Of a stretch of 64,000 nt of DNA, positions 1-64,000 are shown in pieces (positions within the stretch are counted from its first letter, which is position 1; each line of letters begins with the position of its first letter). The stretch spans positions 1-64,000 of the forward strand of contig NZ_WTVS01000009.1 in assembly GCF_012911005.2 (NCBI RefSeq), written 5' to 3'. The position numbers were made by a program, and so were the translations under genes. The notes under the pieces were generated by a model. That model was not told the origin of the DNA. It did no database searches and saw nothing but the letters and a program-made list of their open reading frames with translations. This stretch comes from Aromatoleum toluolicum (GTDB taxonomy: Bacteria; Pseudomonadota; Gammaproteobacteria; Burkholderiales; Rhodocyclaceae).

Positions 1-4
1 AAGC

Positions 5-35
5 ACAGCCCAGCCCGAAAACGGGCATGGGCTGT
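5..35 (-). terminator. hairpin terminator downstream of the choline permease gene
   Basis: ACAGCCCAGCCCG (5-17) and CGGGCATGGGCTGT (22-35) pair with one bulge around an AAAA loop. The hairpin lies about 50 bases past the stop codon of the permease gene that ends at 86, so it plausibly ends the ATPase-permease transcript. There is no long U-run. Confidence 0.4.
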
Positions 36-85
36 ACGACAGGAGCGCGGGTGCCCGCGCGGGGCGAGGCTTCCGACGCGGGACG

Positions 86-922
86 TCAGGCGTTCCTGGC
101 GTGCCCCACACCAAAGCTTTCGGTGATCCGATCGAGAATGATCGCCAACAGCACGACCGCGAGGCCCGACTCGAAGCCGAGCCCGATGTCGAGCCGTGCG
201 ATGCTCGTCAGAACGTCATTGCCCAGACCGCCCGCGCCCACCATCGAAGCGATGATGACCATCGACAGCGCCATCATGATGGTCTGGTTGATCCCGGCCA
301 TGATGGAAGGCAGGGCGCCGGGAATCTGCACCTTGAACAGCAGCTGCCACGGCGTGCAGCCGAAGGTGATGCCCGCCTCGACCTGCTCGGCGTTGACCTG
401 ACGGATGCCGAGACTCGTCAGCCGCACCACCGGCGGCATCGCGAAGATCACCGTCGCCAGCACGCCGGGCACCTTGCCCAGACCGAACAGCATCGCCGCC
501 GGAATCAGGTACACGAAGGCCGGCATCGTCTGCATGAAGTCGAGGCTCGGGCGCACGAAGGACGCCGCAAGCTTGCTCTTCGCCGTCCAGATCCCGAGCG
601 GCACGCCCACCAACAAGCTGATCAACGTCGCCGAGATCACCAGCGCCAGGGTGGCCATCGTCGCGGTCCAGAAGCCGGTGCCGACGATCACCCCCGATGC
701 CGCGACGCAGAACAGTCCGAAGCGCCAACCCACGCGCCAGAACGCCAGCGCGGTCAGCGCCACCACCAGCACCCAGCTCGGGATCAGCAGAAGCCCGTTC
801 TCGACAAGCTCGGTCAGGCTGCCGACGAACGAGCCGATCGCAGCGAAGGTGCCGCTGTCGTTTTCCAACAGGAAATTGACCACTTGGTCGGCCCACTCGC
901 CGATCGGTAGAAAGTCAGACAT
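86..922 (-). CDS. choline/glycine betaine ABC transporter permease (ProW/ChoW type)
   Basis: Inner-membrane permease of a quaternary-amine ABC importer, 278 residues. It has about six hydrophobic helices. The BPD-transport inner-membrane signature lies in the C-terminal half, around the [18 protein letters not shown] stretch, where the ATPase docks (EAA loop). The usual ProW order of helices is kept, but the protein is shorter than E. coli ProW because the N-terminal extension is brief. The start codon at 922 lies inside the end of the ATPase gene (8-base overlap), so the two are translationally coupled. With ChoX encoded divergently at 3757, this forms a ChoXWV-like set. The family is clear; choline rather than betaine as substrate is inferred from the binding protein. 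Confidence 0.9.
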
Positions 923-2123
923 TGGCCGTCTCCTGTGCCATGTTCCGCAGCAGGATCGTCTGGGTCACGGCGCCGAGGTAGCGCCGCTCGCAGTCGATGA
1001 TCGGCAGCGGATAAGGGTTCCTGACGATGTTGGAGATGAGCTCGCTCACGCGGGTGTCGCCGGGGACGGGCTGGATGTCGTCGAGCAGCGCCTGCTCGAG
1101 CGTGCTACGGCCCTCCGCCAGGCAACGCAGCATCGAATCGATCGACACCGTACCGAGCACGCGCTGCTCCTTGTCCACGACGAAGCCGTAGTTGCGCCGC
1201 ATCTGCCGTAAACGGTCGATTGCCGAGTGGAAGCCGGCGTTGACGTCGGCGGGCGCCTCCATGACCAGGACCTCGTCCGGGCGGGCCACGTCCCTGGCGG
1301 TGAGGTAACGCCTCACGTCCACACCCTTGAAGAAGGCGCGCACGTAGTCGTCGGCCGGATTGCGCAGGATCTCGTCGGGCGAGCCGATCTGCACGATGCG
1401 CCCGCCTTCCATGATGGCGATGCGGTTGCCGATGCGGAACGCTTCGTCGAGGTCGTGCGAGACAAAGATGATGGTGCGCTTGTGCTCTTTCTGCAGCGTT
1501 AGCAGAAGTTCCTGCATTTCCGTGCGCTTCAGGGGATCGAGCGCCGAGAAGGCCTCATCCATCAGCATCAGCGAGGGATCCACCACCAACGCGCGCGCGA
1601 GACCGACGCGCTGCTGCATGCCGCCGGAGAGCTCGGCCGGGCGCTTGCCGGCAAAGGCCTTGAGGCCGACCTCGTCGAGCACCTCGAGCGCGCGCCGCTC
1701 GCGCTCCTTGCGCCCCACACCGGCGACTTCGAGCCCGAAAGCGGCATTGTCGAGCACGGTCAGATGCGGCAACAACGCGAAGGACTGGAACACCATCGCC
1801 ATGTCGCGCCGGCGCAATGCGACCAGTTGCGCCTTGCTCATGGTCGCCACGTCCACGCCGTCGACGAGGATCTGCCCGACGGTCGGCTCGATGAGGCGAT
1901 TCAACAGCCGGATCAGCGTCGACTTCCCGGAGCCCGACAGGCCCATGATGACGAAGATCTCGCCTTCATTGACCGCGAAGTTCGCGTCCTGCACGCCCAC
2001 GACCGTGCCGGTCTGCTGGAAGATTTCATCCTTGCTCAGCCCCTTGCGGAGCATCTCCAGCGCAGCCTCGGGGCTGCGGCCGAAGATCTTGTGGAGGCCC
2101 TTGGCGACAATTTTCTGTTTCAT
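915..2123 (-). CDS. choline/glycine betaine ABC transporter ATPase (ProV/ChoV type)
   Basis: ATP-hydrolysing subunit of the importer, 402 residues. Walker [10 protein letters not shown] is near residue 65, the signature LSGGMQQR near 165 and Walker [13 protein letters not shown] near 185, followed by the H-loop (VSHDLDEA). After about residue 275 comes a C-terminal region of the paired-CBS type seen in ProV/OpuA, where it senses ionic strength or cyclic dinucleotides. Length matches E. coli ProV (about 400). It is the first gene of a two-gene minus-strand operon with the permease. A ProV paralogue (20444-21604) serves a second transporter in this window. Confidence 0.93.
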
Positions 2124-2449
2124 CTGCCTGCCCTCCCCCCTCTTCGACGACTGGCGCGACGCGCCCGCCGATCCCTATCAACCGCATGTGTATTCATTGA
2201 TCGTGTCTCCTGTCATGAGTATTCATCCACCGTCTACGCGGCTTCACCCTGCGTGCTTTGTTTCCTGATTGCCGGGCGTGCGGACAGGAAAAAGTTTAGG
2301 CGGGGTGGGAATCGGCAAGGCCCGGATTGCGACCGAGAAAATCGGGAATGCGCCAAGAAGGCACGGAATCGTTCGGGTACATGAACTTACTGTCGGGATG
2401 GCGGGCACTCGGCCCGCCGTGAACAGTTCTTCTCCGGCGGCCGGGGTCC

Positions 2450-3334
2450 TCAGAAGGTCCTCGTGACCGAGACGAAGACGGTGTTCTTCAGCGGGTTGGA
2501 GGTGTCCATGTGGCCCGACGAGTCGACTGCGCCCGTGGTGAAGCGCTCGAAAAGGTCGTCCTTGTCCCAGGCCTTGGTGAAGGCGAGCGAAGCCGACCAG
2601 CCACCGTCGAAACTCTTGCTTACCGCGATCTTGGCGTCGCGCCAGTTGGCGAAGCTGAAGCCGCGCACGCTCTGCTGGCCGTAGTGCAGCAGCAGGCCGT
2701 AGCCGGAACCGAGGTCGAAGTTGGCGTTGACGTCTAGGTAGCCCGAGCCGCGGCTGTGGCGATCGCCGGTGCGCGCCGTGGTGCCAAGGGTCTCGTCATT
2801 GAAGCCGAAATAGTCCCGCGTGTAGGTGAGCCAGTACTTCACCGTGAGAAACTTGTAGCTGATACTGGGAACGATCTCGCCATAGTCGTAGCGCACGTCG
2901 GCAAACGCCATCTTCGCTCCGGGATAGAGGTAATAGTAGGCGGTGACGCCGTATCCCACGTCGCCCACCGTCTGGCTGTAGCCGGCGTACAGGTCCCACT
3001 CGACGGTGCCGTCCTCGATGAAGCGATTGCTCACGCTCGACATCCAGGTGCCGGCGAAGAAGCCGCTCGGATGGGCGTAATCGAAACCGCCCTGCAGCGC
3101 GGGCTTGCCCCAGGTCTGCCGCCAGCCGCGTGAGACATACTGCGAGGTCAGGGTGACGTTCGCGGAAAGCGGGGAAGCGGCCGCCGGTTCGGGCGCAGTG
3201 GATACGCCGGCCTGGGGACCGGCGGCGATGTGGACGGGATCGGCGCTATCGGACTGCGCGAGGGCGGGCGAGGCAGTGCCCCACAGCGCGGTTGCACAGA
3301 GGCAGAGGGTGAAGGCGGTGGTGTGGAATGTCAT
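2450..3334 (-). CDS. TorF-family (TIGR02001) putative outer-membrane porin
   Basis: A 294-residue protein starting at 3334, where AGGAGCG precedes the ATG by a few bases; the open frame runs further upstream without a convincing ribosome site. The N-terminus (MTFHTTAFTLCLCATALWG...ALA) is a signal peptide. The mature part has the family pattern: LTSQYVSRGW near the start, a GGFDYAHPSGFFAGTW stretch, alternating aromatic beta-strand segments and a terminal aromatic residue (VTRTF). Members of TIGR02001 are predicted outer-membrane beta-barrels of unknown substrate. Its position between choline ATPase and choX suggests passage of the same solute, which is inference. A GC hairpin at 2400-2418 follows the stop codon and may end transcription. 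Confidence 0.8.
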   Translation of the reverse strand: MTFHTTAFTLCLCATALWGTASPALAQSDSADPVHIAAGPQAGVSTAPEPAAASPLSANVTLTSQYVSRGWRQTWGKPALQGGFDYAHPSGFFAGTWMSSVSNRFIEDGTVEWDLYAGYSQTVGDVGYGVTAYYYLYPGAKMAFADVRYDYGEIVPSISYKFLTVKYWLTYTRDYFGFNDETLGTTARTGDRHSRGSGYLDVNANFDLGSGYGLLLHYGQQSVRGFSFANWRDAKIAVSKSFDGGWSASLAFTKAWDKDDLFERFTTGAVDSSGHMDTSNPLKNTVFVSVTRTF

Positions 3335-3756
3335 TATTTTCGCTCCTGTCAGAAGACATGAAAGGACTTCCTTCGAGCCCCCCGCTCTCCATCCAGGTCG
3401 CACTACAGGCTGGGCGGGCGAGGTCATCCCCAAGGGAGGCGGGCCGATTATTCGTCGCGGCCGGGGGCCGAGCAGACGAGATTGCGACCAAGAAACCCGC
3501 GTTTGCGACAGGAACAGGGAAAGCCTCGCCGGGGGTCGGGTAGCGCCTGCTCGCCGGCGGGCGCGACGGGGCGACGGGGCGCCGTGGCGACAGATCGGGT
3601 CGCGCCGAGAGAATTCGCTCCGGCGCCCCGTGGCTATGCTCGGCAACACTGTCGGTCCGTAACCGGCAGCCAAAGCGAGTGGCACCCAGGCCGACAATGA
3701 CTGCGGCCGGGCGTGCCGCCTGGACTGAATCGCCTCCGCACCGAAAAGGATCCGTC

Positions 3757-4707
3757 ATGAAAAATATGCTCAACCTTGCTGCCGCCGCCAGCTTGGGTCT
3801 CGCTGCGTTTGCCACCAACGCGGCAGCCAGCGTCGAGCCGGCCACCTGCCGCGACGTCCGCTTCGCCGACGTGGGCTGGACCGACATCACCGCGACGACG
3901 GCGCTGGCCTCCACCCTGCTCGAAGGCCTCGGCTACCGGCCGAAGACCACGATCGCATCGGTGCCCATCACCTTTGCCGGAATCAAGAAGAAGCAGATCG
4001 ACGTCTTTCTCGGCTACTGGTCGCCGTCGATGACGCCGATGATCGAACCCTTCGTGAAAACGGGCGACGTGAAGGTCATCGAGACGCCCAATCTCACCGG
4101 GGCCAAGTACACGCTGGCGGTGCCGAAGTACGCCTTCGACGCGGGGCTCAGGAGCTTCGCCGACATCGCCCGCTTCGCCGACAAGCTCGAGCGCAAGATC
4201 TACGGCATCGAATCCGGCAACGACGGCAACGCGCTGATCGAAAAGATGCTCAAGGAGAACACCTTCGGCCTGAAGGGCTTCGAGATGGTCGAGTCGAGCG
4301 AGGCCGGAATGCTGCTCTCGGTGGACCGCGCGATCCGGCAGAAGAAGTGGATCGTCTTCCTCGGCTGGGAACCTCATCCGATGAACGTCAAGTTCGACGT
4401 CAGCTACCTGGAGGGCGGCGACGAGGTCTTCGGGCCGAACTTCGGTGAAGCCAAGGTCTACACTGTCGTGCCACCCGACTACCTCAACCGCTGCCCCAAC
4501 GTCGGCCGTCTGGTGACCAACCTCACCTTCAATACGGAACTCGAAAACCGGCTGATGATGCCGGTCATGGAGAAGAAGAATCCGGCCACGGTAATCAAGG
4601 CCTGGCTCAAGGAAAATCCGGCGCAACTCGACCACTGGCTGGCCGGCGTCAAGACCGCCGACGGCGGCGACGGGCTGGCCGCGGTCAAGGCCTACCTGCA
4701 GCGCTGA
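3757..4707 (+). CDS. choX: choline ABC transporter substrate-binding protein (ChoX-like)
   Basis: Periplasmic ligand-binding protein of an OpuAC-family importer, 316 residues. The start at 3757 (MKNMLNLAAAASLG...) is chosen because it opens a signal peptide ending near AAAS and follows GAAAAGGA; the longer frame has no secretion signal. The stretch FADVGWTDITATTA at the mature N-terminus and the later GWEPHPMN are typical of ChoX, where aromatic side chains cage the trimethylammonium group. The gene diverges from the porin and transporter genes, and a terminator-like hairpin follows. Choline is the most likely ligand; betaine or acetylcholine cannot be excluded. Confidence 0.85.
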   Translation: MKNMLNLAAAASLGLAAFATNAAASVEPATCRDVRFADVGWTDITATTALASTLLEGLGYRPKTTIASVPITFAGIKKKQIDVFLGYWSPSMTPMIEPFVKTGDVKVIETPNLTGAKYTLAVPKYAFDAGLRSFADIARFADKLERKIYGIESGNDGNALIEKMLKENTFGLKGFEMVESSEAGMLLSVDRAIRQKKWIVFLGWEPHPMNVKFDVSYLEGGDEVFGPNFGEAKVYTVVPPDYLNRCPNVGRLVTNLTFNTELENRLMMPVMEKKNPATVIKAWLKENPAQLDHWLAGVKTADGGDGLAAVKAYLQR

Positions 4708-4761
4708 GAACGGCCGAGGTGTGATCCACCTCCGCCCCGACCTCTCCCCCGCATCCTCCTT

Positions 4762-4797
4762 CGGCGCGCGCCGCTGACCGGCGCGTGCCGCCTTTTT
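4762..4797 (+). terminator. rho-independent terminator after choX
   Basis: A GC stem (GGCGCGCGCC with GGCGCGTGCC, one mismatch, loop GCTGACC) is followed directly by GCCTTTTTCC. It lies 55 bases past the choX stop codon and before the SMR gene, so choX is probably transcribed largely on its own. Confidence 0.55.
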
Positions 4798-4822
4798 CCT
4801 TGCGAACCTGACGGAGCACCGC

Positions 4823-5152
4823 ATGGAGTGGCTTTACCTGTCGATCTCGATCCTCGCCGAGGTCAGCGCCACCACCGCCCTCAAGGCCTCCAACAGCTTC
4901 ACGCGCCCGCTGCCTTCGCTCGTCGTGGTGACCGGGTACGGCATTTCCTTCTATTTCCTGTCGCTCGCCATGCACCGCATCCCGCTCGGCGTGGCCTATG
5001 CGATCTGGTCGGCGGTGGGCGTCGTCCTGATTTCCGTTGCCGGCGCCCTGCTCTTCGGTCAGCGACTCAGTAGCCCCGCGGTCGCAGGCATGACACTCAT
5101 CGTCGCCGGCGTGATTGTCATCAACGTGTTTTCGCCCGCCCCGGTCCACTGA
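4823..5152 (+). CDS. small multidrug resistance (SMR/EmrE-family) transporter
   Basis: A 109-residue protein with four predicted transmembrane helices, the standard SMR size. Glu13 in helix 1 (ILAEVSATT) is the essential proton/substrate site, and the YAIWSAVGV segment with Trp62 in helix 3 is the second hallmark. SMR proteins work as antiparallel dimers that exchange protons for quaternary cations, and some EmrE relatives move betaine or choline. The position just after choX makes quaternary-amine export or overflow a reasonable guess. GACGGAGC precedes the start. Confidence 0.9.
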   Translation: MEWLYLSISILAEVSATTALKASNSFTRPLPSLVVVTGYGISFYFLSLAMHRIPLGVAYAIWSAVGVVLISVAGALLFGQRLSSPAVAGMTLIVAGVIVINVFSPAPVH

Positions 5153-5470
5153 CCGGACGCAAGCGCATCGCGCTCATCCGCGCCGACAGCCGCGGCGCGA
5201 ATCCGCACGTCGTGCGGCTAACTCCTCGTCTCGTGCCCCGCCAGCGATGCTGACGACGCTTCAGCACCGCTCCACGACTGGCTGTCCCGCGGTCACGACA
5301 GCGGCCTCCAGAACACTCACCGTTTTTTTGATTGCACGTTCAATTAAAAACAAGGAAGATGTGTTCGAACCGTTGTCGCACCTCCGGCAAGGCGACAAAC
5401 GGATCTCAGGCAAAGGAGCCGGACACAAGCATTCTGGCCAATGAAAAGAGCACTGGAAGGAGACGACCCG

Positions 5471-6520
5471 ATGTCAGGAGCAACGGCAGCACCCACTTAT
5501 CGCTTCGCATTCATCACGCTCGACAAGTATTCGATGATCGCGCTCTCCAGCGCGATGGAACCGCTGCGCATGGCGAACCACCTGAGCCGACGCGAGGTGT
5601 ACCAGTGGTCGATCGTTACGCTCGACGGTCAACCAGCCATCGCCAGCAATGGCGCGTACATGCTGCCGACGGTGGCGCTCGACGACATGGGGGCGGTCGA
5701 CATCGTCTTCGTGTGCGGGGGCATCAAGGTCAAGGAAGCGGTCACTCCGCCGTTGCTGGCTGCCCTGCGCCGTCTGGCGCAGCGCCACGTGCCGATCGGA
5801 GCGCTGTGCACCGGGAGTTACGCACTCGCCAAGGCCGGAGTGCTCGAAAAACACCACGTCGCCATCCATTGGGAAAACATGGCGGGCCTCATCGAAGAGT
5901 TTCCCGGCATCCACCTCACCGAGAAGCTCTTCTCGATCGATCAGGACCGCTATACCTGCTCCGGCGGGATCGCGCCTTTGGACCTGATGCTTCACCTCAT
6001 CAAGAACCACCTCGGGAACGACATCGCGTTGGCGATCTCGGACCAGTTCATCGTCGAGCGCGTTCGCGACGACAACGACCGTCAGCGAGTCCCGTTGCAG
6101 AACCAGGTCGGCATCTGCCAGGAGAACCTGCTGAAGGTTGCCGCGCTGATGGAGGCAAACATCGAGGAGCCGTTGTCGCTCGACGACCTGTCCGACGAGA
6201 TCGGCGTCTCGCGGAGGCAAATCGAACGCCTTTTCAAACGCTACCTCAATTGCGTACCGACGAAGTATTACCTCGACCTGCGGTTGCACCGCGCTCGCGC
6301 GCTACTGTTGCAAACCTCGCTGTCGATCCTCGAAATCGCCATCGCCTGCGGCTTCCGCACGCCTCCGCATTTCGCAAAGTGCTATCGCGATCTCTTTGGT
6401 TACCCACCGAGCGGCGAGCGCGGACAGAAATGCAAGAAGCCATTTGCGTCCGTTCCGCTCATGGCTGCGCCGCAGCTGCGATCCGTCGCCCCCAACGTGG
6501 AATATTGCGGCAATGCGTGA
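5471..6520 (+). CDS. GlxA-family transcriptional regulator (GbdR/CdhR-like)
   Basis: A 349-residue regulator with an N-terminal DJ-1/PfpI-like domain (about 1-190) and a C-terminal AraC-type pair of helix-turn-helix motifs (about 215-320). The start at 5471 is preferred over an in-frame ATG at 5441 because AAGGAG sits eight bases before it. The DJ-1 nucleophile-position cysteine is kept (GALCTGSYALAKAG, Cys113), unlike in the two other GlxA-type proteins of this window. Relatives include GbdR and CdhR, which respond to betaine or carnitine catabolites and activate uptake and demethylation genes. Location beside choline transport genes supports that role; the effector is not known. Confidence 0.85.
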   Translation: MSGATAAPTYRFAFITLDKYSMIALSSAMEPLRMANHLSRREVYQWSIVTLDGQPAIASNGAYMLPTVALDDMGAVDIVFVCGGIKVKEAVTPPLLAALRRLAQRHVPIGALCTGSYALAKAGVLEKHHVAIHWENMAGLIEEFPGIHLTEKLFSIDQDRYTCSGGIAPLDLMLHLIKNHLGNDIALAISDQFIVERVRDDNDRQRVPLQNQVGICQENLLKVAALMEANIEEPLSLDDLSDEIGVSRRQIERLFKRYLNCVPTKYYLDLRLHRARALLLQTSLSILEIAIACGFRTPPHFAKCYRDLFGYPPSGERGQKCKKPFASVPLMAAPQLRSVAPNVEYCGNA

Positions 6521-6546
6521 GCGGCATGGGCGCGGGACGTTCAGCG

Positions 6547-6828
6547 CTAATTTCTCATGCACTTCTCGGCCGTCCGGGGCATCTGCCTGCTCCTCGGGCG
6601 GAGCGCCTTCATCAAGCTGATCGCGGTCATCAAGATCCACAGCACCTGCGCAATGACCGACGCCAGATTGAAATCGAAGACCAGCGAGAACAGGATGCAG
6701 CCGGGGCCGAGGATGTTGAGGCCGATGTAGCGAAGATCGTCACGTCGAACGCGGCCGAGTTGCAGTCCTGCGTACGCAATCTGCACGCAGATCACGCCGA
6801 AGATTCCGATCATGTCGGGAATGCTCAT
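6547..6828 (-). CDS. small CBU_0592-like membrane protein, copy 1
   Basis: A 93-residue protein with three hydrophobic segments and a basic C-terminal tail. It shares the pattern IPDxxGxxGVxxxQIAYAGLQ and DLRYIGLNxLGP with its neighbour at 6871-7155; identity is well over half. This pattern resembles the CBU_0592-like domain found in short bacterial membrane proteins of unknown function. It lies just downstream of the GlxA gene and converges with it. No enzymatic motif is visible. Confidence 0.65.
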   Translation of the reverse strand: MSIPDMIGIFGVICVQIAYAGLQLGRVRRDDLRYIGLNILGPGCILFSLVFDFNLASVIAQVLWILMTAISLMKALRPRSRQMPRTAEKCMRN

Positions 6829-6870
6829 GAGTGCTCCATTGCCGGTTGATCGAGCTCCACGCCGCGCGCG

Positions 6871-7155
6871 CTACTCATTGTTCATGCAGCGCTGATCGAA
6901 GCGAGGTATCCGTCGTCGTCGCGCACGCATAGTCTGCACCAGACCGAGCACCGTGATTCCGAGCCACAGCACCTGCGTGATGAGGGCTGCGAGATTGAAA
7001 TCGAAGACCAGCGAGTAAAGCAGGCAGGCAGGGCCCAGGAGGTTGAGGCCGATGTAGCGCAGGTCGTCCTGTTGAAAGCGACCGAGTTGCAGGCCTGCGT
7101 AGGCGATCTGATAACAGATCACTCCGGTGATTCCGACGACGTCTGGAATGTTCAT
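6871..7155 (-). CDS. small CBU_0592-like membrane protein, copy 2
   Basis: A 94-residue paralogue of the gene at 6547-6828, in the same direction and 42 bases upstream of it. MNIPDVVGITGVICYQIAYA, LGRFQQDDLRYIGLN and SLVFDFNLAALITQVLW match the neighbour in order, and both end in an arginine-rich tail. The pair is a tandem duplication that may work as a heteromeric membrane complex. Function is unknown. Confidence 0.65.
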   Translation of the reverse strand: MNIPDVVGITGVICYQIAYAGLQLGRFQQDDLRYIGLNLLGPACLLYSLVFDFNLAALITQVLWLGITVLGLVQTMRARRRRIPRFDQRCMNNE

Positions 7156-7303
7156 GAATATCCTGTGTTGGGCAAGCCCGTGAGTGAACGACCCGAACCC
7201 GCGCGCGGAGTCGGGGTCGAGCCACGGCGCCGATCACGGGTCGGTCTGAATGTCCTGGATCACTGGCGGCTTGCCGGTTCGGATTACCGTGCCGGCGGGG
7301 CCT

Positions 7304-8413
7304 CTAGTATTCGATGCTCACGTCGGACACGGCCTTGGTGCAGCAGCTCAGCACATAGCCCTCGGCGATCTCTTCCTCGGTAATGCCACCGTTGTGACTC
7401 ATCACGGTGTCGCCCTCGAGGACGCGCACCCTGCACGTACCGCAGATGCCCATGCCGCAGGCTTTGGGGATGGTGATCCCGGCACTGGCCGCCGCCGCAT
7501 GCAGCGTGGTGTCGGTTGCGGCCTGCACCGACTTGCCGGATTCCTTGAAGCTGACCCGATAGGTATCCTGCGCCGCTTCCTCGCGTTCGTGTGCCTCCGC
7601 CGCATGCTCTTCGGCCACCGCGATGTCCGCTTCGGGCGTCGCGCCGAAGGACTCCTCGTGATAGCGGGAGAAATCGTAGCCCGCTTCCTGCAGCAACTGA
7701 CGTATGGCGCGCATGTAGGGGGTCGGGCCGCAGCAGAAGACTTCGCGCTCCATGAAGTCGGGGGCAATCAGTTGCAGCATCGCCGGCGTCAGGTAACCGC
7801 GATATCCGCTCCAGATCTGGCCGGTCTCGGTCCGCTCACTGATGAGGTGCAACTTGAAGTTCTCGATCCGGGTGGACATGTAGTCCAGCTCGGTCCGGTA
7901 AATGATGTCCCTCGGCGTTCGGGCACTGTGGGCGAACACCATGTCCACTTCGGAGTTGGTGTCGAAGAACCACCGCGCCATGGACATGACCGGCGTGATG
8001 CCGACGCCGCCGGAGAGAAACAGCACCTTCTTCGACGGGTGATCGATGCAATTGAATTGACCAACCGGGCCGTGCACGGCGATCGCGTCGCCCTCCCGGA
8101 GGTTGTCGTGCAGCCAGTTCGACACTTGGCCGCCGGGTACACGCTTGACCGTGATCGAGAAGCTGTAGGGAATCGACGGTGCGCTGGAGATCGTGTACGA
8201 ACGCATGACCTGCTTGCCGTCGATCTCCAGTTCCAGGGTCACGAACTGCCCGGGCTTGAAGAAGAACAGCACCGGCTCCTGCATGCTGAAGCAGTAGGTA
8301 CGGACGTCGTGCGTCTCCTGAATGAGCTTGCGACAGCGCACCACGTGCCGCCCATTGGTCCAGTTCTGCGTGTTGACGGGGTTGAGGAATTCGGAGCTGG
8401 TCAGGCTGAGCAT
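7304..8413 (-). CDS. glycine betaine demethylase reductase-like protein (GbcB type)
   Basis: A 369-residue flavo-iron-sulfur reductase that would feed electrons to a Rieske demethylase. The order is: FAD-binding domain with MRSYTISSAPS near residue 90, NAD-binding domain with LFLSGGVGITPVMSMARW near 150 and CCGPTPYM near 245, an acidic/alanine-rich linker, then a plant-type [2Fe-2S] domain (CGMGICGTCRVRVL and a last Cys pair in LSCCTKA). This C-terminal ferredoxin layout matches GbcB. The start at 8413 has AGGAA upstream; an ATG 12 codons earlier is possible. Its likely partner, a GbcA-type oxygenase, is 13.5 kb away at 21889-23100, an unusual separation. Confidence 0.82.
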   Translation of the reverse strand: MLSLTSSEFLNPVNTQNWTNGRHVVRCRKLIQETHDVRTYCFSMQEPVLFFFKPGQFVTLELEIDGKQVMRSYTISSAPSIPYSFSITVKRVPGGQVSNWLHDNLREGDAIAVHGPVGQFNCIDHPSKKVLFLSGGVGITPVMSMARWFFDTNSEVDMVFAHSARTPRDIIYRTELDYMSTRIENFKLHLISERTETGQIWSGYRGYLTPAMLQLIAPDFMEREVFCCGPTPYMRAIRQLLQEAGYDFSRYHEESFGATPEADIAVAEEHAAEAHEREEAAQDTYRVSFKESGKSVQAATDTTLHAAAASAGITIPKACGMGICGTCRVRVLEGDTVMSHNGGITEEEIAEGYVLSCCTKAVSDVSIEY

Positions 8414-8480
8414 GGGGAATGTTCCTATATGCCGCGCACGGTTCATGAGGCTAGCTGATCCTGTCGGGGCGGCCAAACCA

Positions 8481-8590
8481 CCTCTCCCTCCCCTTCAAGG
8501 GGAGGGCCGGGGTGGGGATGGGTTTCAAAGGGCTGGCATGGCGCTCGAACCCATCCCCCTCCTGACCTCCCCCTTGAAGGGGGAGGAACC
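8481..8590. repeat. imperfect inverted repeat (REP-like extragenic palindrome)
   Basis: CCTCTCCCTCCCCTTCAAGG and the following GGGGAGGG...GATGGG (8481-8522) are mirrored by CCCATCCCC...CCCTTGAAGGGGGAGG (8550-8586). Each arm is itself palindromic around TTCAAGG/CCTTGAA. The element fills the gap between the aldehyde dehydrogenase and reductase genes. Such C/T-rich paired palindromes occur in many copies in proteobacterial genomes and can stop transcription or stabilise mRNA; only one copy is in this window. Confidence 0.6.
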
Positions 8591-8647
8591 TGCTAAGGCG
8601 GCCCGGCCTGCCGGGGATGCTGAGCTATTTCCGACTGTAGTACTAGC

Positions 8648-10153
8648 TCAAGCCAGCTTGATCCACGTTGTCTTGAGCTCGGTGTAGTGCTCATGGGCAT
8701 ACACGGACTTGTCCCGCCCGCCGAAGCCGGACTGCTTGTAGCCGCCGAATGGGGTCGTGATGTCCCCTTCCGAGAAGCAGTTCACCGAGACCGTGCCGGC
8801 ACGGATGGCTTTGGACATGCGATGCACGGTGCTGATATCGTCGCTCCACAGCGAGGCAGCCAGCCCGTAGCAGGTGTCGTTGGCGATGGCGATGGCCTCT
8901 TCCTCGGTGTCGAACGGGATCACCGCCAGCACCGGGCCGAAGATCTCCTCCCGCGCAATTTCGGCATCCCTGGGCACCTCGTCGAAGATCGTCGGCGCAA
9001 CGAAATAGCCGCCGGTTTCTTCGAGGATGCGCTCCCCACCGGTCAGCAGGGTCAGGCCGGCAGCCTTCGCCCGATCGATGAACCCCAGCACCTTGTCCAT
9101 GTGGTCCTTCTGAATCAGCGCGCCGAGCCGCAGCTCCGGATCCAGCGGGTCGCCGGTCTTCCAGTCGGCCTCGAGCTGGACCAGCATCTCGTCGAGCAGG
9201 GCGTCCTTGATGGAACGGTGCACAACCAGACGGGAGCCCGCCGAGCAGTTTTCGCCCATGTTCCAGAAGGCGGAGGCGAGGACGTTGCTCGCAACGGTCT
9301 TCAGGTCGCTCACGTCGGGCATGACCACCTGCGGATTCTTGCCGCCCAGTTCCAACGCCACACGCTTGAGGTTGGTCGCGGCCGAGTATTCGAGGAAGCG
9401 CCGGCCGACCGCGGTGGAACCGGTAAAGGCGATCAGGTCGACGTCCGGATGCATGCCGATCGCCTGACCCGCGGTGCTGCCGAGGCCGGGCACCACGTTT
9501 AGCACCCCGGCCGGGATGCCGGCCTTATGGCCGAGCTCGGCGATGCGGAGGGTGCTGAGCGAAGTGAGCTGGGCGGGCTTGACCACCACGCAGTTGCCCG
9601 TCACCAGCGCTGGTCCCAGCTTCCAGCCCACCATCATCGCGGGGAAGTTCCACGGCAGCACCGCGCCGACGACACCGAGCGGCTCACGGCGGACCGTCGC
9701 CACCACGTCCGGCGCGGTCGGGGCGACGGCATCGTAAAGCTTGTCCGCGGTCTCCGCATTCCAGCGAATGGTGTTGGCGGTGTCGGGAATGTCGACGTTG
9801 AAGCATTCGCCGATCGGCTTGCCCGCCTCCAGGGATTCGAGGATCGCGAGCTCCAGGCGATGCTCGTCGATCAGATCGGCGAAGCGCTTCATGATGGCCT
9901 TGCGCTCAGCCGGTGCGAGCCCCGACCAGACGCCGGCATTGAAGGCGCGCCGGGCGGCCTGGACGGCGAGGTCGACGTCCTCGGACCCGCAGGCGGCGAC
10001 CTCGGTCAATACTTCCCCGGTGGCCGGGTTCAGGGTCGGGAAGGTCTTGCCCGAACGGGCGGGGACGAACTGGCCATCGATGAAGGCCAGGTTGCGATAC
10101 TCGAGACGCTTGATCTTTTGCGCGATGGCGTCGCGGGTAAGGGTGTCGGTCAT
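8648..10153 (-). CDS. NAD(P)-dependent aldehyde dehydrogenase (PuuC/betaine-aldehyde type)
   Basis: A 501-residue ALDH-superfamily enzyme. Visible motifs are the LPWNFPAMM loop, VVKPAQLT, the Rossmann-side FTGSTAVGRRF, catalytic glutamate in ALELGGKNP, catalytic cysteine in MGENCSAGSR and EIFGPVL. The start at 10153 has GGAGGAG upstream. The nearest described type is PuuC (gamma-glutamyl-aminobutyraldehyde) and other omega-aminoaldehyde dehydrogenases. It follows the FAD oxidase gene by 25 bases, so a natural reading is that the oxidase makes an aldehyde and this enzyme oxidises it to the acid. The substrate is not defined by sequence. Confidence 0.9.
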   Translation of the reverse strand: MTDTLTRDAIAQKIKRLEYRNLAFIDGQFVPARSGKTFPTLNPATGEVLTEVAACGSEDVDLAVQAARRAFNAGVWSGLAPAERKAIMKRFADLIDEHRLELAILESLEAGKPIGECFNVDIPDTANTIRWNAETADKLYDAVAPTAPDVVATVRREPLGVVGAVLPWNFPAMMVGWKLGPALVTGNCVVVKPAQLTSLSTLRIAELGHKAGIPAGVLNVVPGLGSTAGQAIGMHPDVDLIAFTGSTAVGRRFLEYSAATNLKRVALELGGKNPQVVMPDVSDLKTVASNVLASAFWNMGENCSAGSRLVVHRSIKDALLDEMLVQLEADWKTGDPLDPELRLGALIQKDHMDKVLGFIDRAKAAGLTLLTGGERILEETGGYFVAPTIFDEVPRDAEIAREEIFGPVLAVIPFDTEEEAIAIANDTCYGLAASLWSDDISTVHRMSKAIRAGTVSVNCFSEGDITTPFGGYKQSGFGGRDKSVYAHEHYTELKTTWIKLA

Positions 10154-10178
10154 TATGGTTCTCCTCCGTTGGAATGAT

Positions 10179-11507
10179 TTAAAGTTCGATGCCGGCCTGC
10201 CACTCTTTCCACATGAGGGTCGAGCGGACCCCGATGCCGAGCAGCGGCTCGGGTGGGTTGGCAACCGGCTTCGGCTGGCGCAGAAGGATCTGAAGCAGCT
10301 CGCTGTCGATGCCTGACGCATATTCGGCAATCAGCATGCCGCCCATCGTGCCGCGGGTGAGGCCCAGGCCGTTGCAACCGACTGCGCTGTACACTGCGGG
10401 GGCGATCTCGCCGAAAGGCGCGCCGCCGTTGCGGGACAGGCACAACGCGCCGCCCCAGGTGTATTCGAACTCGACCCCGGGCAACATCGGGAAACGACGT
10501 TCGTATGAACGCCTGTGCGACGCATGCACGCGTTCCAGAGTGCTCGCGCTCGCGTTCACGTCCGGGTTGTAAGTGAAGGAATTGCGAATACAGATGCGTC
10601 CGCTCGCCAGACGCCGCACGGTCGTTCCCATCGGGTCGGCCGGAATCAGTCCCCAGCTCTCGTCGCCGCCGAGTGTGGCAAGCTCGGTGGGGCTCAGCTG
10701 ACGGGTGAGGCTGCCGTAGGTATAGATCGGCAACATCAGCCCCTTCAGGCCAAGCTGACCGAACTGGGCCGCATAGGCGTTGTTGGCGAGGATGAGGCGC
10801 GGAGTCTTGATCTGGCCCCGGTCGGTGGTCAGGGTATGCGGCTGGCCAACCACGATCTCGCGGACCACCGTGTCCTCGTACAGCCGCACGTTCTCAGGCA
10901 GGGTAGCGCCGAGGCCACGGACCAGGGCTGCCGGCTGAACCAGCACGCAGCCGGGCGCGTGTACGCCCGACCGATAGAAATCGGTGCCCGTGGTCGCCTT
11001 CATCTTCCGGGCGTCGAGGACGGTGTAAGGTTCGCCCAAGGCAGACAAGCCCTTGGCGAAGTTCTCCAAGGCTTGCTCCCCACGCGGCTCAACCGCGCCA
11101 TGCAGCTTGCCCTGCTCGCGCCAATCGCAGTCGATTCCGTGGGCCTTGACGATCTTGCGCACGTAATCGATCGCCGCGCGATTGAGGCGGATCTGCATCA
11201 GGTCGGCGCTGCGGTCTCCGGTGTAGTCGTGCTTCGTCAGATCATGCGGCAGGTCGACCATGAAGCCGGAGTTGCGGCCGGAAGCACCGAAGCCCACTCG
11301 ACGGGCATCGACTAGGGCGATGGAAGCATTGGGGTGGAGTTCGGCCAGGCGGCGGGCCGCCGCAAGTCCGGACAGCCCCGCACCCAGCACCACCCAATCG
11401 GCCTTCACGTCGCCCTTGAGCGGAGTCGAAGGCGGCGGCGGAGGCAGCGTCTCGTACCAGCCGCAATGACCGTCGTCCTGGGGCAGAAATTTGAATTTGA
11501 GCTGCAT
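10179..11507 (-). CDS. FAD-dependent amine/amino-acid oxidase (PuuB/DadA superfamily)
   Basis: A 442-residue flavoprotein of the DAO superfamily. The dinucleotide-binding site VVLGAGLSGLAAARRLAEL is near residue 40, followed by VDARRVGFGASGRNSGFM, the conserved GRNSG of PuuB-like oxidases. The C-terminal FAD contact (CNGLGLTRGTMGGMLIAEY) is intact. The N-terminus begins with a short proline-rich extension (WYETLPPPPPST). Relatives oxidise secondary amines or N-alkyl amino acids with release of an aldehyde. The placement between a DapA-family gene and an aldehyde dehydrogenase, with 25-base gaps on both sides, indicates one pathway. The start at 11507 lacks a strong ribosome site. Confidence 0.85.
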   Translation of the reverse strand: MQLKFKFLPQDDGHCGWYETLPPPPPSTPLKGDVKADWVVLGAGLSGLAAARRLAELHPNASIALVDARRVGFGASGRNSGFMVDLPHDLTKHDYTGDRSADLMQIRLNRAAIDYVRKIVKAHGIDCDWREQGKLHGAVEPRGEQALENFAKGLSALGEPYTVLDARKMKATTGTDFYRSGVHAPGCVLVQPAALVRGLGATLPENVRLYEDTVVREIVVGQPHTLTTDRGQIKTPRLILANNAYAAQFGQLGLKGLMLPIYTYGSLTRQLSPTELATLGGDESWGLIPADPMGTTVRRLASGRICIRNSFTYNPDVNASASTLERVHASHRRSYERRFPMLPGVEFEYTWGGALCLSRNGGAPFGEIAPAVYSAVGCNGLGLTRGTMGGMLIAEYASGIDSELLQILLRQPKPVANPPEPLLGIGVRSTLMWKEWQAGIEL

Positions 11508-11532
11508 AGGGAGTGCCTTCGGTGCTACGGGT

Positions 11533-12423
11533 TCAAGCGCGGTGGGCGACGAGCGCGTCATAGACACGCTTGAATTCCACCTTTTCCGCGTCGTCGAGCG
11601 CGAGCAGCGGCCGACGCGCCGGGCCGACAGGCAGGCCCGCAAGTTCGCAGCCGTATTTGACGCATTGGCAGAACTTGCCGCCATTTTCCAGCATGTTCAG
11701 CATCGGCATCAGGCGGGCCGCGAGCTCACGCCCCTTGACGAAGTCGCGCTCGACGACGCAGGCCTGATACAGCGCGACGTGCTCGGGCGCCAGGAAGTTG
11801 GACGCGCCGCAGACCCAGCTGCGCGCACCCCAGACGAAGAATTCCAGGATCTGATCGTCCATGCCGCAGCTGAGCTGCAGCTGGTCGGCGTGCTCGTTCG
11901 CGAGCGTGTGCATGCGCTGGATCGAACCGGTGCTTTCCTTGATCGCCTGGACGTTCGGCCGATCACGCAGGGCGTTGATGAACTCGAAGCTCATCGGGGT
12001 GCCGGTACGATCGGGGAAGTTGTAAAGCATGATCGGCAGGCCCAGCGCGTCGTCGACGCACTGCACATGCGCCAGCAATTCGTCCTGCGTGGGCTGGCAG
12101 TAATACGGCGCCGCAACCAGGATGGCACCGAAGCCGGCCGCCTTTGCATGCTGCCCCAGTTCCAGACTCTCGTCGGTCGTGGTCGCGTTGATTCCCGCCA
12201 TCAACGGCACACGGCCCTTGACGTGATCGGCCACGTAATCGAACAGGCGCTTACGCTCGTCCTTGCTCAGTGCGTAGTATTCGCCGGTCGTACCCCCGAC
12301 GATCAGTCCGTGAACGCCCTGATCGATCAGCTTGTCGATCGTCCGTCCGACGGTGTCGAAATGGATGGAACCGTCCTTTGAGAAAGGCGTTACCAGCGGG
12401 GTCCAGATGCCATCGAAATTCAT
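11533..12423 (-). CDS. DapA/N-acetylneuraminate lyase superfamily aldolase or deaminase
   Basis: A 296-residue TIM-barrel class I lyase. The pyruvate-carboxylate site GGTTGE is at 43-48, the catalytic Tyr at 134 (LYNFPDRTG) and the Schiff-base Lys at 162 (AIKESTG). Biosynthetic DapA is rarely next to catabolic oxidases, so a catabolic member is more likely. A relevant precedent is HypD of hydroxyproline catabolism, a DapA-family deaminase that works with an FAD oxidase and a ketoglutarate-semialdehyde dehydrogenase, the same three families found here. That match is by family only. It is the first gene of the minus-strand block reaching down to 8648. Confidence 0.88.
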   Translation of the reverse strand: MNFDGIWTPLVTPFSKDGSIHFDTVGRTIDKLIDQGVHGLIVGGTTGEYYALSKDERKRLFDYVADHVKGRVPLMAGINATTTDESLELGQHAKAAGFGAILVAAPYYCQPTQDELLAHVQCVDDALGLPIMLYNFPDRTGTPMSFEFINALRDRPNVQAIKESTGSIQRMHTLANEHADQLQLSCGMDDQILEFFVWGARSWVCGASNFLAPEHVALYQACVVERDFVKGRELAARLMPMLNMLENGGKFCQCVKYGCELAGLPVGPARRPLLALDDAEKVEFKRVYDALVAHRA

Positions 12424-12946
12424 GCAATCACCTTGTTAATCGTGTGGATGGGGTTGGGCGTTTATGGGTGTGTCGGCCAAAAAATGGTAAGTTCGCGACC
12501 TCGCCGCCACAATCAACATTTCGTCCCGGCAATTCATGCATGGACGTTATGAATCGAACGCCACTTGCACGATGGGATGGCCGTCTTATTTCAGCCGAAG
12601 CGCGCGAACCACGTCGCCCTCAGGTAAGCGCAGCGAATTGGCCACTCCAGCGGGAGGGTATTCGGAGGAGATGTCCGACCTTCAGGGCGCCGTGAAAACG
12701 GGGCGATTTGGACCGGATATTCGGGATAACGGCGGGACGTGGCACGCGACCGAAAATGGCCCGGATACTCGCCGGGACGCTTGACCGAGAACGCTGTCAT
12801 CATGCTCGACGCAGTGACAGCGGCGGATGCCTTGGGGTTGACCGATTACTCTTGGGCGAAGGGCGAATACTTTAGGGGCCGTATACGGAAAAGACGCAGC
12901 TCCCTTTTGCGAGGGAGCTGCATTAATACAAAAGGCAGTCAGCCGG
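12424..12946. other. 523-base intergenic region without a supported gene
   Basis: Apart from the hairpin at 12896-12921, no reading frame here looks protein-coding. Spaced repeats of the type GGACCGGATATTCGGGAT and GGCCCGGATACTCGCCGGG (about 12710-12780) resemble the degenerate repeats at ends of some IS21-like elements, but no transposase and no inverted-repeat pair can be made out. It also holds the promoter of the DapA-family gene. Confidence 0.4.
12896..12921 (-). terminator. terminator hairpin after the SDR pair
   Basis: GCAGCTCCC (12896-12904) and GGGAGCTGC (12913-12921) form a perfect nine-base stem. It lies 26 bases past the stop codon of the SDR gene at 12947, and on the minus strand is followed by GTCTTTTCC. 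It probably ends the two-gene SDR transcript. Confidence 0.65.
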
Positions 12947-13705
12947 TCAGAAGGGAAGCGGCAGCTTGGCCGTGCGCCCGCCATCCACGACGATAACCTG
13001 ACCCGTGATGAAGGCCGCGTCATCGCTCGCCAGGAAAACCACGGTGGCGCCGACATCGCTGGGTTCGCCGGTGCGGCCGACGGGGTGCATTTTCAGGAGC
13101 GCCGCCCGCGCCTGGGCCACATTGGGTTGGGCTTCGATATAGTCGTTGCTCAGGTCCGAATTGATCCAGCCGGGAGCAATTGCATTGCAGCGAATCCCGT
13201 CACGCCCCAGGTCCACCGCGAGCGCACGCGTAAAGCCGTGGACTCCGGCCTTCGAGCCGCAATAGGCTGCGTGCCATGGATTGGCGCCGATACCTTCGAT
13301 CGAGCCGATGTTGATGATGCTGCCGCCGCCCCGCTGACGCATCCGGGGAAGCAGCGCCTTGGCGAGGAAAACCGGGGCACGCATGTTGACGACCATCATC
13401 CGGTCCCAGTCCGCTTCGGCCATCTCGTCGAGCGAGAGCTCGAACATGAATCCGGCGTTGTTCACGAGGATGTCGGCGCCCCCGAACTTCTCCTCCACGG
13501 CGCGAGCGATCGCGTAAGGCGCTTCACGCTCCGCAAGGTCGGCATTGACCCAGACGACATTGGCGTTGCGACCGAGAGATTCGTCCAGTGGCTGGCGCTG
13601 GGCGATCAGCACCCGTGCGCCGGCCGCGAGCAGTTTTTCCGTGATACCGCGGCCAATCCCGCGTCCGCCGCCGGTTACAACGGCCACTTTACCTTGAAGT
13701 TGCAT
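12947..13705 (-). CDS. SDR-family NAD(P)-dependent oxidoreductase
   Basis: A 252-residue classical short-chain dehydrogenase. It has the cofactor motif TGGGRGIG near residue 12, NNAG near 86, catalytic Ser in INIGSIEG near 138, and the YCGSK active site near 151, ending with a VDGG motif. The start at 13705 is chosen for GCTGAGGAGAGACTC directly upstream; an ATG 11 codons earlier has no such site. Ten bases separate it from the preceding SDR gene, so both are co-transcribed from the promoter facing the LysR gene. The substrate is unknown; a hydroxy-acid or alcohol intermediate of the amine pathway is a guess. Confidence 0.85.
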   Translation of the reverse strand: MQLQGKVAVVTGGGRGIGRGITEKLLAAGARVLIAQRQPLDESLGRNANVVWVNADLAEREAPYAIARAVEEKFGGADILVNNAGFMFELSLDEMAEADWDRMMVVNMRAPVFLAKALLPRMRQRGGGSIINIGSIEGIGANPWHAAYCGSKAGVHGFTRALAVDLGRDGIRCNAIAPGWINSDLSNDYIEAQPNVAQARAALLKMHPVGRTGEPSDVGATVVFLASDDAAFITGQVIVVDGGRTAKLPLPF

Positions 13706-13715
13706 GAGTCTCTCC

Positions 13716-14483
13716 TCAGCCCGAGACCGGTTTCGCACCGGTCACCTCGACGCACGCGCCAGCCATGTAGCGGGCCTGGTCCGAGGCCAGGAAGGCGATG
13801 ACGTCGGCGATATCCTCGGGTTCGGCGATGCGTCCCAGTGGCACCGTCTTGTTCAGTTCCGCGACTGCCTTATCCGGATCGATGCCGCGTCGTTCGAAGC
13901 CCGTGCGGATCATCGGGGTGTTGATTTCGTGGGGGCACACCGCGTTGACACGTATGCCCAATGGCGCGCAATCGCGGCCGAGGTTGCCGGTCAGCGCAGC
14001 GACGGCGCCCTTGCTGGTGCAGTAGGCGACGTGGCCGGGGCCCGGGTAGGTTCCCCAGACCGAGGAGGTATTCACGATGGCGCCACCGCCACGAACCTTC
14101 ATGTGCGGAATGGCAGCACGACAAAGGAAGAAGACGGCGTTGAGGTTCACGTCCATGGCAGTGAACCACATGTCGTCGCTCGTCTCCTCGATGGTTCCGC
14201 GCGGGATGATGCCGGCGTTGTTCAGCAGGATATCGACGCCGCCAAAATGCTCGACGGTGCGGGCGATCACGGCTTCGCAATACTCCTTCTCGCGCAGATT
14301 GCCCGCCAGATACTCGGCCTCGGCACCAAGGCTGCGGGCCTCCTCCACCATCGCCTGGCACCCCTCGGCATTGATGTCCGAGATCATGAGACGGGCACCT
14401 TCAGCGGCGAACAGCCTGACCAGCGCCTGACCAACTCCGCCGGCGCCGCCGGTAATGACAACGACCTTGTTCTTGAATCTCAT
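13716..14483 (-). CDS. SDR-family NAD(P)-dependent oxidoreductase
   Basis: A 255-residue classical SDR with TGGAGGVGQ at about 11-19, NNAG near 87, catalytic Ser in VNTSSVWG near 138, and YCTSKGA near 151. It shares the fold but only moderate identity with the downstream SDR, so the two probably act on different intermediates. AGAGGGGATGAAGCA precedes the ATG. It is the first gene of the unit transcribed away from the LysR gene at 14665, the usual arrangement for a LysR-controlled target. Confidence 0.85.
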   Translation of the reverse strand: MRFKNKVVVITGGAGGVGQALVRLFAAEGARLMISDINAEGCQAMVEEARSLGAEAEYLAGNLREKEYCEAVIARTVEHFGGVDILLNNAGIIPRGTIEETSDDMWFTAMDVNLNAVFFLCRAAIPHMKVRGGGAIVNTSSVWGTYPGPGHVAYCTSKGAVAALTGNLGRDCAPLGIRVNAVCPHEINTPMIRTGFERRGIDPDKAVAELNKTVPLGRIAEPEDIADVIAFLASDQARYMAGACVEVTGAKPVSG

Positions 14484-14503
14484 TGCTTCATCCCCTCTGG
14501 TGG

Positions 14504-14586
14504 TTAAGTGAGGTCAATAATCGACGAGGGGAAAAGTGCTGACAAACGAGTTTTTCGTGATCTTCACTTAAGTTATAGTTAAGCGA
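14504..14586. promoter_or_regulatory. candidate LysR operator between the SDR genes and lysR
   Basis: The octamer TTAAGTGA occurs at 14504-14511, inverted as TCACTTAA at 14564-14571, and as TTAAGCGA at 14579-14586. The last two form an imperfect palindrome CTTAA-N7-TTAAG (14567-14583). This sits in the 181-base divergent promoter, where a LysR regulator would bind. Confidence 0.5.
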
Positions 14587-14664
14587 CCAGAGGGAGTTCG
14601 AAATCAGAATCCAGCTTTCGCTTGCGCTATGGTCAACTACATAATCCGCCAGCAGGGCAGGACC

Positions 14665-15660
14665 ATGAGCAGATCCAGGCTTTCACTTCCACCGCTGAAC
14701 GCATTGCGAACCTTCGAAGCAGCCGCCCGCCACGGCAGTTTCAAGATGGCCGCAGAGGAACTCTGCGTGACGCAGGCGGCCGTCAGCCGACAGATTCAGG
14801 CGCTGGAGGAGTTCTACCGGCTGAGCCTGTTTGCGCGCAGCAACCGCAAGGTCGAACTGACCGAGGACGGACACGCGCTATATCTGGCCACGTCGTCCGC
14901 GTTGCAGCACATCGCCACGGCTTCGCGCGATCTCCTGCGGCGCAATAGCCGGGATGATGAGCTTTACCTGATCACCACGAGCGCCTTCGCGCAGCTCTGG
15001 CTGATGCCGCGACTGAAGCGACTGCGAGCCCAGTACCGCGACCTCCAGTTGTTCTTGATCAGCTCCGAAGGGAACCCCGATTTTCATGCGGGATTCGATG
15101 CTGCCGTGACACTGGGGCTCGAAGAGCACCCGCAATATGTCGCCGATTATCTCTTCGCCGAGGAGATATTTCCGGTCTGCACCCCCGAGTTCTTCGAACA
15201 GCATCCGCAGATTTCAACGCTGGAGGGACTGCTGACGGTGCCGCTGCTCAACCTCAGCGCCAGTCATTGGAAAGCAAAACTGTGGACACCGATTGACTGG
15301 GCCTTCTGGCTCCAGCAATTCGGGTGCGACGCCCCCACAAGCAAGATGACGATGAATTTCAGTCATTTTCCAATGCTGCTGGATGCCGTGCAGCAGGAAG
15401 CTGGCGTTGGGCTGGCATGGCGCCACCTGGTGCAGCAGCAACTGGAGGAGGGAAAACTGGTACGACCAACTGGCGCGACATATTTTGCCGATGACCGGAA
15501 GCATTATTTCGTCTGCCGTCGCGAGCTGGTCAACTCCAAGAAGATCCAGATATTCCGCGACTGGCTGATGGCTCAAACTAGAGTGCTGCGGGAACGGAGC
15601 GATCTTCCGAATGGAGACCGATCTTCGCCCGCGACCATAGTCCCCGATCCCCGCCCTTGA
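14665..15660 (+). CDS. LysR-family transcriptional regulator (GcvA-like)
   Basis: A 331-residue LTTR. The N-terminal winged helix includes LRTFEAAARHGSFKMAAEEL and VTQAAVSRQI, typical of the GcvA branch; the rest is a type 2 periplasmic-binding-like effector domain. The start at 14665 (MSRSRLSLPPLNALR) matches the usual N-terminus; GGCAGGACC is a weak ribosome site. It is transcribed away from the two SDR genes and likely controls them. Its C-terminus converges on the GlxA-type gene that ends at 15683. Confidence 0.88.
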   Translation: MSRSRLSLPPLNALRTFEAAARHGSFKMAAEELCVTQAAVSRQIQALEEFYRLSLFARSNRKVELTEDGHALYLATSSALQHIATASRDLLRRNSRDDELYLITTSAFAQLWLMPRLKRLRAQYRDLQLFLISSEGNPDFHAGFDAAVTLGLEEHPQYVADYLFAEEIFPVCTPEFFEQHPQISTLEGLLTVPLLNLSASHWKAKLWTPIDWAFWLQQFGCDAPTSKMTMNFSHFPMLLDAVQQEAGVGLAWRHLVQQQLEEGKLVRPTGATYFADDRKHYFVCRRELVNSKKIQIFRDWLMAQTRVLRERSDLPNGDRSSPATIVPDPRP

Positions 15661-15682
15661 TGGCCAAAAAAAACGCGCTCCG

Positions 15683-16843
15683 TTACGACCTGGCGAGTTG
15701 TTGAAGCCTGAATTTCCCCGGGGCAACATTGAAGAACTGCCGGAAACACTGACAGAAGTGCGAGATGCTGGCAAATCCGGCGGCGACGGCAATTTCCGCA
15801 ATCGGCTCGTTCGAATGCTGCAGGAGTTGTCGCGCATGGGTGACGCGCAGCTCGAGGTAATACCGCGAGGGCGAAGCACCCAGATAACGATTGAAGAGAC
15901 GGTCGAGCTGCCGTCGCGACAAATCGGACAATTCCGCAATTTCTTCGATTGCAAGGGGCTCGTCGATATTGCTGTGCATCAGCTCCAAAGCCAATTTGAG
16001 GGCTTGCGGTAGAGTCGGATCGCGATCCGACGGCGCGGCCACTACCTCCTGGCTTTTGTCGCAGCTCAGTATTTCCTCGACGGAATCGACGACGGCCGGC
16101 TCGTAATCGCGCCTCAACCACGCGAGCATCATGCCGAGCGAGCTATTGGCGCCGGCACAACTCATGCGCGGCCCGTCCAGAACGTAGGAACACCTCGAAA
16201 CTCTTGTCCGCGGAAATTTCTCGGACATCAGGGCCCGGGTGTCGGGGTGCACCGTGCATTCGTGATCGTCGAGCAATCCGGCGTCCGCGAGGAAGAAGGC
16301 ACCATTCCACAAGGCCCCCAGCGTTGCCCCCGCGGCATGCGCCGAAAGCAGCTGGGCACGCAGCTGGGGTGGGGTCTGGAGCCGGACCCTGAGCCCGCCG
16401 CACACGATGACCAGGTCCCCGCGCCGCACCTGGAGCGCGGAGAGATCGCCGTCTACGGAAATGCCGATCCCCACATCGGTGACCGCCATCTCTCCGTCGG
16501 CACTCAACACCAGCGCCTCGAATAGCGGCTCGCGGCTGACGAGATTCGCGGTCGCCAGGGCGTCCACCGCGCCCGTGAAGGCCATCAGCGAGAAATGGTC
16601 GAGCACCACGAAGATTACGCGTCGGCAACCGCTCGACGGATTGGCCCAGGGGCGCTCGTGCACGTGCGGCCGGTTCCTGTGCTTCAAGAGGCTCTTGAAC
16701 GGGACAGTCAGTTTGTCCGCCGGATGTCCGTCACCGATCTGCACTGCCCCGCACCCGGCGTGAATGCCCGGAGGAATCCCGGCGGACGTCCACGCCGGGG
16801 CGCCGGCGGTTCCTGGCGATGGCGACGTCATGAATGTTGGCAT
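15683..16843 (-). CDS. GlxA-family transcriptional regulator with AraC-type HTH
   Basis: Up to 386 residues. The DJ-1/PfpI-like domain starts near residue 75 (RRVIFVVLDHFSLMAF), and the AraC-type DNA-binding region covers about 285-380 (EPLAIEEIAELSDLSRRQLDRLF; EIAVAAGFASISHFCQCFRQFF). The position of the DJ-1 nucleophile is occupied by Trp-Asn (GALWNGAFFLADAG), so the domain is sensory. The first 70 residues are proline- and glycine-rich and unlike relatives, so the real start may be an internal GTG/TTG. It lies 31 bases after the MmgE/PrpD gene, which suggests co-transcription. It is closely related to the regulator at 26432-27493. Confidence 0.82.
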   Translation of the reverse strand: MPTFMTSPSPGTAGAPAWTSAGIPPGIHAGCGAVQIGDGHPADKLTVPFKSLLKHRNRPHVHERPWANPSSGCRRVIFVVLDHFSLMAFTGAVDALATANLVSREPLFEALVLSADGEMAVTDVGIGISVDGDLSALQVRRGDLVIVCGGLRVRLQTPPQLRAQLLSAHAAGATLGALWNGAFFLADAGLLDDHECTVHPDTRALMSEKFPRTRVSRCSYVLDGPRMSCAGANSSLGMMLAWLRRDYEPAVVDSVEEILSCDKSQEVVAAPSDRDPTLPQALKLALELMHSNIDEPLAIEEIAELSDLSRRQLDRLFNRYLGASPSRYYLELRVTHARQLLQHSNEPIAEIAVAAGFASISHFCQCFRQFFNVAPGKFRLQQLARS

Positions 16844-16874
16844 CGATGTGTGCGCCTGCTGGAGCAGAGTCTGC

Positions 16875-18269
16875 TCAGCTCAGGGCGGCTTCCCTTGCCG
16901 CAGCTCGATCGCCGAGACTTCCCCCCGACGTGTCATCGCCGGAGAGGATGAGCTCGAACAAGGAAGCGCAGCTCGGGCTGCCGGCAAGCTCGGCGATCTG
17001 GCGCTCGATGGCCTTGCGGTGCGCCTCCGCGAGCGTACCGCCAGCCATCCGGTGAAATTTCTCCCGCAGTTCTTCGTCCGACAAGCGGGTCGAAGGGTCG
17101 CCCTTGGCAGCCGTTGTGTCGCTGCTGAGCTCACGTCCGTCCTTGAGGCGGAGGTAAACCCGCGACAGAATCTCCTCCGGAAACCGGCTCGACAGGTCGT
17201 CCTTGTCGACGATCTCGACGCGCGCACTCAGCGCGCGGATGTCCTCCGCCTGAATGGCCGCTCCGGTCACCTCATCCGGCCCGACCCGTCCGCGGCAGAT
17301 CAATGCCGCGAGAGGGAAGGCCAGCGCGTACTGGGCCTCGTCGGCGTTGGCCGGGGCATGTCCCTGAAGCCGCATCGACTCGTGGAAGGTCTCGATCCGG
17401 ATGCTCTCGATGTTCTCCGCATCAATCCCGTGATTTTGCTGCATGAGCGCATCCATCGCCGTGAGGGCCGGTTGTGCCCAGCGGCATACGGGCCACGGCT
17501 TGAAATACTGCGCATCGATCTCCCAGCGCTCTCCGAGATCGTTCCAGTGCGCAGCCACCTCGCTCGACTCGATCGTCTCTGCCGGTGCGCCCGTCACGCC
17601 TGCCCGTGCGAGGAGCAGCGCGTTGATGCCGGCATACGCGCCGGCTCCATGCGCATCGCGCAGCATCGAAGGGTGATCGACGAGGCGCATCATCGGGCAG
17701 CGCGGCCCGAAGTACTCGGCAATCCCGAGCGCGTGCCGGAAGGTCTGTTCGTCCAGACCGAGGAGCCGTGCCCCACCGCACACGACGCCCACGCCGGAGA
17801 ACGCGCCGGACGCGTGATATTCCGGTGCCGTTGCCATTAACGCTGCGCCTGCGCGCAGCGCCGTTTCGTACGCGATGCACAAGGCACTCAGGAACTCCTC
17901 GCCGCTGATCGCGTGCCCCTGCTCCCGGTACGCATCGGCCAGCGCCAGCAGGGCCGGCACCACCGTCGCGCCGGCATGCCCCTTGGACGTGAAGTGACCT
18001 TCGTGCGCGTCGAGGCTATCGACGCAGAAACCGCCCGCCCAGGCCGCACCCAGGGGGTGGACGCGGTGGCCGTCGAACAGGATCCGGCTGGAGATTCCGT
18101 TCGCCGGGTAATGCTCGACGGCGTATTGGCGAAGGATGCTGCTGGTCTGGTTGTCGCGCGCGCCTGCCGCCACACCGAGAATATCCAGCAGGCACGTCAG
18201 AAGGAGCCGACGCGTGCCGAGAGGAGCCTGCTCGAAATGAAAACCCTGGACGAACGAGTACAGTGACAT
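16875..18269 (-). CDS. MmgE/PrpD-family protein
   Basis: A 464-residue member of the family that includes 2-methylcitrate dehydratase PrpD, cis-aconitate decarboxylase and IDS-epimerase. The conserved all-helical N-terminal region is visible (LDILGVAAGA near 30; AWAGGFCVDSLDAHEGHF near 80, with the family's AHEGH-like segment; KGHAGATVVPALLALAD). The start at 18269 is chosen for the MSLYSFVQGF N-terminus. The gene lies between proX and a GlxA regulator, so an acid dehydratase, decarboxylase or epimerase step on the imported amine's carbon skeleton is possible. Sequence alone does not give the reaction. Confidence 0.78.
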   Translation of the reverse strand: MSLYSFVQGFHFEQAPLGTRRLLLTCLLDILGVAAGARDNQTSSILRQYAVEHYPANGISSRILFDGHRVHPLGAAWAGGFCVDSLDAHEGHFTSKGHAGATVVPALLALADAYREQGHAISGEEFLSALCIAYETALRAGAALMATAPEYHASGAFSGVGVVCGGARLLGLDEQTFRHALGIAEYFGPRCPMMRLVDHPSMLRDAHGAGAYAGINALLLARAGVTGAPAETIESSEVAAHWNDLGERWEIDAQYFKPWPVCRWAQPALTAMDALMQQNHGIDAENIESIRIETFHESMRLQGHAPANADEAQYALAFPLAALICRGRVGPDEVTGAAIQAEDIRALSARVEIVDKDDLSSRFPEEILSRVYLRLKDGRELSSDTTAAKGDPSTRLSDEELREKFHRMAGGTLAEAHRKAIERQIAELAGSPSCASLFELILSGDDTSGGSLGDRAAAREAALS

Positions 18270-18378
18270 TGGATCTCTCGAACTCGGCCTCACGGCCGGA
18301 CACGGAAATTGGGCGTGCAAGGGGCCGGGGTGCCCGCTCCGCGGGCACCCGCATCACACCACCAGGGAGGGGGCTTTC

Positions 18379-19404
18379 TTACTTGGCGGCGCGCGCCTGG
18401 CTCAGCCAGTCATCGAATTGGCCACGATGCTGCTTCACCCAGTCGGCGGCATGGCGGCGAATGTCGTCTGCGCTCTTCTCGCCGTTCTGCATCCTGAGGT
18501 TCTGCGCGCTCTCATCGGCAGCACTGATTTGCACCCGCCCAAGGAATTCGCGAGCGGCCGGATTCTTCTTCGCGAAATCCTTGTTGATCACCGCCTTGAC
18601 GGTGTCCACTGCAAAGCCGAGGTTCTTGCCATCCACCATGGTGTTGACCTTGTTGTCGCCCCCCGGCAAGTCAGTGTGCGGCACTTCCAGCCACACCACG
18701 TCCTTACCCGGGACCAGCACGCCCGAGATCCACTGCGGCGCCCACGTGAAGTAGAGGATCGGCTGACCCTGCTTGTAGCGTGTGATCGTGTCGGCCATCA
18801 GCGCGAAGTAGGAGCCGCGGTTGTGACTCACCGTGCGCTCCAACCCGTAGGCCTTCAGGTGATGATCGATCGCCAACTCGCAACCCCAGCCCGGATTGCA
18901 TCCGGTCAGATCGGCCTTGCCGTCGCCGTTGAAATCGAAAATCTTGGCGATCTTCGGATCTTTCAGGTCGGTCAGGAATCTGATGCCGTGCTTGTCGGCC
19001 GTCTTCTTGTCGATGAGATAACCCTGCACGACGCCCGGGATCACGTCCCCCGTCTTCACCAGCGTGTCGTCGCCACCGACCTTCTGGTAGAACTTGTCGT
19101 GGAGCTTGTCCCACAAGTGCACCGTGAAGTCCGCGTCGCCCTGCGACAGGGCCACCATCATCGTCGGGTACTCGGTCTCCTTGGGGTCCTTCACCGTGTA
19201 GCCCAGTTCGCGCAGCCCCGCCATCGCGACTTCGCCGCGGAAACGCTCCTCCGCAATCGGCGGGAAGATCGGCGTCACGCTCTTGCCCTGTCCGGGCTTG
19301 TCGGGCGTCGCCGCCAGCGCATGGAGCGGCAGCAGGGTGACGGCAGCGACCGTCAGGGCACGTGCCACTTTCTGAATCAGGTTGCCAGCATCAAGAAACA
19401 TCAT
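18379..19404 (-). CDS. proX: glycine betaine/proline betaine ABC transporter substrate-binding protein (ProX type)
   Basis: A 341-residue periplasmic binding protein of the ProX/OpuAC family. A signal peptide (LTVAAVTLLPLHALA-ATPDK) is followed by two lobes; the aromatic stretches VHLWDKLHDKFY and YFTWAPQWISG supply the tryptophans that hold a quaternary ammonium group. It is longer than ChoX at 3757 and clearly E. coli ProX-like, so the two transporters probably have different ligands. It is the third gene of a proV-proW-proX operon with 37-39 base gaps. Confidence 0.9.
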   Translation of the reverse strand: MMFLDAGNLIQKVARALTVAAVTLLPLHALAATPDKPGQGKSVTPIFPPIAEERFRGEVAMAGLRELGYTVKDPKETEYPTMMVALSQGDADFTVHLWDKLHDKFYQKVGGDDTLVKTGDVIPGVVQGYLIDKKTADKHGIRFLTDLKDPKIAKIFDFNGDGKADLTGCNPGWGCELAIDHHLKAYGLERTVSHNRGSYFALMADTITRYKQGQPILYFTWAPQWISGVLVPGKDVVWLEVPHTDLPGGDNKVNTMVDGKNLGFAVDTVKAVINKDFAKKNPAAREFLGRVQISAADESAQNLRMQNGEKSADDIRRHAADWVKQHRGQFDDWLSQARAAK

Positions 19405-19443
19405 CTCCTAACCTCTCTTATTAGTCGTGCTGCGGTGAGTGAT

Positions 19444-20406
19444 TTACAGCGCGTGCCGGACGGCGCCGGGCTTGGCGTTGTTCAGATGCAAGATTCGCAG
19501 GCAGAGGCCGACGGGGCCTCGCTGATACCAGTGCCGCGTCATGTCGCTCGAGGCGCTGCGCTCGCCCATCGCCTGCGTCAGACGGTCGAGGAAGATCGCA
19601 AGCAGCACCAGTCCCATGCCACCGACGGTGGCCAGGCCCATGTCGAGGCGGCCGATGCCACGCAGCACCATCTGCCCCAGGCCGGCGACCGAGATCATCG
19701 AGGCGATCACAACCATCGACAGCGACAACATCAGTGTCTGGTTCAGGCCGGCCATCATCGTCTGCGTGGCCAGCGGCAGCTGAACCCGGGTCAGCATCTG
19801 CCACGGGGTGCAGCCGAAGGCTCTCGCTGCCTCGATCTTGTCGGCAGGCACCTGGCGGATGCCGAGGTTGGTCAAGCGTACCAGGGGCGGCAGGGCGAAC
19901 ACGATGGTCACGAGGACGCCCGGCACGTTGCCGATGCCGAACAGCATCACGACGGGCACCAGGTAGACAAAGGCGGGCAAGGTCTGCATCGCATCGAGGA
20001 CCGGCCTGAGCGTCTTCTCCATCCGGTCATACCGTGCGCACAGGATGCCCAGGGGCACACCGAACAGTCCGCAGAAGAAGACCGAGGTGAGCACCAGCGC
20101 CAGGGTGGTCATCGACTCCGCCCAGACGCCGATCAAGCCGAGCATGAAGAGCGTGACGGCACAGAGGATGCCCATGCGCCGTCCGGCGATCTGCCAGCCC
20201 AGCAGGGAGCCCAGAGTGATGCCGATGGTGGGGGGCACCGAAAGAAGCAAGCCCTCTATGCCATTCAGCACCTGGTCGATCGGCCAGCGCACCGCGCGAA
20301 ACACGCCGCGGAAATTCTGGACGACATAGTTCAGGCTCGACTCCACCCACTCGCCGAGGGGGATCTGGAGGTGCTGAAACGGATCAAGCAAATTGAAATC
20401 TGACAT
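19444..20406 (-). CDS. proW: glycine betaine/proline betaine ABC transporter permease (ProW type)
   Basis: A 320-residue inner-membrane permease. A hydrophilic N-terminal region of about 90 residues ([23 protein letters not shown]) is followed by the six-helix transport domain with [18 protein letters not shown], the coupling loop for the ATPase. It is longer than the permease at 86-922 and nearer to E. coli ProW. The last residues ([18 protein letters not shown]) extend past the last helix into the cytoplasm. Middle gene of the proVWX operon. Confidence 0.92.
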
Positions 20407-20443
20407 CTTGCCTACCTACTGTCTGTAGTGTTTTCCCGTGGGC

Positions 20444-21604
20444 TCAATGGCGGCTGAGCGATTTCAGCAGCGAGTCCTTGGAGATCGTCCCGTGCAGGGC
20501 CCCTTCACGCGTCACGACCGGGAGCGGATACGGCACGGCGGCCGCGAGCCCCAGGACGTCATGCAAAGGCGTGTCGAATGCGACGACGCTCAGATCCTTC
20601 GGAGCGAGCTGCCGAGGCCCCTCGCCGCGGCCGGCACAATTGTCCAGAAGGCCCAGGAAGCGCCCGTCGTTGTCGACCATGAAGGCGTAAGGAATGGCCG
20701 GGACATCGGGAGTCGCGCCGTTGGTCTGGCGGACCACGATCTCCGATTCGAAGCGCGCCACGTCGCCCGCTCGGAGAACCTTCGAAGAATCGACGTTCTT
20801 GAAGAAGGTCTCCACGTAAGCGTCAGCGGGGTTATTGAGGATCTCCTGGGGCGTGCCGACCTGGACGATTCGCCCACCCTCCATGATCGCGATCCGGTGT
20901 CCGATACGGATCGCTTCATCGAGGTCATGGGAAATGAATATGATGGTGCGCTGCTGCTCGGCCTGCAGGCGGATCAGTTCGTCTTGCATTTCGGTGCGGA
21001 TCAGCGGATCCAGGGCCGAGAACGCCTCGTCCATCAGGAGTATGCTCGGGTCGTTCGCCAGCGCCCTGGCGAGTCCGACGCGCTGTTGCATGCCGCCGGA
21101 AAGCTGATGCGGATAGCTGTATTCGTGTCCTGCCAAACCTACCTGCGCGAGGGCTTCACGCGCTCGCGTGTTGCGCTCCTGCTCCGCGACGCCCGAAATC
21201 TCCAGTCCGAATGCCGCATTCTCCAGCACCGTCATGTGGGGCATCAGCGCGAAGGACTGGAACACCATGCTCATTTCCTTGCGCCTGACATCGAGCAGCT
21301 GCTTGTCGTTGAGGCCGGTGATTTCCTTGCCGTTGAGATAGATGCTTCCGGAGGTCGGCTCGATGAGGCGATTGAACAACCGGACCATCGTCGATTTCCC
21401 GGACCCCGACAGGCCCATGATGACGAAGATTTCGCCCCTCTTGACGGAGAAACTGGCATCGAAAACACCGACTACCTGCCCCGTCTTCTTGAATATCTCG
21501 TCCTTGTCAGCGCCCTTCTCGAGCATCTTCAGCGCTTCCTGCGGCCGATCGCCGAAGACCTTGAAGATGTTCTTCACCACAAGGATGTCGTCGTCCTTAT
21601 TCAT
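20444..21604 (-). CDS. proV: glycine betaine/proline betaine ABC transporter ATPase (ProV type)
   Basis: A 386-residue ATPase with Walker [10 protein letters not shown], signature LSGGMQQR, Walker [13 protein letters not shown] and H-loop ISHDLDEA. A C-terminal CBS-like region follows (about 280-386: IVVRQTNGATPDVPAIPYAF; FLGLLDN). ProV ATPases are gated by osmotic strength through this part. It is the promoter-proximal gene of proVWX. The 284 bases upstream separate it from gbcA and contain that gene's terminator. Confidence 0.93.
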   Translation of the reverse strand: MNKDDDILVVKNIFKVFGDRPQEALKMLEKGADKDEIFKKTGQVVGVFDASFSVKRGEIFVIMGLSGSGKSTMVRLFNRLIEPTSGSIYLNGKEITGLNDKQLLDVRRKEMSMVFQSFALMPHMTVLENAAFGLEISGVAEQERNTRAREALAQVGLAGHEYSYPHQLSGGMQQRVGLARALANDPSILLMDEAFSALDPLIRTEMQDELIRLQAEQQRTIIFISHDLDEAIRIGHRIAIMEGGRIVQVGTPQEILNNPADAYVETFFKNVDSSKVLRAGDVARFESEIVVRQTNGATPDVPAIPYAFMVDNDGRFLGLLDNCAGRGEGPRQLAPKDLSVVAFDTPLHDVLGLAAAVPYPLPVVTREGALHGTISKDSLLKSLSRH

Positions 21605-21854
21605 CTGCCACCTCGTCTCCTTTTATATTCGGAAAGATTCGCCGCAGCGTCTCCCGTTGTATGGCTATAAGTTATAACCTCGGGGAGACGGCGTCCAACG
21701 ATGTATTGGGCGGGTATTCGATAACCCCCGGTAATCAATTGATCGAGCTGCCTTATGCCCCATAGCCGAGGACAGGTGCAATCGATTCGTCAGTACACGA
21801 GGATTCCTCCAATCCTCGAAGCCCAAGGCCGTTGGCGTCGTCTGGCGCCCGCCC

Positions 21855-21881
21855 AAAGGGCCGGCGGCACGCCGGCCCTTT
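21855..21881 (-). terminator. strong hairpin terminator after the Rieske oxygenase gene
   Basis: AAAGGGCCGGC (21855-21865) and GCCGGCCCTTT (21871-21881) pair perfectly around GGCAC. It begins eight bases past the stop codon of the gene at 21889. The stem's own AAA/TTT ends allow it to act on either strand. It isolates the oxygenase gene from proVWX. Confidence 0.7.
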
Positions 21882-21888
21882 GAAACGA

Positions 21889-23100
21889 TCAGACGTTCAA
21901 TTTGCGACGCATCGTGTCGCAATACCAGTCATCGAACTGGCAGGGACCGTTCTCGGCGGTGTCCGAATAGGGCCCCGGCACGTAAGCGGGGGAAGTCACC
22001 CCGCACTGGGTCCCTTCGACGAGCCTGCGGTCCTGGTCATTGGTGGCCTTCCACACCCGGGTCAGGTGATCAATGTCGTAATCGACCCCAGCCTCCGCGT
22101 CCTTGTGTACCAGCCACTTGGTCGTCAGCAGCGTCTCGCCCGGGCCCATGGGCAGGACCCGGAAACTCAGGGCGTGGTCACCCAGGAAGTGATTCCAGGT
22201 CGATGGATAGTTGAAGTACAGCAGCGCGCCGATGTTCTCGACTCCGCTCCGATCGAGGCGGCGTGACACGGCCGGCTTTCCGTCCATCGTGTAACTGGTG
22301 GCATTGGGCGCAAGCGGAATGCGGGTCAGGCGGAATTGGCCGCTCTCTGCCATTACGAGGCGACTCGGAAGGCCTGCCGCTTCACAACGATCCCAGAACG
22401 CCGCGAGCTCGGGCTCTTCTCCGCTCGCGATGCCGGCCACCGAGAGGTTCTCGACGTAGGAATTCAGCAGCTCCGGGTGCGAACCTTCGCAGTGATAGCA
22501 TTCGCGGTTATTCTCGAACACCAGCTTCCAGTTGCCCTTTTCGACGATGCTCGCTTCGTAGGCCACCTTGCAATTATTGAGGCCGTGAGGGGCGATGAAG
22601 GGCGTCACGGCCTTTCGGAAAGGCTCGAAATCGGGCGCCATTTCGGCGACGCAAACGAAAATATAGCTTTCCACGACCGCGCAATGGGCGGGCTTGAGCC
22701 CGTATTGCTGTTTGTCGAAATTGCCGCCCATATTTCCGGCGAACAGCAACTTGCCATCGAGGTCGAACGTCCATTTATGGTAAGGGCACACCAGTTTGGC
22801 TGCCTTCCCGTGATCCTCGTTGCAAACCTTCGATCCACGATGGCGGCAGGCGTTGTGGAAGGCGCGGAGTTCACCATCCGTACCCCGCACTACAGCAATT
22901 GGATAATCTCCGATTTGGAGAGTGAAATATTGCCCGGGCTTTTCCAGCTCGAATGTGTGCCCGGCAAAGATCCACTCCTTGTGCCATATCTGCGCCAGGT
23001 CTTCGCGATAAACATCCGGATCGCCGTAAAGCTCACCCGGCAGTCCATGACGCGCCTCGCGCTGCTGCAGGAAACCGAGAGTTTTGTTTTGATTGCTCAC
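21889..23100 (-). CDS. Rieske oxygenase alpha subunit, glycine betaine demethylase type (GbcA-like)
   Basis: A 403-residue terminal oxygenase that would hydroxylate an N-methyl group, releasing formaldehyde. The Rieske cluster ligands are Cys85/His87 (CRHRGS) and Cys105/His108 (CPYHKW). The mononuclear iron site is in ENNRECYHCEGSHPELL, with His203 and His208. The GNWKLVFENNRECYHC block is characteristic of quaternary-ammonium demethylases (GbcA, Stc2 and relatives) rather than ring-hydroxylating enzymes. Electron supply probably comes from the GbcB-type reductase at 7304-8413. It is transcribed divergently from a LysR gene. Glycine betaine is the default guess; stachydrine, betonicine or carnitine derivatives are alternatives. 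Confidence 0.85.
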   Translation of the reverse strand: MSNQNKTLGFLQQREARHGLPGELYGDPDVYREDLAQIWHKEWIFAGHTFELEKPGQYFTLQIGDYPIAVVRGTDGELRAFHNACRHRGSKVCNEDHGKAAKLVCPYHKWTFDLDGKLLFAGNMGGNFDKQQYGLKPAHCAVVESYIFVCVAEMAPDFEPFRKAVTPFIAPHGLNNCKVAYEASIVEKGNWKLVFENNRECYHCEGSHPELLNSYVENLSVAGIASGEEPELAAFWDRCEAAGLPSRLVMAESGQFRLTRIPLAPNATSYTMDGKPAVSRRLDRSGVENIGALLYFNYPSTWNHFLGDHALSFRVLPMGPGETLLTTKWLVHKDAEAGVDYDIDHLTRVWKATNDQDRRLVEGTQCGVTSPAYVPGPYSDTAENGPCQFDDWYCDTMRRKLNV

Positions 23101-23242
23101 TTCGAACTACTCCTCCTGTGGGGGTCGGCCTACCCTGTCTTCGCCAGTTCTCGCGCATTCAGCGAACGAGGTCTGATGGCTTGCCGGGCGTTCCGATTGC
23201 GTCAAATCGGGGCTTGCTGCTTGTTTTTGTGTTGATCCCAGT

Positions 23243-23262
23243 CTAGGTTTGCGCACCCCTAG
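23243..23262. promoter_or_regulatory. candidate LysR operator upstream of the Rieske oxygenase
   Basis: CTAGG (23243-23247) and CCTAG (23258-23262) form an inverted repeat with a 10-base spacer in the 204-base divergent promoter. A second near-palindrome ACTTTTTC-TG-GAAAAAACT lies at about 23272-23290, closer to the lysR start. Such paired sites are usual for LysR activators. Confidence 0.45.
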
Positions 23263-23304
23263 GCACAATCGACTTTTTCTGGAAAAAACTGATAACCTTG
23301 AGTT

Positions 23305-24285
23305 ATGAGTAAGCCCGCCGACCCCGACCAGACGCTGCTCAAGATGCCTTCACTGCGGGCAGTGAAGTGCTTCGTCGCTGCCGCGCGCTACCAGAGCTTC
23401 ACGCGCGCAGCGGAAACCTTGTGCGTGACGCAGGCCGCGGTCAGCCGCCAGATTCGTGAGCTCGAGGACCATCTCGGCACAGCCCTGTTCAAGCGCGTCG
23501 GGCGTTCTGTCGAACTGACCACTGCGGGCTCGCTCTTTTTCGACGCTGCGCAACTGTCGTTCATCAACATCGCGCAGGCTGCCGACCGCATTCGGGATGA
23601 TCACGGCCAAGCCGCCCGGCCCCGGCGCAGCCTGACCCTGTGTTGCTCGCCGGCATTCTCGGCACTCTGGATGGCGCACCGCCTCCCGAGCTTCTTCAGC
23701 GCGAACCCGGACACGGACCTCAACCTGGTCACGACCCAGAACTTCCTCTCGATGGAGCCGGGCATCCATCCGGATATATTCATCACGAAGATGTCACGGG
23801 TACGGCCCGGCTATATCAGCGTGCCCCTGTTCCACGACCGGATCTACCCCGTGTGCACCCCGCGCTATCTCGAGGCACATCCGGAAATCCGTAGCCTGGA
23901 GGGGCTGCGGAATGGCCTATTGTTGAATTTGAGCCCCTACGGGCGCTCCCAGGTCGCCGAGCACGTGGATTGGGGTATCTGGCTGGCCATTCATCATCTG
24001 GACATCGAGGACCGTCTGCGCCGGGGCCCGCACTATTTCAACGCCAACGATTACAACCTCCTGGTGCAGATGGTGCTGAACGACCAAGGTGTCGCGCTCG
24101 GATGGGACCACCTGGTCGGACCGCTGGTCGAACGCGGATTGCTGGTGAGGCCCGTCGAAGAGGAAGTGGTGCTCGAAGAGACTCACCATTACCTGTCGTA
24201 CCGCGAGGACAAGGCGGACGACTGCGCGATGATCCGGTTCCGTGACTGGTTCCTGGATCAGTGCGGGATCCAGTCCAACACCTGA
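23305..24285 (+). CDS. LysR-family transcriptional regulator
   Basis: A 326-residue LTTR. Its N-terminal winged helix (LRAVKCFVAAARYQSFTRAAETL; VTQAAVSRQIRELEDHLGTALFKR) belongs to the GcvA-like branch, as does the protein at 14665, but the effector domain is distinct (LTLCCSPAFSALWMAHRLPS). It starts 204 bases from the GbcA-type gene and runs the other way, so it is the best candidate for that gene's regulator. Confidence 0.88.
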   Translation: MSKPADPDQTLLKMPSLRAVKCFVAAARYQSFTRAAETLCVTQAAVSRQIRELEDHLGTALFKRVGRSVELTTAGSLFFDAAQLSFINIAQAADRIRDDHGQAARPRRSLTLCCSPAFSALWMAHRLPSFFSANPDTDLNLVTTQNFLSMEPGIHPDIFITKMSRVRPGYISVPLFHDRIYPVCTPRYLEAHPEIRSLEGLRNGLLLNLSPYGRSQVAEHVDWGIWLAIHHLDIEDRLRRGPHYFNANDYNLLVQMVLNDQGVALGWDHLVGPLVERGLLVRPVEEEVVLEETHHYLSYREDKADDCAMIRFRDWFLDQCGIQSNT

Positions 24286-24791
24286 GTCCCTCCCTGCAGT
24301 CGGCGACCATTCGCTGACATCGGCGCTATCGGGCAGCAGCAAGCATGCTGCCTCGATCCGACCCCATTCCCTACTCCGGACCGGTTCCCACATGGCTCGA
24401 TTTGCAGGCCAGGACGGCTCACGTCCAAAAACGGACATTTAAGGTCCCCTGCACCACATTCTCCCCCGCTGCCAAATCCTAAGATTGGCCCTAATTACCC
24501 GCCAAAAGAGCGGGATATCCGCGGGTTGCTGCATTCAGCTGTGCACGCATCAGAAAAGGGAGGAGACAAGGTCATCGAAAAGCCGACCCACCTAAATCGT
24601 CACGTCGATTTCACTGCAAATCGCGTTTTGCCGGACACCCCGCGGCCGAGCGCCCTGTTCCGTCGGAAGTCCTGACCGGACTGCCCCGGCGCCGTGCCCC
24701 TCGAGTTCACGCGCGGGGGATGCACTCCCCGCGCAGCATCGATCACACCTGCAATTCAGCACCCCGCACCAAAACACAAGGAGACAACAAT
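24286..24791. other. intergenic region upstream of the porin gene
   Basis: About 500 bases with no supported reading frame. The palindromic stretch GCGGGATATCCGCGG near 24508 could be a regulator site, and the end carries AAGGAGACAACAAT as the porin's ribosome site. I see no RNA gene. Confidence 0.4.
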
Positions 24792-25985
24792 ATGAGCAAC
24801 TCACCGATCCGCAAGCCGGCACTGCCCGCCGCACTTGTGGGGCTCTTGATCGCATTGGGCAATGGTCACGCACAGGCCGCCGAAGGCGACGGCGAACTCA
24901 AGATCGGCGGTGCGCTACGCGCGCGCTATGATTACTCGTTCGACAATGATCCCAATATCAGCAAGCTGAGCTTCGATACCTTCCGGATCGACGTCAATTA
25001 TGATTCGTCGACCCTCTTTGGCTCGGCCCAGTACCGCTTCTACGGCGGAGCCCATCCGTACGACTACACCGACCAGATCGGCCGCATCAACTTCCCGTCC
25101 TGGGCCTGGCTGGGCTACAAGGTCGGCCAGGATACCCGTCTCGTCGCCGGTATCAACCAGGTGCCCTTCGGCCTGCTGCCCTATGTCAGCAGCACGTTCT
25201 ACCAGAGCTTGGTCAACGCCATCGGCCTGGAAGACGTCCACAACCTCGGCGCCAAGGTCCAGCAGAAGTTCGGCCCGCTCGACGTGCAAGTCGGCTTCTA
25301 CCCCAAGGACGGCGGCGACTGGACAGGCACTTCGCGTGACGGGAATCGCTACTCGGTCAACGTCGTGAAAGCCGACAGCTACGTGACGGGCGGCAGCGAC
25401 AACAAGGAGCGCAACCTGTTCGTCGGCCGCGTGGCCTACAAGCTCGAGCATGGCAAGGATGCAAGCTCGGAACTGGGCGTCTCCGCATTGCGCTCGACCC
25501 TGCACAACGAAGACACCGACGACGACGGTACCCGCAAGGCCTACGCCGTGCACTATGGCGGCAAGTTCGGGGCGCTCGGCGTCCTCGCCGAGCTCGGCCG
25601 CCAGAACATGTCGCCGCGCAACCCGTCGGCCGTGGGCAACGACACCGTGACCTTCGGTGCCTACGACGGCTCCTTCAACGTGGCGTCGAAATCCAGGTTC
25701 TACTCCGCTGAGGTGAACTACGCCCTGCCCTGGACCTTCGGACCGGTCAGCAACATCACGCCTTACCTGAATTACAGCGTCGTCACGAAGGACAAGTCGG
25801 GCTACAAGGACTCGCAGCGCATCATCGCCGGCGCCCACTTCAGTGCCGGCCCCCTGTTCATCTACACCGAGATGCGATGGGGCCGCAACGATCCCTACAC
25901 CGGCGACTACGTCAGTGGAGCCGCGGCCGGCGGCGAGGACAAGTGGAAGAAGGCGTTCTACGCCAATATCGGCTACTACTTCTGA
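24792..25985 (+). CDS. outer-membrane porin-like beta-barrel protein
   Basis: A 397-residue protein whose start is set by AAGGAGACAACAAT. Signal peptide LVGLLIALGNGHAQA is followed by AEGDGELKIGGALRARYDYSF. Alternating polar/hydrophobic strands run to a C-terminal aromatic residue (YANIGYYF), the BAM recognition signal. Repeated acidic loops (DTDDDGTRK, YKDSQR) suggest extracellular segments. No OprD or OprP family motif is certain. It lies between a LysR gene and a GlxA gene in the quaternary-amine region, so entry of a charged small solute is a reasonable guess. Confidence 0.75.
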   Translation: MSNSPIRKPALPAALVGLLIALGNGHAQAAEGDGELKIGGALRARYDYSFDNDPNISKLSFDTFRIDVNYDSSTLFGSAQYRFYGGAHPYDYTDQIGRINFPSWAWLGYKVGQDTRLVAGINQVPFGLLPYVSSTFYQSLVNAIGLEDVHNLGAKVQQKFGPLDVQVGFYPKDGGDWTGTSRDGNRYSVNVVKADSYVTGGSDNKERNLFVGRVAYKLEHGKDASSELGVSALRSTLHNEDTDDDGTRKAYAVHYGGKFGALGVLAELGRQNMSPRNPSAVGNDTVTFGAYDGSFNVASKSRFYSAEVNYALPWTFGPVSNITPYLNYSVVTKDKSGYKDSQRIIAGAHFSAGPLFIYTEMRWGRNDPYTGDYVSGAAAGGEDKWKKAFYANIGYYF

Positions 25986-26035
25986 TTCTCGCCTGGTTTT
26001 CCGGCGCACCTCACACGCCGGCTGGATCTTGAGTT

Positions 26036-26064
26036 CGCCCCGGGGCCGACAAGGTACCGGGGCG
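26036..26064 (+). terminator. rho-independent terminator after the porin gene
   Basis: CGCCCCGG (26036-26043) and CCGGGGCG (26057-26064) pair around GGCCGACAAGGTA and are followed by ATTATTTTCC. It is 51 bases past the porin stop codon. The remaining bases up to 26431 hold no convincing gene, only the leader of the following regulator. Confidence 0.6.
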
Positions 26065-26431
26065 ATTATTTTCCTGCGTCCATGACGCAAGGCCTGCCGA
26101 TGATCGCCGCATTGAAGAGTTGGGGCCGTGCGCATTGCTCGACGCGCCTCGCGTCCACCGCTACGAACGGGTCGGGTCCGCTTCCCGATCGTCGGTGTAT
26201 GCTCCTGAAGGTGGTACGCGGAAGGGCAAGCCCCCCCACCCCGACACCGACGGCTGCGAAGCGATCGTGTCCCGGTGCGACAAGGGGGTCCGAGGCCCGC
26301 GCCGAAAATGCCCCCACGCTCTCGTTCGCACCTCCGGGCGGGGCCGGCATCTCGTGGATCTCCTGTATATTCGCCCCGGTTCGCGAGCCAGGGCTCTTCC
26401 GCAGTCGAGCGCCGAAATCTGGAGACGATAA

Positions 26432-27493
26432 ATGGGGGACAAATTGCGGCAGGCCCCGCGCAGCTTCGACAGCCGTATGCGGCACAGCAACCAGGCCTAT
26501 CTTCAGGGGCAGTCGTCCCATGACGAGCATCCGCCGATCTGCCGACGCATCGGCTTCGTGCTGCTCGAACACTTTTCGATGATGGCCTTCACGGGGGCAG
26601 TTGACGCGATCGTCACTGCCAACCTGATCAGCCGCAGACCGCTCTACCGATTCGAAACCTACAGCCTGGAAGGCGCCACGGTACGCAGCGACCTCGGCAT
26701 CAACATTTCTGTGGATGATGAACTGGTCGCGCTGGACACGAAGGATCTCGACATATTGATCATCTGCGGCGGGTTCCGCTCCAACCTCGAACCGCAGCGC
26801 CCCGTCGTCGCCAAGCTGCGTGAGGCGGCACGGCGCCAGGTGATATTGGGCAGCCTTTGGAACGGCAGCTACCTGCTCGCGCACGCCGGCCTGCTGGACG
26901 GCTATACATGTACCGTGCATCCAGATAGCCGCGACGGCCTCGAGGAGCTTTGCCCTCAGGTCAGGCTCCTGCCCCACCCGTTCGTCATCGACCGCGACCG
27001 CATCTCGTCCGCGGGCGCCAACAGTGCGCTCGGAATGATGCTCGCGGTGATCCGGCATCACCACGGTGACGAAACGGTGCGCGGCATCGAGGAGATCCTC
27101 GCCTGCGACCGGACGCTGGACGATCTTCCCGACAGTCCGATGCCGACCCTGGTGGACGATCCCACGTTCCCCGACGCGCTTCAAACGATACTGCAGTTGA
27201 TGAAGAGCAATATCGAGGAGCCCTTGAGCATCGAGGACCTCGCACGTCGCGCGCGCGTTTCCCGGCGCCGGATCGATCGCCTTTTCCAGCGCCACCTGAA
27301 CACGACACCCTCGCGCTATTACCTCGAAGCCCGACTTACCCGCGCGCGCCGCCTGCTCCAGCAGACCAACGAGCCCATCACCAGCATTGCGATCGCCTGC
27401 GGCTTCAGTAGCGCGCCCCATTTCAGCCGGTGTTACCGGGAGTTCTTTGGGGTGTCGCCGTCACAGGTCAGTGCAAGACATCGTCGCAACTGA
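26432..27493 (+). CDS. GlxA-family transcriptional regulator with AraC-type HTH
   Basis: A 353-residue regulator. The DJ-1/PfpI-like domain (about 35-225) begins with ICRRIGFVLLEHFSMMAFTG and carries Trp-Asn at the nucleophile position (GSLWNGSYLLAHAG). The AraC-type region (about 250-350) has EPLSIEDLARRARVSRRRIDRLF and SIAIACGFSSAPHFSRCYREFF. GGAGACGATAA precedes the ATG. It strongly resembles the protein at 15683-16843 in both domains, so the two are probably paralogues answering related ligands. Confidence 0.87.
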   Translation: MGDKLRQAPRSFDSRMRHSNQAYLQGQSSHDEHPPICRRIGFVLLEHFSMMAFTGAVDAIVTANLISRRPLYRFETYSLEGATVRSDLGINISVDDELVALDTKDLDILIICGGFRSNLEPQRPVVAKLREAARRQVILGSLWNGSYLLAHAGLLDGYTCTVHPDSRDGLEELCPQVRLLPHPFVIDRDRISSAGANSALGMMLAVIRHHHGDETVRGIEEILACDRTLDDLPDSPMPTLVDDPTFPDALQTILQLMKSNIEEPLSIEDLARRARVSRRRIDRLFQRHLNTTPSRYYLEARLTRARRLLQQTNEPITSIAIACGFSSAPHFSRCYREFFGVSPSQVSARHRRN

Positions 27494-27980
27494 CTGAGCC
27501 CTGCCTCCCCGAGCCCACTTTGGGACAATGGTGAGCACTCGAGAGCGCTCTGTCATAGGTCCCACCTTGATAATTTCCATCGGCACAAGCATGGGCGTTG
27601 ACGCAGTCCACCATCTGGGCGAACGTTGAGCGCACGTCCGCGATGCGTGGGGCTATTGACCTGGAAGCGTCCCGGTCCAGTAGGTCGCTCGGAGCTGAAC
27701 GGCCCGTCAAGGCCGACAGCCAGACTTCGCCCGCTCGGCGTCGCTCGCCCGGTGCGGCAGGAACCTCGTCGCAATCGCGTTCGCCCCCGAGTGCTCAGGC
27801 GGAGTTGGTGTCGGACCCGGGAAAACAGAGCGTCGTACCTGAGAGGTCAGGCGTCAGGGGTCGTTCGTTTGATGCGATGCACCCCAGCTTTGGGGAGGTC
27901 CGGGAAGTCACAATACGTCTTGGTCAGCCCGCTTCGTCGGCGAGTCAGTCCATCGCCCCGGTTAACGAACCGGCAAACAT
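27494..27980. other. 487-base region without a recognised gene
   Basis: Several open frames exist on both strands, but none has a convincing start, ribosome site or family resemblance. It separates the last intact gene of the quaternary-amine region from a decayed dipeptidase and is probably degenerate sequence. Confidence 0.4.
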
Positions 27981-28345
27981 TTAGCACAGGCGCCCCTGCG
28001 CTTGAGACTGAGCGAGCACGAAGGCCGAGCGCTCAAGAACGAGGTCGTCCGAACCCTGAGTGAAATTGGTGCCGATGCCCACGCAATCTTCACCGACCGC
28101 ATTGATCGTGTCGTCGATCGCCTCCTCGCAATCCATCACGTTCGCGTGGATGTCCCTCCGCAGGAAGGGCGGGAACATGGTCACGCCGAGGAAGCCGCCG
28201 CGATCGGCGACGAAGCGCAACTCCTCGTCGCTCATGTTGCGGGGCGCTCCCTGGGCCCGTCGGGCAGGCAGTGGGAGTAGCGCACCGACCTAGCGGACGC
28301 CAGGATCGCTCGGCTGACCACGTGACTGCAAAGAACGAAAAGGCT
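27981..28345 (-). pseudogene. remnant of a membrane dipeptidase (peptidase M19 family)
   Basis: The minus strand encodes SVRYSHCLPDGPRE, then after a frame change near 28245 continues with APRNMSDEELRFVADRGG, VTMFPPFL, EEAIDDTINAVGEDCVGIG and TNFTQG, before losing similarity. These match, in order, the SH, RN-SDE-L, GG, GED-VGIG-DF segments of M19 dipeptidases, particularly the short branch beside the gbc/dgc genes of Pseudomonas (PA5396 type). The N-terminal metal site and the C-terminus are gone. Sequence shows a frameshift and truncation at both ends; the link to betaine catabolism comes from that known neighbourhood. Confidence 0.65.
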
Positions 28346-28486
28346 CGCTGCGGCGCGACAGCGCGGGGAAATCTGCGACGCGGGAATCCAGTGCTCTTAC
28401 CTGGAAAAACAACCACTTCCCGCATCGCAAGTTACAACTTTGTAATGACGAACAATTCTAAAAGTTCGCCAAGTCTTTGATTTTTT

Positions 28487-28530
28487 GGCGACATACCGGG
28501 ATCGAACCGGTGACAACTGGAGCCACAATC
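28487..28530 (-). repeat. 3' end of a tRNA-His gene (attachment-site copy 1)
   Basis: On the minus strand this reads GATTGTGGCTCCAG, then TTGTCACCGGTTCGATCCC and GGTATGTCGCC: a His anticodon loop TTGTGGC (anticodon GTG), its 3' stem, the T arm and the 3' acceptor strand. The D arm, 5' acceptor strand and encoded CCA are missing, so it is not a working tRNA. The same core recurs at 32053 and begins again at 63991. The left flank differs from the other copies, which suggests it is the original chromosomal boundary. Confidence 0.8.
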
Positions 28531-28728
28531 ACCAGCCGTTTTGTTTTAAATCAGTAGGTTAAGTCATTTTCTGATCTACAAAACCCTGCCAACTACCCCC
28601 TTGAAAGCCGCATCAGGGCTGAAGTCCCAACCGTATTGTAGAACGATTTCAGCTAATGACATTGACTCAATCTTGCCGCCAGTCGATGCTGATAGTCCTT
28701 GCGCATGACAGCACTGTTCAACGCAGCC

Positions 28729-29235
28729 CTACGGCTCGGCACCTTCAGCAAACCGCTGCAGGCGTTGCCCCTCAGTGCGCGCCTCCGCCACCAACTGGCT
28801 CCAGTCGTCCGGAGGGTGGCCGCTGTCTAGCATCTTGCGGAACACGCGGTAGGCATCGTCGCTGCTCTCGTAGGCGCGCCTGGAGTCCTCGTCGTTAACC
28901 CACGCGAACACGATCATCTTGCTCGGCGCGTGATAGCGGAAGAACAGTCGGTACTGCTGAAAGAACTTGGCCCGGAACCAGTGCTTGTGCTCGTCGCCGA
29001 GGGTATTGCCTTGTCGATATTCGGGCCGTGTCGGGTCTTGCGGGATGACATCGAACGCCAACCGAGTGATCGCCGCCAGTCGCTTGGTGGCGTTCTTCTT
29101 CATGTAGCCGAGGGGGTCCTTTTGCTTGAATACCTCGACCTGCTGGGCCAAGGCTTCAAGTTGTGCCAGGAACAGCGGATGTGCGAAAACCGTCCAGCCG
29201 TGAATGACCAACGGTGCAGGCTTGCCCACGCTCAT
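28729..29235 (-). CDS. yhaV: type II toxin YhaV
   Basis: A 168-residue protein with the YhaV family pattern: WTVFAHPLFLAQLEALAQQV at the N-terminus, then PLGYMKKNATKRLAAI, the basic core DEHKHWFRAKFFQQYRLFFRYH, IVFAWVNDEDSRRAYESSDDAYRVF, and a helical C-terminus with GHPPDDW. YhaV is a RelE-like ribosome-dependent mRNA interferase held inactive by PrlF. The start overlaps the antitoxin stop by four bases. Length agrees with E. coli YhaV (154). Confidence 0.9.
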   Translation of the reverse strand: MSVGKPAPLVIHGWTVFAHPLFLAQLEALAQQVEVFKQKDPLGYMKKNATKRLAAITRLAFDVIPQDPTRPEYRQGNTLGDEHKHWFRAKFFQQYRLFFRYHAPSKMIVFAWVNDEDSRRAYESSDDAYRVFRKMLDSGHPPDDWSQLVAEARTEGQRLQRFAEGAEP

Positions 29236-29561
29236 TCATCGTCTGCCGACAGGGCGGCATCAAGATCGACCTCGATGCCGCCCGTCAGCGATTGGAGGCG
29301 CCGCACGAAGCTCGCATCGATGGTCTGCAGGCGCTCCGGATGGCTGGCGATGTCGTGGGCCAGGAAGTTCAAGAACTGGCCGAGCACTGGGTCATCCCCG
29401 TCCACGTTCTCGGCACGTGTCAACACGACCTCACCCCCGGGTCGGATCGTGTAGTGGATCTTGTCTCGCTTGCCCAGACGAAGGGCCCGGCGCACGGTTT
29501 CCGGCACCGTGGTTTGGTAGCGATCCGTCAGCGTGGATTCGACTTCCAGGATGGCGGGCAT
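29232..29561 (-). CDS. prlF: type II antitoxin PrlF/SohA (AbrB-fold)
   Basis: A 109-residue swapped-hairpin AbrB-type protein. The N-terminal DNA-binding part (LEVESTLTDRYQTTVPETVRRALRLGKRDKIHYTI) is standard; the C-terminal half (NFLAHDIASHPERLQTID) would bind YhaV. The start at 29561 is preferred to longer upstream frames because MPAILEVESTLT is the usual N-terminus and GGAGAGTCACC precedes it. It is the upstream gene of the pair and likely autorepresses. Confidence 0.88.
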   Translation of the reverse strand: MPAILEVESTLTDRYQTTVPETVRRALRLGKRDKIHYTIRPGGEVVLTRAENVDGDDPVLGQFLNFLAHDIASHPERLQTIDASFVRRLQSLTGGIEVDLDAALSADDE

Positions 29562-29967
29562 GGTGACTCTCCGGTCAACGAGGTGAATGTCCAGCATGGT
29601 AATGCAAACATCCACCCGTGGCAATGCACTTGAATTGTCTATGCGCAACCTCCTCCTGAAGCTGTCTTGCTCGTCGGGTCCGGTCCAGAAACAGCATCGG
29701 GTCGATCCCAGGCGCGCGCGCCGCTCGTGCCCCAGGCGGGAACGCGTTCCCTTCGGCAATGCGCTGTTCACAGTGCCGATGTCGGTGTGGCGGGCGAAAT
29801 TGTCGGCAAATTGACTGCACCCCGGCGCAGCGTCAATCGAGCGCGACGACCTGCATGAGTGAAGGCCCGCCCAGACGATCGGGACGACCTCATCATCGGC
29901 GCTGACCTGCGTCGCCGCCCGCCGGACACCCTCGCCCATAGTCGCGTGACTCCCGTCAGCCGGCCCC
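29562..29967. other. intergenic region, no recognised gene
   Basis: About 400 bases between the antitoxin start and the end of nnrU. Open frames on both strands show no family pattern. The first part must contain the toxin-antitoxin promoter. Confidence 0.4.
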
Positions 29968-30546
29968 TCACCCGAATGGCACCACCCCGAACAACACCCC
30001 GTGCAAGTGGCGCGCAAACACGAACCACACCCCCGCCCCGATCCCAACCGCCACCGCATCCCAAACCAGCGCACCTTCCCCCCGCACCACCCGCTGCGCC
30101 CGGTCGCGCCGGCGCGCGGCGAAGAAGCTCGCGATCGCCCACACCAGGAAGCAGCCGAACAACAGGAGGTCGGCGAGGGTGCCGTTGGCGAGCAGGTGCG
30201 CGAGCGCCCACAGCTGCACGCCGAGCACCATCGGATGGCCGAGCTTCGCCCGCAGTCGCGTGCCGGGCACGTAGGCGGAGGCGATCAGGACGAAGGCGGG
30301 CAGCGTCAGCACCGCGGCCAGGTGCCGCGTCCACAGCGGCGGCGCCCACAGCACGAGCGGGGCGAGCGGCGCCGCGCTGTAGCCCCACACAATCAGGCCG
30401 AGGCCGATCGCGGAGGCAAGCGAGTAGGCCAGCTTCCACTTCGCCAGGCCGTAGTGGGCGATGTACTGGGCGCGGTTGTCCTCGGCGAAGATGCGCGCCG
30501 AATGGGTGCTGAAGAACAGCAGCAGTCCGAGGATCAGGGCGGTCAT
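29968..30546 (-). CDS. NnrU-family membrane protein
   Basis: A 192-residue integral membrane protein with about five helices. Conserved NnrU features are [11 protein letters not shown] at the N-terminus, [18 protein letters not shown] in the middle with the conserved His-x-x-x-Asn, and a C-terminal helix. NnrU-like proteins occur with nitric-oxide-related genes and share the isoprenylcysteine methyltransferase-like fold; their reaction is unsettled. The start overlaps the MOSC stop by four bases, so both are translated as a unit. Confidence 0.85.
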
Positions 30547-31145
30547 GCGGGGTTCTCCGGGCGGATTGTGAGGGGCGCGTCGGCGCCGGGCGCCGCGGCC
30601 GCACGCGGCGCCGCTTCGCAGACGACCGCGGCGCCGATGCGCAGCACGCCGCCAATAAGGACGCGCGCGGCGACGCCGCCGTGGCCGCGCATCGCGTTGT
30701 AGCCGCCGGGGTCGAGCACGTCCTCCATACGCGAGCAGGGCTCGCAGACGCCGGTGAGCTCGAGCACGACCTCGGCGCCAATGCGCAGCACCAGCGGCTG
30801 GTCGCGGAACAGGGTGCGCGCGGCGAGCAGGTTCAGGCCGGAGACCACCAGGTTGCGCCGCAGCAGCGCCGGATCGACCTCGTCGCGGCCCGCCAGCGCC
30901 GCGATCGCCGCCAGATGCTCGGCCTGGATCAGGCTCAGCTGGCGCTTGCCGCCGCCACGGCCGGTGGCGGCGCAGTGATCCCCGGCAAGCCCGCGGCCGG
31001 CCAGCGCGCGCGCCTCGCCCACCGGCTGCGCCGCGGCCCGTCGCTCCGGGCGCAACAGGATCGCCTCGAGCCGGCCGGCGTGGGCGAAGCGGCGCGTCAG
31101 CGTGCGCAGGTCAACAGGCTCGGCAGCGGAACGGGCAGGCGGCAT
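30543..31145 (-). CDS. MOSC-domain protein
   Basis: A 200-residue protein if started at 31145 ([14 protein letters not shown]); a longer open frame is unlikely because it overlaps the divergent DUF504 gene. MOSC features are [12 protein letters not shown] near the start, [29 protein letters not shown] and the conserved cysteine in [14 protein letters not shown], followed by [14 protein letters not shown] proteins bind molybdenum cofactor sulfur and include YiiM/YcbX-type enzymes. Paired with NnrU, the substrate is unknown. Confidence 0.85.
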
Positions 31146-31218
31146 GGCGGTCAGTACGGATGAAACACGGGGACGCATCATCCTACCGCGCCTGCCGTCC
31201 CCCGCCCCAGCGCACGCC

Positions 31219-31506
31219 ATGATTCCGATCCACGCACTGCTCGCCCGCATCCGTTGGGACCCCGCCTTCGGCCGCGGCGAGTTCGTCATCGGCTATTACG
31301 ACCGCGTCACCCGGCGCATCGTCCGCGTGCCGCTGCGCCGGCTGACGTTCCCGGATCACGACCACTTCGCCTGCACCCTGGTCGATGACGAAGGCGAGAT
31401 CCGTCAGCTGCCTTTGCACCGCATCCGCGAAGTGCTCAAGTACGGCCGTCTCATCTGGCAGCGCGACGGCCCGCCCGGCGAAGCCCCGCACCGCCACCGG
31501 ACCTGA
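31219..31506 (+). CDS. DUF504 (MJ1316-type RNA-end recognition) protein
   Basis: A 95-residue protein that is essentially one DUF504 domain: [39 protein letters not shown], and [19 protein letters not shown]. This domain is proposed to recognise cyclic-phosphate RNA ends. The start at 31219 matches the domain boundary; no strong ribosome site is seen. It is transcribed away from the MOSC-NnrU pair. Confidence 0.8.
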
Positions 31507-31569
31507 ATTTTGCTCGGCCGCCAACCCAGAGTGGACTGGACGCGCGCGGCGGTTGTTTTGAGGGCGCAA

Positions 31570-31950
31570 TGCGATCGTGGACGAAGTCGATCGAGAATCC
31601 CTCCAGCCGGCAGCCCGGCGTTGCCGAGGAGGTAGCCGGAGACGCGACCGGCGGCGGCGGAGCTACTGCGCCGGTAGGAAAGGCCGGACTCGCCTGGGTC
31701 GCCCATGCCCAATTCGAAACGATCCACCCTTTCCGCAACGGCACGACCACACCGAACGCCTGCTGATCCCGCTGATGCTCGCCGCAGAGGGATTTCCGCC
31801 TCGGGGTGTGTCCGGTCCGCTGTACCGCAAAGCGGCACGACTACTTCGATGCCCTGCTGGAAGTGCAGTTGCGCACGCGGTAGGACGACGTTTTAATCGC
31901 CCACGAGGCAATCGCCGTTCTCGATCTTGCGTTACGCACAATCCAGTGCG
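31570..31950 (+). pseudogene. broken Fic-domain protein gene
   Basis: One frame encodes GKAGLAWVAHAQFETIHPFRNG, the start of the Fic motif HPFxxGNGR, then stops at TGA soon after without the GNGR. A second frame resumes with LLIPLMLAAEGFPPRGVSGPLYRKAARLL and a third with YFDALLEVQLRTR, both in the order expected after a Fic core. The catalytic motif is incomplete and at least two frame changes are present, so AMP-transfer activity is unlikely. Confidence 0.6.
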
Positions 31951-31968
31951 GAACCCTTTAAAAACAAT

Positions 31969-31992
31969 CGGGCCCGCTCATTGGCGGGCCCG
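31969..31992. terminator. hairpin at the right end of element A
   Basis: CGGGCCCGC (31969-31977) and GCGGGCCCG (31984-31992) form a perfect nine-base stem with loop TCATTG, followed by GTTTTGTAG. The same arrangement ends element B at 63902-63934. It is terminator-like and may shield the integrated element from outside transcription. Confidence 0.65.
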
Positions 31993-32052
31993 GTTTTGTA
32001 GATCGTTCTACAACCACTTTGGATACTTCGATTCGCTAACCACTTGATTTTA

Positions 32053-32100
32053 TGGGGCGACATACCGGGATCGAACCGGTGACAACTGGAGCCACAATCC
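32053..32100 (-). repeat. 3' end of a tRNA-His gene (attachment-site copy 2)
   Basis: Identical over 44 bases to the core at 28487-28530, and here the encoded CCA is present on the minus strand (TGTCGCCCCA). The 59 bases to its left match those left of the copy at 63991, and the 130 bases to its right resemble those right of the copy at 28487, as expected where two elements of one family meet. The D arm and 5' half of the tRNA are absent. Confidence 0.82.
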
Positions 32101-32433
32101 CCATCAGTTTTCTTATAAATCAGTCACTTGAGCGTGTTTTTAATCTACAATCTCCCCTCATCTGTGGCCTCGGAAGCCGCGTCAGCGCTCATGGCGCCAC
32201 AATTTTGTAGAACGGTTTCGGCGCCATCTTGCACGCGCTGAACAGATTCCCAAGTAGGCGCTTTCGAACCCGAATCGCGCACCCGACAAATCATTCTAGA
32301 CGCACAGCGCGCGATCGCAACCGATGCTCACCGTTCCACGTCGTGACGGAAGCGAGTGACAGCTTTGTGCCCAACCGAAGGGACTCGGCGCGCGCGTTGA
32401 GGATCCGAGAGCGAGCGCGCCGGCACGGTCGCA

Positions 32434-33774
32434 TTACAGGCTAGTGAGCCCGACTTCCCGACGGCTGCGAGTGCAGGTGTCGATGATCGAGTAGATCACC
32501 GCCTTGATCGGATCGATCAGGTCGGTGATATGGCTCACGCCCATGCCGCCGAGGCCATCGGAAAACTCCTCGGGCATGTCCTTGTCGCCGATCCACGGAT
32601 AGCCGACCCGCACCAGCGGCAGTCCGAGCTTGCAGATGGCCGCGGCATCGGTCTGGCCCGAAAGCTTGGGCGCACCCGGATAGGGCTGGCCGCCGTGGGT
32701 TTCGCTCCACGCGCGCTGCGCACTCTGCACGACCCAGTTCGACGGGTCGGTGCGGGAACCCGGCACGGCCGCGGTCATCTCCCACTCGGCGTCGATCTCG
32801 GGGTAACGGGCGATGATCGCGCGCATCGCGGCGCCGAACTCGGCCTCCACCGACGCGGTGCTTTGCTGCGGATTGGTGCGCATGTCGAGGTAGATCTCGG
32901 TCGCCGCCGCGGGGAAGGCCGGGCGCTCGGGCCAGCCGGCGCGCACGCTGGCGATCCAGCCTTCCGGGGCGATCTGGTCGGAGGTGTGCCGCCGCGTGTA
33001 TTCAGGCAGCCATTGCTCCAGTTCGAGGATCAGCCGCGCGGCCGGGACGATCGAGCTGCGGAAGCCGGGCGTTCCGCGCGGGATGCCCGAGTAGCCGAGC
33101 GAGCCCTTGACGGTGACCTTGAACCAGCACATCCCCGGATGCTCGTAATACACCTCGTTCCACGGCTTCAGGATGATGCCGAAGTCGGCCGTCACGCCGT
33201 TCATCATCATGTGTGAGACGCCGCTCGACAGCCCGTAGTGGTTGCGCTCCGGCACCACGACCGGCATGCCGCCGCCGGCAAAGGCCAGGATCAGGTCGCC
33301 CGTCAGCGGGATGCCCGCTTCGCATACCGCATTGACCGCCTCCGTTAGCGCCGCGACCATGCCTTTCGGATTGGACGCGCCGAGCCCGATTACGGTCTCG
33401 CCACGAGCCTGCGCGCGCGGTTTCATGTCGTCGCGCAGCGCCGGCCCGACCCAGGGCAGGTCGTGTTCCGGGTCGGCCTCGATGTGCGTGTCGATCGGCG
33501 CATATAGCATCAGCGCGGGACCGCTACCGTCGCCGCGGAGACGGCCGATCGCGTTGCCGGTCTGCGGATTGACCGGCTGGTAGGTGGCCTTGAGCCCCAT
33601 GCGCTCCATGTGGGCGGCCATGAATTCGCTCGCCGCGCGTTCGGCGCCGGTCGGGCTGTGGATGTCCACCAGTTGCATGTTGAGCTGCTTGAGGCGGGCC
33701 GCGTCGATCCGTGCGCAGGCCGCTTCGTACCAGGCGCGCTGTTGCGCGTCGAGTTCCTTGTGCTGGGTTGCCAT
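32434..33774 (-). CDS. M20-fold protein lacking the usual metal ligands
   Basis: A 446-residue protein with the overall order of M20 amidohydrolases (ArgE/DapE/carboxypeptidase G2). The catalytic positions are altered: the HxD motif reads PID at 93-95 (LYAPIDTH), the GxxDxKG motif reads GASNPKG at 132-138 with Asn for Asp, and the DEE stretch reads AGGGM at 166-170. The C-terminal TDAAAICKLGLPLVRVGYP block is kept. A two-metal mechanism therefore seems impossible. AAAGGAAG precedes the start at 33774. It is the last gene of a hydrolase-amidase-M20 operon; role unknown. Confidence 0.75.
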   Translation of the reverse strand: MATQHKELDAQQRAWYEAACARIDAARLKQLNMQLVDIHSPTGAERAASEFMAAHMERMGLKATYQPVNPQTGNAIGRLRGDGSGPALMLYAPIDTHIEADPEHDLPWVGPALRDDMKPRAQARGETVIGLGASNPKGMVAALTEAVNAVCEAGIPLTGDLILAFAGGGMPVVVPERNHYGLSSGVSHMMMNGVTADFGIILKPWNEVYYEHPGMCWFKVTVKGSLGYSGIPRGTPGFRSSIVPAARLILELEQWLPEYTRRHTSDQIAPEGWIASVRAGWPERPAFPAAATEIYLDMRTNPQQSTASVEAEFGAAMRAIIARYPEIDAEWEMTAAVPGSRTDPSNWVVQSAQRAWSETHGGQPYPGAPKLSGQTDAAAICKLGLPLVRVGYPWIGDKDMPEEFSDGLGGMGVSHITDLIDPIKAVIYSIIDTCTRSRREVGLTSL

Positions 33775-33785
33775 GGTTCTTCCTT

Positions 33786-35084
33786 TCAGTCGACGAAGGT
33801 CCATTCGGCCGAGCGCTCGGCCATCCACCACGCGATTTCGATCAGCCGGTCGTCGTCCCCGTGGCGGCCGACGACCTGCACGCCGAGCGGCAAGCGGTGA
33901 TCGCCCAAGCCGACCGGATAGGTGAGGCACGGGACGTGGAGGTAGGTCCAGATGCGGCTGAAGAGCGGGTCGCCGGTCGCATGCAGCCCGGCCGGCGCCT
34001 CGCCGATCGACGACGGCACCAGCAGCACGTCGACGCTCCGCATCAGGTCGGCCAGTTGCGCGCGGCAGCGGATGGCCAGTGCCTGCGCCTCGGTGATCGC
34101 CGCCTCGCCGCACGCCCTGCCCCGTTCGAGCAGCTCGCGCAGCTCGGGGCTCAGCAGCGCGCCCTGCTCCCGCCACTCGCGGTCCAGATGGTGCGCGCCT
34201 TCCGCCATGAAGATCAGCGTCTGCGCGTCGATCAGCGACTCGAAGTCTGCCGGCAGTTCGATCTCGACAAGTTCCGCGCCCGCGCTCGCCAAACGTTCGA
34301 CCGTACGCTCGTAGGCCAGCTGCATGTCCGCGTCGCCCTTCGGCCACATAGGCGTACGGCACACGCCAATGCGCGGCACCAACGCGGCCGGTGCGGTGAC
34401 CGCGCGTACCGAGCGCCGCGCCAGCACCTGCCGCGACAGCGAAAGATCCTCGAAGTCGCGTGCGAACACGCCAAGCGTGTCGAGGGACGGCGCCAGCGCG
34501 TGCAGGCCGCCGTAGTCGAAGTCGTCGAAGGTCGGCTTGTAGCCGAGAATGCCGTTGAAGCTCGCCGGCCGGATGATAGATCCGGCCGTCTGCGTGCCGA
34601 GCGACAACGGCGTATGGAAGTCCGCCACGGCGGCAGCCGATCCGCTCGACGAGCCGCCCGGCGTGTGCGCCGGGTTATGGGGATTCGCGGTCTTGCCGGG
34701 GTGATAGGTCGCGAACTCCGCGGTCACCGTCTTGCCGAGGATCACAGCCCCGGCCGCGCGCAGCTGCGCCACAGACGGCGCATCGTGCCCCGGCTGATGG
34801 CCGGCGTAGATCGGCGAGCCGTAGCCGGTGGGCATATCGGCGGTGTCGATGATGTCCTTCAGGCCTACCGGCACGCCATGCAGCGGGCCCGCCGGCGAAC
34901 GCCGGTCTGCCGCCCGTGCCTGGGCCAAGGCAGCGTCGGGATCGTGGTGGATCCAGGCGCCGACAACCGGCTCGCGCTCGGCGATGCGGAACAGCAGCGC
35001 CTCAGTGTAGCGGACCGAAGTAAGGTTTCCGTTTGCAATGCGGCGCGCCGCCTCCGACGCGCTGATCCTGATCAGATTGTCCAT
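33786..35084 (-). CDS. amidase-signature family hydrolase
   Basis: A 432-residue amidase. The Ser-Ser-Lys triad is visible: Lys in VPVGLKDIIDT near residue 80, the cis-Ser in GGSSSGSAAAVAD and the nucleophile in GTQTAGSIIRPA. The start at 35084 (MDNLIRISASEAARRIANG) has GGAGAG upstream. Twelve bases separate its stop from the M20-like gene. It would hydrolyse an amide of unknown structure; in this island, a side-chain amide or a ring-opened nitrogen heterocycle fits. Confidence 0.88.
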   Translation of the reverse strand: MDNLIRISASEAARRIANGNLTSVRYTEALLFRIAEREPVVGAWIHHDPDAALAQARAADRRSPAGPLHGVPVGLKDIIDTADMPTGYGSPIYAGHQPGHDAPSVAQLRAAGAVILGKTVTAEFATYHPGKTANPHNPAHTPGGSSSGSAAAVADFHTPLSLGTQTAGSIIRPASFNGILGYKPTFDDFDYGGLHALAPSLDTLGVFARDFEDLSLSRQVLARRSVRAVTAPAALVPRIGVCRTPMWPKGDADMQLAYERTVERLASAGAELVEIELPADFESLIDAQTLIFMAEGAHHLDREWREQGALLSPELRELLERGRACGEAAITEAQALAIRCRAQLADLMRSVDVLLVPSSIGEAPAGLHATGDPLFSRIWTYLHVPCLTYPVGLGDHRLPLGVQVVGRHGDDDRLIEIAWWMAERSAEWTFVD

Positions 35085-35144
35085 CTGCTTCACTCTCCGT
35101 GAGGTCGCGGCGCTGCGGCGCGGGGGCCGCAACGCGCCGCCGGC

Positions 35145-35996
35145 TTATTTGGCGAGGAAGTCCAGGACGACGCGGTCGTGCTCTTCGGGGCGCTCCCACT
35201 GGGGCCAGTGCGCCGCATCCTTGACGATATGCACGACCGAGTTCTGGATGACCTCGTGCATCGCAAACGCCGCTTCGGGGCCGGCGATCGGGTTCTTCTC
35301 CGTCCACAACAGCAGCGTCGGGGCCTTGATGCGCGCGAGGTCGTCGAGCTTGTAGAGGAAGTGCTCGCATTCGGGTGCGAACAGGCGCTCGTAGTAGCCG
35401 GTCAGCGATTCGCGCGTCGCGGCGTCCGACCACAGCTTCACGCGCAGGTCGATCAGCTCCTCGGTCACGCCACCGAGCGGCATCAGCCATTCGAGGCGCT
35501 TGCGGATCAGCTCGCGGCTCGGGTTGCGCAGCGCATTGAGCGAGGTCTCGCGCAGCGCGCTCAGATCCTCCGCCTTGTCGCTGCCGAGATTCATGCCCCA
35601 CGCGGTGTTCAGGATCAGCTTTTCGACGCGGTCGGGATGGTGGATGCCGAGGTCCATGACGATCCAGCCGCCGAGCGATTCGCCCTCGAAGCTCGCCTTC
35701 TCGATGCCCAGGTGATCCATCAGGTCGAGGATCTGGCCGGTGAACTGCTTGAGCCAGTTGCCCGACTGGAAGGCCGGCTTGGACGACATGCCGTGCCAGA
35801 TGAAGTCGGGCGCGATCACGCGGTTACGGGTGGCGAGGCGCGTCATGTTGCGCGCGTAGGTCTCGGCGTGTCCGCCGCCGCCATGGAACGCGAACAGCGC
35901 CGGGCCGGAACCGGCCTCGATGCAGCGGGTACGGTGTTTGCCCGTATCGTGGAAGCGGGTCTCGGTGCCCAGCAGGTCGATGTGGATCGTGCTCAT
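35145..35996 (-). CDS. alpha/beta hydrolase, meta-cleavage-product hydrolase-like
   Basis: A 283-residue alpha/beta hydrolase. The oxyanion region is FHGGGGHAETYARN, the nucleophile elbow FEGESLGGW, and the catalytic histidine lies in KDAAHWPQWERPEEH; the acid position is in LLLWTEKNPIAG, the WTxxNP form of a MhpC-like subgroup. The start at 35996 was chosen because the longer frame adds a low-complexity lysine-rich stretch. It diverges from the hydratase-aldolase operon and shares its promoter region, so it likely acts on a ring-cleavage product. A second hydrolase lies at 61462. Confidence 0.82.
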   Translation of the reverse strand: MSTIHIDLLGTETRFHDTGKHRTRCIEAGSGPALFAFHGGGGHAETYARNMTRLATRNRVIAPDFIWHGMSSKPAFQSGNWLKQFTGQILDLMDHLGIEKASFEGESLGGWIVMDLGIHHPDRVEKLILNTAWGMNLGSDKAEDLSALRETSLNALRNPSRELIRKRLEWLMPLGGVTEELIDLRVKLWSDAATRESLTGYYERLFAPECEHFLYKLDDLARIKAPTLLLWTEKNPIAGPEAAFAMHEVIQNSVVHIVKDAAHWPQWERPEEHDRVVLDFLAK

Positions 35997-36116
35997 AAAG
36001 CCCTCTTTGTCTCTGTCGGTTTTGTCTGCGGGACGGGGCTTCGTCGAGGCCTTGCCGCCCACTTTGCGTCGAGCCTTCGCCCGATTCGCGATTCAAGTTT
36101 CGCGTGTGTTTGCTTT

Positions 36117-36145
36117 AAAGTCAATTGACTTTTACACTAACTTCA
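36117..36145. promoter_or_regulatory. palindromic operator in the divergent meta-pathway promoter
   Basis: AAAGTCAATTGACTTT (36117-36132) is a perfect 16-base palindrome. The 29 bases from 36117 match 22 of 29 positions of a segment at 54732-54760, upstream of the ring dioxygenase operon. It lies between the hydrolase and hydratase genes, in markedly AT-rich DNA. Confidence 0.6.
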
Positions 36146-36199
36146 ACGTAAAACAACAACACAAACCAAAGACGTACCCACCACAGAGAGAGACCTCAC

Positions 36200-36982
36200 A
36201 TGCGACAGGAAGACATCGAACGACTGGGTGACGGGCTGTACGCCGCGCTGAACAAGGGCGAAGTGCTGGCTCCGCTCACCGACAGCCACCCCGACATGAG
36301 CATCGAAGACGCCTACCAGATCCAGCAGCGCATGCTCGCACGGCGGATCGAGGCCGGCAGCCGGGTCGTCGGCAAAAAGATCGGCGTGACCAGCAAGGCC
36401 GTCATGAACATGCTCGACGTGCACCAGCCCGACTTCGGCTGGCTGCTCGACAGCATGGTGTATGGCGAGGGCGAGACCATCCCGATGAGCAGCCTGATCC
36501 AGCCCAAGGCCGAAGGCGAGATCGCCTTCGTGCTGAAGCGCGACCTCAAGGGGCCGGGCATCACCGCCGCCGACGTGCTGGCCGCGACCGAAGGCGTGAT
36601 GGCCTGCTTCGAGATCGTCGACAGCCGCATCCGCGACTGGAAGATCAAGATCCAGGACACCGTCGCCGACAACGCCTCCTGCGGCGCGCTAGTCCTCGGT
36701 TCGCGTCTGGTCGATCCGCGCAGCATCGACCTCGTGACCTGCGGCATGGTGCTCGAGAAGAACGGCGAGGTCGCCGTGACCGGCGCCGGCGCAGCGACGA
36801 TGGCCTCGCCCGTCAATGCCGTCGTGTGGCTCGCGAACACCCTCGGCCGGCTCGACATCCCGCTGAAGGCCGGCGAAATCATCCTCTCCGGCGCGCTCGG
36901 GGCCATGGTCCCCGTGAAGGCCGGCGACAACCTGCGCCTGACGATCGCCGGCATCGGCGGCTGCTCGGTGCGCTTCGCGTGA
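36200..36982 (+). CDS. 2-oxopent-4-enoate (2-hydroxypentadienoate) hydratase
   Basis: A 260-residue enzyme of the MhpD/XylJ/DmpE family that adds water to 2-hydroxypenta-2,4-dienoate, giving 4-hydroxy-2-oxovalerate. Visible family segments are [23 protein letters not shown], the metal-ligand region [38 protein letters not shown] and the C-terminal [20 protein letters not shown]. Length is standard. It opens the plus-strand operon with the acetaldehyde dehydrogenase and aldolase. GAGAGAGACCTCAC precedes the ATG. Confidence 0.95.
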
Positions 36983-37013
36983 ATCTCCCGCCCCAATAGA
37001 GAAGGAATTCATC

Positions 37014-37940
37014 ATGAAAAAAATCAGATGCGCCCTGATCGGCCCCGGCAACATCGGCACCGACCTGCTGGCGAAGCTGCTGCGCAGCCCCGTGCTCGAA
37101 CCCGTGTGGATGGTCGGCATCGATCCCGCGTCCGACGGCTTGGTCCGCGCGCGCGAACTCGGACTCAAGACCACTGCCGACGGCGTCGACGGCCTGCTGC
37201 CGCACGTCCAAGCCGACGGCATCCAGATCGCGTTCGATGCGACCAGCGCCTACGTGCATGCCGAGAACAGCCGCAAGCTCAATGAACTCGGCGTGCTGAT
37301 GATCGACCTCACGCCCGCGGCGATCGGCCCCTACTGCGTGCCGCCGGTGAACCTCAAGGCGCATCTGGGCCGCGGCGAGATGAACGTGAACATGGTCACC
37401 TGCGGCGGCCAGGCGACGATCCCGATGGTCGCGGCGGTGTCGCGCGTGCAACCGGTCGCCTACGGCGAGATCGTCGCGACCGTCTCCTCGCGCTCGGTCG
37501 GTCCCGGCACGCGCAAGAACATCGACGAATTCACGCGCACCACCGCGGCTGCGGTCGAACAAGTCGGGGGCGCGGCGAAGGGCAAGGCGATCATCATCAT
37601 CAACCCCGCCGAGCCCCCGCTCATCATGCGCGACACCGTACATTGCCTCACCGAATCCGAGCCCGACCAGGCAGCGATCACCGCCTCGATCCACGCGATG
37701 ATCGAAGAAGTGCAGAGGTACGTGCCCGGCTATCGCCTCGTGAACGGCCCAGTCTTCGACGGCAATCGGGTGTCGGTCTTCCTGGAAGTGGAAGGCCTCG
37801 GCGACTACCTGCCGAAGTACGCCGGCAACCTCGACATCATGACGGCCGCGGCCGCCCGCACTGCCGAGATGTTCGCCGAGGAAATCCTCAAGGGAGCGCT
37901 CGTACTCGCCCCCCTTACCCCCGAAACCGTCACCGCCTGA
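37014..37940 (+). CDS. acetaldehyde dehydrogenase (acylating), DmpF/MhpF type
   Basis: A 308-residue enzyme that turns acetaldehyde, NAD+ and CoA into acetyl-CoA. It has the Rossmann motif [10 protein letters not shown] at about 10-19, catalytic Cys in [14 protein letters not shown] near 132, and [18 protein letters not shown]. It forms a channelling complex with the aldolase encoded ten bases downstream. GAGAAGGAATTCATC gives a good ribosome site. Confidence 0.96.
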
Positions 37941-37950
37941 GGAGACCGCC

Positions 37951-38982
37951 ATGGAACTGCGCGGCAAAACGATCACCGTCCACGACATGACGCTCCGTGA
38001 CGGCATGCACCCGAAGCGCCACCTGATGACACTCGAACAGATGAAGACCATCGCCTGCGGGCTCGACGCGGCAGGGGTGCCGCTGATCGAAGTAACGCAC
38101 GGCGACGGGCTCGGCGGCAGCTCGGTCAACTACGGCTTCCCGGCCCACACCGACGAGGAATACCTCGGCGCCGTGATTCCGCTGATGCAGCGGGCGAAAG
38201 TCTCGGCGCTGCTGCTGCCGGGCATCGGCACCGTCGATCACCTGAAGCGGGCGCACGAGCTCGGCGTCTCGACGATCCGCGTCGCGACCCACTGCACCGA
38301 GGCGGACGTCTCGGAGCAGCATATCGGCATGGCCCGGAAACTGGGCATGGACACCGTCGGCTTCCTGATGATGAGCCACATGAACAGCCCCGAGGGCTTG
38401 GTGAAGCAGGCGAAGCTGATGGAAGGCTACGGCGCGAACTGCATCTACATCACCGACTCCGCGGGGCACCTGCTCCCCGACACGGTGAAGGCCCGCGTTG
38501 CCGCGGTGCGCGAGGCACTGAAACCCGAGACGGAACTTGGCTTCCACGGCCACCACAACCTCGCGATGGGGGTCGCGAACTCGATCGCGGCAATCGAAGC
38601 GGGCGCCACCCGCATCGACGCGGCCGCCGCCGGGCTGGGGGCGGGCGCGGGCAACACGCCAATGGAGGTGCTCGTCGCGGTGTGCGACCTGATGGGGATC
38701 GCGACCGGCGTCGACGTGTTCGCGATCCAGGACGTCGCCGAAGACCTCGTCGTGCCGATCATGGACTTCCCGATCCGCATCGACCGCGACGCGCTGACCC
38801 TCGGCTACGCGGGCGTCTACGGCTCCTTCCTCCTCTTCGCCAAGCGCGCGGAGAAGAAGTACGGCGTGCCGGCGCGCGAGATCCTCGTCGAAATGGGCCG
38901 CCGCGGCATGGTCGGCGGGCAGGAGGACATGATCGAGGATACGGCCATCACCCTGGCCAAGAAACTCGGGGTCGCCGCATGA
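37951..38982 (+). CDS. 4-hydroxy-2-oxovalerate aldolase, DmpG/MhpE type
   Basis: A 343-residue TIM-barrel class II aldolase yielding pyruvate and acetaldehyde. The metal and substrate site [11 protein letters not shown] is near residue 12, and the distal ligands are in [16 protein letters not shown] near 200. The C-terminal helical communication domain needed for pairing with the dehydrogenase is present ([21 protein letters not shown]). Its stop overlaps the next SDR start (ATGA). Confidence 0.96.
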
Positions 38983-39743
38983 GCGGGCCGGATGCCGTGA
39001 GCCTGCGCGACAAGGTCATCATCGTCACCGGCGGTGGCAGCGGCATGGGACGCGACGCCTGCCTGGCGCTCGCCCGGGCAGGCGCCCGGGTGGTGCTCGG
39101 CAACCGCCGCGAGGTGGAAGGCGAAGCGGTCGTAAAGGCCATCGCCGCCGCCGGCGGCACCGCCCTCTTTCGCGCGACCGATGTCTCCCGGCCCGCCGAC
39201 TGCGCCGCCCTGGTCGCTCTCGCCACCGACCGCTTCGGCCGTCTCGACGGCGCCTTCAACAACGCGGGCCTGCAACGGGAATTCAACGACATCGACGCCA
39301 CGCCGGACGAAGACATCTCCGACGTCATCGACATCAACCTGAAGGGCGTGCTGTACATGATGAAGTACGAGGCCGCCGCGATGCTGGCGAGCGGCGGCGG
39401 AAGCATCGTGAACAACAGTTCGATCTTCGGCCTCAAGGCGATGCCGCGGCTCGCCAATTACGTCGCGGCCAAGCACGGCATCGTCGGCGCCACCCGCGCC
39501 GCCGCCCTCGACTACGCGGACCGGGGCATCCGCGTGAACGCCGTCTGCCCGGGACCGATCAAGACGCCCAGCTACGACCGCGTCACCGGCGGCGATGACG
39601 AGATGTACTCCGGCGGCGTGCCCATGCACCGCATCGGCGCCCCCGGCGAAGTCAGCGCCGCGGTGCTGTGGCTGCTGTCGGATGCGGCGTCCTACGTGAC
39701 CGGCGCCGCCCTGCCGGTCGACGGCGGCATGGCAGCGGCCTGA
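38979..39743 (+). CDS. SDR-family NAD(P)-dependent oxidoreductase
   Basis: A 254-residue classical SDR: cofactor motif [10 protein letters not shown] near residue 17, FNNAGL near 92, catalytic serine in [16 protein letters not shown] as active-site Tyr/Lys, and VDGG at the end. It is translationally coupled to the aldolase through the ATGA overlap. Possible roles are dehydrogenation of a dihydrodiol made by the ring dioxygenase or oxidation of a side-chain alcohol; the dihydrodiol idea is attractive because no other diol dehydrogenase is seen on the island. Confidence 0.85.
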
Positions 39744-39754
39744 GGAGAACCCGC

Positions 39755-39964
39755 ATGAAAAAACGCATCAAGATGATCTTCCCGGTCCCGATGAGCGAGG
39801 CCACGCGCCCGCTCGTCGAGTCGCAGTTGCCCCTGGGCATCCAGCGCCCGGACATCGACGTCGCCTTCGTCGGCGCCGGCAGCGCGATGACGCTCGCCGA
39901 CACCTACATGGCAGGGGCTCTCCATCCAACTTCTCACAGCGCATTGATCTACTTGAAAGGCTGA
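39755..39964 (+). pseudogene. truncated Asp/Glu (hydantoin) racemase-family gene
   Basis: The first 51 codons (MKKRIKMIFPVPMSEATR...GAGSAMTLADTYM) match the N-terminus of Asp/Glu/hydantoin racemase-type proteins; intact members have about 230 residues with two catalytic cysteines. After about 39908 the sequence switches to unrelated DNA and ends at a stop 18 codons later. GAGGAGAACCCGC gives it a good ribosome site, as expected for a former operon gene. Confidence 0.7.
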
Positions 39965-40116
39965 AGCTGTTGAACGATGCCAACCGGTTGCATGCTGTTC
40001 GGAAATTGCGAAACACTTGCGCTCACGAACCTTCAAGCTTCGTAAGGTGGGGAGAATTCGAGGAATGCTATTCCCATGCGAAGGCGGAGTTATCCCACCT
40101 TGGAATCATCGCTTAG
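39910..40116 (+). pseudogene. C-terminal fragment of a HEPN-like protein
   Basis: In a frame different from the racemase stub, this encodes SNFSQRIDLLERLKLL, ANRLHAVRKLRNTCAHEPS and WGEFEECYSHAKAELSHLG, ending in TAG at 40114-40116. RNTCAH fits the Rx4-6H RNase motif of HEPN domains, often found in defence and toxin proteins. There is no start codon or N-terminal part, so this is a translocated fragment. Confidence 0.5.
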
Positions 40117-40156
40117 CAAATCCTCGTCAAGAGGGTGCCACCTCTCACGTCCAGCG

Positions 40157-40558
40157 TTACGCTTCGGTGAGGACAGATCGGAGGCCCAAGTGCTGAACAA
40201 AGGAATCGAAGTCTCTGTCGCTGTACAGCAATTCCAGTCCACTTTCTATGCAGCGGGTCGCAATCACGGTATCGATCGTTTTCCGCACGGTCACTCCCAG
40301 CGCTCGTAGCGAACGAAAGTTCCTGGCCGCTTGAATGGCAATTTCTTGCCCTCCCAAGTCAATGACGACCAGCGAAGTCATGAGCGCCCTGGCTTGATTG
40401 AAGTCGCGCTCATTCGTGAAGCCCTGCAGCACCTCGGTCAGGATCAAGTCCCCTGTTGCAACCGGTTCTACCCCGAGCAACGAGTCCAGCTTGTCCGTCT
40501 GTGGGGTAACGGTTCCCCGGAAGTAGTCGATCCAGACACTGGAATCGACCAAAATCAC
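40157..40558 (-). CDS. vapC: type II toxin VapC (PIN-domain ribonuclease)
   Basis: A 133-residue PIN-domain RNase. The acidic metal-binding residues are visible: Asp5 in MILVDSSVWIDYF, Glu in LILTEVLQGF, Asp in TIDTVIATRC and Asp in LLYSDRDFDSF. Length and order are standard. Its start overlaps the antitoxin stop by four bases. It cleaves specific RNAs when not bound by VapB, and probably stabilises the island. Confidence 0.92.
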   Translation of the reverse strand: MILVDSSVWIDYFRGTVTPQTDKLDSLLGVEPVATGDLILTEVLQGFTNERDFNQARALMTSLVVIDLGGQEIAIQAARNFRSLRALGVTVRKTIDTVIATRCIESGLELLYSDRDFDSFVQHLGLRSVLTEA

Positions 40559-40749
40559 TTGTCCGTCCTCATCGCGTCAAGATCTCCCTGCCAGTCGAGC
40601 TTGCCGCGAAACCGGCGAATCTCTTCCTGCTGCCGAAGGCGAAGGAGCGTCCGAAGGCCAAGCTCTACCGCTTCGCGCTTGGTTTTCAAACCTGTTGCGC
40701 GAAGAGTCTCGTCCATGAGCTTGTCGTCAATGACGATGTTGGTACGCAT
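40555..40749 (-). CDS. vapB: type II antitoxin VapB
   Basis: A 64-residue antitoxin: N-terminal MRTNIVIDDKLMDETLRATGLKTKREAVELGLRTL is the DUF2191-type ribbon-helix-helix-like domain, and the C-terminal part (FRGKLDWQGDLDAMR) is the toxin-wrapping tail. It precedes vapC as usual. Confidence 0.9.
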   Translation of the reverse strand: MRTNIVIDDKLMDETLRATGLKTKREAVELGLRTLLRLRQQEEIRRFRGKLDWQGDLDAMRTDK

Positions 40750-40832
40750 GATGCGTATCCATTCGATGTCTTATACACATCGTAGTTTTTGGGGGCGGCC
40801 ATTGCAACCGCCCCTTGTTCTCGCACACAGGT

Positions 40833-41282
40833 TTAGGCGCCGACCACTGCCCGACGCCCCGCCAGCGCACACCGCTCGTCCTCCTCTTCGCTAGCACCAG
40901 ACACGCCGATCGCCCCAATGACCTGGCCGTCCACTTCGATCGGCACGCCGCCGCCGAACACGACGAGGCGCGGGCGCAGCACGATGCCGCGCTGCACCGG
41001 CTCGGAAAAGCCCGCCAGCACTTCCCCCCATTGTGCCGTCGGAAAGCGGAAGCTCGCCGCGGTGTAGGCCTTGTCCATTGCGACGTCGATCGAATGCAGC
41101 GACGCGTCGGGCATGCGCAGGAAGGCCGTCAGGACGCCGCTGCGGTCGACGACGGCGACATTCACGGCTACGCCCAGCCGTTCGGCTTCCTCGATCGCGG
41201 CCACGGCGGCCTGTTGGGCCGCGTGGCGGGTGATGGTGAGGCAGGCGAGCGCGGCTGCGGCGGGTGCGTAGTCCGCGCTCAT
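40833..41282 (-). CDS. GlcG/HbpS-family protein
   Basis: A 149-residue GlcG/HbpS (Haem_degrading, DUF336) protein: LTITRHAAQQAAVAAIEEAERLG, NVAVVDRSGVLTAFLRMPDA, DKAYTAASFRFPT, and GGGVPIEVDGQVIGAIGVSGAS. Family members bind haem or small ligands and often sit next to catabolic enzymes; activity is unresolved. The ATGA overlap with the malonyl-CoA ligase gene shows coupled translation. It is the last gene of the long minus-strand operon that begins at 54620. Confidence 0.85.
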   Translation of the reverse strand: MSADYAPAAAALACLTITRHAAQQAAVAAIEEAERLGVAVNVAVVDRSGVLTAFLRMPDASLHSIDVAMDKAYTAASFRFPTAQWGEVLAGFSEPVQRGIVLRPRLVVFGGGVPIEVDGQVIGAIGVSGASEEEDERCALAGRRAVVGA

Positions 41283-42796
41283 GCGGCGAGGTCCGAGAAC
41301 CGTTCGCGCAGCAGGTTCTTCTGGACCTTGCCCATCGCGTTGCGCGGCAGTTCGTCGAGGAAGAACACGCGCTTGGGCACCTTGAAGTTGGCCAGTTCGC
41401 CCTTGAGCGTGCCGATCACGTCGGCCTCGTGCAGCGCCGCGCCCGACTCCCTGACGATCACCGCGGCGACGGCCTCGCCGAAGTCGCGGTGCGGCAGCCC
41501 GATCACCGCGGATTCCTTGACCCCCGCGATGTCGTCGATGAAGGATTCGATCTCCTTCGGGTAGACGTTGTAGCCGCCGGTGATGATGAGGTCCTTCGAG
41601 CGTCCGACGAGGACGACGTAGCCCTGTCCGTCGATCTTGCCGAGATCGCCGGTGCGGAAGAATCCGTCGTGGGTGAATTCCTCACGCGTCTTTCCCGGCA
41701 TCCGCCAGTAGCCGGGGAAGACGTTGGGGCCGCGCACCTGCACGTGGCCGATTTCGCCGGTCGACAGGGTCCGCCCTGCGTCGTCGGCGATGCGCAGGTT
41801 CACGCCGGGCAGCGGGAAGCCCACGGTCCCCGCCCGGCGGACGGCGTCGAGGGGATTGGAGGTCAGCATCACGGTCTCGGTCATGCCGTAGCGCTCGAGG
41901 ATCGCGTGCCCGGTGCGTTCCTCGAACTCGCGGTGGGTCTCGGCGAGGAGCGGCGCCGAGCCGGAGATAAAGAGGCGCATCGCCGGGATCGTGCCGCGGT
42001 CGAATTCGGGCTGTTCGAGCAGGCGGGTGTAGAAGGTGGGCACGCCCATGAAGACGGTCGCGCGCGGCAGCAGCTTCATCGCGGTGTCGACGTCGAAGCG
42101 CGGGAGCCACAGCATCGGGCTGCCGTTGAGCAGTGCGCAGTGGCAGGCGACGAACAGGCCGTGCGCGTGGAAGATCGGCAGCGCGTGGAGCAGCACGTCG
42201 CTCCGCCGGAAGCCCCAGTAGGCGACCAGCGTGCGGGCGTTCGACGCGAGGTTGTCGTGGGTCAGCATCGCGCCCTTGGAGCGGCCGGTGGTGCCCGAGG
42301 TGTAGAGGATCGCGGCGAGGTCGTCGGCCGCGCGCGGCACGGTCGCGAAGTCTTCGGGCTGGTTGCGCGCGGCCTCGGCGAGGCTGCCGTCGCCGGCTTC
42401 GCCGAGGGTCAGCACGTGCGCGACGCCCGCTTCCGACGCGAGCGCCCGCATCGCCGCTTCGGAGGCGGGACGGCAGACCACGAGGCTGGGCTGGGCGTCG
42501 CCGAGGAAGTAGGCGAGTTCGGCACGCTGATAGGCGGTGTTGAGCGGCACGAAGACGACGCCCGCGCGCAGGCAGGCGAGGTACAGGAAAAGCGCTTCGG
42601 GGGATTTTTCGACCTGCACGACGACGCGGTCGCCGGCGCGGAGGCCGAGGCTCGTGATCACGCCGGCGAAGCGTGCGCTGGCGCGGTCGACGTCGCTGAA
42701 GCTGTAGCGGCAGGCGTCCGCGGTTTCGAGGGCGAGGGCCGCCGGGTCGGCCGGGAAGCCTCGCTTGAGGGTGAGGTATAGGTTCTCGTTCTTCAT
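41279..42796 (-). CDS. acyl-CoA ligase, malonyl-CoA synthetase (MatB)-like
   Basis: A 505-residue ANL-superfamily ligase. The P-loop is LYTSGTTGRSKGAMLTHDNL; HALPIFHAHGLF, RYGMTETVMLTSNP, TGDLGKIDGQGYVVLVGRSKD and catalytic Lys in PRNAMGKVQKNLL follow. The segment after the P-loop (SNARTLVAYWGFRRSDVLLHALPIFHAHGLFVA in outline) is that of malonyl-CoA synthetases. It would activate malonate or a close dicarboxylate with ATP and CoA. Placement beside the maleate isomerase and an alcohol dehydrogenase suggests processing of a short acid released from the aromatic substrate. Confidence 0.82.
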   Translation of the reverse strand: MKNENLYLTLKRGFPADPAALALETADACRYSFSDVDRASARFAGVITSLGLRAGDRVVVQVEKSPEALFLYLACLRAGVVFVPLNTAYQRAELAYFLGDAQPSLVVCRPASEAAMRALASEAGVAHVLTLGEAGDGSLAEAARNQPEDFATVPRAADDLAAILYTSGTTGRSKGAMLTHDNLASNARTLVAYWGFRRSDVLLHALPIFHAHGLFVACHCALLNGSPMLWLPRFDVDTAMKLLPRATVFMGVPTFYTRLLEQPEFDRGTIPAMRLFISGSAPLLAETHREFEERTGHAILERYGMTETVMLTSNPLDAVRRAGTVGFPLPGVNLRIADDAGRTLSTGEIGHVQVRGPNVFPGYWRMPGKTREEFTHDGFFRTGDLGKIDGQGYVVLVGRSKDLIITGGYNVYPKEIESFIDDIAGVKESAVIGLPHRDFGEAVAAVIVRESGAALHEADVIGTLKGELANFKVPKRVFFLDELPRNAMGKVQKNLLRERFSDLAA

Positions 42797-42819
42797 CTGT
42801 TCCTCTCCGTGGGTTCGGG

Positions 42820-43770
42820 TTACGGTGCCACTTCGAGTACGAGCTTGCCGCGCACGGCACTGCGCTGGCTGCGGCCCAGCGCTTCGGCGACCGCCTCCAG
42901 CGGCATCGCCTCAATCTGCGGCAATTGGAGCTGGCCGCGCTCGCACAGTTCTGCGAGTTGCTCGAGATGGCCGCGGTTCGCCTTCGCAACGATGCGCTCG
43001 GCTCGCACGCCGCGCTCATCGGCCCGCCGCACATCGGGCTCTCCCGTGATCGTGACGACGCGCCCGCCGCTGCGCACGCGTTCGAGGGCAGCGGACAAGG
43101 CCTCGCCGCCGATGCAGTCGAAGATCAGGTCCGGCTGTTCGCCGCCCAACGCGTCGGCATCGAACAGGGACAGATTGCCGAGGACGCGGTCGGCACCGAG
43201 CGCCGTCAGGTAGGCCTCGCTGCCGGGTCGCGAATAGGCGAGCACGCGCGCGCCCTGCAGGCGGGCGATCTGCACCGCCAGCGAGCCCACACCGCCGGCG
43301 GCACCGACGATCGCGACTGTCTCGCCCGCCTTCAGCCCGCCGGCCTCGATCAAAGCCTGACGTGCGGTCAGGAAAGGCAGCGGCAGCGAAGCTGCGGCCT
43401 TCAGCGACAGCCCGTCAGGCACGGGAACCAGCAAGTCCTCCGGCACGCAGATGTATTCCGCGTAGGTGCCACGCTCGACCGGCGTGCCGTACTGGCGGCA
43501 ATAGCCCATCACACGCCGGCCGGGTTGCAGGCGCGAGACGCCCGGGCCGACGCGGTCAACGACGCCGGAGGCATCCCAGCCGAGGGTCAGCGGAAAGCGG
43601 TGAGGGAACACCGCCTGCATGGCGCCCTGGCAGATCTTCCAGTCGACGGGATTGACGCCCGCATAGGCGATGCGCACGCGGACTTCGCCCGGTCCCGGTT
43701 CGGGCGTCGCGACCTCGCTCACGACGACTTCCGCGGCGGGACGGAAACTTTCGATGCAAACGGCTCTCAT
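42820..43770 (-). CDS. zinc-type alcohol dehydrogenase/quinone oxidoreductase-family protein
   Basis: A 316-residue MDR-superfamily member. The N-terminal GroES-like fold includes YAGVNPVDWKICQGAMQAVFP and LGWDASGVVDRVGPGV; the Rossmann motif is VAIVGAAGGVGSLAVQIAR. There are no zinc ligands of the classical ADH type, so NADPH-dependent quinone or enone reduction is likelier. The start at 43770 has GGAGAACGAGTC upstream. It is in the middle of the long operon; substrate unknown. Confidence 0.83.
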   Translation of the reverse strand: MRAVCIESFRPAAEVVVSEVATPEPGPGEVRVRIAYAGVNPVDWKICQGAMQAVFPHRFPLTLGWDASGVVDRVGPGVSRLQPGRRVMGYCRQYGTPVERGTYAEYICVPEDLLVPVPDGLSLKAAASLPLPFLTARQALIEAGGLKAGETVAIVGAAGGVGSLAVQIARLQGARVLAYSRPGSEAYLTALGADRVLGNLSLFDADALGGEQPDLIFDCIGGEALSAALERVRSGGRVVTITGEPDVRRADERGVRAERIVAKANRGHLEQLAELCERGQLQLPQIEAMPLEAVAEALGRSQRSAVRGKLVLEVAP

Positions 43771-43796
43771 GACTCGTTCTCCATTGCGTGGGCGCA

Positions 43797-44570
43797 TCAC
43801 GGCAGGCGCCCCGACAGCAGGTATCCGGCATCCGGGACGCGCTTTTCGAGCCCCAGCGTGTCGAGCATGCGGTAGGTCGTGCAGACGGCCGCCGATACGA
43901 CTGGCAGCCCGAGTTCCTTTTCGACGACCGGAATCGCCGCCAGCGAAGGCATCTGCACGCACGCGGACAGCACCACGGCTTCGGCGGTCGCCGTGTTCAG
44001 CGAGCGGGCGATGTCGACCAGCGCCATCGGGTCGCGGGCGCCCACTTCGAGGTTGTCGGGGATGCCGAGCGAGATCGAATGGACGATCGAGATGCCTTCG
44101 GATTCGAGGTAGTCGAGCACGAGGTCGGTCAACGGCTGCATGTAGGGCGTGATCACCGAGACGCGCCGCGCGCCCATGACCTTCAGGCCCTCGACCAGCG
44201 CGCCGGCGCTGCTCACCACTGGGGCCGGGTGGCCGTTGTCGCGTGTGACCTGGTGCAGCCGCGCTTCGGACGTCCGGTGGTAGCCGCGCCCCTGGCTCAT
44301 GATCGCGACGAGGCAGGCGTAGCCGAGCACGTCGACGGCGGCATCCGACAGTTCGGCGGCGCAGCGGTCGGACTCGCGGTCCATCTGCGCCAGCTCCTCG
44401 CGCGACACGTGCTTCATGCGCATGCGGCTGGAATGGAAGGTGAAACGCTCGGGGAGGATCCGTTCCCGTGCGGCGAGCATGCGCGGGATCTCGGTCTCCA
44501 TGGTCGTATTCGAGCTCGGCACGATCTGGCCGATTCGGAAATTCGTCTTTCTCATGTCGGGGGAAGCCAT
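43797..44570 (-). CDS. maleate isomerase/Asp-Glu racemase-family protein
   Basis: A 257-residue cofactor-free enzyme. FRIGQIVPSSNTTMETEIP at the N-terminus and the two cysteine contexts (LGYACLVAIMSQG and VVLSACVQMPSLAAI) are those of maleate cis-trans isomerases, which share the fold of Asp/Glu racemases and arylmalonate decarboxylases. An alternative start at 44555 (MRKTNF) is equally possible. With the downstream ligase, maleate-to-fumarate isomerisation or work on a substituted malonate are both consistent. Confidence 0.8.
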   Translation of the reverse strand: MASPDMRKTNFRIGQIVPSSNTTMETEIPRMLAARERILPERFTFHSSRMRMKHVSREELAQMDRESDRCAAELSDAAVDVLGYACLVAIMSQGRGYHRTSEARLHQVTRDNGHPAPVVSSAGALVEGLKVMGARRVSVITPYMQPLTDLVLDYLESEGISIVHSISLGIPDNLEVGARDPMALVDIARSLNTATAEAVVLSACVQMPSLAAIPVVEKELGLPVVSAAVCTTYRMLDTLGLEKRVPDAGYLLSGRLP

Positions 44571-44667
44571 GGTTTGGGCGGCGCCCCGCCATGCGGGGAG
44601 CGCCCGGTTATTGTTCGCCGGCCGCCCCGGGGCGTCGCCCGGGACGGCCGGAATCGACGGAGACCGC

Positions 44668-45933
44668 TCAGCGGCCCGCAGCCTGCAGCGTCTGCAGCGA
44701 GAAGTCCTTCGCGCTCGCGCCGGCGATGTTGGTCCGCCACGTCGCCGCATCGATCAGCGAGACGGTCGCGTGGTTGCGCTGGAAGTCGATCACCGCGCCG
44801 CCGGTCGTGCGCACGTCGCGGAAGCCGTCCTCGGCCTTGCCGACGTAGGAGTGGAACTCCATGAACTTCCAGAACTCGCCCTTGCGGTTGTAGGTCTCGC
44901 CGTAATAGATCCGCGGGTACTTGGTATCCACGTAAAGGATCTTCTTGCTGTACGGATGCTCGGACGGCGTCGTCGCCTCGATCACGTAGACCTCGCGCGG
45001 CTCGAAGCGGTCGTTGTTCATGTTCCAGTACGGCGGCTTGTTCTCGAGGACCGGATATTTCTCCTCGAACGTCGTGCCGCTGCGGTTCCACAGCGGGGTC
45101 TTGCCGTTGGCCACCGCCAGCACCCAGCGCTTGCCGAGCATCTTGTAGCCCGGATACCAGCAAGGCCGCGCGTTGAAGATCTCGAGGTCGTCCTGCAGCT
45201 GGTCCGACGAGCCCACCGGGTCCATCCACGCACCGCCGGACAGCCGGCGAACCCGCCGCACCGCCGGGATGTAGGCCCACACGTCGTTGAACTTCGGCGA
45301 GTCGTACTGCACCGTGTAGGTGCCGAGCCCCTTCATGTCGGCCGGCGACTTGAAGTAGAGCAGCTGGCGTCCGCGCTCGCTGCCGTCGCCCTCGACCGCC
45401 TCGCCCGCGAGCCGCCCCTTCATCGCATAGCGCGTGAATTCGGCGACCGGCTCGGCATGGACGCCCTTCGCGCCGTCGATCAGGACCTGCGTGTAGTAGG
45501 GCACGATGGCCACGTCACCGGTCAGCTGGCCGAGGTGCCAGTTCCAGATCACCTTCTCGGCGGCCTGGGGATCGTTCATGTCGATGTTCGGGAAGGGCGC
45601 GCCGGCGCCCCAGCTGTCGACCTGGCAGGTCTCGGCGTTGATCTTGGTCTTGCCGGCGTTGGCCTGCGAGGCCTTGACCCAGCTCGGGTCGAGGGGGATT
45701 TCCTTCGACTTGTGGAGCGGCAGCTTCCAGCCGTTGTTCTTGATCCGCCACTCCATCTTCTCGGTCAGCAGGCTGGCGACGGTCTTGCCTTCGAAAGTGT
45801 CGTTGCGGATCTGCTCGAGGTTCTCCGCCGAAACCACGGTGCCTTCGGGAAGTTCGGCCGCGCCGACATCGAAAGCGAGTCCCGCGAGGGCGACGGACAG
45901 CGAAAGCGCGAGGGCCTTGGGTTGGATGTTCAT
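44668..45933 (-). CDS. DUF1329 envelope protein
   Basis: A 421-residue secreted protein with signal peptide LALSLSVALAGLAFDVGA. DUF1329 members are predicted periplasmic proteins with a LolA/LppX-like lipid-binding fold, and nearly always sit beside DUF1302. Tryptophan-rich stretches (NGWKLPLHKSKEIPLDPSWVK) and ARPCWYPGYKMLGKRW are visible. The DUF1302 gene is 23 bases upstream. Inferred role: carrying a hydrophobic molecule across the periplasm. Confidence 0.85.
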   Translation of the reverse strand: MNIQPKALALSLSVALAGLAFDVGAAELPEGTVVSAENLEQIRNDTFEGKTVASLLTEKMEWRIKNNGWKLPLHKSKEIPLDPSWVKASQANAGKTKINAETCQVDSWGAGAPFPNIDMNDPQAAEKVIWNWHLGQLTGDVAIVPYYTQVLIDGAKGVHAEPVAEFTRYAMKGRLAGEAVEGDGSERGRQLLYFKSPADMKGLGTYTVQYDSPKFNDVWAYIPAVRRVRRLSGGAWMDPVGSSDQLQDDLEIFNARPCWYPGYKMLGKRWVLAVANGKTPLWNRSGTTFEEKYPVLENKPPYWNMNNDRFEPREVYVIEATTPSEHPYSKKILYVDTKYPRIYYGETYNRKGEFWKFMEFHSYVGKAEDGFRDVRTTGGAVIDFQRNHATVSLIDAATWRTNIAGASAKDFSLQTLQAAGR

Positions 45934-45956
45934 GGTTGTCTCCGGTGCGGGGGTCG

Positions 45957-47552
45957 TCAGAAGAGGTAGGTCAGGCTGGTGTAGAGCTGGTCGCGCTTGT
46001 GGAAGTAGCCGAACAGGCCGGTCTCGTCACAGCTCGCGGCGTTGGGGAAGGTGCACTTTCTGCCGTCCCGCCACTCGTCGGACCAGAACTTGTCGTACTC
46101 GACCTTCCACTTCCAGTTCTTGCTCAGTTCCATGGTCACCGACGGCACGGCGAACCCGCCGCCGTAGGTCAGATCGCGGCCGACCACGAGTTCGGGACGG
46201 ATCCGGCCGTTGTCGTAGCTCAGGCTGAAGATGCCCGTCAGCAGGAAGGAGTGCTCGCGCGTGCGTGCGCCCCAGCCGACCGAGTTCAGCAGCCGCTCGT
46301 TGCGGTCATAGTCCTGGATCCATTTGTCGAAGAGCTGCACCGAGAAGAACATCGGCTTCTCGGTGCCCAGCCATTGCTGAGTCGCCGCGATGTTCTTGTC
46401 CATGCGCATCATCCAGGCCAGCACGTCCTTGCGCTTGATACCGTCGAAGCCCGGCGCGACCGCCTGCGAGATCAGCGTCGGCACGTGCGCCAGGAGCTGG
46501 TAGGGGGCGTCCTTGATGTAGGCGATCTCGGTGCTGAACACCGCATCGGCCCGGTCGGAATAGCCGCTCGCGGTGAAGCCGAAGACATCGACAATCGGAT
46601 AGATGATGTCGCCCGCGAGGCCCTTGGTGTCGGCGCGCCCGACCGTCTTCGCCCCCGACGGCACGCCGGGCAGCCCGAACAGCTTGAGCGTGCTCGACGC
46701 GTTGAGGATCGGGTTCGGCCAGAAGGTGTTCAGGTAGGACAGCGAGTAGTTCACGTCCCCGGCCACCCCGCTCCAGCGCACGCCCCCGGTCACCTTGCGG
46801 TAGTTGCCTTCGCTGTTCTTGAAATCGTAGGGGTCGATGTTGCGGAAATCGACCCCTGCATAGGGCTGGCCGGACCAGCGGCCGCCGTAGATGTCCAGTT
46901 CGGTGCCGATGTCCTTGGAGCCGTCCCAGCCCGGCCGGACCAGAACCTCGAGCCCGCCGTCGAGCTCGGGCACATCGACGTTGATCTTCGCCATGATGTT
47001 CGGCTTGCGCAGCTCTTCGTTGGCCGGCTCGAGGAAGGAGCGCCACGTATAGTTGAAGCCGTGCACCAAGTCATTCGCGGCAAAGAAGTCGGTTTCGCCC
47101 CACGCCACCTGCTGCTTGCCGAAACGCACCTTGGTCCGCTCGCCGACGGGGAAATCGACGTACAGCTCGCGGATCTCCTCATCGTTGTAGAGGTCCATGA
47201 TGTCGCCGCGGGCGCCCGACTGGAAATTGTTGGCGCCCATCTTCTCGAGGTGATTCAGGAAGCCGGTCTTGAACTCCCTGACCACGCGGAATTTCCCGAC
47301 CACGGTCACGTCGTCGGTTGCGCGCCACTCGGTGTTGACCCGGGCCGTCGTGCGGGCCATCGACAGCTTGCGGCGGTCGTCGTAGCCCGGCGTATCCACC
47401 CAGTTGAGGGTGTTCCACGACAGCTCCTCGCGCAGGTAGCCATCGACTTTGAAGCTGCTCTCCTCCGCGCGGACTGCCGGCGCGATCGCCGCCAATGCCG
47501 CGCTGATCGCAAGCACCCGGCAGGGTGCACTGGAACGCTTGCCGCTTTTCAT
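45957..47552 (-). CDS. DUF1302 outer-membrane protein
   Basis: A 531-residue DUF1302 protein with signal peptide (LAISAALAAIAPAVRA) and alternating beta-strand pattern ending in LYTSLTYLF, an aromatic C-terminal residue as in outer-membrane barrels. GYLREELSWNTLNW at the mature N-terminus and VRFGKQQVAWGETDFFAAND are family segments. It co-occurs with DUF1329 and RND proteins in degraders of steroids, terpenoids and aromatics. Likely an outer-membrane channel or acceptor for the substrate. Confidence 0.88.
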   Translation of the reverse strand: MKSGKRSSAPCRVLAISAALAAIAPAVRAEESSFKVDGYLREELSWNTLNWVDTPGYDDRRKLSMARTTARVNTEWRATDDVTVVGKFRVVREFKTGFLNHLEKMGANNFQSGARGDIMDLYNDEEIRELYVDFPVGERTKVRFGKQQVAWGETDFFAANDLVHGFNYTWRSFLEPANEELRKPNIMAKINVDVPELDGGLEVLVRPGWDGSKDIGTELDIYGGRWSGQPYAGVDFRNIDPYDFKNSEGNYRKVTGGVRWSGVAGDVNYSLSYLNTFWPNPILNASSTLKLFGLPGVPSGAKTVGRADTKGLAGDIIYPIVDVFGFTASGYSDRADAVFSTEIAYIKDAPYQLLAHVPTLISQAVAPGFDGIKRKDVLAWMMRMDKNIAATQQWLGTEKPMFFSVQLFDKWIQDYDRNERLLNSVGWGARTREHSFLLTGIFSLSYDNGRIRPELVVGRDLTYGGGFAVPSVTMELSKNWKWKVEYDKFWSDEWRDGRKCTFPNAASCDETGLFGYFHKRDQLYTSLTYLF

Positions 47553-47622
47553 ACCGACTCCTTCTCTGGTGGGTTGTGACGTTCTTTCTTGTTTTGAATA
47601 CGACGTTGGGTTGACCGAACGC

Positions 47623-49995
47623 TCAGTGGGTCTGCACGGCCGGCACCATGCCCGCGAGCACGGGCCGCTCGCGCTTGCCGAAGATGAATTCGGGCCGGAA
47701 CACGTAAATCACGGACGGCATCACGAAGAGCGCCGACATCGCCGAGATGCCGAGCCAGATCGCCATCAGCAGGCCCATTTCCGCCTGGAACTTGAGGGAG
47801 GACGCCCACCACAGCAGGGTGCTGACAATCAGCACGCTGGCGGTCACCACGACCCCCATGCCCGCCGAGTGCATCGCGACGGTGATGGCCCGCTCCGGGC
47901 TGCTGCCGGCGGCGATCTCCTCCTTGATACGATCGGCGATGTAGAAGGCGTAATCGACGCCCAGGCCGATGCCGAGCGCGGCGACCGGCACGGTGTTGAT
48001 GTTCATGCCGATGCCCTTCCACGCCATGAAGCTGAAAGTCAGCGTGTTGGAGATGATCACCGGCACCATGAACAGCATCCCCGCCACGGTGGAGCGGTAG
48101 ACCACCGTGCAGATCACCACCAGCACCAGCAACGCCAGCGCCACCGCCTCGATCTGGCCGGACAGGATCACCTCGTTGACCGCCGCCATCACGCCGATCA
48201 GACCGCCCGCCAGTTGCCAGCCGCCCTGCGCGAGCGGATTGGCGGCGATGAATTCCTTGACGCGCGCGACCGCGGTACGGATCGTCTCGCCCTTGCGGTC
48301 GCGGAAGAGCAGCGTCACCGCGCCGTTCGCGTACTGGCTGTCGACGAAGCGGTCCATGTCGCCGGGCTCGGATACCGAATCGAGCACCGCCATCAGGCTG
48401 CCGTTGGTCCCCTGGCTGTCGCCCAGCTCCTCGTAGCGCGGATTGCCTTCGCGCAGCGTGCGGCTCACCACGGGCAGCACGTCGGCGATCGAGATCGAGC
48501 CGCCGATCTCGGGCTGCGCTTCCATGAAGCGCTGGAAGCGGTTCATCGTGGTCAGGATCTCGTTCTTCTTGACGAGATCCGCCTGCCCCTCCGCGCCGAG
48601 CACGACGAACATCCGGTCGGCGCCCTGGAAGCGGGCGTTGATCGCCGCCGCGTCCTGGTTGTATGCCGAATCGCCCCACAGGATCGGCGAGCCGGGATTG
48701 GCATCGCCGATCTTGAGGTTGAAGGCATAGAGCCCCGAGACCAGCATCACGATGGTGCTGCAGCCGATCACGACAAAGCGGAAGCGCGAAGTCGCCATCC
48801 AGACGCCGAGATCCAGAATCCGGCGCAGGGGGGGTGCGAGGTCCAGTCCATGCACCGTGCCATGCGGCCGCCGGATGAAGGACAGCATCACTGGCGTCAG
48901 GATCACCGCGCTGATCGTCAGCGTGGACACCCACACCACCGACAGCACGGTGAGCTTCTGCAGCATCGGGATCGGACTGAGCGCCACCACCGCCATGCAC
49001 GCCGCGTCGGCGATGACGCCGAGCATACCCGGCCGGAACAGGTCGGCCAGCGCGACTTTCGCGGCATGCCGTGCGCACTCTCTGCCCTTCGCGATGCTTT
49101 CCAGTTCGTCGTCGAAGCGATTGACGATCTGCACCGAGTGCGAGACCGCGCGCGACGTGATCAGCATCGCAACCACGATCACCAGCGGCTCGAAATGAAT
49201 GCCCAGCAGGCGGCAGATCCCCAGCGCCCAGACCGCGCTCACAACGCCGGCCAGGAAGGGCAGCAGCACGCCGCGCCAGGTGCGCAACAGCACGAAGAGC
49301 ATCGACAGGGTCACCGCCAGGGCCGCGGCAACCAGGTTGATGGTCTCCGGCACGTAGTGGTTCACCCAGCCGTAGAGGATGGGATCGCCGACCACGCGGA
49401 CACGCACCGAATCGTCCGCGACGCCGCCCACGAGCGTGCGGACTTCCTCGAAGACCTTGGCGTAATCCACGTCGCGATCGATGAAGTCGACGGTGATCAG
49501 CGTCGCCTGCAGGTCCTTCGACACGTAGGGGCCATAGACGAGCGGATTGCGCAGCACCGCCTCCTTGAGCGCCGCCATCGCCTCGGGCCCGTCGGGCAGA
49601 TCCGGCCACATCAGCGGCGTCGTCGCGATACCCTCGGTCGAAGCCTGCACCTCCTTGAGTTTTTTCGAGGCGAGCGAGGTGATCTGGTACGGATTGACCG
49701 CCGACACCTCACGCAGGCCCAGCGTGACCGTGCGCACCTTGTCGAGCAGCGCGGGAGTGAAGATGTCGCCCTCCTTCGCCTCGAACATGATCGTGACCAT
49801 GTTCGAGCCGCCGAAGGTGTCCTTGAAGCGCTCGTGGGTCTGCACGTACTCGTGCCGCGAGGGCAGCATGTCCTCGAATACGGTGCGCACCTCGATGCGC
49901 AGCGCAAACCAGCCCAGCACCAGGGTCAGCACGGCGATCACGCTCACGAGCCAGGCGCGCCGGTGGATACAGAATTCCGCTATGCGTTCGATCAT
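47623..49995 (-). CDS. RND-superfamily (MMPL-type) transporter
   Basis: A 790-residue RND protein with 12 predicted helices in two halves, each led by one helix, a large periplasmic loop and five helices. The SSD-like segments are LVIVVAMLITSRAVSHSVQIV in the first half and ALGIGLGVDYAFYIADRIKEE in the second (the conserved GxxxDY). It is half-size compared with AcrB and resembles MMPL/HpnN lipid carriers. In DUF1302/DUF1329 clusters this permease is thought to move hydrophobic compounds; direction is not proven. Confidence 0.88.
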   Translation of the reverse strand: MIERIAEFCIHRRAWLVSVIAVLTLVLGWFALRIEVRTVFEDMLPSRHEYVQTHERFKDTFGGSNMVTIMFEAKEGDIFTPALLDKVRTVTLGLREVSAVNPYQITSLASKKLKEVQASTEGIATTPLMWPDLPDGPEAMAALKEAVLRNPLVYGPYVSKDLQATLITVDFIDRDVDYAKVFEEVRTLVGGVADDSVRVRVVGDPILYGWVNHYVPETINLVAAALAVTLSMLFVLLRTWRGVLLPFLAGVVSAVWALGICRLLGIHFEPLVIVVAMLITSRAVSHSVQIVNRFDDELESIAKGRECARHAAKVALADLFRPGMLGVIADAACMAVVALSPIPMLQKLTVLSVVWVSTLTISAVILTPVMLSFIRRPHGTVHGLDLAPPLRRILDLGVWMATSRFRFVVIGCSTIVMLVSGLYAFNLKIGDANPGSPILWGDSAYNQDAAAINARFQGADRMFVVLGAEGQADLVKKNEILTTMNRFQRFMEAQPEIGGSISIADVLPVVSRTLREGNPRYEELGDSQGTNGSLMAVLDSVSEPGDMDRFVDSQYANGAVTLLFRDRKGETIRTAVARVKEFIAANPLAQGGWQLAGGLIGVMAAVNEVILSGQIEAVALALLVLVVICTVVYRSTVAGMLFMVPVIISNTLTFSFMAWKGIGMNINTVPVAALGIGLGVDYAFYIADRIKEEIAAGSSPERAITVAMHSAGMGVVVTASVLIVSTLLWWASSLKFQAEMGLLMAIWLGISAMSALFVMPSVIYVFRPEFIFGKRERPVLAGMVPAVQTH

Positions 49996-50036
49996 TTTTT
50001 ATGTCTCTCTGTAGGGATCAGGTCGGGATCGAGCGG

Positions 50037-51089
50037 CTAGCGCACGAGGGGCTGCCAGCGGGCCCCGTCCCAGCGTCCAACGCCGGCCCCGGCGAACCAC
50101 AGCTCGCCGCCAGCCGGCAGCACACGCGTGTGCCAGGAAAGGTCGCGCTCATCGACGCGCCCGGCGCTCCAGGTCTTCGCGTCGGCCGGCGCGCTGACCC
50201 AGCGCCCCAGCACGCCGGCGCCGACCCAGCGGCCGCCCGCCTCGTCCCACGCGACGTCGAGCAGGTGGTCGTGGATGCCGGTCTCCGCGCGGCGCCAGCT
50301 CTCGCCGCCGTCCTCGCTCGCGAGCACCACGCCGTCGAGGCCGACGGCGACGCCATGGCGGGCGTCGCGGAAGGCAATCGCCATCAGCGAGGTCTCCACG
50401 GGCGCGGCGGCCTCACGCCAGCTCGCGCCACCGTCGTGGCTCACCAGCATCCGCCCGAACTCGCCGACCACCCGCAGCTCGCCGGCGCCGAGCAGCGCGA
50501 CGTCGTTCCACGCGACGTCTTCCTCTGCGCGCAGCCGGCGCCAGCTCGCGCCGTAGTCGTCGCTCGCGAGGATCGCCCCCATCTCGCCCACGACCACGGC
50601 GCGGCCCCCTTCGGCCACGCGTACGCGGGTCAGCTTGTTGGCGACCTCGGAACGGGGCACATCGCTCGCCGGCGTCCAGATCCGGCCGCCGTCGTCGGTC
50701 GTGACGATCACCCCGTCGTTACCGACCGCCACGCCATGCTGTGCATCCCACGCCGCGATGTCCTGCAGCGTCCGGCCCGTGCCGCTCGCCTGCAGGCTGA
50801 GGCGCCCATCCGGTGCGACCGCGACGATCTTTCCGCCCGACCCGGCGAGCCACACCCAGCCGCCACCGGGCGCTGCCACGCCGTAGAGGTGATCACGCGC
50901 CTCCAGCACCGGCGGCTGCACCGTGTTGCCGACCGCCGCGGGCTTGACGAAGAGCCCGGCCCACAGCAGCCCGCCGATGATCAGCCAGGGCACGACGGAG
51001 CTCGTCACCTTCAGCGCCCGCCCCGCGAGCCCCGGCCCGCGCTGTGCCGGGGGCTGCGCCAGCCTTAGCAATTCGTTGTTCCTGTCCAT
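50037..51089 (-). CDS. YCF48/BNR-repeat protein
   Basis: A 350-residue protein starting at 51089 (GATGGAG upstream). One transmembrane anchor (VVPWLIIGGLLWAGLF at about 30-45) is followed by at least five YCF48/BNR-like blades with recurring VGxxGxIxxSxDGGxSWR motifs (GNDGVIVTTDDGGRIW; GEMGAILASDDYGASWR; GEFGRMLVSHDGGASWR; GLDGVVLASEDGGESWR). A periplasmic beta-propeller is expected. It is standard beside RND permeases of this module and may be an assembly or adaptor factor. Confidence 0.85.
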   Translation of the reverse strand: MDRNNELLRLAQPPAQRGPGLAGRALKVTSSVVPWLIIGGLLWAGLFVKPAAVGNTVQPPVLEARDHLYGVAAPGGGWVWLAGSGGKIVAVAPDGRLSLQASGTGRTLQDIAAWDAQHGVAVGNDGVIVTTDDGGRIWTPASDVPRSEVANKLTRVRVAEGGRAVVVGEMGAILASDDYGASWRRLRAEEDVAWNDVALLGAGELRVVGEFGRMLVSHDGGASWREAAAPVETSLMAIAFRDARHGVAVGLDGVVLASEDGGESWRRAETGIHDHLLDVAWDEAGGRWVGAGVLGRWVSAPADAKTWSAGRVDERDLSWHTRVLPAGGELWFAGAGVGRWDGARWQPLVR

Positions 51090-51284
51090 GAAAACTCCAT
51101 CTCGACAGCAGGTTCTCTCCCCCGGGCAGGCCGCCACGTCGCGACCTGCCCGGAATGGATCGAAGAAAAACGCGCAACCGCGACGCGACCACGCAAACGG
51201 ACTGACCGGAAGACAGCCCGGGAGGAAACAGCCTCGGTATGCGGGACCGGGCGACGCGACCGCGCCGCCGGCCCCGCGCACCGC

Positions 51285-52151
51285 CTACGCCGCCAACGTG
51301 TGCCCCCACAGGCCGGGCGCGTTGAAGACCTTCACGTCCCAGTCCCGGTCGTCGACCTCGACGCCGCCGTAGCCGTACTCGATGGCGAAGCCGGACTCGG
51401 TCCTGATGTAGAAGGACGTCATCTGGTCGTTGGTGTGGCGCCCCAGCGTCATGACCATCGGGATCTTCATCTGATGCACCATGTCGTACGCGCGGCCGAC
51501 ATCGTCGAGCGAGCCGACCTGCAGCATCAGGTGGTTGAACTGCCCCGGCACCATGCCGAAGCACGGGTTCATCAAGGCCAGCGTGTGGTGGCGCGGATTG
51601 CAGTGCAGGAAGGTCGCCTCGGCCTCGTCCCAGAAGATGTAGTCGGAGAGGCGGAAGCTGAAGTGCTCGGTGTAGAAGCGGGTCGCCGCCTCGCGGTCGC
51701 TACTCGCCAGCACGACATGCCCCAGGCCGAGGTCGCCGGTCACGAAGCCCGAAATCGCCCGGCCGGGCTTGAAAGGCTGCTTCTCGACCAAGGCACCGAA
51801 GTACAGCTCGATGCGGATGTCGTCCGGCCCCTTCAGGTGGATCATGTCCAGCACCGCCCGCTCCTCGCGCTCGGCCGCGGTCGCACGCGTCACCTCTAGG
51901 CCCTTGCGACGCAGCTCGTCCTCCGCCGCGCGCAGCGCATCCAGCGATTCCACCTCCAGCCCCATGTACGCGAGCGACATCCTGTCGGCGGCGTAGAAGG
52001 CCATGCGGTGATGGCGCTCGTCGACCCGCGCATAGAGCCGGTTGTCGTCGCGCCTGACTTCCGCGCCGCAGACCTTGCCCAGCACGTGTTCGAGCGCATC
52101 GAGCTCCACGACGTTGACGCCGGCGTATCCCAACTGAGTCACATTGATCAT
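51285..52151 (-). CDS. extradiol ring-cleavage dioxygenase (VOC superfamily, type I)
   Basis: A 288-residue two-domain extradiol dioxygenase that would open a catechol next to its hydroxyls. Iron ligands appear to be His145 (GLGHVVLAS), His207 (FNHLMLQV) and Glu258 (FAIEYGYGG); the catalytic His239 and Tyr248 region (GRHTNDQMTSFYIRT) is intact. The length and two-domain layout match BphC/HsaC-type enzymes for substituted or bicyclic catechols more than single-ring XylE. It follows the oxygenase and reductase genes in one operon. Confidence 0.92.
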   Translation of the reverse strand: MINVTQLGYAGVNVVELDALEHVLGKVCGAEVRRDDNRLYARVDERHHRMAFYAADRMSLAYMGLEVESLDALRAAEDELRRKGLEVTRATAAEREERAVLDMIHLKGPDDIRIELYFGALVEKQPFKPGRAISGFVTGDLGLGHVVLASSDREAATRFYTEHFSFRLSDYIFWDEAEATFLHCNPRHHTLALMNPCFGMVPGQFNHLMLQVGSLDDVGRAYDMVHQMKIPMVMTLGRHTNDQMTSFYIRTESGFAIEYGYGGVEVDDRDWDVKVFNAPGLWGHTLAA

Positions 52152-52196
52152 GTCAAAAACCGTCCCTGAATGAAGGATTGACGTACGGAGGCCGCG

Positions 52197-53273
52197 TCAG
52201 GCCGCGCTGGCCGAGAAGTGCTCGGCGTGGATGTTTTCCGGCAGGACGCCGAGGCGCTCGAGATGCGCACGGGCGGACTCGATCATCGGCGGCGGGCCGC
52301 ACAGGTAGGCGACCGCCGTCGCGGGATCGCTGATGTCCGCGGCCGAGATCACTTCCACCGGATTGCCGACGAGACCGCGGTAAGCCTCGCCAGGATTCGC
52401 CACCGCAACCTTGACCTTCAGCCCCGGGAGCCAAGCGGCCCGTACGTCCAGTTCGTCGACGTAGAACAGGTTGTCTTCGCTCGCGCAGCCGAAGCTCAGC
52501 AGCACCTTGGGCTTGCGTCCGGCGCGCATGCGGATGTCCTCGAGCATGCCGAGCATCGGCGCGAGGCCCGTGCCGCCCGCGATCATGATGTGCTGCCCCT
52601 TCGCCTCGCGCAGGTAGAACATGCCGAACGGTCCTTCGAGCTCGATCAGGTCGCCGGCGCGTGCCCGCGAGCGCAGGTAGTCCGACATCACTCCCGCGTC
52701 GAGCACGCGCAGCAGCAGCACCAGCTCGGGCAGGTCCGCCACCGTCGAGGCCATCGAATAGGAACGCCATTCCTCCGTCCCCGGCACCTGCACGCGCACG
52801 TACTGGCCGCTGCGGAACTCCAGGCCCGCGTCCTTGGGCAGGCGCAGGGTCAGGCGCACGACGTTGCTCGCCACCCAGGCCGCATCGGCGACCTCGGCCG
52901 TGCAGCGCGCCGGGCCGGGCTCGTCGAGCACGCTGCTGGGGTAGTCGAACTGCAACACTGCATCGCTGTCGCAGAACGACGTGCAGGTCAGGCGAAAACC
53001 CTCCGCTGCCTCGCTCGGTAGCAACGAGGTGCCGCGCGCGGTGCTCATCCGCACCTTGCCGGACGCGACCCGCGTGACGCAGGTGCCGCAACTGCCTGTC
53101 AGGCACTGGTGCACGAGGCGCACGTCGTGCTCCTTCGCTGCGGCAAGGATCGTCTGGTCCGGCCGCACCGGGAAGGCATGCTCGACCCCGTCGGAAAACC
53201 GCACGGTGACCGAACGCACATCCACCTCGCAGACCGCCGTGTCTTCCATTTCTTCTACTTCTGCATTCATCAT
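52197..53273 (-). CDS. ring-hydroxylating dioxygenase reductase (ferredoxin-FAD-NAD)
   Basis: A 358-residue reductase. The N-terminal plant-type [2Fe-2S] domain (CLTGSCGTCVTRVASGK, last Cys in LTCTSFC) is followed by the FAD site (EWRSYSMAST) and the NAD domain (IMIAGGTGLAPMLGML; LCGPPPMI). This order (ferredoxin first) is that of BenC/XylZ-type reductases and opposite to the GbcB-like protein at 7304. It is 51 bases from the oxygenase gene and surely its partner. Start at 53273 has GGTGGAGACG upstream. Confidence 0.9.
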   Translation of the reverse strand: MMNAEVEEMEDTAVCEVDVRSVTVRFSDGVEHAFPVRPDQTILAAAKEHDVRLVHQCLTGSCGTCVTRVASGKVRMSTARGTSLLPSEAAEGFRLTCTSFCDSDAVLQFDYPSSVLDEPGPARCTAEVADAAWVASNVVRLTLRLPKDAGLEFRSGQYVRVQVPGTEEWRSYSMASTVADLPELVLLLRVLDAGVMSDYLRSRARAGDLIELEGPFGMFYLREAKGQHIMIAGGTGLAPMLGMLEDIRMRAGRKPKVLLSFGCASEDNLFYVDELDVRAAWLPGLKVKVAVANPGEAYRGLVGNPVEVISAADISDPATAVAYLCGPPPMIESARAHLERLGVLPENIHAEHFSASAA

Positions 53274-53324
53274 GGTTTCGTCTCCACCACCCCGGGGCAC
53301 CGCGAGGGCGCCCCGGGACATGCC

Positions 53325-54620
53325 TCACTCGCCCTTGGTCTTGCGGTAGCTGCCTGCCGCCGGCCCGCGGATCTCGGCGAGCACATTGCTCGCGCCCTTC
53401 ACCACTCCCGCAACGCCCCGCGGCTTCGCGGCGATCCCGCGGTTGTAGCGGGACGCGACCTTGCGCCAGGTGATGATCGAGTAGTCCATGTCGCCCAACT
53501 GCTCGTCCGTCCAGCCCGTGCCGTCGGCATAGAAGTTCTGCATCGCGTCGCGGGCGAACAGGTCGCAGTCGTTGAAGCCGTGCAGCGCCATCGGCTCGTA
53601 GAAGTTCTTGAAGCGGTACTCGAAGCCCTTCACGTCCTCCTCGGTCGGGCAGCGCTTGACCAGCACTTCCCAGTACTCGTAGGTGTCGTCGGTGATCGGC
53701 ACGTACCACTCGTACTGCACGACGCCTTCCTCCGGCCAGTTCTCCACCATCAGCACGCCGGGCAGGAACATCGAGGTGCGGAAGTACTTGGGCACCGTGC
53801 CGGAGGCCTTGACGCCGAGACGCTCATTCACGAGCACCGGCTCGTAGTTCTCGGTGAAGTACATGTTGATGAAGCCCTTCGGGCCGTCCTCGTCCTCGAT
53901 CAGCTGCGTCGCCTGGTCGGTCAGCGGCTTGATGCCCAGCGGGACGGCCCAGTCCTTGGCCTGGACGATCGTGCAGTCCTTGTGGATCAGCAGGTGGCCC
54001 GCGTCGAAGCCGTTCTCGCAGGCGAGGCGCCAGTTGGCGTAGCCGGTGCGATGCACGCCCAGCGCGACGGCATCCTTGTCGAGCATGCTCGGGGTGTCCG
54101 GCCAGAAGGGATGCGGGAAGCGCTCGTTGTTGTCCGGGAAGCGGATCGGCAGGTCCTGCGCGAGCGGTGGCACGTCCTCGTCCCAGTCCTCGCTGCGCAC
54201 AAACACGAAGACGATCCCGTTCACCTCTTCCACCGGGAAGGTCGGGATCCCGGTCGTGCCGATGATCTCGTCGTCGGGCGCGGCGACGATCGACACCAGC
54301 TCGCCGGTCTCGATGCTGAACGTGAAGCCGTGGTACCAGCAGGTGATCGTGTCCTCGGTCAGGCACATCGGCTTGGCCGACAGCTTCACGCCACGGTGCA
54401 GGCACTGGTCCTTCAGCGCATAGACCTTGCCGCGCGAGCGGCGCAGGACGATCGGCACGCCGCAGATCTGCACGCCGATCGCGCCGCCTTCCGGCACCTC
54501 CTGCGAAAAGCGCGCGGGATACCAGTGATTCAGGAAACCCCACTCGGCTTCCGCGTAGGGGGCATAGAGGCGCCGCGCCGCGGCGTCGTTGGCCTTCTTG
54601 ACTGTCCGTTTCATGTCCAT
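53325..54620 (-). CDS. Rieske ring-hydroxylating oxygenase, carbazole dioxygenase (CarAa)-like
   Basis: A 431-residue terminal oxygenase. Rieske ligands: Cys73/His75 (CLHRGV) and Cys94/His97 (CWYHGF). Mononuclear iron: His208 and His213 in ENGFDAGHLLIHKD, with an acidic ligand in GFNDCDLFARDAMQNFYAD near 351-353. These blocks, FLNHWYPA near the start and LPGVLMVENWPEEGVVQYEWYVPI, correspond closely to CarAa, the homotrimeric oxygenase of angular dioxygenation; no small beta subunit is encoded nearby, which agrees. Start at 54620 follows GACGGAGACAAAACG. First gene of the long operon ending with the GlcG-like gene. Confidence 0.9.
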   Translation of the reverse strand: MDMKRTVKKANDAAARRLYAPYAEAEWGFLNHWYPARFSQEVPEGGAIGVQICGVPIVLRRSRGKVYALKDQCLHRGVKLSAKPMCLTEDTITCWYHGFTFSIETGELVSIVAAPDDEIIGTTGIPTFPVEEVNGIVFVFVRSEDWDEDVPPLAQDLPIRFPDNNERFPHPFWPDTPSMLDKDAVALGVHRTGYANWRLACENGFDAGHLLIHKDCTIVQAKDWAVPLGIKPLTDQATQLIEDEDGPKGFINMYFTENYEPVLVNERLGVKASGTVPKYFRTSMFLPGVLMVENWPEEGVVQYEWYVPITDDTYEYWEVLVKRCPTEEDVKGFEYRFKNFYEPMALHGFNDCDLFARDAMQNFYADGTGWTDEQLGDMDYSIITWRKVASRYNRGIAAKPRGVAGVVKGASNVLAEIRGPAAGSYRKTKGE

Positions 54621-54731
54621 CGTTTTGTCTCCGTCTAAACCGCTTCTTGATCGATCACACCCATGCCGGTCGGCTCCCGCCCGGCGCCGGAAATGCCCGG
54701 CCACGACAAAAATATCGTTGATGATGAATTG

Positions 54732-54799
54732 AAAGTCAATTTATTTTCACGTTAATTTTAGTTGTAATGCAGTGCACGATCAGTTGATAACTCATCAAC
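54732..54799. promoter_or_regulatory. operator-like repeats upstream of the ring dioxygenase operon
   Basis: AAAGTCAATTTATTTTCAC (from 54732) copies the palindromic region at 36117. TTAATTTTAGTTG (about 54752-54764) nearly matches TTGAATTTTAGTTG at 61373. GTTGAT-AACTC-ATCAAC (54783-54799) is an inverted repeat whose arms recur as GTTGA...TCAAC at 61383-61399. The region is AT-rich and lies 110-180 bases before the dioxygenase start. Confidence 0.6.
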
Positions 54800-55014
54800 A
54801 AGCTTGATTTCCGTACCGAAACGGCACGCGCAAATGCCGTGCGGAAGAAGGTGTTGTGCGCTGCATCCCGGTCCGGAGAGGCGCCCGCAGGGGGGCATCG
54901 AGGGCTCCGCACCGGGCGGGAGCACGTGCGCCGCGGGGCGTGCCCGAGACGTGTTGGGGCGCTGGCGAAGCAGCAGAAGTTGACGAACAGGGGAAATTGA
55001 TTATTACTTTGCAA

Positions 55015-55033
55015 TCGATTGATCTTCAATCGA
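55015..55033. promoter_or_regulatory. perfect inverted repeat upstream of the araC remnant
   Basis: TCGATTGA-TCT-TCAATCGA (55015-55033) has perfect eight-base arms. It lies in the same divergent region, 73 bases before the AraC-type start codon, and could be an autoregulatory or MarR-type site. Just downstream, the 13-base unit ATGGAGACACCCC is repeated in tandem (55062-55100), duplicating ribosome site and ATG. Confidence 0.5.
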
Positions 55034-55087
55034 CAAAACAACAAACAAAGTCATCCGCCCCGAGGAGACACCCCATGGAGACACCCC

Positions 55088-56056
55088 ATGGAGACACCGC
55101 TATCGCACGCCCCGACAGGCTTCGATCTCTTGCAGTCCGGACACCTGGAGGAGACACGGCAACTCGTCGCAGGCGTGTTCTGCGATCACCGCCTCGATCT
55201 CGTCCGGCCCGGCCGGTCGCTCGCCTATCGGCACCAGCACGCGCACATCGGACGCGTCGGGTTCAGCCTGATGAGCTACGGCGCCGAGGTGTGACACCCG
55301 GGCCGCTCAGGTCCTTCTTCCTCGTGCAGATGCCGCTCGCCGGCCACGACCTGATCCGCATCGGACGCGAGACGCTACACAGCGATGCGGGCTGCGCCAC
55401 GGTGCATTCGCCGGACGACGACCTCGGCGTGCAGTGGAGCGGGAACTGCCACAAGATGGTCGTGCGCTTCGAGCGGGAAGCCCTGGAGTGCCGGCTCGCC
55501 GTCGCGCCCGCGGGCACTGCGCTTCTGCTCGACGATGGACGTGCGCCGGGGCGCGGGCGAAGCATGGATGCGCACGACGCGAAACGTCCTCGATACGCTT
55601 CGGCGTACGCCTGCACTGCTGCAATCGCTGCTGATCCGCACCCAGTTCGAACAGATCCTGCTGACGACACTGCTCGAATGGCAACCCGGCAGCCTCAGCG
55701 AGTCGCTGCGCAGCGACGCACGCGAGGTGCTGCCACGCCACGTGCGGTTCGCCGAGGACTACATCCGTACCCATGCGGACGAGCCGATCACGATCGAGCT
55801 CCTGACCGGGCTCACAGGCGTGAGCGGCCGCACGCTCTACAGCGGATTCCAGAAGTTCCGTGGCATCACTCCGATGCGCTATCTGCGCGATGTGCGGATG
55901 GAGCACGCGCGAAGCGATCTGCAGGATCCCGCCCGGCCACACAGCGTGACCGAGGTCGCGACGCGCTGGGACTTCTTCCAGCTCGGGCGCTTCGCGTCGG
56001 AATACCGCAAGCGCTACGGTGAATGCCCCGCGACGACGCTCCGCCGCACGAGCTGA
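55088..56056 (+). pseudogene. AraC/XylS-family regulator gene with two frameshifts
   Basis: Three successive frames make one AraC-type protein. Frame 1 (55088-55294): FDLLQSGHLEETRQLVAGVF to MSYGAEV, then TGA. Frame 2 (about 55291-55540): FFLVQMPLAGHDLIRIGRETL to MVVRFEREALECRLA, the AraC_binding_2 sensor. Frame 3 (about 55540-56056): VLDTLRRTPALLQS, then the helix-turn-helix part YIRTHADEPITIELLTGLTG, GRTLYSGFQKFRGITPMRYL and SEYRKRYGECPATTL. Unless these are sequencing errors, the gene is dead. Such regulators usually activate the adjacent aromatic operon, here the one starting at 54620. Confidence 0.75.
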
Positions 56057-56228
56057 CCGAGGCACAGCCGCCACAAACGCAGTCCCCACAAAACCTCTCA
56101 CCTTCACTTTTCTGCACTAACTGGACAGGCGATGCACTGACCGCATATTCCCGACCAAGCGCTTGTCGCACATTGCGTTCGCCCTTTACGAAAAGGGCTC
56201 CCAACAACGCAAGACGGAGCGACAAGAA

Positions 56229-57113
56229 ATGCGCAAGATCACGATCATCGGCGCCGGCCAGGCCGGCCTGCATCTCGGCATCGGCCTACTGTCCAGGGGT
56301 TTCGACGTCACGGTGGTATCCAACCGGACGGGGCGCGACATCGCCGCCGGCAAGGTGATGTCGAGCCAGTCGATGTACGACATGGCGATCGGCTACGAAC
56401 GGGAACTGGGGCTCGCCCTGTGGGACGGCGCCTGCCCACCGATCGAAGGCGTGCACATGCGCGCGGGAACGCGCGACGGCACGACGATGATCGACTGGCG
56501 CTCACGCATGCGCGCGAGCGGGCAGTCCGTCGACCAGCGCATCAAGATGCCGGTCTGGAGCGACGTCTCGACGCCCGCCGAGCACCTGACGCTCGCGAAC
56601 GAACTCATCCGCGAATTCTTCCCGTGGGAAGCGCCGCGCTGCGAGAAGCTACGCCTCACCGACGACAACGGCATTCTCGTCGGACGCATCACGCCGACGG
56701 TGAGGAAGCCCGTCGGCACCCTGCCCTCGGGACGCCAGGTGCTCGGCATGGCCGACGTGCTAGTGCTCAACGATCCGATCACCGGGCAGGGCTCGAACAA
56801 CGCCGCGAAGTGCGTGAAGGTCTATCTCGACGCGATCCTCGAACAGGGCGCGCGCCCCTTCGACGCCGACTGGATGAGCGCGACCTTCGAGCGCTACTGG
56901 GACTACGCGCAATGGGTCGCACGCTTCACCAACACCCATCTGCTTCCGCCGCCGCCCCAGGTGCTGAAGGTCTTTGCCGCCTGCGGCGAAAACCCGCGCC
57001 TGGCTGCACGCGTCGCCAACGCCTTCGACGACCCGAAGGGCCTCGCGCCGTGGTACTACGACCCGGTCGAGGCCGACCATTTCATCGACTCCTTCGCCGT
57101 TGCGGCGGCGTGA
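56229..57113 (+). CDS. styrene/indole monooxygenase (StyA)-like flavoprotein with a central deletion
   Basis: A 294-residue protein; intact StyA-type oxygenases have about 400-415. N-terminal FAD site GAGQAG (8-13), VDQRIKMP (101-108) and the second flavin motif ADVLVLNDPITGQGSNNA (175-192) align in order with StyA. Between Trp110 and STPAEHL (114) about 115 residues are absent, covering much of the substrate domain and a strand-rich part. The frame is kept. Intact StyA uses reduced FAD from StyB to epoxidise styrene or oxygenate indole. Whether this short form folds is doubtful. AAGACGGAGCGACAAGAA precedes the start; FadL and reductase genes follow. Confidence 0.7.
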   Translation: MRKITIIGAGQAGLHLGIGLLSRGFDVTVVSNRTGRDIAAGKVMSSQSMYDMAIGYERELGLALWDGACPPIEGVHMRAGTRDGTTMIDWRSRMRASGQSVDQRIKMPVWSDVSTPAEHLTLANELIREFFPWEAPRCEKLRLTDDNGILVGRITPTVRKPVGTLPSGRQVLGMADVLVLNDPITGQGSNNAAKCVKVYLDAILEQGARPFDADWMSATFERYWDYAQWVARFTNTHLLPPPPQVLKVFAACGENPRLAARVANAFDDPKGLAPWYYDPVEADHFIDSFAVAAA

Positions 57114-57122
57114 GGAGCGTCG

Positions 57123-58337
57123 ATGAAAATGCCAACCTCCTCGCACCGACCCTCGCATCGCACCACCCTCGTCGCCACGCTGATCGCCTCGGGCTGCTCA
57201 CTCGCTGGCTCGGCGCTCGCCACCCAGGGCACCTTCCCGCACGGCTACGGCGTGAAGTCGGAAGGCATGGGCGGCGCCGGCATCGCCCTCGCGCAGGACG
57301 GGCTTGCCGGCGCGACCAACCCGGCCGGGATGGTCGAGGTCGGCAATCGCCTGGACCTCGGCGCCGCCTTTCTGAAGGTGGACAACGGCTCCCGTTTTGG
57401 CAGCACACGCTTCGACGGCAGCGCCGACAAGAGTCTCTACGTGATCCCCCAGCTCGGCGCGAACCGCATGCTCGACGACGCGAGCGCGATCGGCCTGTCG
57501 GTGGTCGGCAACGGCGTCGGCACGGCCTACCGCCACAGCGACGACATCGGCGGCCTGCGCGGACCGCGGTCGGAACTGAAGCAGATGGTCGCGACCGCCT
57601 CGTACGCGCGCAAGCTCGACGAGGCCAACGCGATCGGCGCCGGGCTCGTGCTCGCCCGCCAGGTGCTGACGATCCACGGCCCCGGCGGACTGGGTTTACC
57701 CGAGGGGCGCGACGAATCCTACGGCGCCGGGGTCCGCCTCGGCTGGACCGGCCATCTCGGGTTCGGCCTGTCGCTCGGCGCCGCCTACGCGAGCCGGATC
57801 CGCATGTCACGCATGGACGAATTCCGGGGCCTGCTGGCCGAGCACGGCGATCTCGACGTGCCGGCGAACTACGGCGCCGGGATCGCCTGGCGCATCGGCG
57901 CGACGACGCTTGCCGTCGACTACCTGCGCATCGAGTGGAGCGACGTGCGCTCGCTAGGCAACCCGGGCGTCACGAGCGCCGACGGGCCGCCGGGCAGCCG
58001 CGAGGGCCCGGGCTTCGGCTGGCGCGACCAGTCGGTGTGGCGCGTGGGCATCGCACATGCCGTGACGGACGCACTGACGCTGCGTGCGGGCTACAACCAC
58101 GGCACCAAGCTCCTCGATCCGCGCGACGGCTTCCTCGGCGTCCTGGCGCCCTCGGCCAACCGGCGCCACGCGACGCTCGGCGCGAGCTATGCACTCGCGA
58201 AGGGCACCGAACTCTCCGTCGCCTACGCCCGCTCCTTCAAGGAGACCGTTCACGGGCAAGGCCCCGCACCGGACGGCATCACCGACCTGTACATGGGCCA
58301 GCACTGGCTGTCGGTCGCATACGGGGTGCGCTTCTGA
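57123..58337 (+). CDS. FadL/TodX-family outer-membrane hydrophobic-compound channel
   Basis: A 404-residue barrel protein of the OmpP1/FadL family. A signal peptide (LIASGCSLAGSALA) precedes the N-terminal hatch: GYGVKSEGMGGAGIALAQD and TNPAGM, the conserved NPA element of the plug. Strand-like segments alternate to a terminal Phe (VAYGVRF). FadL relatives such as TodX and StyE admit monoaromatic hydrocarbons by lateral diffusion. The start follows the StyA-like stop by nine bases; the TTG/ATG choice is not critical. Confidence 0.88.
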   Translation: MKMPTSSHRPSHRTTLVATLIASGCSLAGSALATQGTFPHGYGVKSEGMGGAGIALAQDGLAGATNPAGMVEVGNRLDLGAAFLKVDNGSRFGSTRFDGSADKSLYVIPQLGANRMLDDASAIGLSVVGNGVGTAYRHSDDIGGLRGPRSELKQMVATASYARKLDEANAIGAGLVLARQVLTIHGPGGLGLPEGRDESYGAGVRLGWTGHLGFGLSLGAAYASRIRMSRMDEFRGLLAEHGDLDVPANYGAGIAWRIGATTLAVDYLRIEWSDVRSLGNPGVTSADGPPGSREGPGFGWRDQSVWRVGIAHAVTDALTLRAGYNHGTKLLDPRDGFLGVLAPSANRRHATLGASYALAKGTELSVAYARSFKETVHGQGPAPDGITDLYMGQHWLSVAYGVRF

Positions 58338-58360
58338 GCGCCCGCAAGGAGAATCCGGCC

Positions 58361-58875
58361 ATGATCGACACCCTGGAACTACGCCAGGCGCTCGGGCAGT
58401 TCGCGACCGGCGTCACCATCGTCACGACGCTGGACGCCGACGCACGCCCGATCGGCGTCACCGCCAGCAGCTTCAACGCGGTCTCGCTGACGCCGCCGCT
58501 GATCCTGTGGAGCCTGGGCAAGAACGCTTTCAGCCACCCCGCGTTCGAAGCGGCGAGCCACTTCTGCGTGCATGTACTGAGCAGCGCGCAGCGCGAGCTG
58601 TCGGACCGCTTCGCGCGCGCCTCGGGCGCGAAATTCGAGGGCCTGGCACTCGGGCGCGGCTTCGGCGGAAGCCCGCTGCTGCCCGGCTGCGCGGCGACCT
58701 TCGAATGCGCGACCGAGCACCGCTACGACGGCGGTGACCACCTGATCCTCGTCGGACGCGTGCTCAGGCTCGCCACGTCGCCCGTCCGAGATCCGCTGCT
58801 CTTCTACCAGGGGCGCTATGCCGGGCTGGCCTTCCCACCCCTGTATGCGACGAGGCGAGCGCGACTGCCGCCTGA
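58361..58875 (+). pseudogene. StyB/HpaC-type flavin reductase with disrupted 3' end
   Basis: From 58361 (AAGGAGAATCCGGCC upstream) the frame encodes a complete flavin-reductase-like domain of about 160 residues: ALGQFATGVTIVTTLDA, GVTASSFNAVSLTPPLILWSL, HFCVHVLSSAQRELSDRFA and DHLILVGRVLRLATS to LLFYQGRYAGLAF. No stop codon follows in this frame until 59777-59779; the reading would run 300 residues through the antisense of the marR gene. In another frame TGA lies at 58873-58875, just before the terminator, so a one-base change near 58845 probably moved the frame. The domain may still work with a nonsense tail. Confidence 0.72.
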
Positions 58876-58883
58876 GAAGATCC

Positions 58884-58923
58884 CGTCCGGTCACCGCGGC
58901 AGCCGCCGGCCGGTGACCGGACG
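58884..58923. terminator. bidirectional terminator between convergent genes
   Basis: CGTCCGGTCACCG (58884-58896) and CGGTGACCGGACG (58911-58923) are perfect 13-base arms. It separates the flavin reductase gene from the end of the convergent marR-type gene at 58928. Confidence 0.75.
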
Positions 58924-58927
58924 CCCC

Positions 58928-59662
58928 TTACTCCGCGGACTTTGCAGCCGCCTTCGTGGCGGCTTTCGTCGATGCCTTGCCGGTCGCCTTGCTTGCCAAC
59001 CCTGCTGCCGCTTTCGTCGCCGCTTTCGTCGCCGCTTTCGCCGACGTCTTTGCCGGAGCCTTCGCCGGCGCTTTCACCGCCTTCTTCGCCTGCTCGTCCG
59101 TGACGCTGACATACGGGTTGTAGGTCGCCGACACCCGCATCGCCTCGTCGTAGACGCCGCTCAGCATGCTGATCAGCCGGCTCGCCTCGGACAACTTGCG
59201 GTCGATCGCCTCGATCGACTTCGTCTGCTCGGTCAGCACGAGCTGCCGGAAGTGCGCGTACTGGCTGATCAGCTCGCGTCCCTTGTCGGTCACGTCGTAG
59301 GTGAAGACCTTGCTCCGCCCCTCGCGGATCTTCACGACGAGCTTGTAGCCGACGAGTTTCCGCAGGCTGTACTGGATGTTCGTCACCGAGTCGGTATTCG
59401 TCTGCCGGGCCAGCAGGCCGACGGTCTTCGGCGTGTCCTGGAGCCCGATCACGTGCAGCAGGATCAGCTCCGAAAAGGACAGCTCGGCAAGCCCCGAGAT
59501 GTGCGCGATCTGCATGCAGTAGCGCTCGAAGGCCTGGAAGAAGCGCAGGACCGACCACTCGAACTCGGTGGTCACCGCCTCGTGGTGCGTCGCGCCAAGG
59601 TGCCAGACGCGCTGGGTAATCGGCGTCTTCGGTTGCGCAGAGCTCTCTTTTTCTTGGGTCAT
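58928..59662 (-). CDS. MarR-family regulator with a histone-H1-like Lys/Ala tail
   Basis: A 244-residue protein. Residues about 35-175 form a MarR-type winged helix: FSELILLHVIGLQDTPKTVGLLARQTN, TNIQYSLRKLVGYKLVVKI, and VFTYDVTDKGRELISQYA. The last 55 residues are AKKAVKAPAKAPAKTSAKAA-type repeats, like the H1-like tails of betaproteobacterial AlgR3/HctB-type proteins and unusual for MarR. The tail could bind DNA nonspecifically. A paralogue lies 53 bases upstream. Probable repressor of the island's catabolic promoters. Confidence 0.82.
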   Translation of the reverse strand: MTQEKESSAQPKTPITQRVWHLGATHHEAVTTEFEWSVLRFFQAFERYCMQIAHISGLAELSFSELILLHVIGLQDTPKTVGLLARQTNTDSVTNIQYSLRKLVGYKLVVKIREGRSKVFTYDVTDKGRELISQYAHFRQLVLTEQTKSIEAIDRKLSEASRLISMLSGVYDEAMRVSATYNPYVSVTDEQAKKAVKAPAKAPAKTSAKAATKAATKAAAGLASKATGKASTKAATKAAAKSAE

Positions 59663-59715
59663 GTTCGTTCAAGTCGCGGCCCGGGAAATGCCGGAGCCGA
59701 CTTCCAATGCAATGT

Positions 59716-60303
59716 CTATTCGTCGGACGACGTGTCGAGCGCCATGTATCCCGTCGACACCCGTCCCGCTTCGTCATAAAGGCCGATCAGCATGCTCACC
59801 GTCTTGGCCGTGAAGAGCAGCCGCGCCTCGCCGTTCTCGAGCTGCGCGATCTGCTCGATCAGCAACTGGCGGCGGATGTTGGCCACCTCGTCGCAGACCT
59901 GGCGCCCCTTGTCCGTGACTTCGACGTTCGAGTTCTTCCCCGCGCCGTCCTTCGCCTTCTGGACGAGCTTCAAGCCCATCAGCTTGCGCAGGCTGTACTG
60001 GATGTTCTGCACGTCGTCGCGGTTGAGCAGGTTCGCGATCATGCTCGCCGGCTTGGCCCGGTCGTGCAGGCGCACGATGTGGAGGATGGACATCTCCGGG
60101 ATGCTTACGGTTGCAAGACCCAGCATGTTGAGCGCCTGCCGGTTGTAGCGATCGAAGGCTTCATGCCAACGCAGCATCGCCCACTCGAACTCCGTCGTCG
60201 CCGCTTCGAGCGACGTGAGGGCCAGATGCCATCCGGTCACCGCGGGACCGACGTTGGCAAGGGTCGGCTCCTCCCCGGGAGTCCATTTTGCATTCACTGT
60301 CAT
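59716..60303 (-). CDS. MarR-family regulator, paralogue without tail
   Basis: A 195-residue winged-helix protein sharing with its neighbour TEFEWAMLRWHEAFDRY, SILHIVRLHDRAKPASMIANLLN, VQNIQYSLRKLMGLKLVQK and VTDKGRQV in the same order. It ends near residue 195 without the lysine-rich tail. The pair may form homo- or heterodimers. It lies 61 bases after the chorismate-synthase-like gene, in the same direction. Confidence 0.82.
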   Translation of the reverse strand: MTVNAKWTPGEEPTLANVGPAVTGWHLALTSLEAATTEFEWAMLRWHEAFDRYNRQALNMLGLATVSIPEMSILHIVRLHDRAKPASMIANLLNRDDVQNIQYSLRKLMGLKLVQKAKDGAGKNSNVEVTDKGRQVCDEVANIRRQLLIEQIAQLENGEARLLFTAKTVSMLIGLYDEAGRVSTGYMALDTSSDE

Positions 60304-60364
60304 GGGCTAAATTTCCTGATCTCAGACTCTGTCGAACGCCAGCGCGCCGGCCAATGGTAGCGAC

Positions 60365-61336
60365 TTAGCCCCCGCCTGTCAGTGCGCCGGCTTGCACTGC
60401 CCGCTCCCGCAGCATCACGTCCGCCAGCCCCAACCAGACCATCGCTTCGAGGATCGGCACCGCCCGGATCCCCACGCAGGGATCACGCTTGCCGCGCGTC
60501 AGCAGCACGGCCGGCCGCCCGGCCTTGTCGATCGTCCGGCGCGGCAGATGCACGCTGGGCGTCGGCTTGACCGCGACGCGGATCTGCAATGCGTCCTCCG
60601 CCTCGTCGAACTCCACCGCCTTCACCGCATTCACGCTCATCAGCGCCTTTCCGAGCAGGCCACGCCACGCTGGCGCCCGGTCTGCGAGCGCCTCCGGCAA
60701 AGCGAGCGTGAGGGCGACCTCCGCGCCGACGGAGTCGCCGCTCTCGCGATAATCGGCCAACAGGGCCTCCACTAGCGGCTCAAGCCGCGCATCGGCAACG
60801 AACCGCGGGCTCGCCGCGAGATCCGACGCGTCGCGGAAGGGCAGCTCCAGCGAGCCGATCCGGCTCAGCCATCCCCTGACCTCGACCCCGTAGCGCGGCC
60901 CCAGCCAGGCCGACGCGATCGCTCCCGCCGCCACCCGCACCGCCGTTTCCCGCGCCGACGCGCGCCCGCCGCCCCGATGGTCGTTGATGCCGTACTTGTG
61001 CCAGTACGTGTATTCCGCATGACCCGGCCGGAATAGCTGGTCGAGACGGCTGTAGTCGATCCAGCGCACGTCCCGGTTGCGGATCAGCAGCGCGATCGGA
61101 TGCCCGGTCGTGCGCCCCTCGAAGACGCCCGACAGGATCTCCACCTGATCGGGCTCGCGGCGCTGACCGAGGGCGGCGACTACGCGCGGCCGGCGCCGAT
61201 CGAGCGCCCGCTGGATGCCAGCCGCATCGATCGGCAGTCCCGGCGGGCAGCCGTCCACGATGCAACCGATTGCCGGGCCGTGGCTTTCGCCGAAGGACGT
61301 CACCCTGAAGAGCTTGCCAAAACTGTTTCCCGCCAT
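60365..61336 (-). CDS. chorismate synthase paralogue lacking a signature motif
   Basis: A 323-residue AroC homologue (usual length about 360). N-terminal signature MAGNSFGKLFRVTSFGESHG, FRPGHAEYTY and HRGGGRASARETAVRVAAGAI are kept, as is GKRDPCVGIRAVPILEAM. Between VNAVKAVEF (ending 243) and AVKPTPS (255-261), where normal enzymes have about 50 residues including NHAGGILGGISSGQ, only a 12-residue bridge remains. That motif contacts FMN and substrate, so chorismate synthesis is unlikely and a true aroC should exist elsewhere. It is first in a unit with the two marR genes, divergent from a ring-fission hydrolase. Confidence 0.75.
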   Translation of the reverse strand: MAGNSFGKLFRVTSFGESHGPAIGCIVDGCPPGLPIDAAGIQRALDRRRPRVVAALGQRREPDQVEILSGVFEGRTTGHPIALLIRNRDVRWIDYSRLDQLFRPGHAEYTYWHKYGINDHRGGGRASARETAVRVAAGAIASAWLGPRYGVEVRGWLSRIGSLELPFRDASDLAASPRFVADARLEPLVEALLADYRESGDSVGAEVALTLALPEALADRAPAWRGLLGKALMSVNAVKAVEFDEAEDALQIRVAVKPTPSVHLPRRTIDKAGRPAVLLTRGKRDPCVGIRAVPILEAMVWLGLADVMLRERAVQAGALTGGG

Positions 61337-61372
61337 GGATGCATTATGCCATGTCTTTTGATGTATTTTCTA

Positions 61373-61399
61373 TTGAATTTTAGTTGACAGTACATCAAC
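61373..61399. promoter_or_regulatory. operator-like repeats in the aroC-like/hydrolase divergent promoter
   Basis: TTGAATTTTAGTTGAC (61373-61388) resembles TTAATTTTAGTTG near 54752, and GTTGA-CAGTACA-TCAAC (61383-61399) has the same arms as the repeat at 54783-54799. The start codon of the hydrolase is 63 bases to the right and that of the aroC-like gene 37 bases to the left. Confidence 0.55.
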
Positions 61400-61461
61400 G
61401 AGACTAATAATCTCCACTCACCCCAGCACCCGACAAAGACGGAAGAACAGGAGACCCCGCC

Positions 61462-62292
61462 ATGGACCGCAATCCCGAAATCGCCAATCGCGTCACGATC
61501 AAGGGCATCACGACGAACTACCACGATCAGGGCAGCGGCTTTCCCGTCACGCTGCTGCACGGGTCCGGCGCCGGGGTCACCGCCTGGGCGAACTGGCGCG
61601 GCGCGATTCCCGAGCTGGCGACGAACCGACGCGTCATCGCGCCCGACCTCGTCGGCTTCGGCTACACCGACGCCCCCGCCGACATCGAATTCCGCCTCAT
61701 GGACACCTGGGTCGAGCAGATCATCGGCCTGCTCGATGCGCTCGACATCGAACGCACCGACCTGATCGGCAACTCCTTCGGCGGCACACTGAGCCTCGCG
61801 CTCGCAATCCGCCATCCGAAGCGCTTCCGCCGCATCGTCCTGATGGGCAGCGGCGGCCAGCCGTTCGAATTCACGCCCGAGCTCGATGCTCTGTGGGGTT
61901 ACACGCCCTCGCTCGACAACATGAAGCGCATCCTCGACATCATGGCCTTCGACCGCTCGATCGTGACCGACGAACTGGCCGAGATGCGCTACCGCGCGAC
62001 GGCCCGTCCCGGCGTGCAGGAGCGCTTCGAAAAGGTCTTTCCGCCGCCGCGGCAGCGTTGGGTCGACGCCCAGGTGATGGCGGACGAGGACCTCGCCGCC
62101 CTGCCCCACGAAGTGCTCGTGATCCACGGCCGCGACGACCGCGTCGTGCCGCTCGACGTCTCGCTCAGGCTCGCCGCCAAGATCGACCGCGCCCAGCTCC
62201 ATGTCTTCGGGCGCTGCGGCCACTGGACGCAGATCGAGCACGGCGCCCGCTTCCTGCAGCTGGTGAAGAACTTCCTCGACGAAGCCGAATGA
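61462..62292 (+). CDS. meta-cleavage product hydrolase (DmpD/XylF/TodF type)
   Basis: A 276-residue alpha/beta hydrolase that splits 2-hydroxy-6-oxo-dienoates into 2-hydroxypentadienoate and an acid. Markers: HGSGAGVTAWANWR oxyanion region (33-46), nucleophile Ser105 in LIGNSFGGTLSLA, Asp in VIHGRDDRVVPLD and His in GRCGHWTQIEH. It is much closer to DmpD/XylF than the hydrolase at 35145 and is the best candidate for the main ring-fission step; its product feeds the hydratase at 36200. GAACAGGAGACCCCGCC is a clear ribosome site. Confidence 0.93.
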   Translation: MDRNPEIANRVTIKGITTNYHDQGSGFPVTLLHGSGAGVTAWANWRGAIPELATNRRVIAPDLVGFGYTDAPADIEFRLMDTWVEQIIGLLDALDIERTDLIGNSFGGTLSLALAIRHPKRFRRIVLMGSGGQPFEFTPELDALWGYTPSLDNMKRILDIMAFDRSIVTDELAEMRYRATARPGVQERFEKVFPPPRQRWVDAQVMADEDLAALPHEVLVIHGRDDRVVPLDVSLRLAAKIDRAQLHVFGRCGHWTQIEHGARFLQLVKNFLDEAE

Positions 62293-62311
62293 CCCGAACG
62301 GGAGCCGCGCC

Positions 62312-62896
62312 ATGAATCACGACATCGCACTGGACATCGCCATCGACCCGGCCGCTTCGGCGCATCTGAAACAGATGCTCGCAAAGCAGCCCGCCAACTG
62401 CGTCGGGGTACGCCTGTACGTCCTCCACCCCGGCACCTCGCTCGCCCATGCGGGGCTCGGCTATGCCCGCGAGGGCGAGCGTCCGCAGGAAACGCGGCGG
62501 CTGATCGACGAGCTCCCGCTGTGGGTCGACCCGGCTAACGTCTCCTACCTGCAGGGGGTGCGCATCACCTCGCAGAAGACCATGTCGGGCCACCAGCTGA
62601 AACTCGTCGCGCCGCACATCAAGCGCGCCATCGCACCGCCATCGGACGCACCGCTCGAACTTCAGCTCAGCCACTTCCTCGAAACCGAGGTCAATCCGCA
62701 CCTCGCCGAGCATCAGGGATCGGTCGTGCTGCACGGCATCGAGAACGGCGACACCGCCCTCCTCAAGTTTGGCGGCAGCTGCCACGGGTGCGGCAACGCG
62801 GACCTGACGCTGACCGAGTTCATCGCGGTAAAGATCCAAGAGCGATTTCCCGCGATCACCAAGGTGAATGCCCTGGCGACCATACATGCCGTCTGA
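62312..62896 (+). CDS. NfuA-like Fe-S cluster carrier (degenerate A-type + NifU domain)
   Basis: A 194-residue protein, the same size as E. coli NfuA. The N-terminal half is A-type-like but without its cysteine ligands (VRLYVLHPGTSLAHAGLGY); the C-terminal NifU domain has the CxxC pair in FGGSCHGCGNADLTLTEFI. NfuA delivers [4Fe-4S] clusters and helps repair. Being co-transcribed with a ring-fission hydrolase, it probably supports the Rieske oxygenase and its [2Fe-2S] reductase on this island, which is inference. Confidence 0.85.
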   Translation: MNHDIALDIAIDPAASAHLKQMLAKQPANCVGVRLYVLHPGTSLAHAGLGYAREGERPQETRRLIDELPLWVDPANVSYLQGVRITSQKTMSGHQLKLVAPHIKRAIAPPSDAPLELQLSHFLETEVNPHLAEHQGSVVLHGIENGDTALLKFGGSCHGCGNADLTLTEFIAVKIQERFPAITKVNALATIHAV

Positions 62897-63893
62897 AACC
62901 GTGCAGGAAAATCTCATCTCGCGCCTCGAACGCATTACCGCGCGGCTCGGCAACCTTCGCCGCAGACCTCAGCGACGCGCGACCGTCTCGCCGAAGGGGG
63001 CGTCTTCTTTTGGTGGGGCTGGAGCGGGACGGAAGCGTATCGACGTGGCTCGTGCAGCCGGACTCGTTTCTTGTCAGCTTCGATGAGCTGCGCAATGTCG
63101 ACAACCAGCACAAACTCGTCGAACGCAATACCCGGCAGTTCTTCGAGCGACGACCAGCGAACAACATATTGATTGATGCAACGTCGAACCGCCGTCACCT
63201 CGTCACCGAGCGGGCCGCCGACAACTGGAACACCACCGCGACGAAGATGTCGAACTGCGCCGAGGCTGTTGGCGCCGGTCCATTTTTGATCAGGAGTACC
63301 GGCTGAAAATGGCCGGGCGAGCTAGCCTTTTAGTTTTGAGGCAGCCGCGATCCGTCGAAACGCCCTGCTCAGTTTTTCGCCGGAATGCAGGACGTCATGT
63401 GATCAGTCATATGTACACATAGTGGCCGAAAGTGTGGGTCGAATTGGGCCGCGGAAAGCAGACAGTGGCGATTGGGGCGCAGGTACCGCTGAGAGCGAAG
63501 CGGCGCGATGGCGGTCCGAGGCACCGCGCCCATGATCGCTCTGGCGAGCATCTCGCCGACCAGAGCCCGCCCAGAGGCGATCACGGCCTCGAGTTCATCG
63601 GCGTCAGCGCACTCCTGCAAGCGCTGCGTGGTGCAACAAGACACCGAAACGGGGGCTGGGGTCACCGACATGCTCGTATACCCGGCGCGCCGGCGCCGCA
63701 TTGTCATTCCCGAAGAGGCACCCGACCCCGCGCAAGCCCATCTCGTCGCGACGACGGGGTGGGGAATGGATACCAAATCCGCCTTATGCGGCAATGTCGG
63801 GCGAATCGGGCCTGGATTTCACGCCCCCCTACCCCGCCCTGCACGACTCCACGTACGCCCTTGTCGGCCGTGGCACCCCAACCGCCATGAGCT
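62897..63893. other. about 1 kb without a recognised gene at the island's right end
   Basis: Open frames on both strands (for instance one encoding LVQPDSFLVSFDELRNVDNQH on the plus strand near 63050) have no start with a ribosome site and no family I recognise. The stretch with CGGTCCATTTTTGATCAGGAG and GTACCGGCTGAAAATGGCCG near 63280-63320 looks like insertion-sequence debris. No integrase is visible. Confidence 0.4.
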
Positions 63894-63901
63894 GACAAAA
63901 C

Positions 63902-63934
63902 AAAAGCGGCCCGCTCAGTGAGCGGGCCGCTTTT
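63902..63934. terminator. hairpin at the right end of element B
   Basis: AAAAGCGGCCCGCT (63902-63915) and AGCGGGCCGCTTTT (63921-63934) pair perfectly around CAGTG. Directly after it comes TTGTAGAACGTTCTACAA, itself a palindrome, and a 60-base stretch closely matching that left of the tRNA-His copy at 32053. Confidence 0.75.
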
Positions 63935-63990
63935 GTAGAACGTTCTACAATCACTTTGGATAGCCTGAACTGGCTAAGTCCTTGATTACT

Positions 63991-64000
63991 TGGGGCGACA
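63991..64000 (-). repeat. tRNA-His 3' terminus (attachment-site copy 3, cut by window end)
   Basis: TGGGGCGACA is the complement of TGTCGCCCCA, the 3' acceptor end with CCA seen in copy 2, preceded by the same left flank (CTTTGGATA...CTTGATTA). If the rest continues as in copy 2, this is either another remnant or the intact tRNA-His gene. Confidence 0.6.

Follow-up and report, generated by a model that had tools for sequence, protein, structure and literature searches.

Repeats and elements in the window

The window, 64,000 nucleotides long, comprises bases 1–64000 of the 116.6-kb contig C289 of an Aromatoleum-type genome. Three copies of a 44-base core (GGCGACATACC...CCACAATC) that corresponds to the 3′ half of tRNA-His start at 28487, 32056 and 63994 in a single orientation; with the 46-base tRNA end as the reference, the core sites are 28485, 32054 and 63992 (Table 1). 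A preliminary description had placed co-oriented copies at 28487, 32053 and 63991, which was right save that its coordinates were off by 0 to 3 bases. Copy 3, completed outside the window, has one mismatch, in its last base, and a further core with a one-base deletion lies at 113207 on C289. An exact repeat of 42 bases is far beyond chance. The genome contains ten cores in all, four on C289 and six on six other contigs. The core on contig C23 belongs to an intact tRNA-His(GTG) gene (C23:23416-23491, minus strand), which is adjoined by tRNA-Arg and tRNA-Pro. Such a gene had been proposed to lie beyond 64000; it exists, but on C23 and not just past that position on C289.

The cores delimit elements A and B in the window and element C at 63992-113207 on C289, so that the tandem arrangement first described as two elements consists of three complete ones on this contig. 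The left ends of A, B and C have 163-171 bp in common, core included, and the right ends 92-110 bp, in agreement with the flank relationships noted previously. At E 1e-5, no similarity among the three other than at their ends was found, and tandem duplication was rejected on this ground.

Bases 1-28484, in which ABC transporter and dehydrogenase-type genes were among 10 genes scanned, are probably the end of another element, because their last 556 bases recur in relative G002 with 90% identity and stop there at a core. An ARAGORN call of tRNA-SeC at 8530-8612 is probably false, since Rfam finds no RNA at gathering score anywhere in the window. Toxin-antitoxin genes were seen at left ends.

Table 1. 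Features of the window (positions on C289)
Feature	Coordinates	Strand	Remark
Probable right part of further element	1..28484		last 556 bases recur beside G002 core
Element A	28485..32053		3.57 kb, integrase-free
Core copy 1, tRNA-His 3′ half	28485..28530	-	TTGG replaces GGGG at the CCA end
IHF-like site, left end A (+18)	28549..28561	+	
Arm repeat TTGTAGA, left end A (+44)	28575..28581	-	
Arm repeat TTGTAGA, left end A (+105)	28636..28642	+	
YhaV toxin (PF11663), element A	28729..29235	-	
PrlF antitoxin (PF15937), element A	29232..29597	-	
NnrU, MOSC and MJ1316-domain genes, element A	29968..31506		
G+C-rich hairpin, right end A	31969..31992		possible terminator for tRNA strand
Arm repeat TTGTAGA, right end A (-58)	31996..32002	+	
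Arm repeat, inverted, right end A (-47)	32007..32013	-	
IHF-like site, right end A (-17)	32037..32049	-	
Element B	32054..63991		31.9 kb, integrase-free; cargo of aromatic meta-cleavage type
Core copy 2, tRNA-His 3′ half	32054..32099	-	0 mismatches to intact gene across 46 bases
IHF-like site, left end B (+18)	32118..32130	+	
Arm repeat, left end B (+44)	32144..32150	-	
Arm repeat, left end B (+105)	32205..32211	+	
2-Oxopent-4-enoate hydratase, acylating acetaldehyde dehydrogenase, 4-hydroxy-2-oxovalerate aldolase, element B	36200..38982	+	
Extradiol dioxygenase-like, reductase and Rieske ring-hydroxylase genes, element B	51285..54620	-	
Arm repeat, right end B (-59)	63933..63939	+	
Arm repeat, inverted, right end B (-48)	63944..63950	-	
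IHF-like site, right end B (-17)	63975..63987	-	
Core copy 3, tRNA-His 3′ half	63992..64000	-	first 9 bases; complete in contig to 64037

Strings of elements and integrases at tRNA-His

At least two core copies were found in 13 of 17 genomes of the genus and in 0 of 24 genomes outside it; a lone copy in a genome could simply be the tRNA gene itself. Three relatives, each assembled as one contig, have co-oriented strings that end at an intact tRNA-His and span 321 kb (G001), 713 kb (G009) and 203 kb (G011). Comparison with relatives, as had been suggested, yielded other islands at tRNA-His but no empty version of this exact site. A search for the far chromosomal boundary of the array, based on genes next to tRNA-His in Azoarcus taiwanensis, Thauera and others, gave no informative match.

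Of 12 genomes checked, 8 have a tyrosine integrase whose end is 75-90 bp away from the intact tRNA-His, and none was seen beside the gene in the other 4. These integrases form three families that are 27-38% identical. The earlier statement that no integrase is visible is accurate for the window, but an integrase is located next to the intact tRNA-His on C23, to which we infer that C289 is linked. Neither PF00589 and PF00239 nor the int-b/c/d profile matched C289, and TraI_2, PF02534 and TIGR03754 gave no match there either. At E 0.01, PF00589 did not list the int-c integrase of G004, whose coding region is split between frames, and therefore this profile can miss such integrases. A serine recombinase was rejected as the missing enzyme: PF00239 had no match on the core-bearing contigs of the genome under study or within the G001, G009 and G011 strings.

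Evidence for tandem integration at tRNA-His comes from the intact gene, the strings that end at it in relatives, the adjoining integrase and the conserved, attachment-type element ends. If existing tRNA fragments had instead undergone tandem duplication or homologous recombination, site-specific integration would not be needed; the core is long enough for homologous recombination and hybrid segments exist. Set against this are the lack of relationship among A, B and C save at their ends, the geometry of arm repeats and IHF-like sites, and the integrase adjoining tRNA-His, and we regard this origin as highly improbable. An integron-like system, in which one integrase on the tRNA side would take up and rearrange every element, was also considered. 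In G001, G009 and G011 one integrase does lie at one end of a string whose several other segments have none, but the tRNA-side integrase varies by genome and its arm class is unlike that of many segments, so that a system of this kind appears unlikely.

Structure of the element ends

The ends flanking the cores carry arm repeats at fixed distances together with IHF-like sites, the latter assigned with what we take to be the IHF consensus, and in both features they resemble lambda-type attachment sites. On this geometry, chance tRNA fragments were rejected. Arm motifs are specific to the integrase family and stand at set distances in each. With related sequences counted as independent and motifs picked after looking, all 14 of 14 arm columns were invariant in arm-b left ends (n = 11), compared with 56 of 115 when every column is counted (p 1.6e-5), 22 of 28 left ends had an IHF-like site between +17 and +19, against an expected 0.0004, and invariance of the right ends gave p 4e-4 with rows anchored on one arm and p 0.012 omitting that arm. 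By our own classing, arm class differed between the two ends in 5 of 14 outer segments and 1 of 4 tRNA-side elements. A terminator role for right ends is only suggestive, because a perfect stem of at least 9 bp occurs in just 22 of 41 and is shorter or absent in the others.

Some of this evidence bears on whether the integrase-free elements are decayed leftovers or a non-autonomous satellite lineage that has its own right-end type and uses the integrases of co-resident integrative and conjugative elements (ICEs). Among arm-b right ends (n = 16), the arm pair is inverted (-58/-47) in 12 and direct (-58/-39) in 4; of those with the direct pair, one accompanies int-b, two accompany int-b remnants and one accompanies neither. 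Left-end arm columns are invariant with no integrase in cis, the NnrU-MOSC-MJ1316 module of element A recurs, partly shortened, by right ends of the same type (type a) at three places in G009 and in G007, and open int-b genes are found in G011 and G002. These points favor a satellite lineage. Decay products also exist, however, as short C-terminal int-b remnants by cores in G012 and G002 (none was found in A or B); right-end invariance is weak once the anchoring arm is left out, the sequences are related, and the genome under study is without int-b (best match 30% identity). We treat a satellite lineage as a tentative possibility.

Conjugation genes and classes of element

The tRNA-side element of G012 encodes MobH, TraD and five ICE-class proteins, and TraI_2 and TraD are also present in the tRNA-side elements of G001, G009 and G011. 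As in an ICE, the tRNA-side element thus comes with a relaxase, a coupling protein and conjugation proteins, of the MobH/TraD class in these four genomes, and with a tyrosine integrase at an attachment site. The int-c element of G004 is not demonstrably an ICE because TraI_2 matches lie far from tRNA-His, and in the genome under study conjugation genes lie on C198, a contig not joined to C23 in the assembly. The first 51.6 kb of the tRNA-side element are 99.4% identical between G001 and G012, whereas the chromosomes beyond the tRNA are 90.8% identical (over only 848 bp) and the left neighbours of the element differ; by this comparison it appears to be one ICE that has spread between species.

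None of the 14 outer segments, A and B included, matched PF00589, PF00239, TraI_2, TraD or the int-b, int-c or int-d profile. A and B have attL and attR at their two ends (core, arms, IHF-like sites), with no integration genes within the families searched (PF00589, PF00239, int-b/c/d profile) and no transfer genes within those searched (TraI_2, PF02534, TIGR03754). The outer segments would thus fit cis-mobilizable elements (CIMEs), because both attachment sites are kept and no integrase or conjugation genes were found.

Proposed assembly of the array

The repeats are very probably attachment sites of an accretion array at tRNA-His, built by successive tyrosine-integrase insertions. Elements would have entered one after another by recombination, presumably in the anticodon-loop part of tRNA-His, each supplying a replacement tRNA 3′ half and its own flank. 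Earlier arrivals would be displaced from the gene by newer entrants. The tRNA-adjacent element, in the genomes where it was followed, has the make-up of an ICE and encodes both an integrase and conjugation genes. A and B could then leave only by an integrase acting in trans or as a block with the ICE; the TTGTAGA arms of outer elements match the int-b class, which would suit the route in trans. No excision or circular form was seen.

A broader reading is that tRNA-His serves as a genus-wide docking bay, at which integrase-free catabolic satellites with selected ends are loaded and unloaded in trans by changing ICE integrases of differing arm specificities. We consider this doubtful; if true, it would be a slow, large-scale counterpart of an integron made of ICE parts. 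The single tRNA locus would be one place where Aromatoleum-type pollutant degraders acquire and retain accessory genes, with stacked segments reaching 713 kb in one relative. Its attachment sites also form a natural series, since the core and the IHF-like sites stay the same and the arm motifs vary by integrase family, so that arm specificity, trans-mobilization of integrase-free elements and block excision are directly testable.

Relation to known systems

Tandem accretion is already known in bacteria, and what is new here is the size, the recurrence and the integrase-free ends. Accretion of CIMEs with ICEs and IMEs is treated in the cited text of PMC5704250, whose reference list includes Streptococcus ICESt1-related elements. 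Tandem elements and distantly related integrases of the same specificity are common to both; unlike the accretion described there, up to seven segments, 713 kb and four arm classes are gathered here at one tRNA-His, with catabolic cargo and in many genomes of one genus. The Dehalococcoides ssrA islands, in the text cited (PMC3146451), similarly comprise several tandem islands at one RNA gene, bordered by direct repeats of its 3′ end, with an integration module in about half (16/31) and pollutant-metabolism cargo. They differ in having a serine recombinase, a 20-bp repeat and repeats at most 100 kb from ssrA, and are described there as not encoding conjugation.

Among the papers searched, none mentioned Azoarcus, tRNA-His and a genomic island together. 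The paper on the CIB genome (Martin-Moldes 2015), cited for a genome island V in the relevant part of PMC6683785, could already include portions of the strings among its islands. The element ICEXTD from Azoarcus sp. CIB is likewise a catabolic ICE from the same bacterial group, but in the text cited (PMC9960961) it has the repeat TTCGATTCCCATCGCCCGCTCCA and an ICEclc-family core, and its attachment site is other than tRNA-His; identity of the island with ICEXTD is ruled out by this different repeat. The clc-like islands GI1-GI3 of Bordetella petrii, according to the portion of PMC2717098 cited, are adjacent ICEclc-type islands at a tRNA with aromatic-degradation cargo, as here, but use tRNA-Gly and highly related integrases; their excision, singly and in combinations, has been demonstrated.

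Anatomy of the array and its core copies

The anatomy of the array fits accretion of an ICE with cis-mobilizable elements (CIMEs), a process covered by the review PMC5704250. It resembles the ssrA islands of Dehalococcoides and GI1-GI3 of B. petrii, as outlined in PMC3146451 and PMC2717098, respectively. Identity with ICEXTD was ruled out, since the repeat given in PMC9960961 differs. Among the best matches listed in literature searches, no prior paper on such a tRNA-His array was found.

The preliminary description had placed a 44-base core, the 3′ half of tRNA-His, three times in one orientation in the window, and had called for an intact gene. All three copies were recovered, and a complete tRNA-His gene was located, on contig C23 beside tRNA-Arg and tRNA-Pro genes and not on C289 (116,643 bp; the window is its first 64 kb). 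A fourth copy lies farther along C289, so that elements A, B and C are each bordered by cores; the genome (6.16 Mb, 289 contigs) holds ten. A tRNA-SeC called by ARAGORN in the window is probably false and was unsupported by Rfam at the gathering score.

Coordinates of features in the A. toluolicum genome and in relatives (G004, G012, G014)
Feature	Location	Remark
Core copy 1	C289 28487	start
Core copy 2	C289 32056	start
Core copy 3	C289 63994	start; one mismatch
Core copy 4	C289 113207	
Complete tRNA-His gene	C23:23416-23491	minus strand
tRNA-SeC call	C289 8530-8612	
tRNA-His-like piece, ATCCAGTGC...	C289 31941-31955, 28386-28400	continuation of the core in the intact gene
YhaV/PrlF	C289 28729-29597	left end
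Fic plus PIN	C289 64888-66851	left end
HipA	C289 113505-114872	left end
Chorismate synthase-like gene	C289 60365-61336	323 aa
int-c coding region	G004 C1:3482623-3484660	divided between frames
Two inverted tyrosine recombinase gene sets	G012 C1:2989095-3000012	inside tRNA-side element
Tandem pair of complete tRNA-His genes	G014 C1:2562132, 2562306	174 bp apart

Core strings in relatives

An exact core scan of genome contigs returned 20 stretches from Aromatoleum, Azoarcus, Thauera and relatives. When 41 genomes were searched, the core was matched in 17/17 Aromatoleum-type genomes (our own included) and 3/24 others; in any of these genomes a lone match may be no more than the tRNA gene itself. 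At least two copies were present in 13/17 versus 0/24, the 13 including G014, though both its copies are complete tRNA genes. In relatives available as single contigs, co-oriented strings of cores terminated at an intact tRNA-His, with four partial copies over 321 kb in G001, seven over 713 kb in G009 and three over 203 kb, crossing the start of the record, in G011. ARAGORN detected no tRNA genes within the strings as retrieved from G009 and G001.

Integrases and the tRNA-side element

A tyrosine integrase gene ended 75-90 bp from the core in 8 of the 12 genomes with fetched tRNA-His, and belonged to family int-d (our genome, G001, G003, G009, G012), int-c (G004, G008) or int-b (G011), which are 27-38% identical to one another; none was found adjoining tRNA-His in G006, G007, G014 and G016. 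Integrase matches were additionally found close to cores in G002, G010 and G015, and remnants of the int-b C-terminus adjoined cores in G002 and G012. PF00589 confirmed int-d and int-b; int-c of G004 was absent from PF00589 matches at E 0.01. This copy may be broken, because its region runs across two frames.

The element adjoining the intact gene (tRNA-side element) encodes in G012 a MobH relaxase, TraD and five more ICE-class proteins. TraI_2 and TraD matches fell inside it in G001, G009, G011 and G012; in our genome they were on C198, which no contig connects to C23, and G004 had TraI_2 only, distant from tRNA-His. G001 and G012 have 132 of 216 kb of this element in common, in pieces of at least 1 kb, and its first 51.6 kb are 99.4% identical, while past the tRNA no more than 848 bp of the two chromosomes align, at 90.8% identity, and the neighbors on the left have different end families. 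This pattern is strong sequence evidence for movement of the element as one unit bordered by the core.

Element ends

Core sites in fetched DNA (n = 41; 13 complete tRNA-His genes and 28 partial copies) were examined; sequence to the right of a partial core was taken as the left end of the element that follows, and sequence to the left of a core as the right end of the element before it. Both kinds of end grouped into families conserved over ~90-190 bp in most pairs, with differing cargo, and each family had its own arm motif at fixed distances; integrases adjoined the motif of their own class. TTGTAGA (arm-b; background 0.02 per 220 bases of all fetched DNA) was at +44 (inverted) and +105 in left ends, and at -58 plus either -47 (inverted) or -39 (direct) in right ends. 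Other motifs were TTCGTAAG, TTGAAAA and GTCACGC. Arm columns were invariant (14/14) in arm-b left ends (n = 11, p 1.6e-5, excluding C46, where the end breaks near +92) and in 12 right ends with rows anchored on one arm (p 0.012 without the anchor arm).

IHF-type sequences were at +17 to +19 in 22/28 left ends, and 13/41 right ends had one, inverted, at -17 to -15; 35 of 51 exact matches in 1.86 Mb fell at these positions. Six left ends lacked one, among them every left end of the GTCACGC class (n = 3). The arm and IHF-type figures treat kin sequences as independent and thus overstate the case. Since the core in left ends is retained no farther than the anticodon loop, crossover there is suggested. 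The right ends of family a, 6/8 of family c and that of window copy 1 contain a tRNA-His-like (T)CCAGTGC piece, set 92-113 bp inward; among 400 random windows, at least 12/15 bases matched in 6, and in 3 of these all 15 did.

Outer segments and cargo

Segments farther out (n = 14; A, B and C on C289, three in G001, six in G009, two in G011) contained no PF00589, PF00239, TraI_2 or TraD match. An int-b/int-c/int-d profile, run on all open frames of at least 60 codons in fetched DNA, matched the tRNA-side integrases and nothing in outer segments; two further matches came from G004, where an out-of-frame piece lay at the integrase, and from G012, where a weak one (E 0.08) fell within the tRNA-side element. 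Both ends were of the same arm class in 9/14 outer segments, including all three on C289, and of unlike class in 5/14. A and B show the CIME features that were examined, making them candidate CIMEs.

Element A encodes a YhaV/PrlF pair and NnrU, MOSC and MJ1316-domain proteins; the latter module recurs, partly shortened, beside the same right-end type in G009 (three places) and G007. Element C encodes aldehyde dehydrogenases and an ABC peptide-type transporter, with Fic and PIN near its left end. First genes were scanned at 24 distinct left ends (4 on C289, 20 elsewhere); a clear toxin or antitoxin family was near 8 and lacking in 16 (two doubtful), a count made without a control. ParE/Phd and HI1420-type pairs occupied the same place in some relatives. 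Element B encodes a ring hydroxylase, reductase, extradiol dioxygenase-like and lower meta-cleavage enzymes, a CoA ligase, an amidase, and export and outer-membrane proteins. A chorismate synthase-like gene lies among these catabolic genes.
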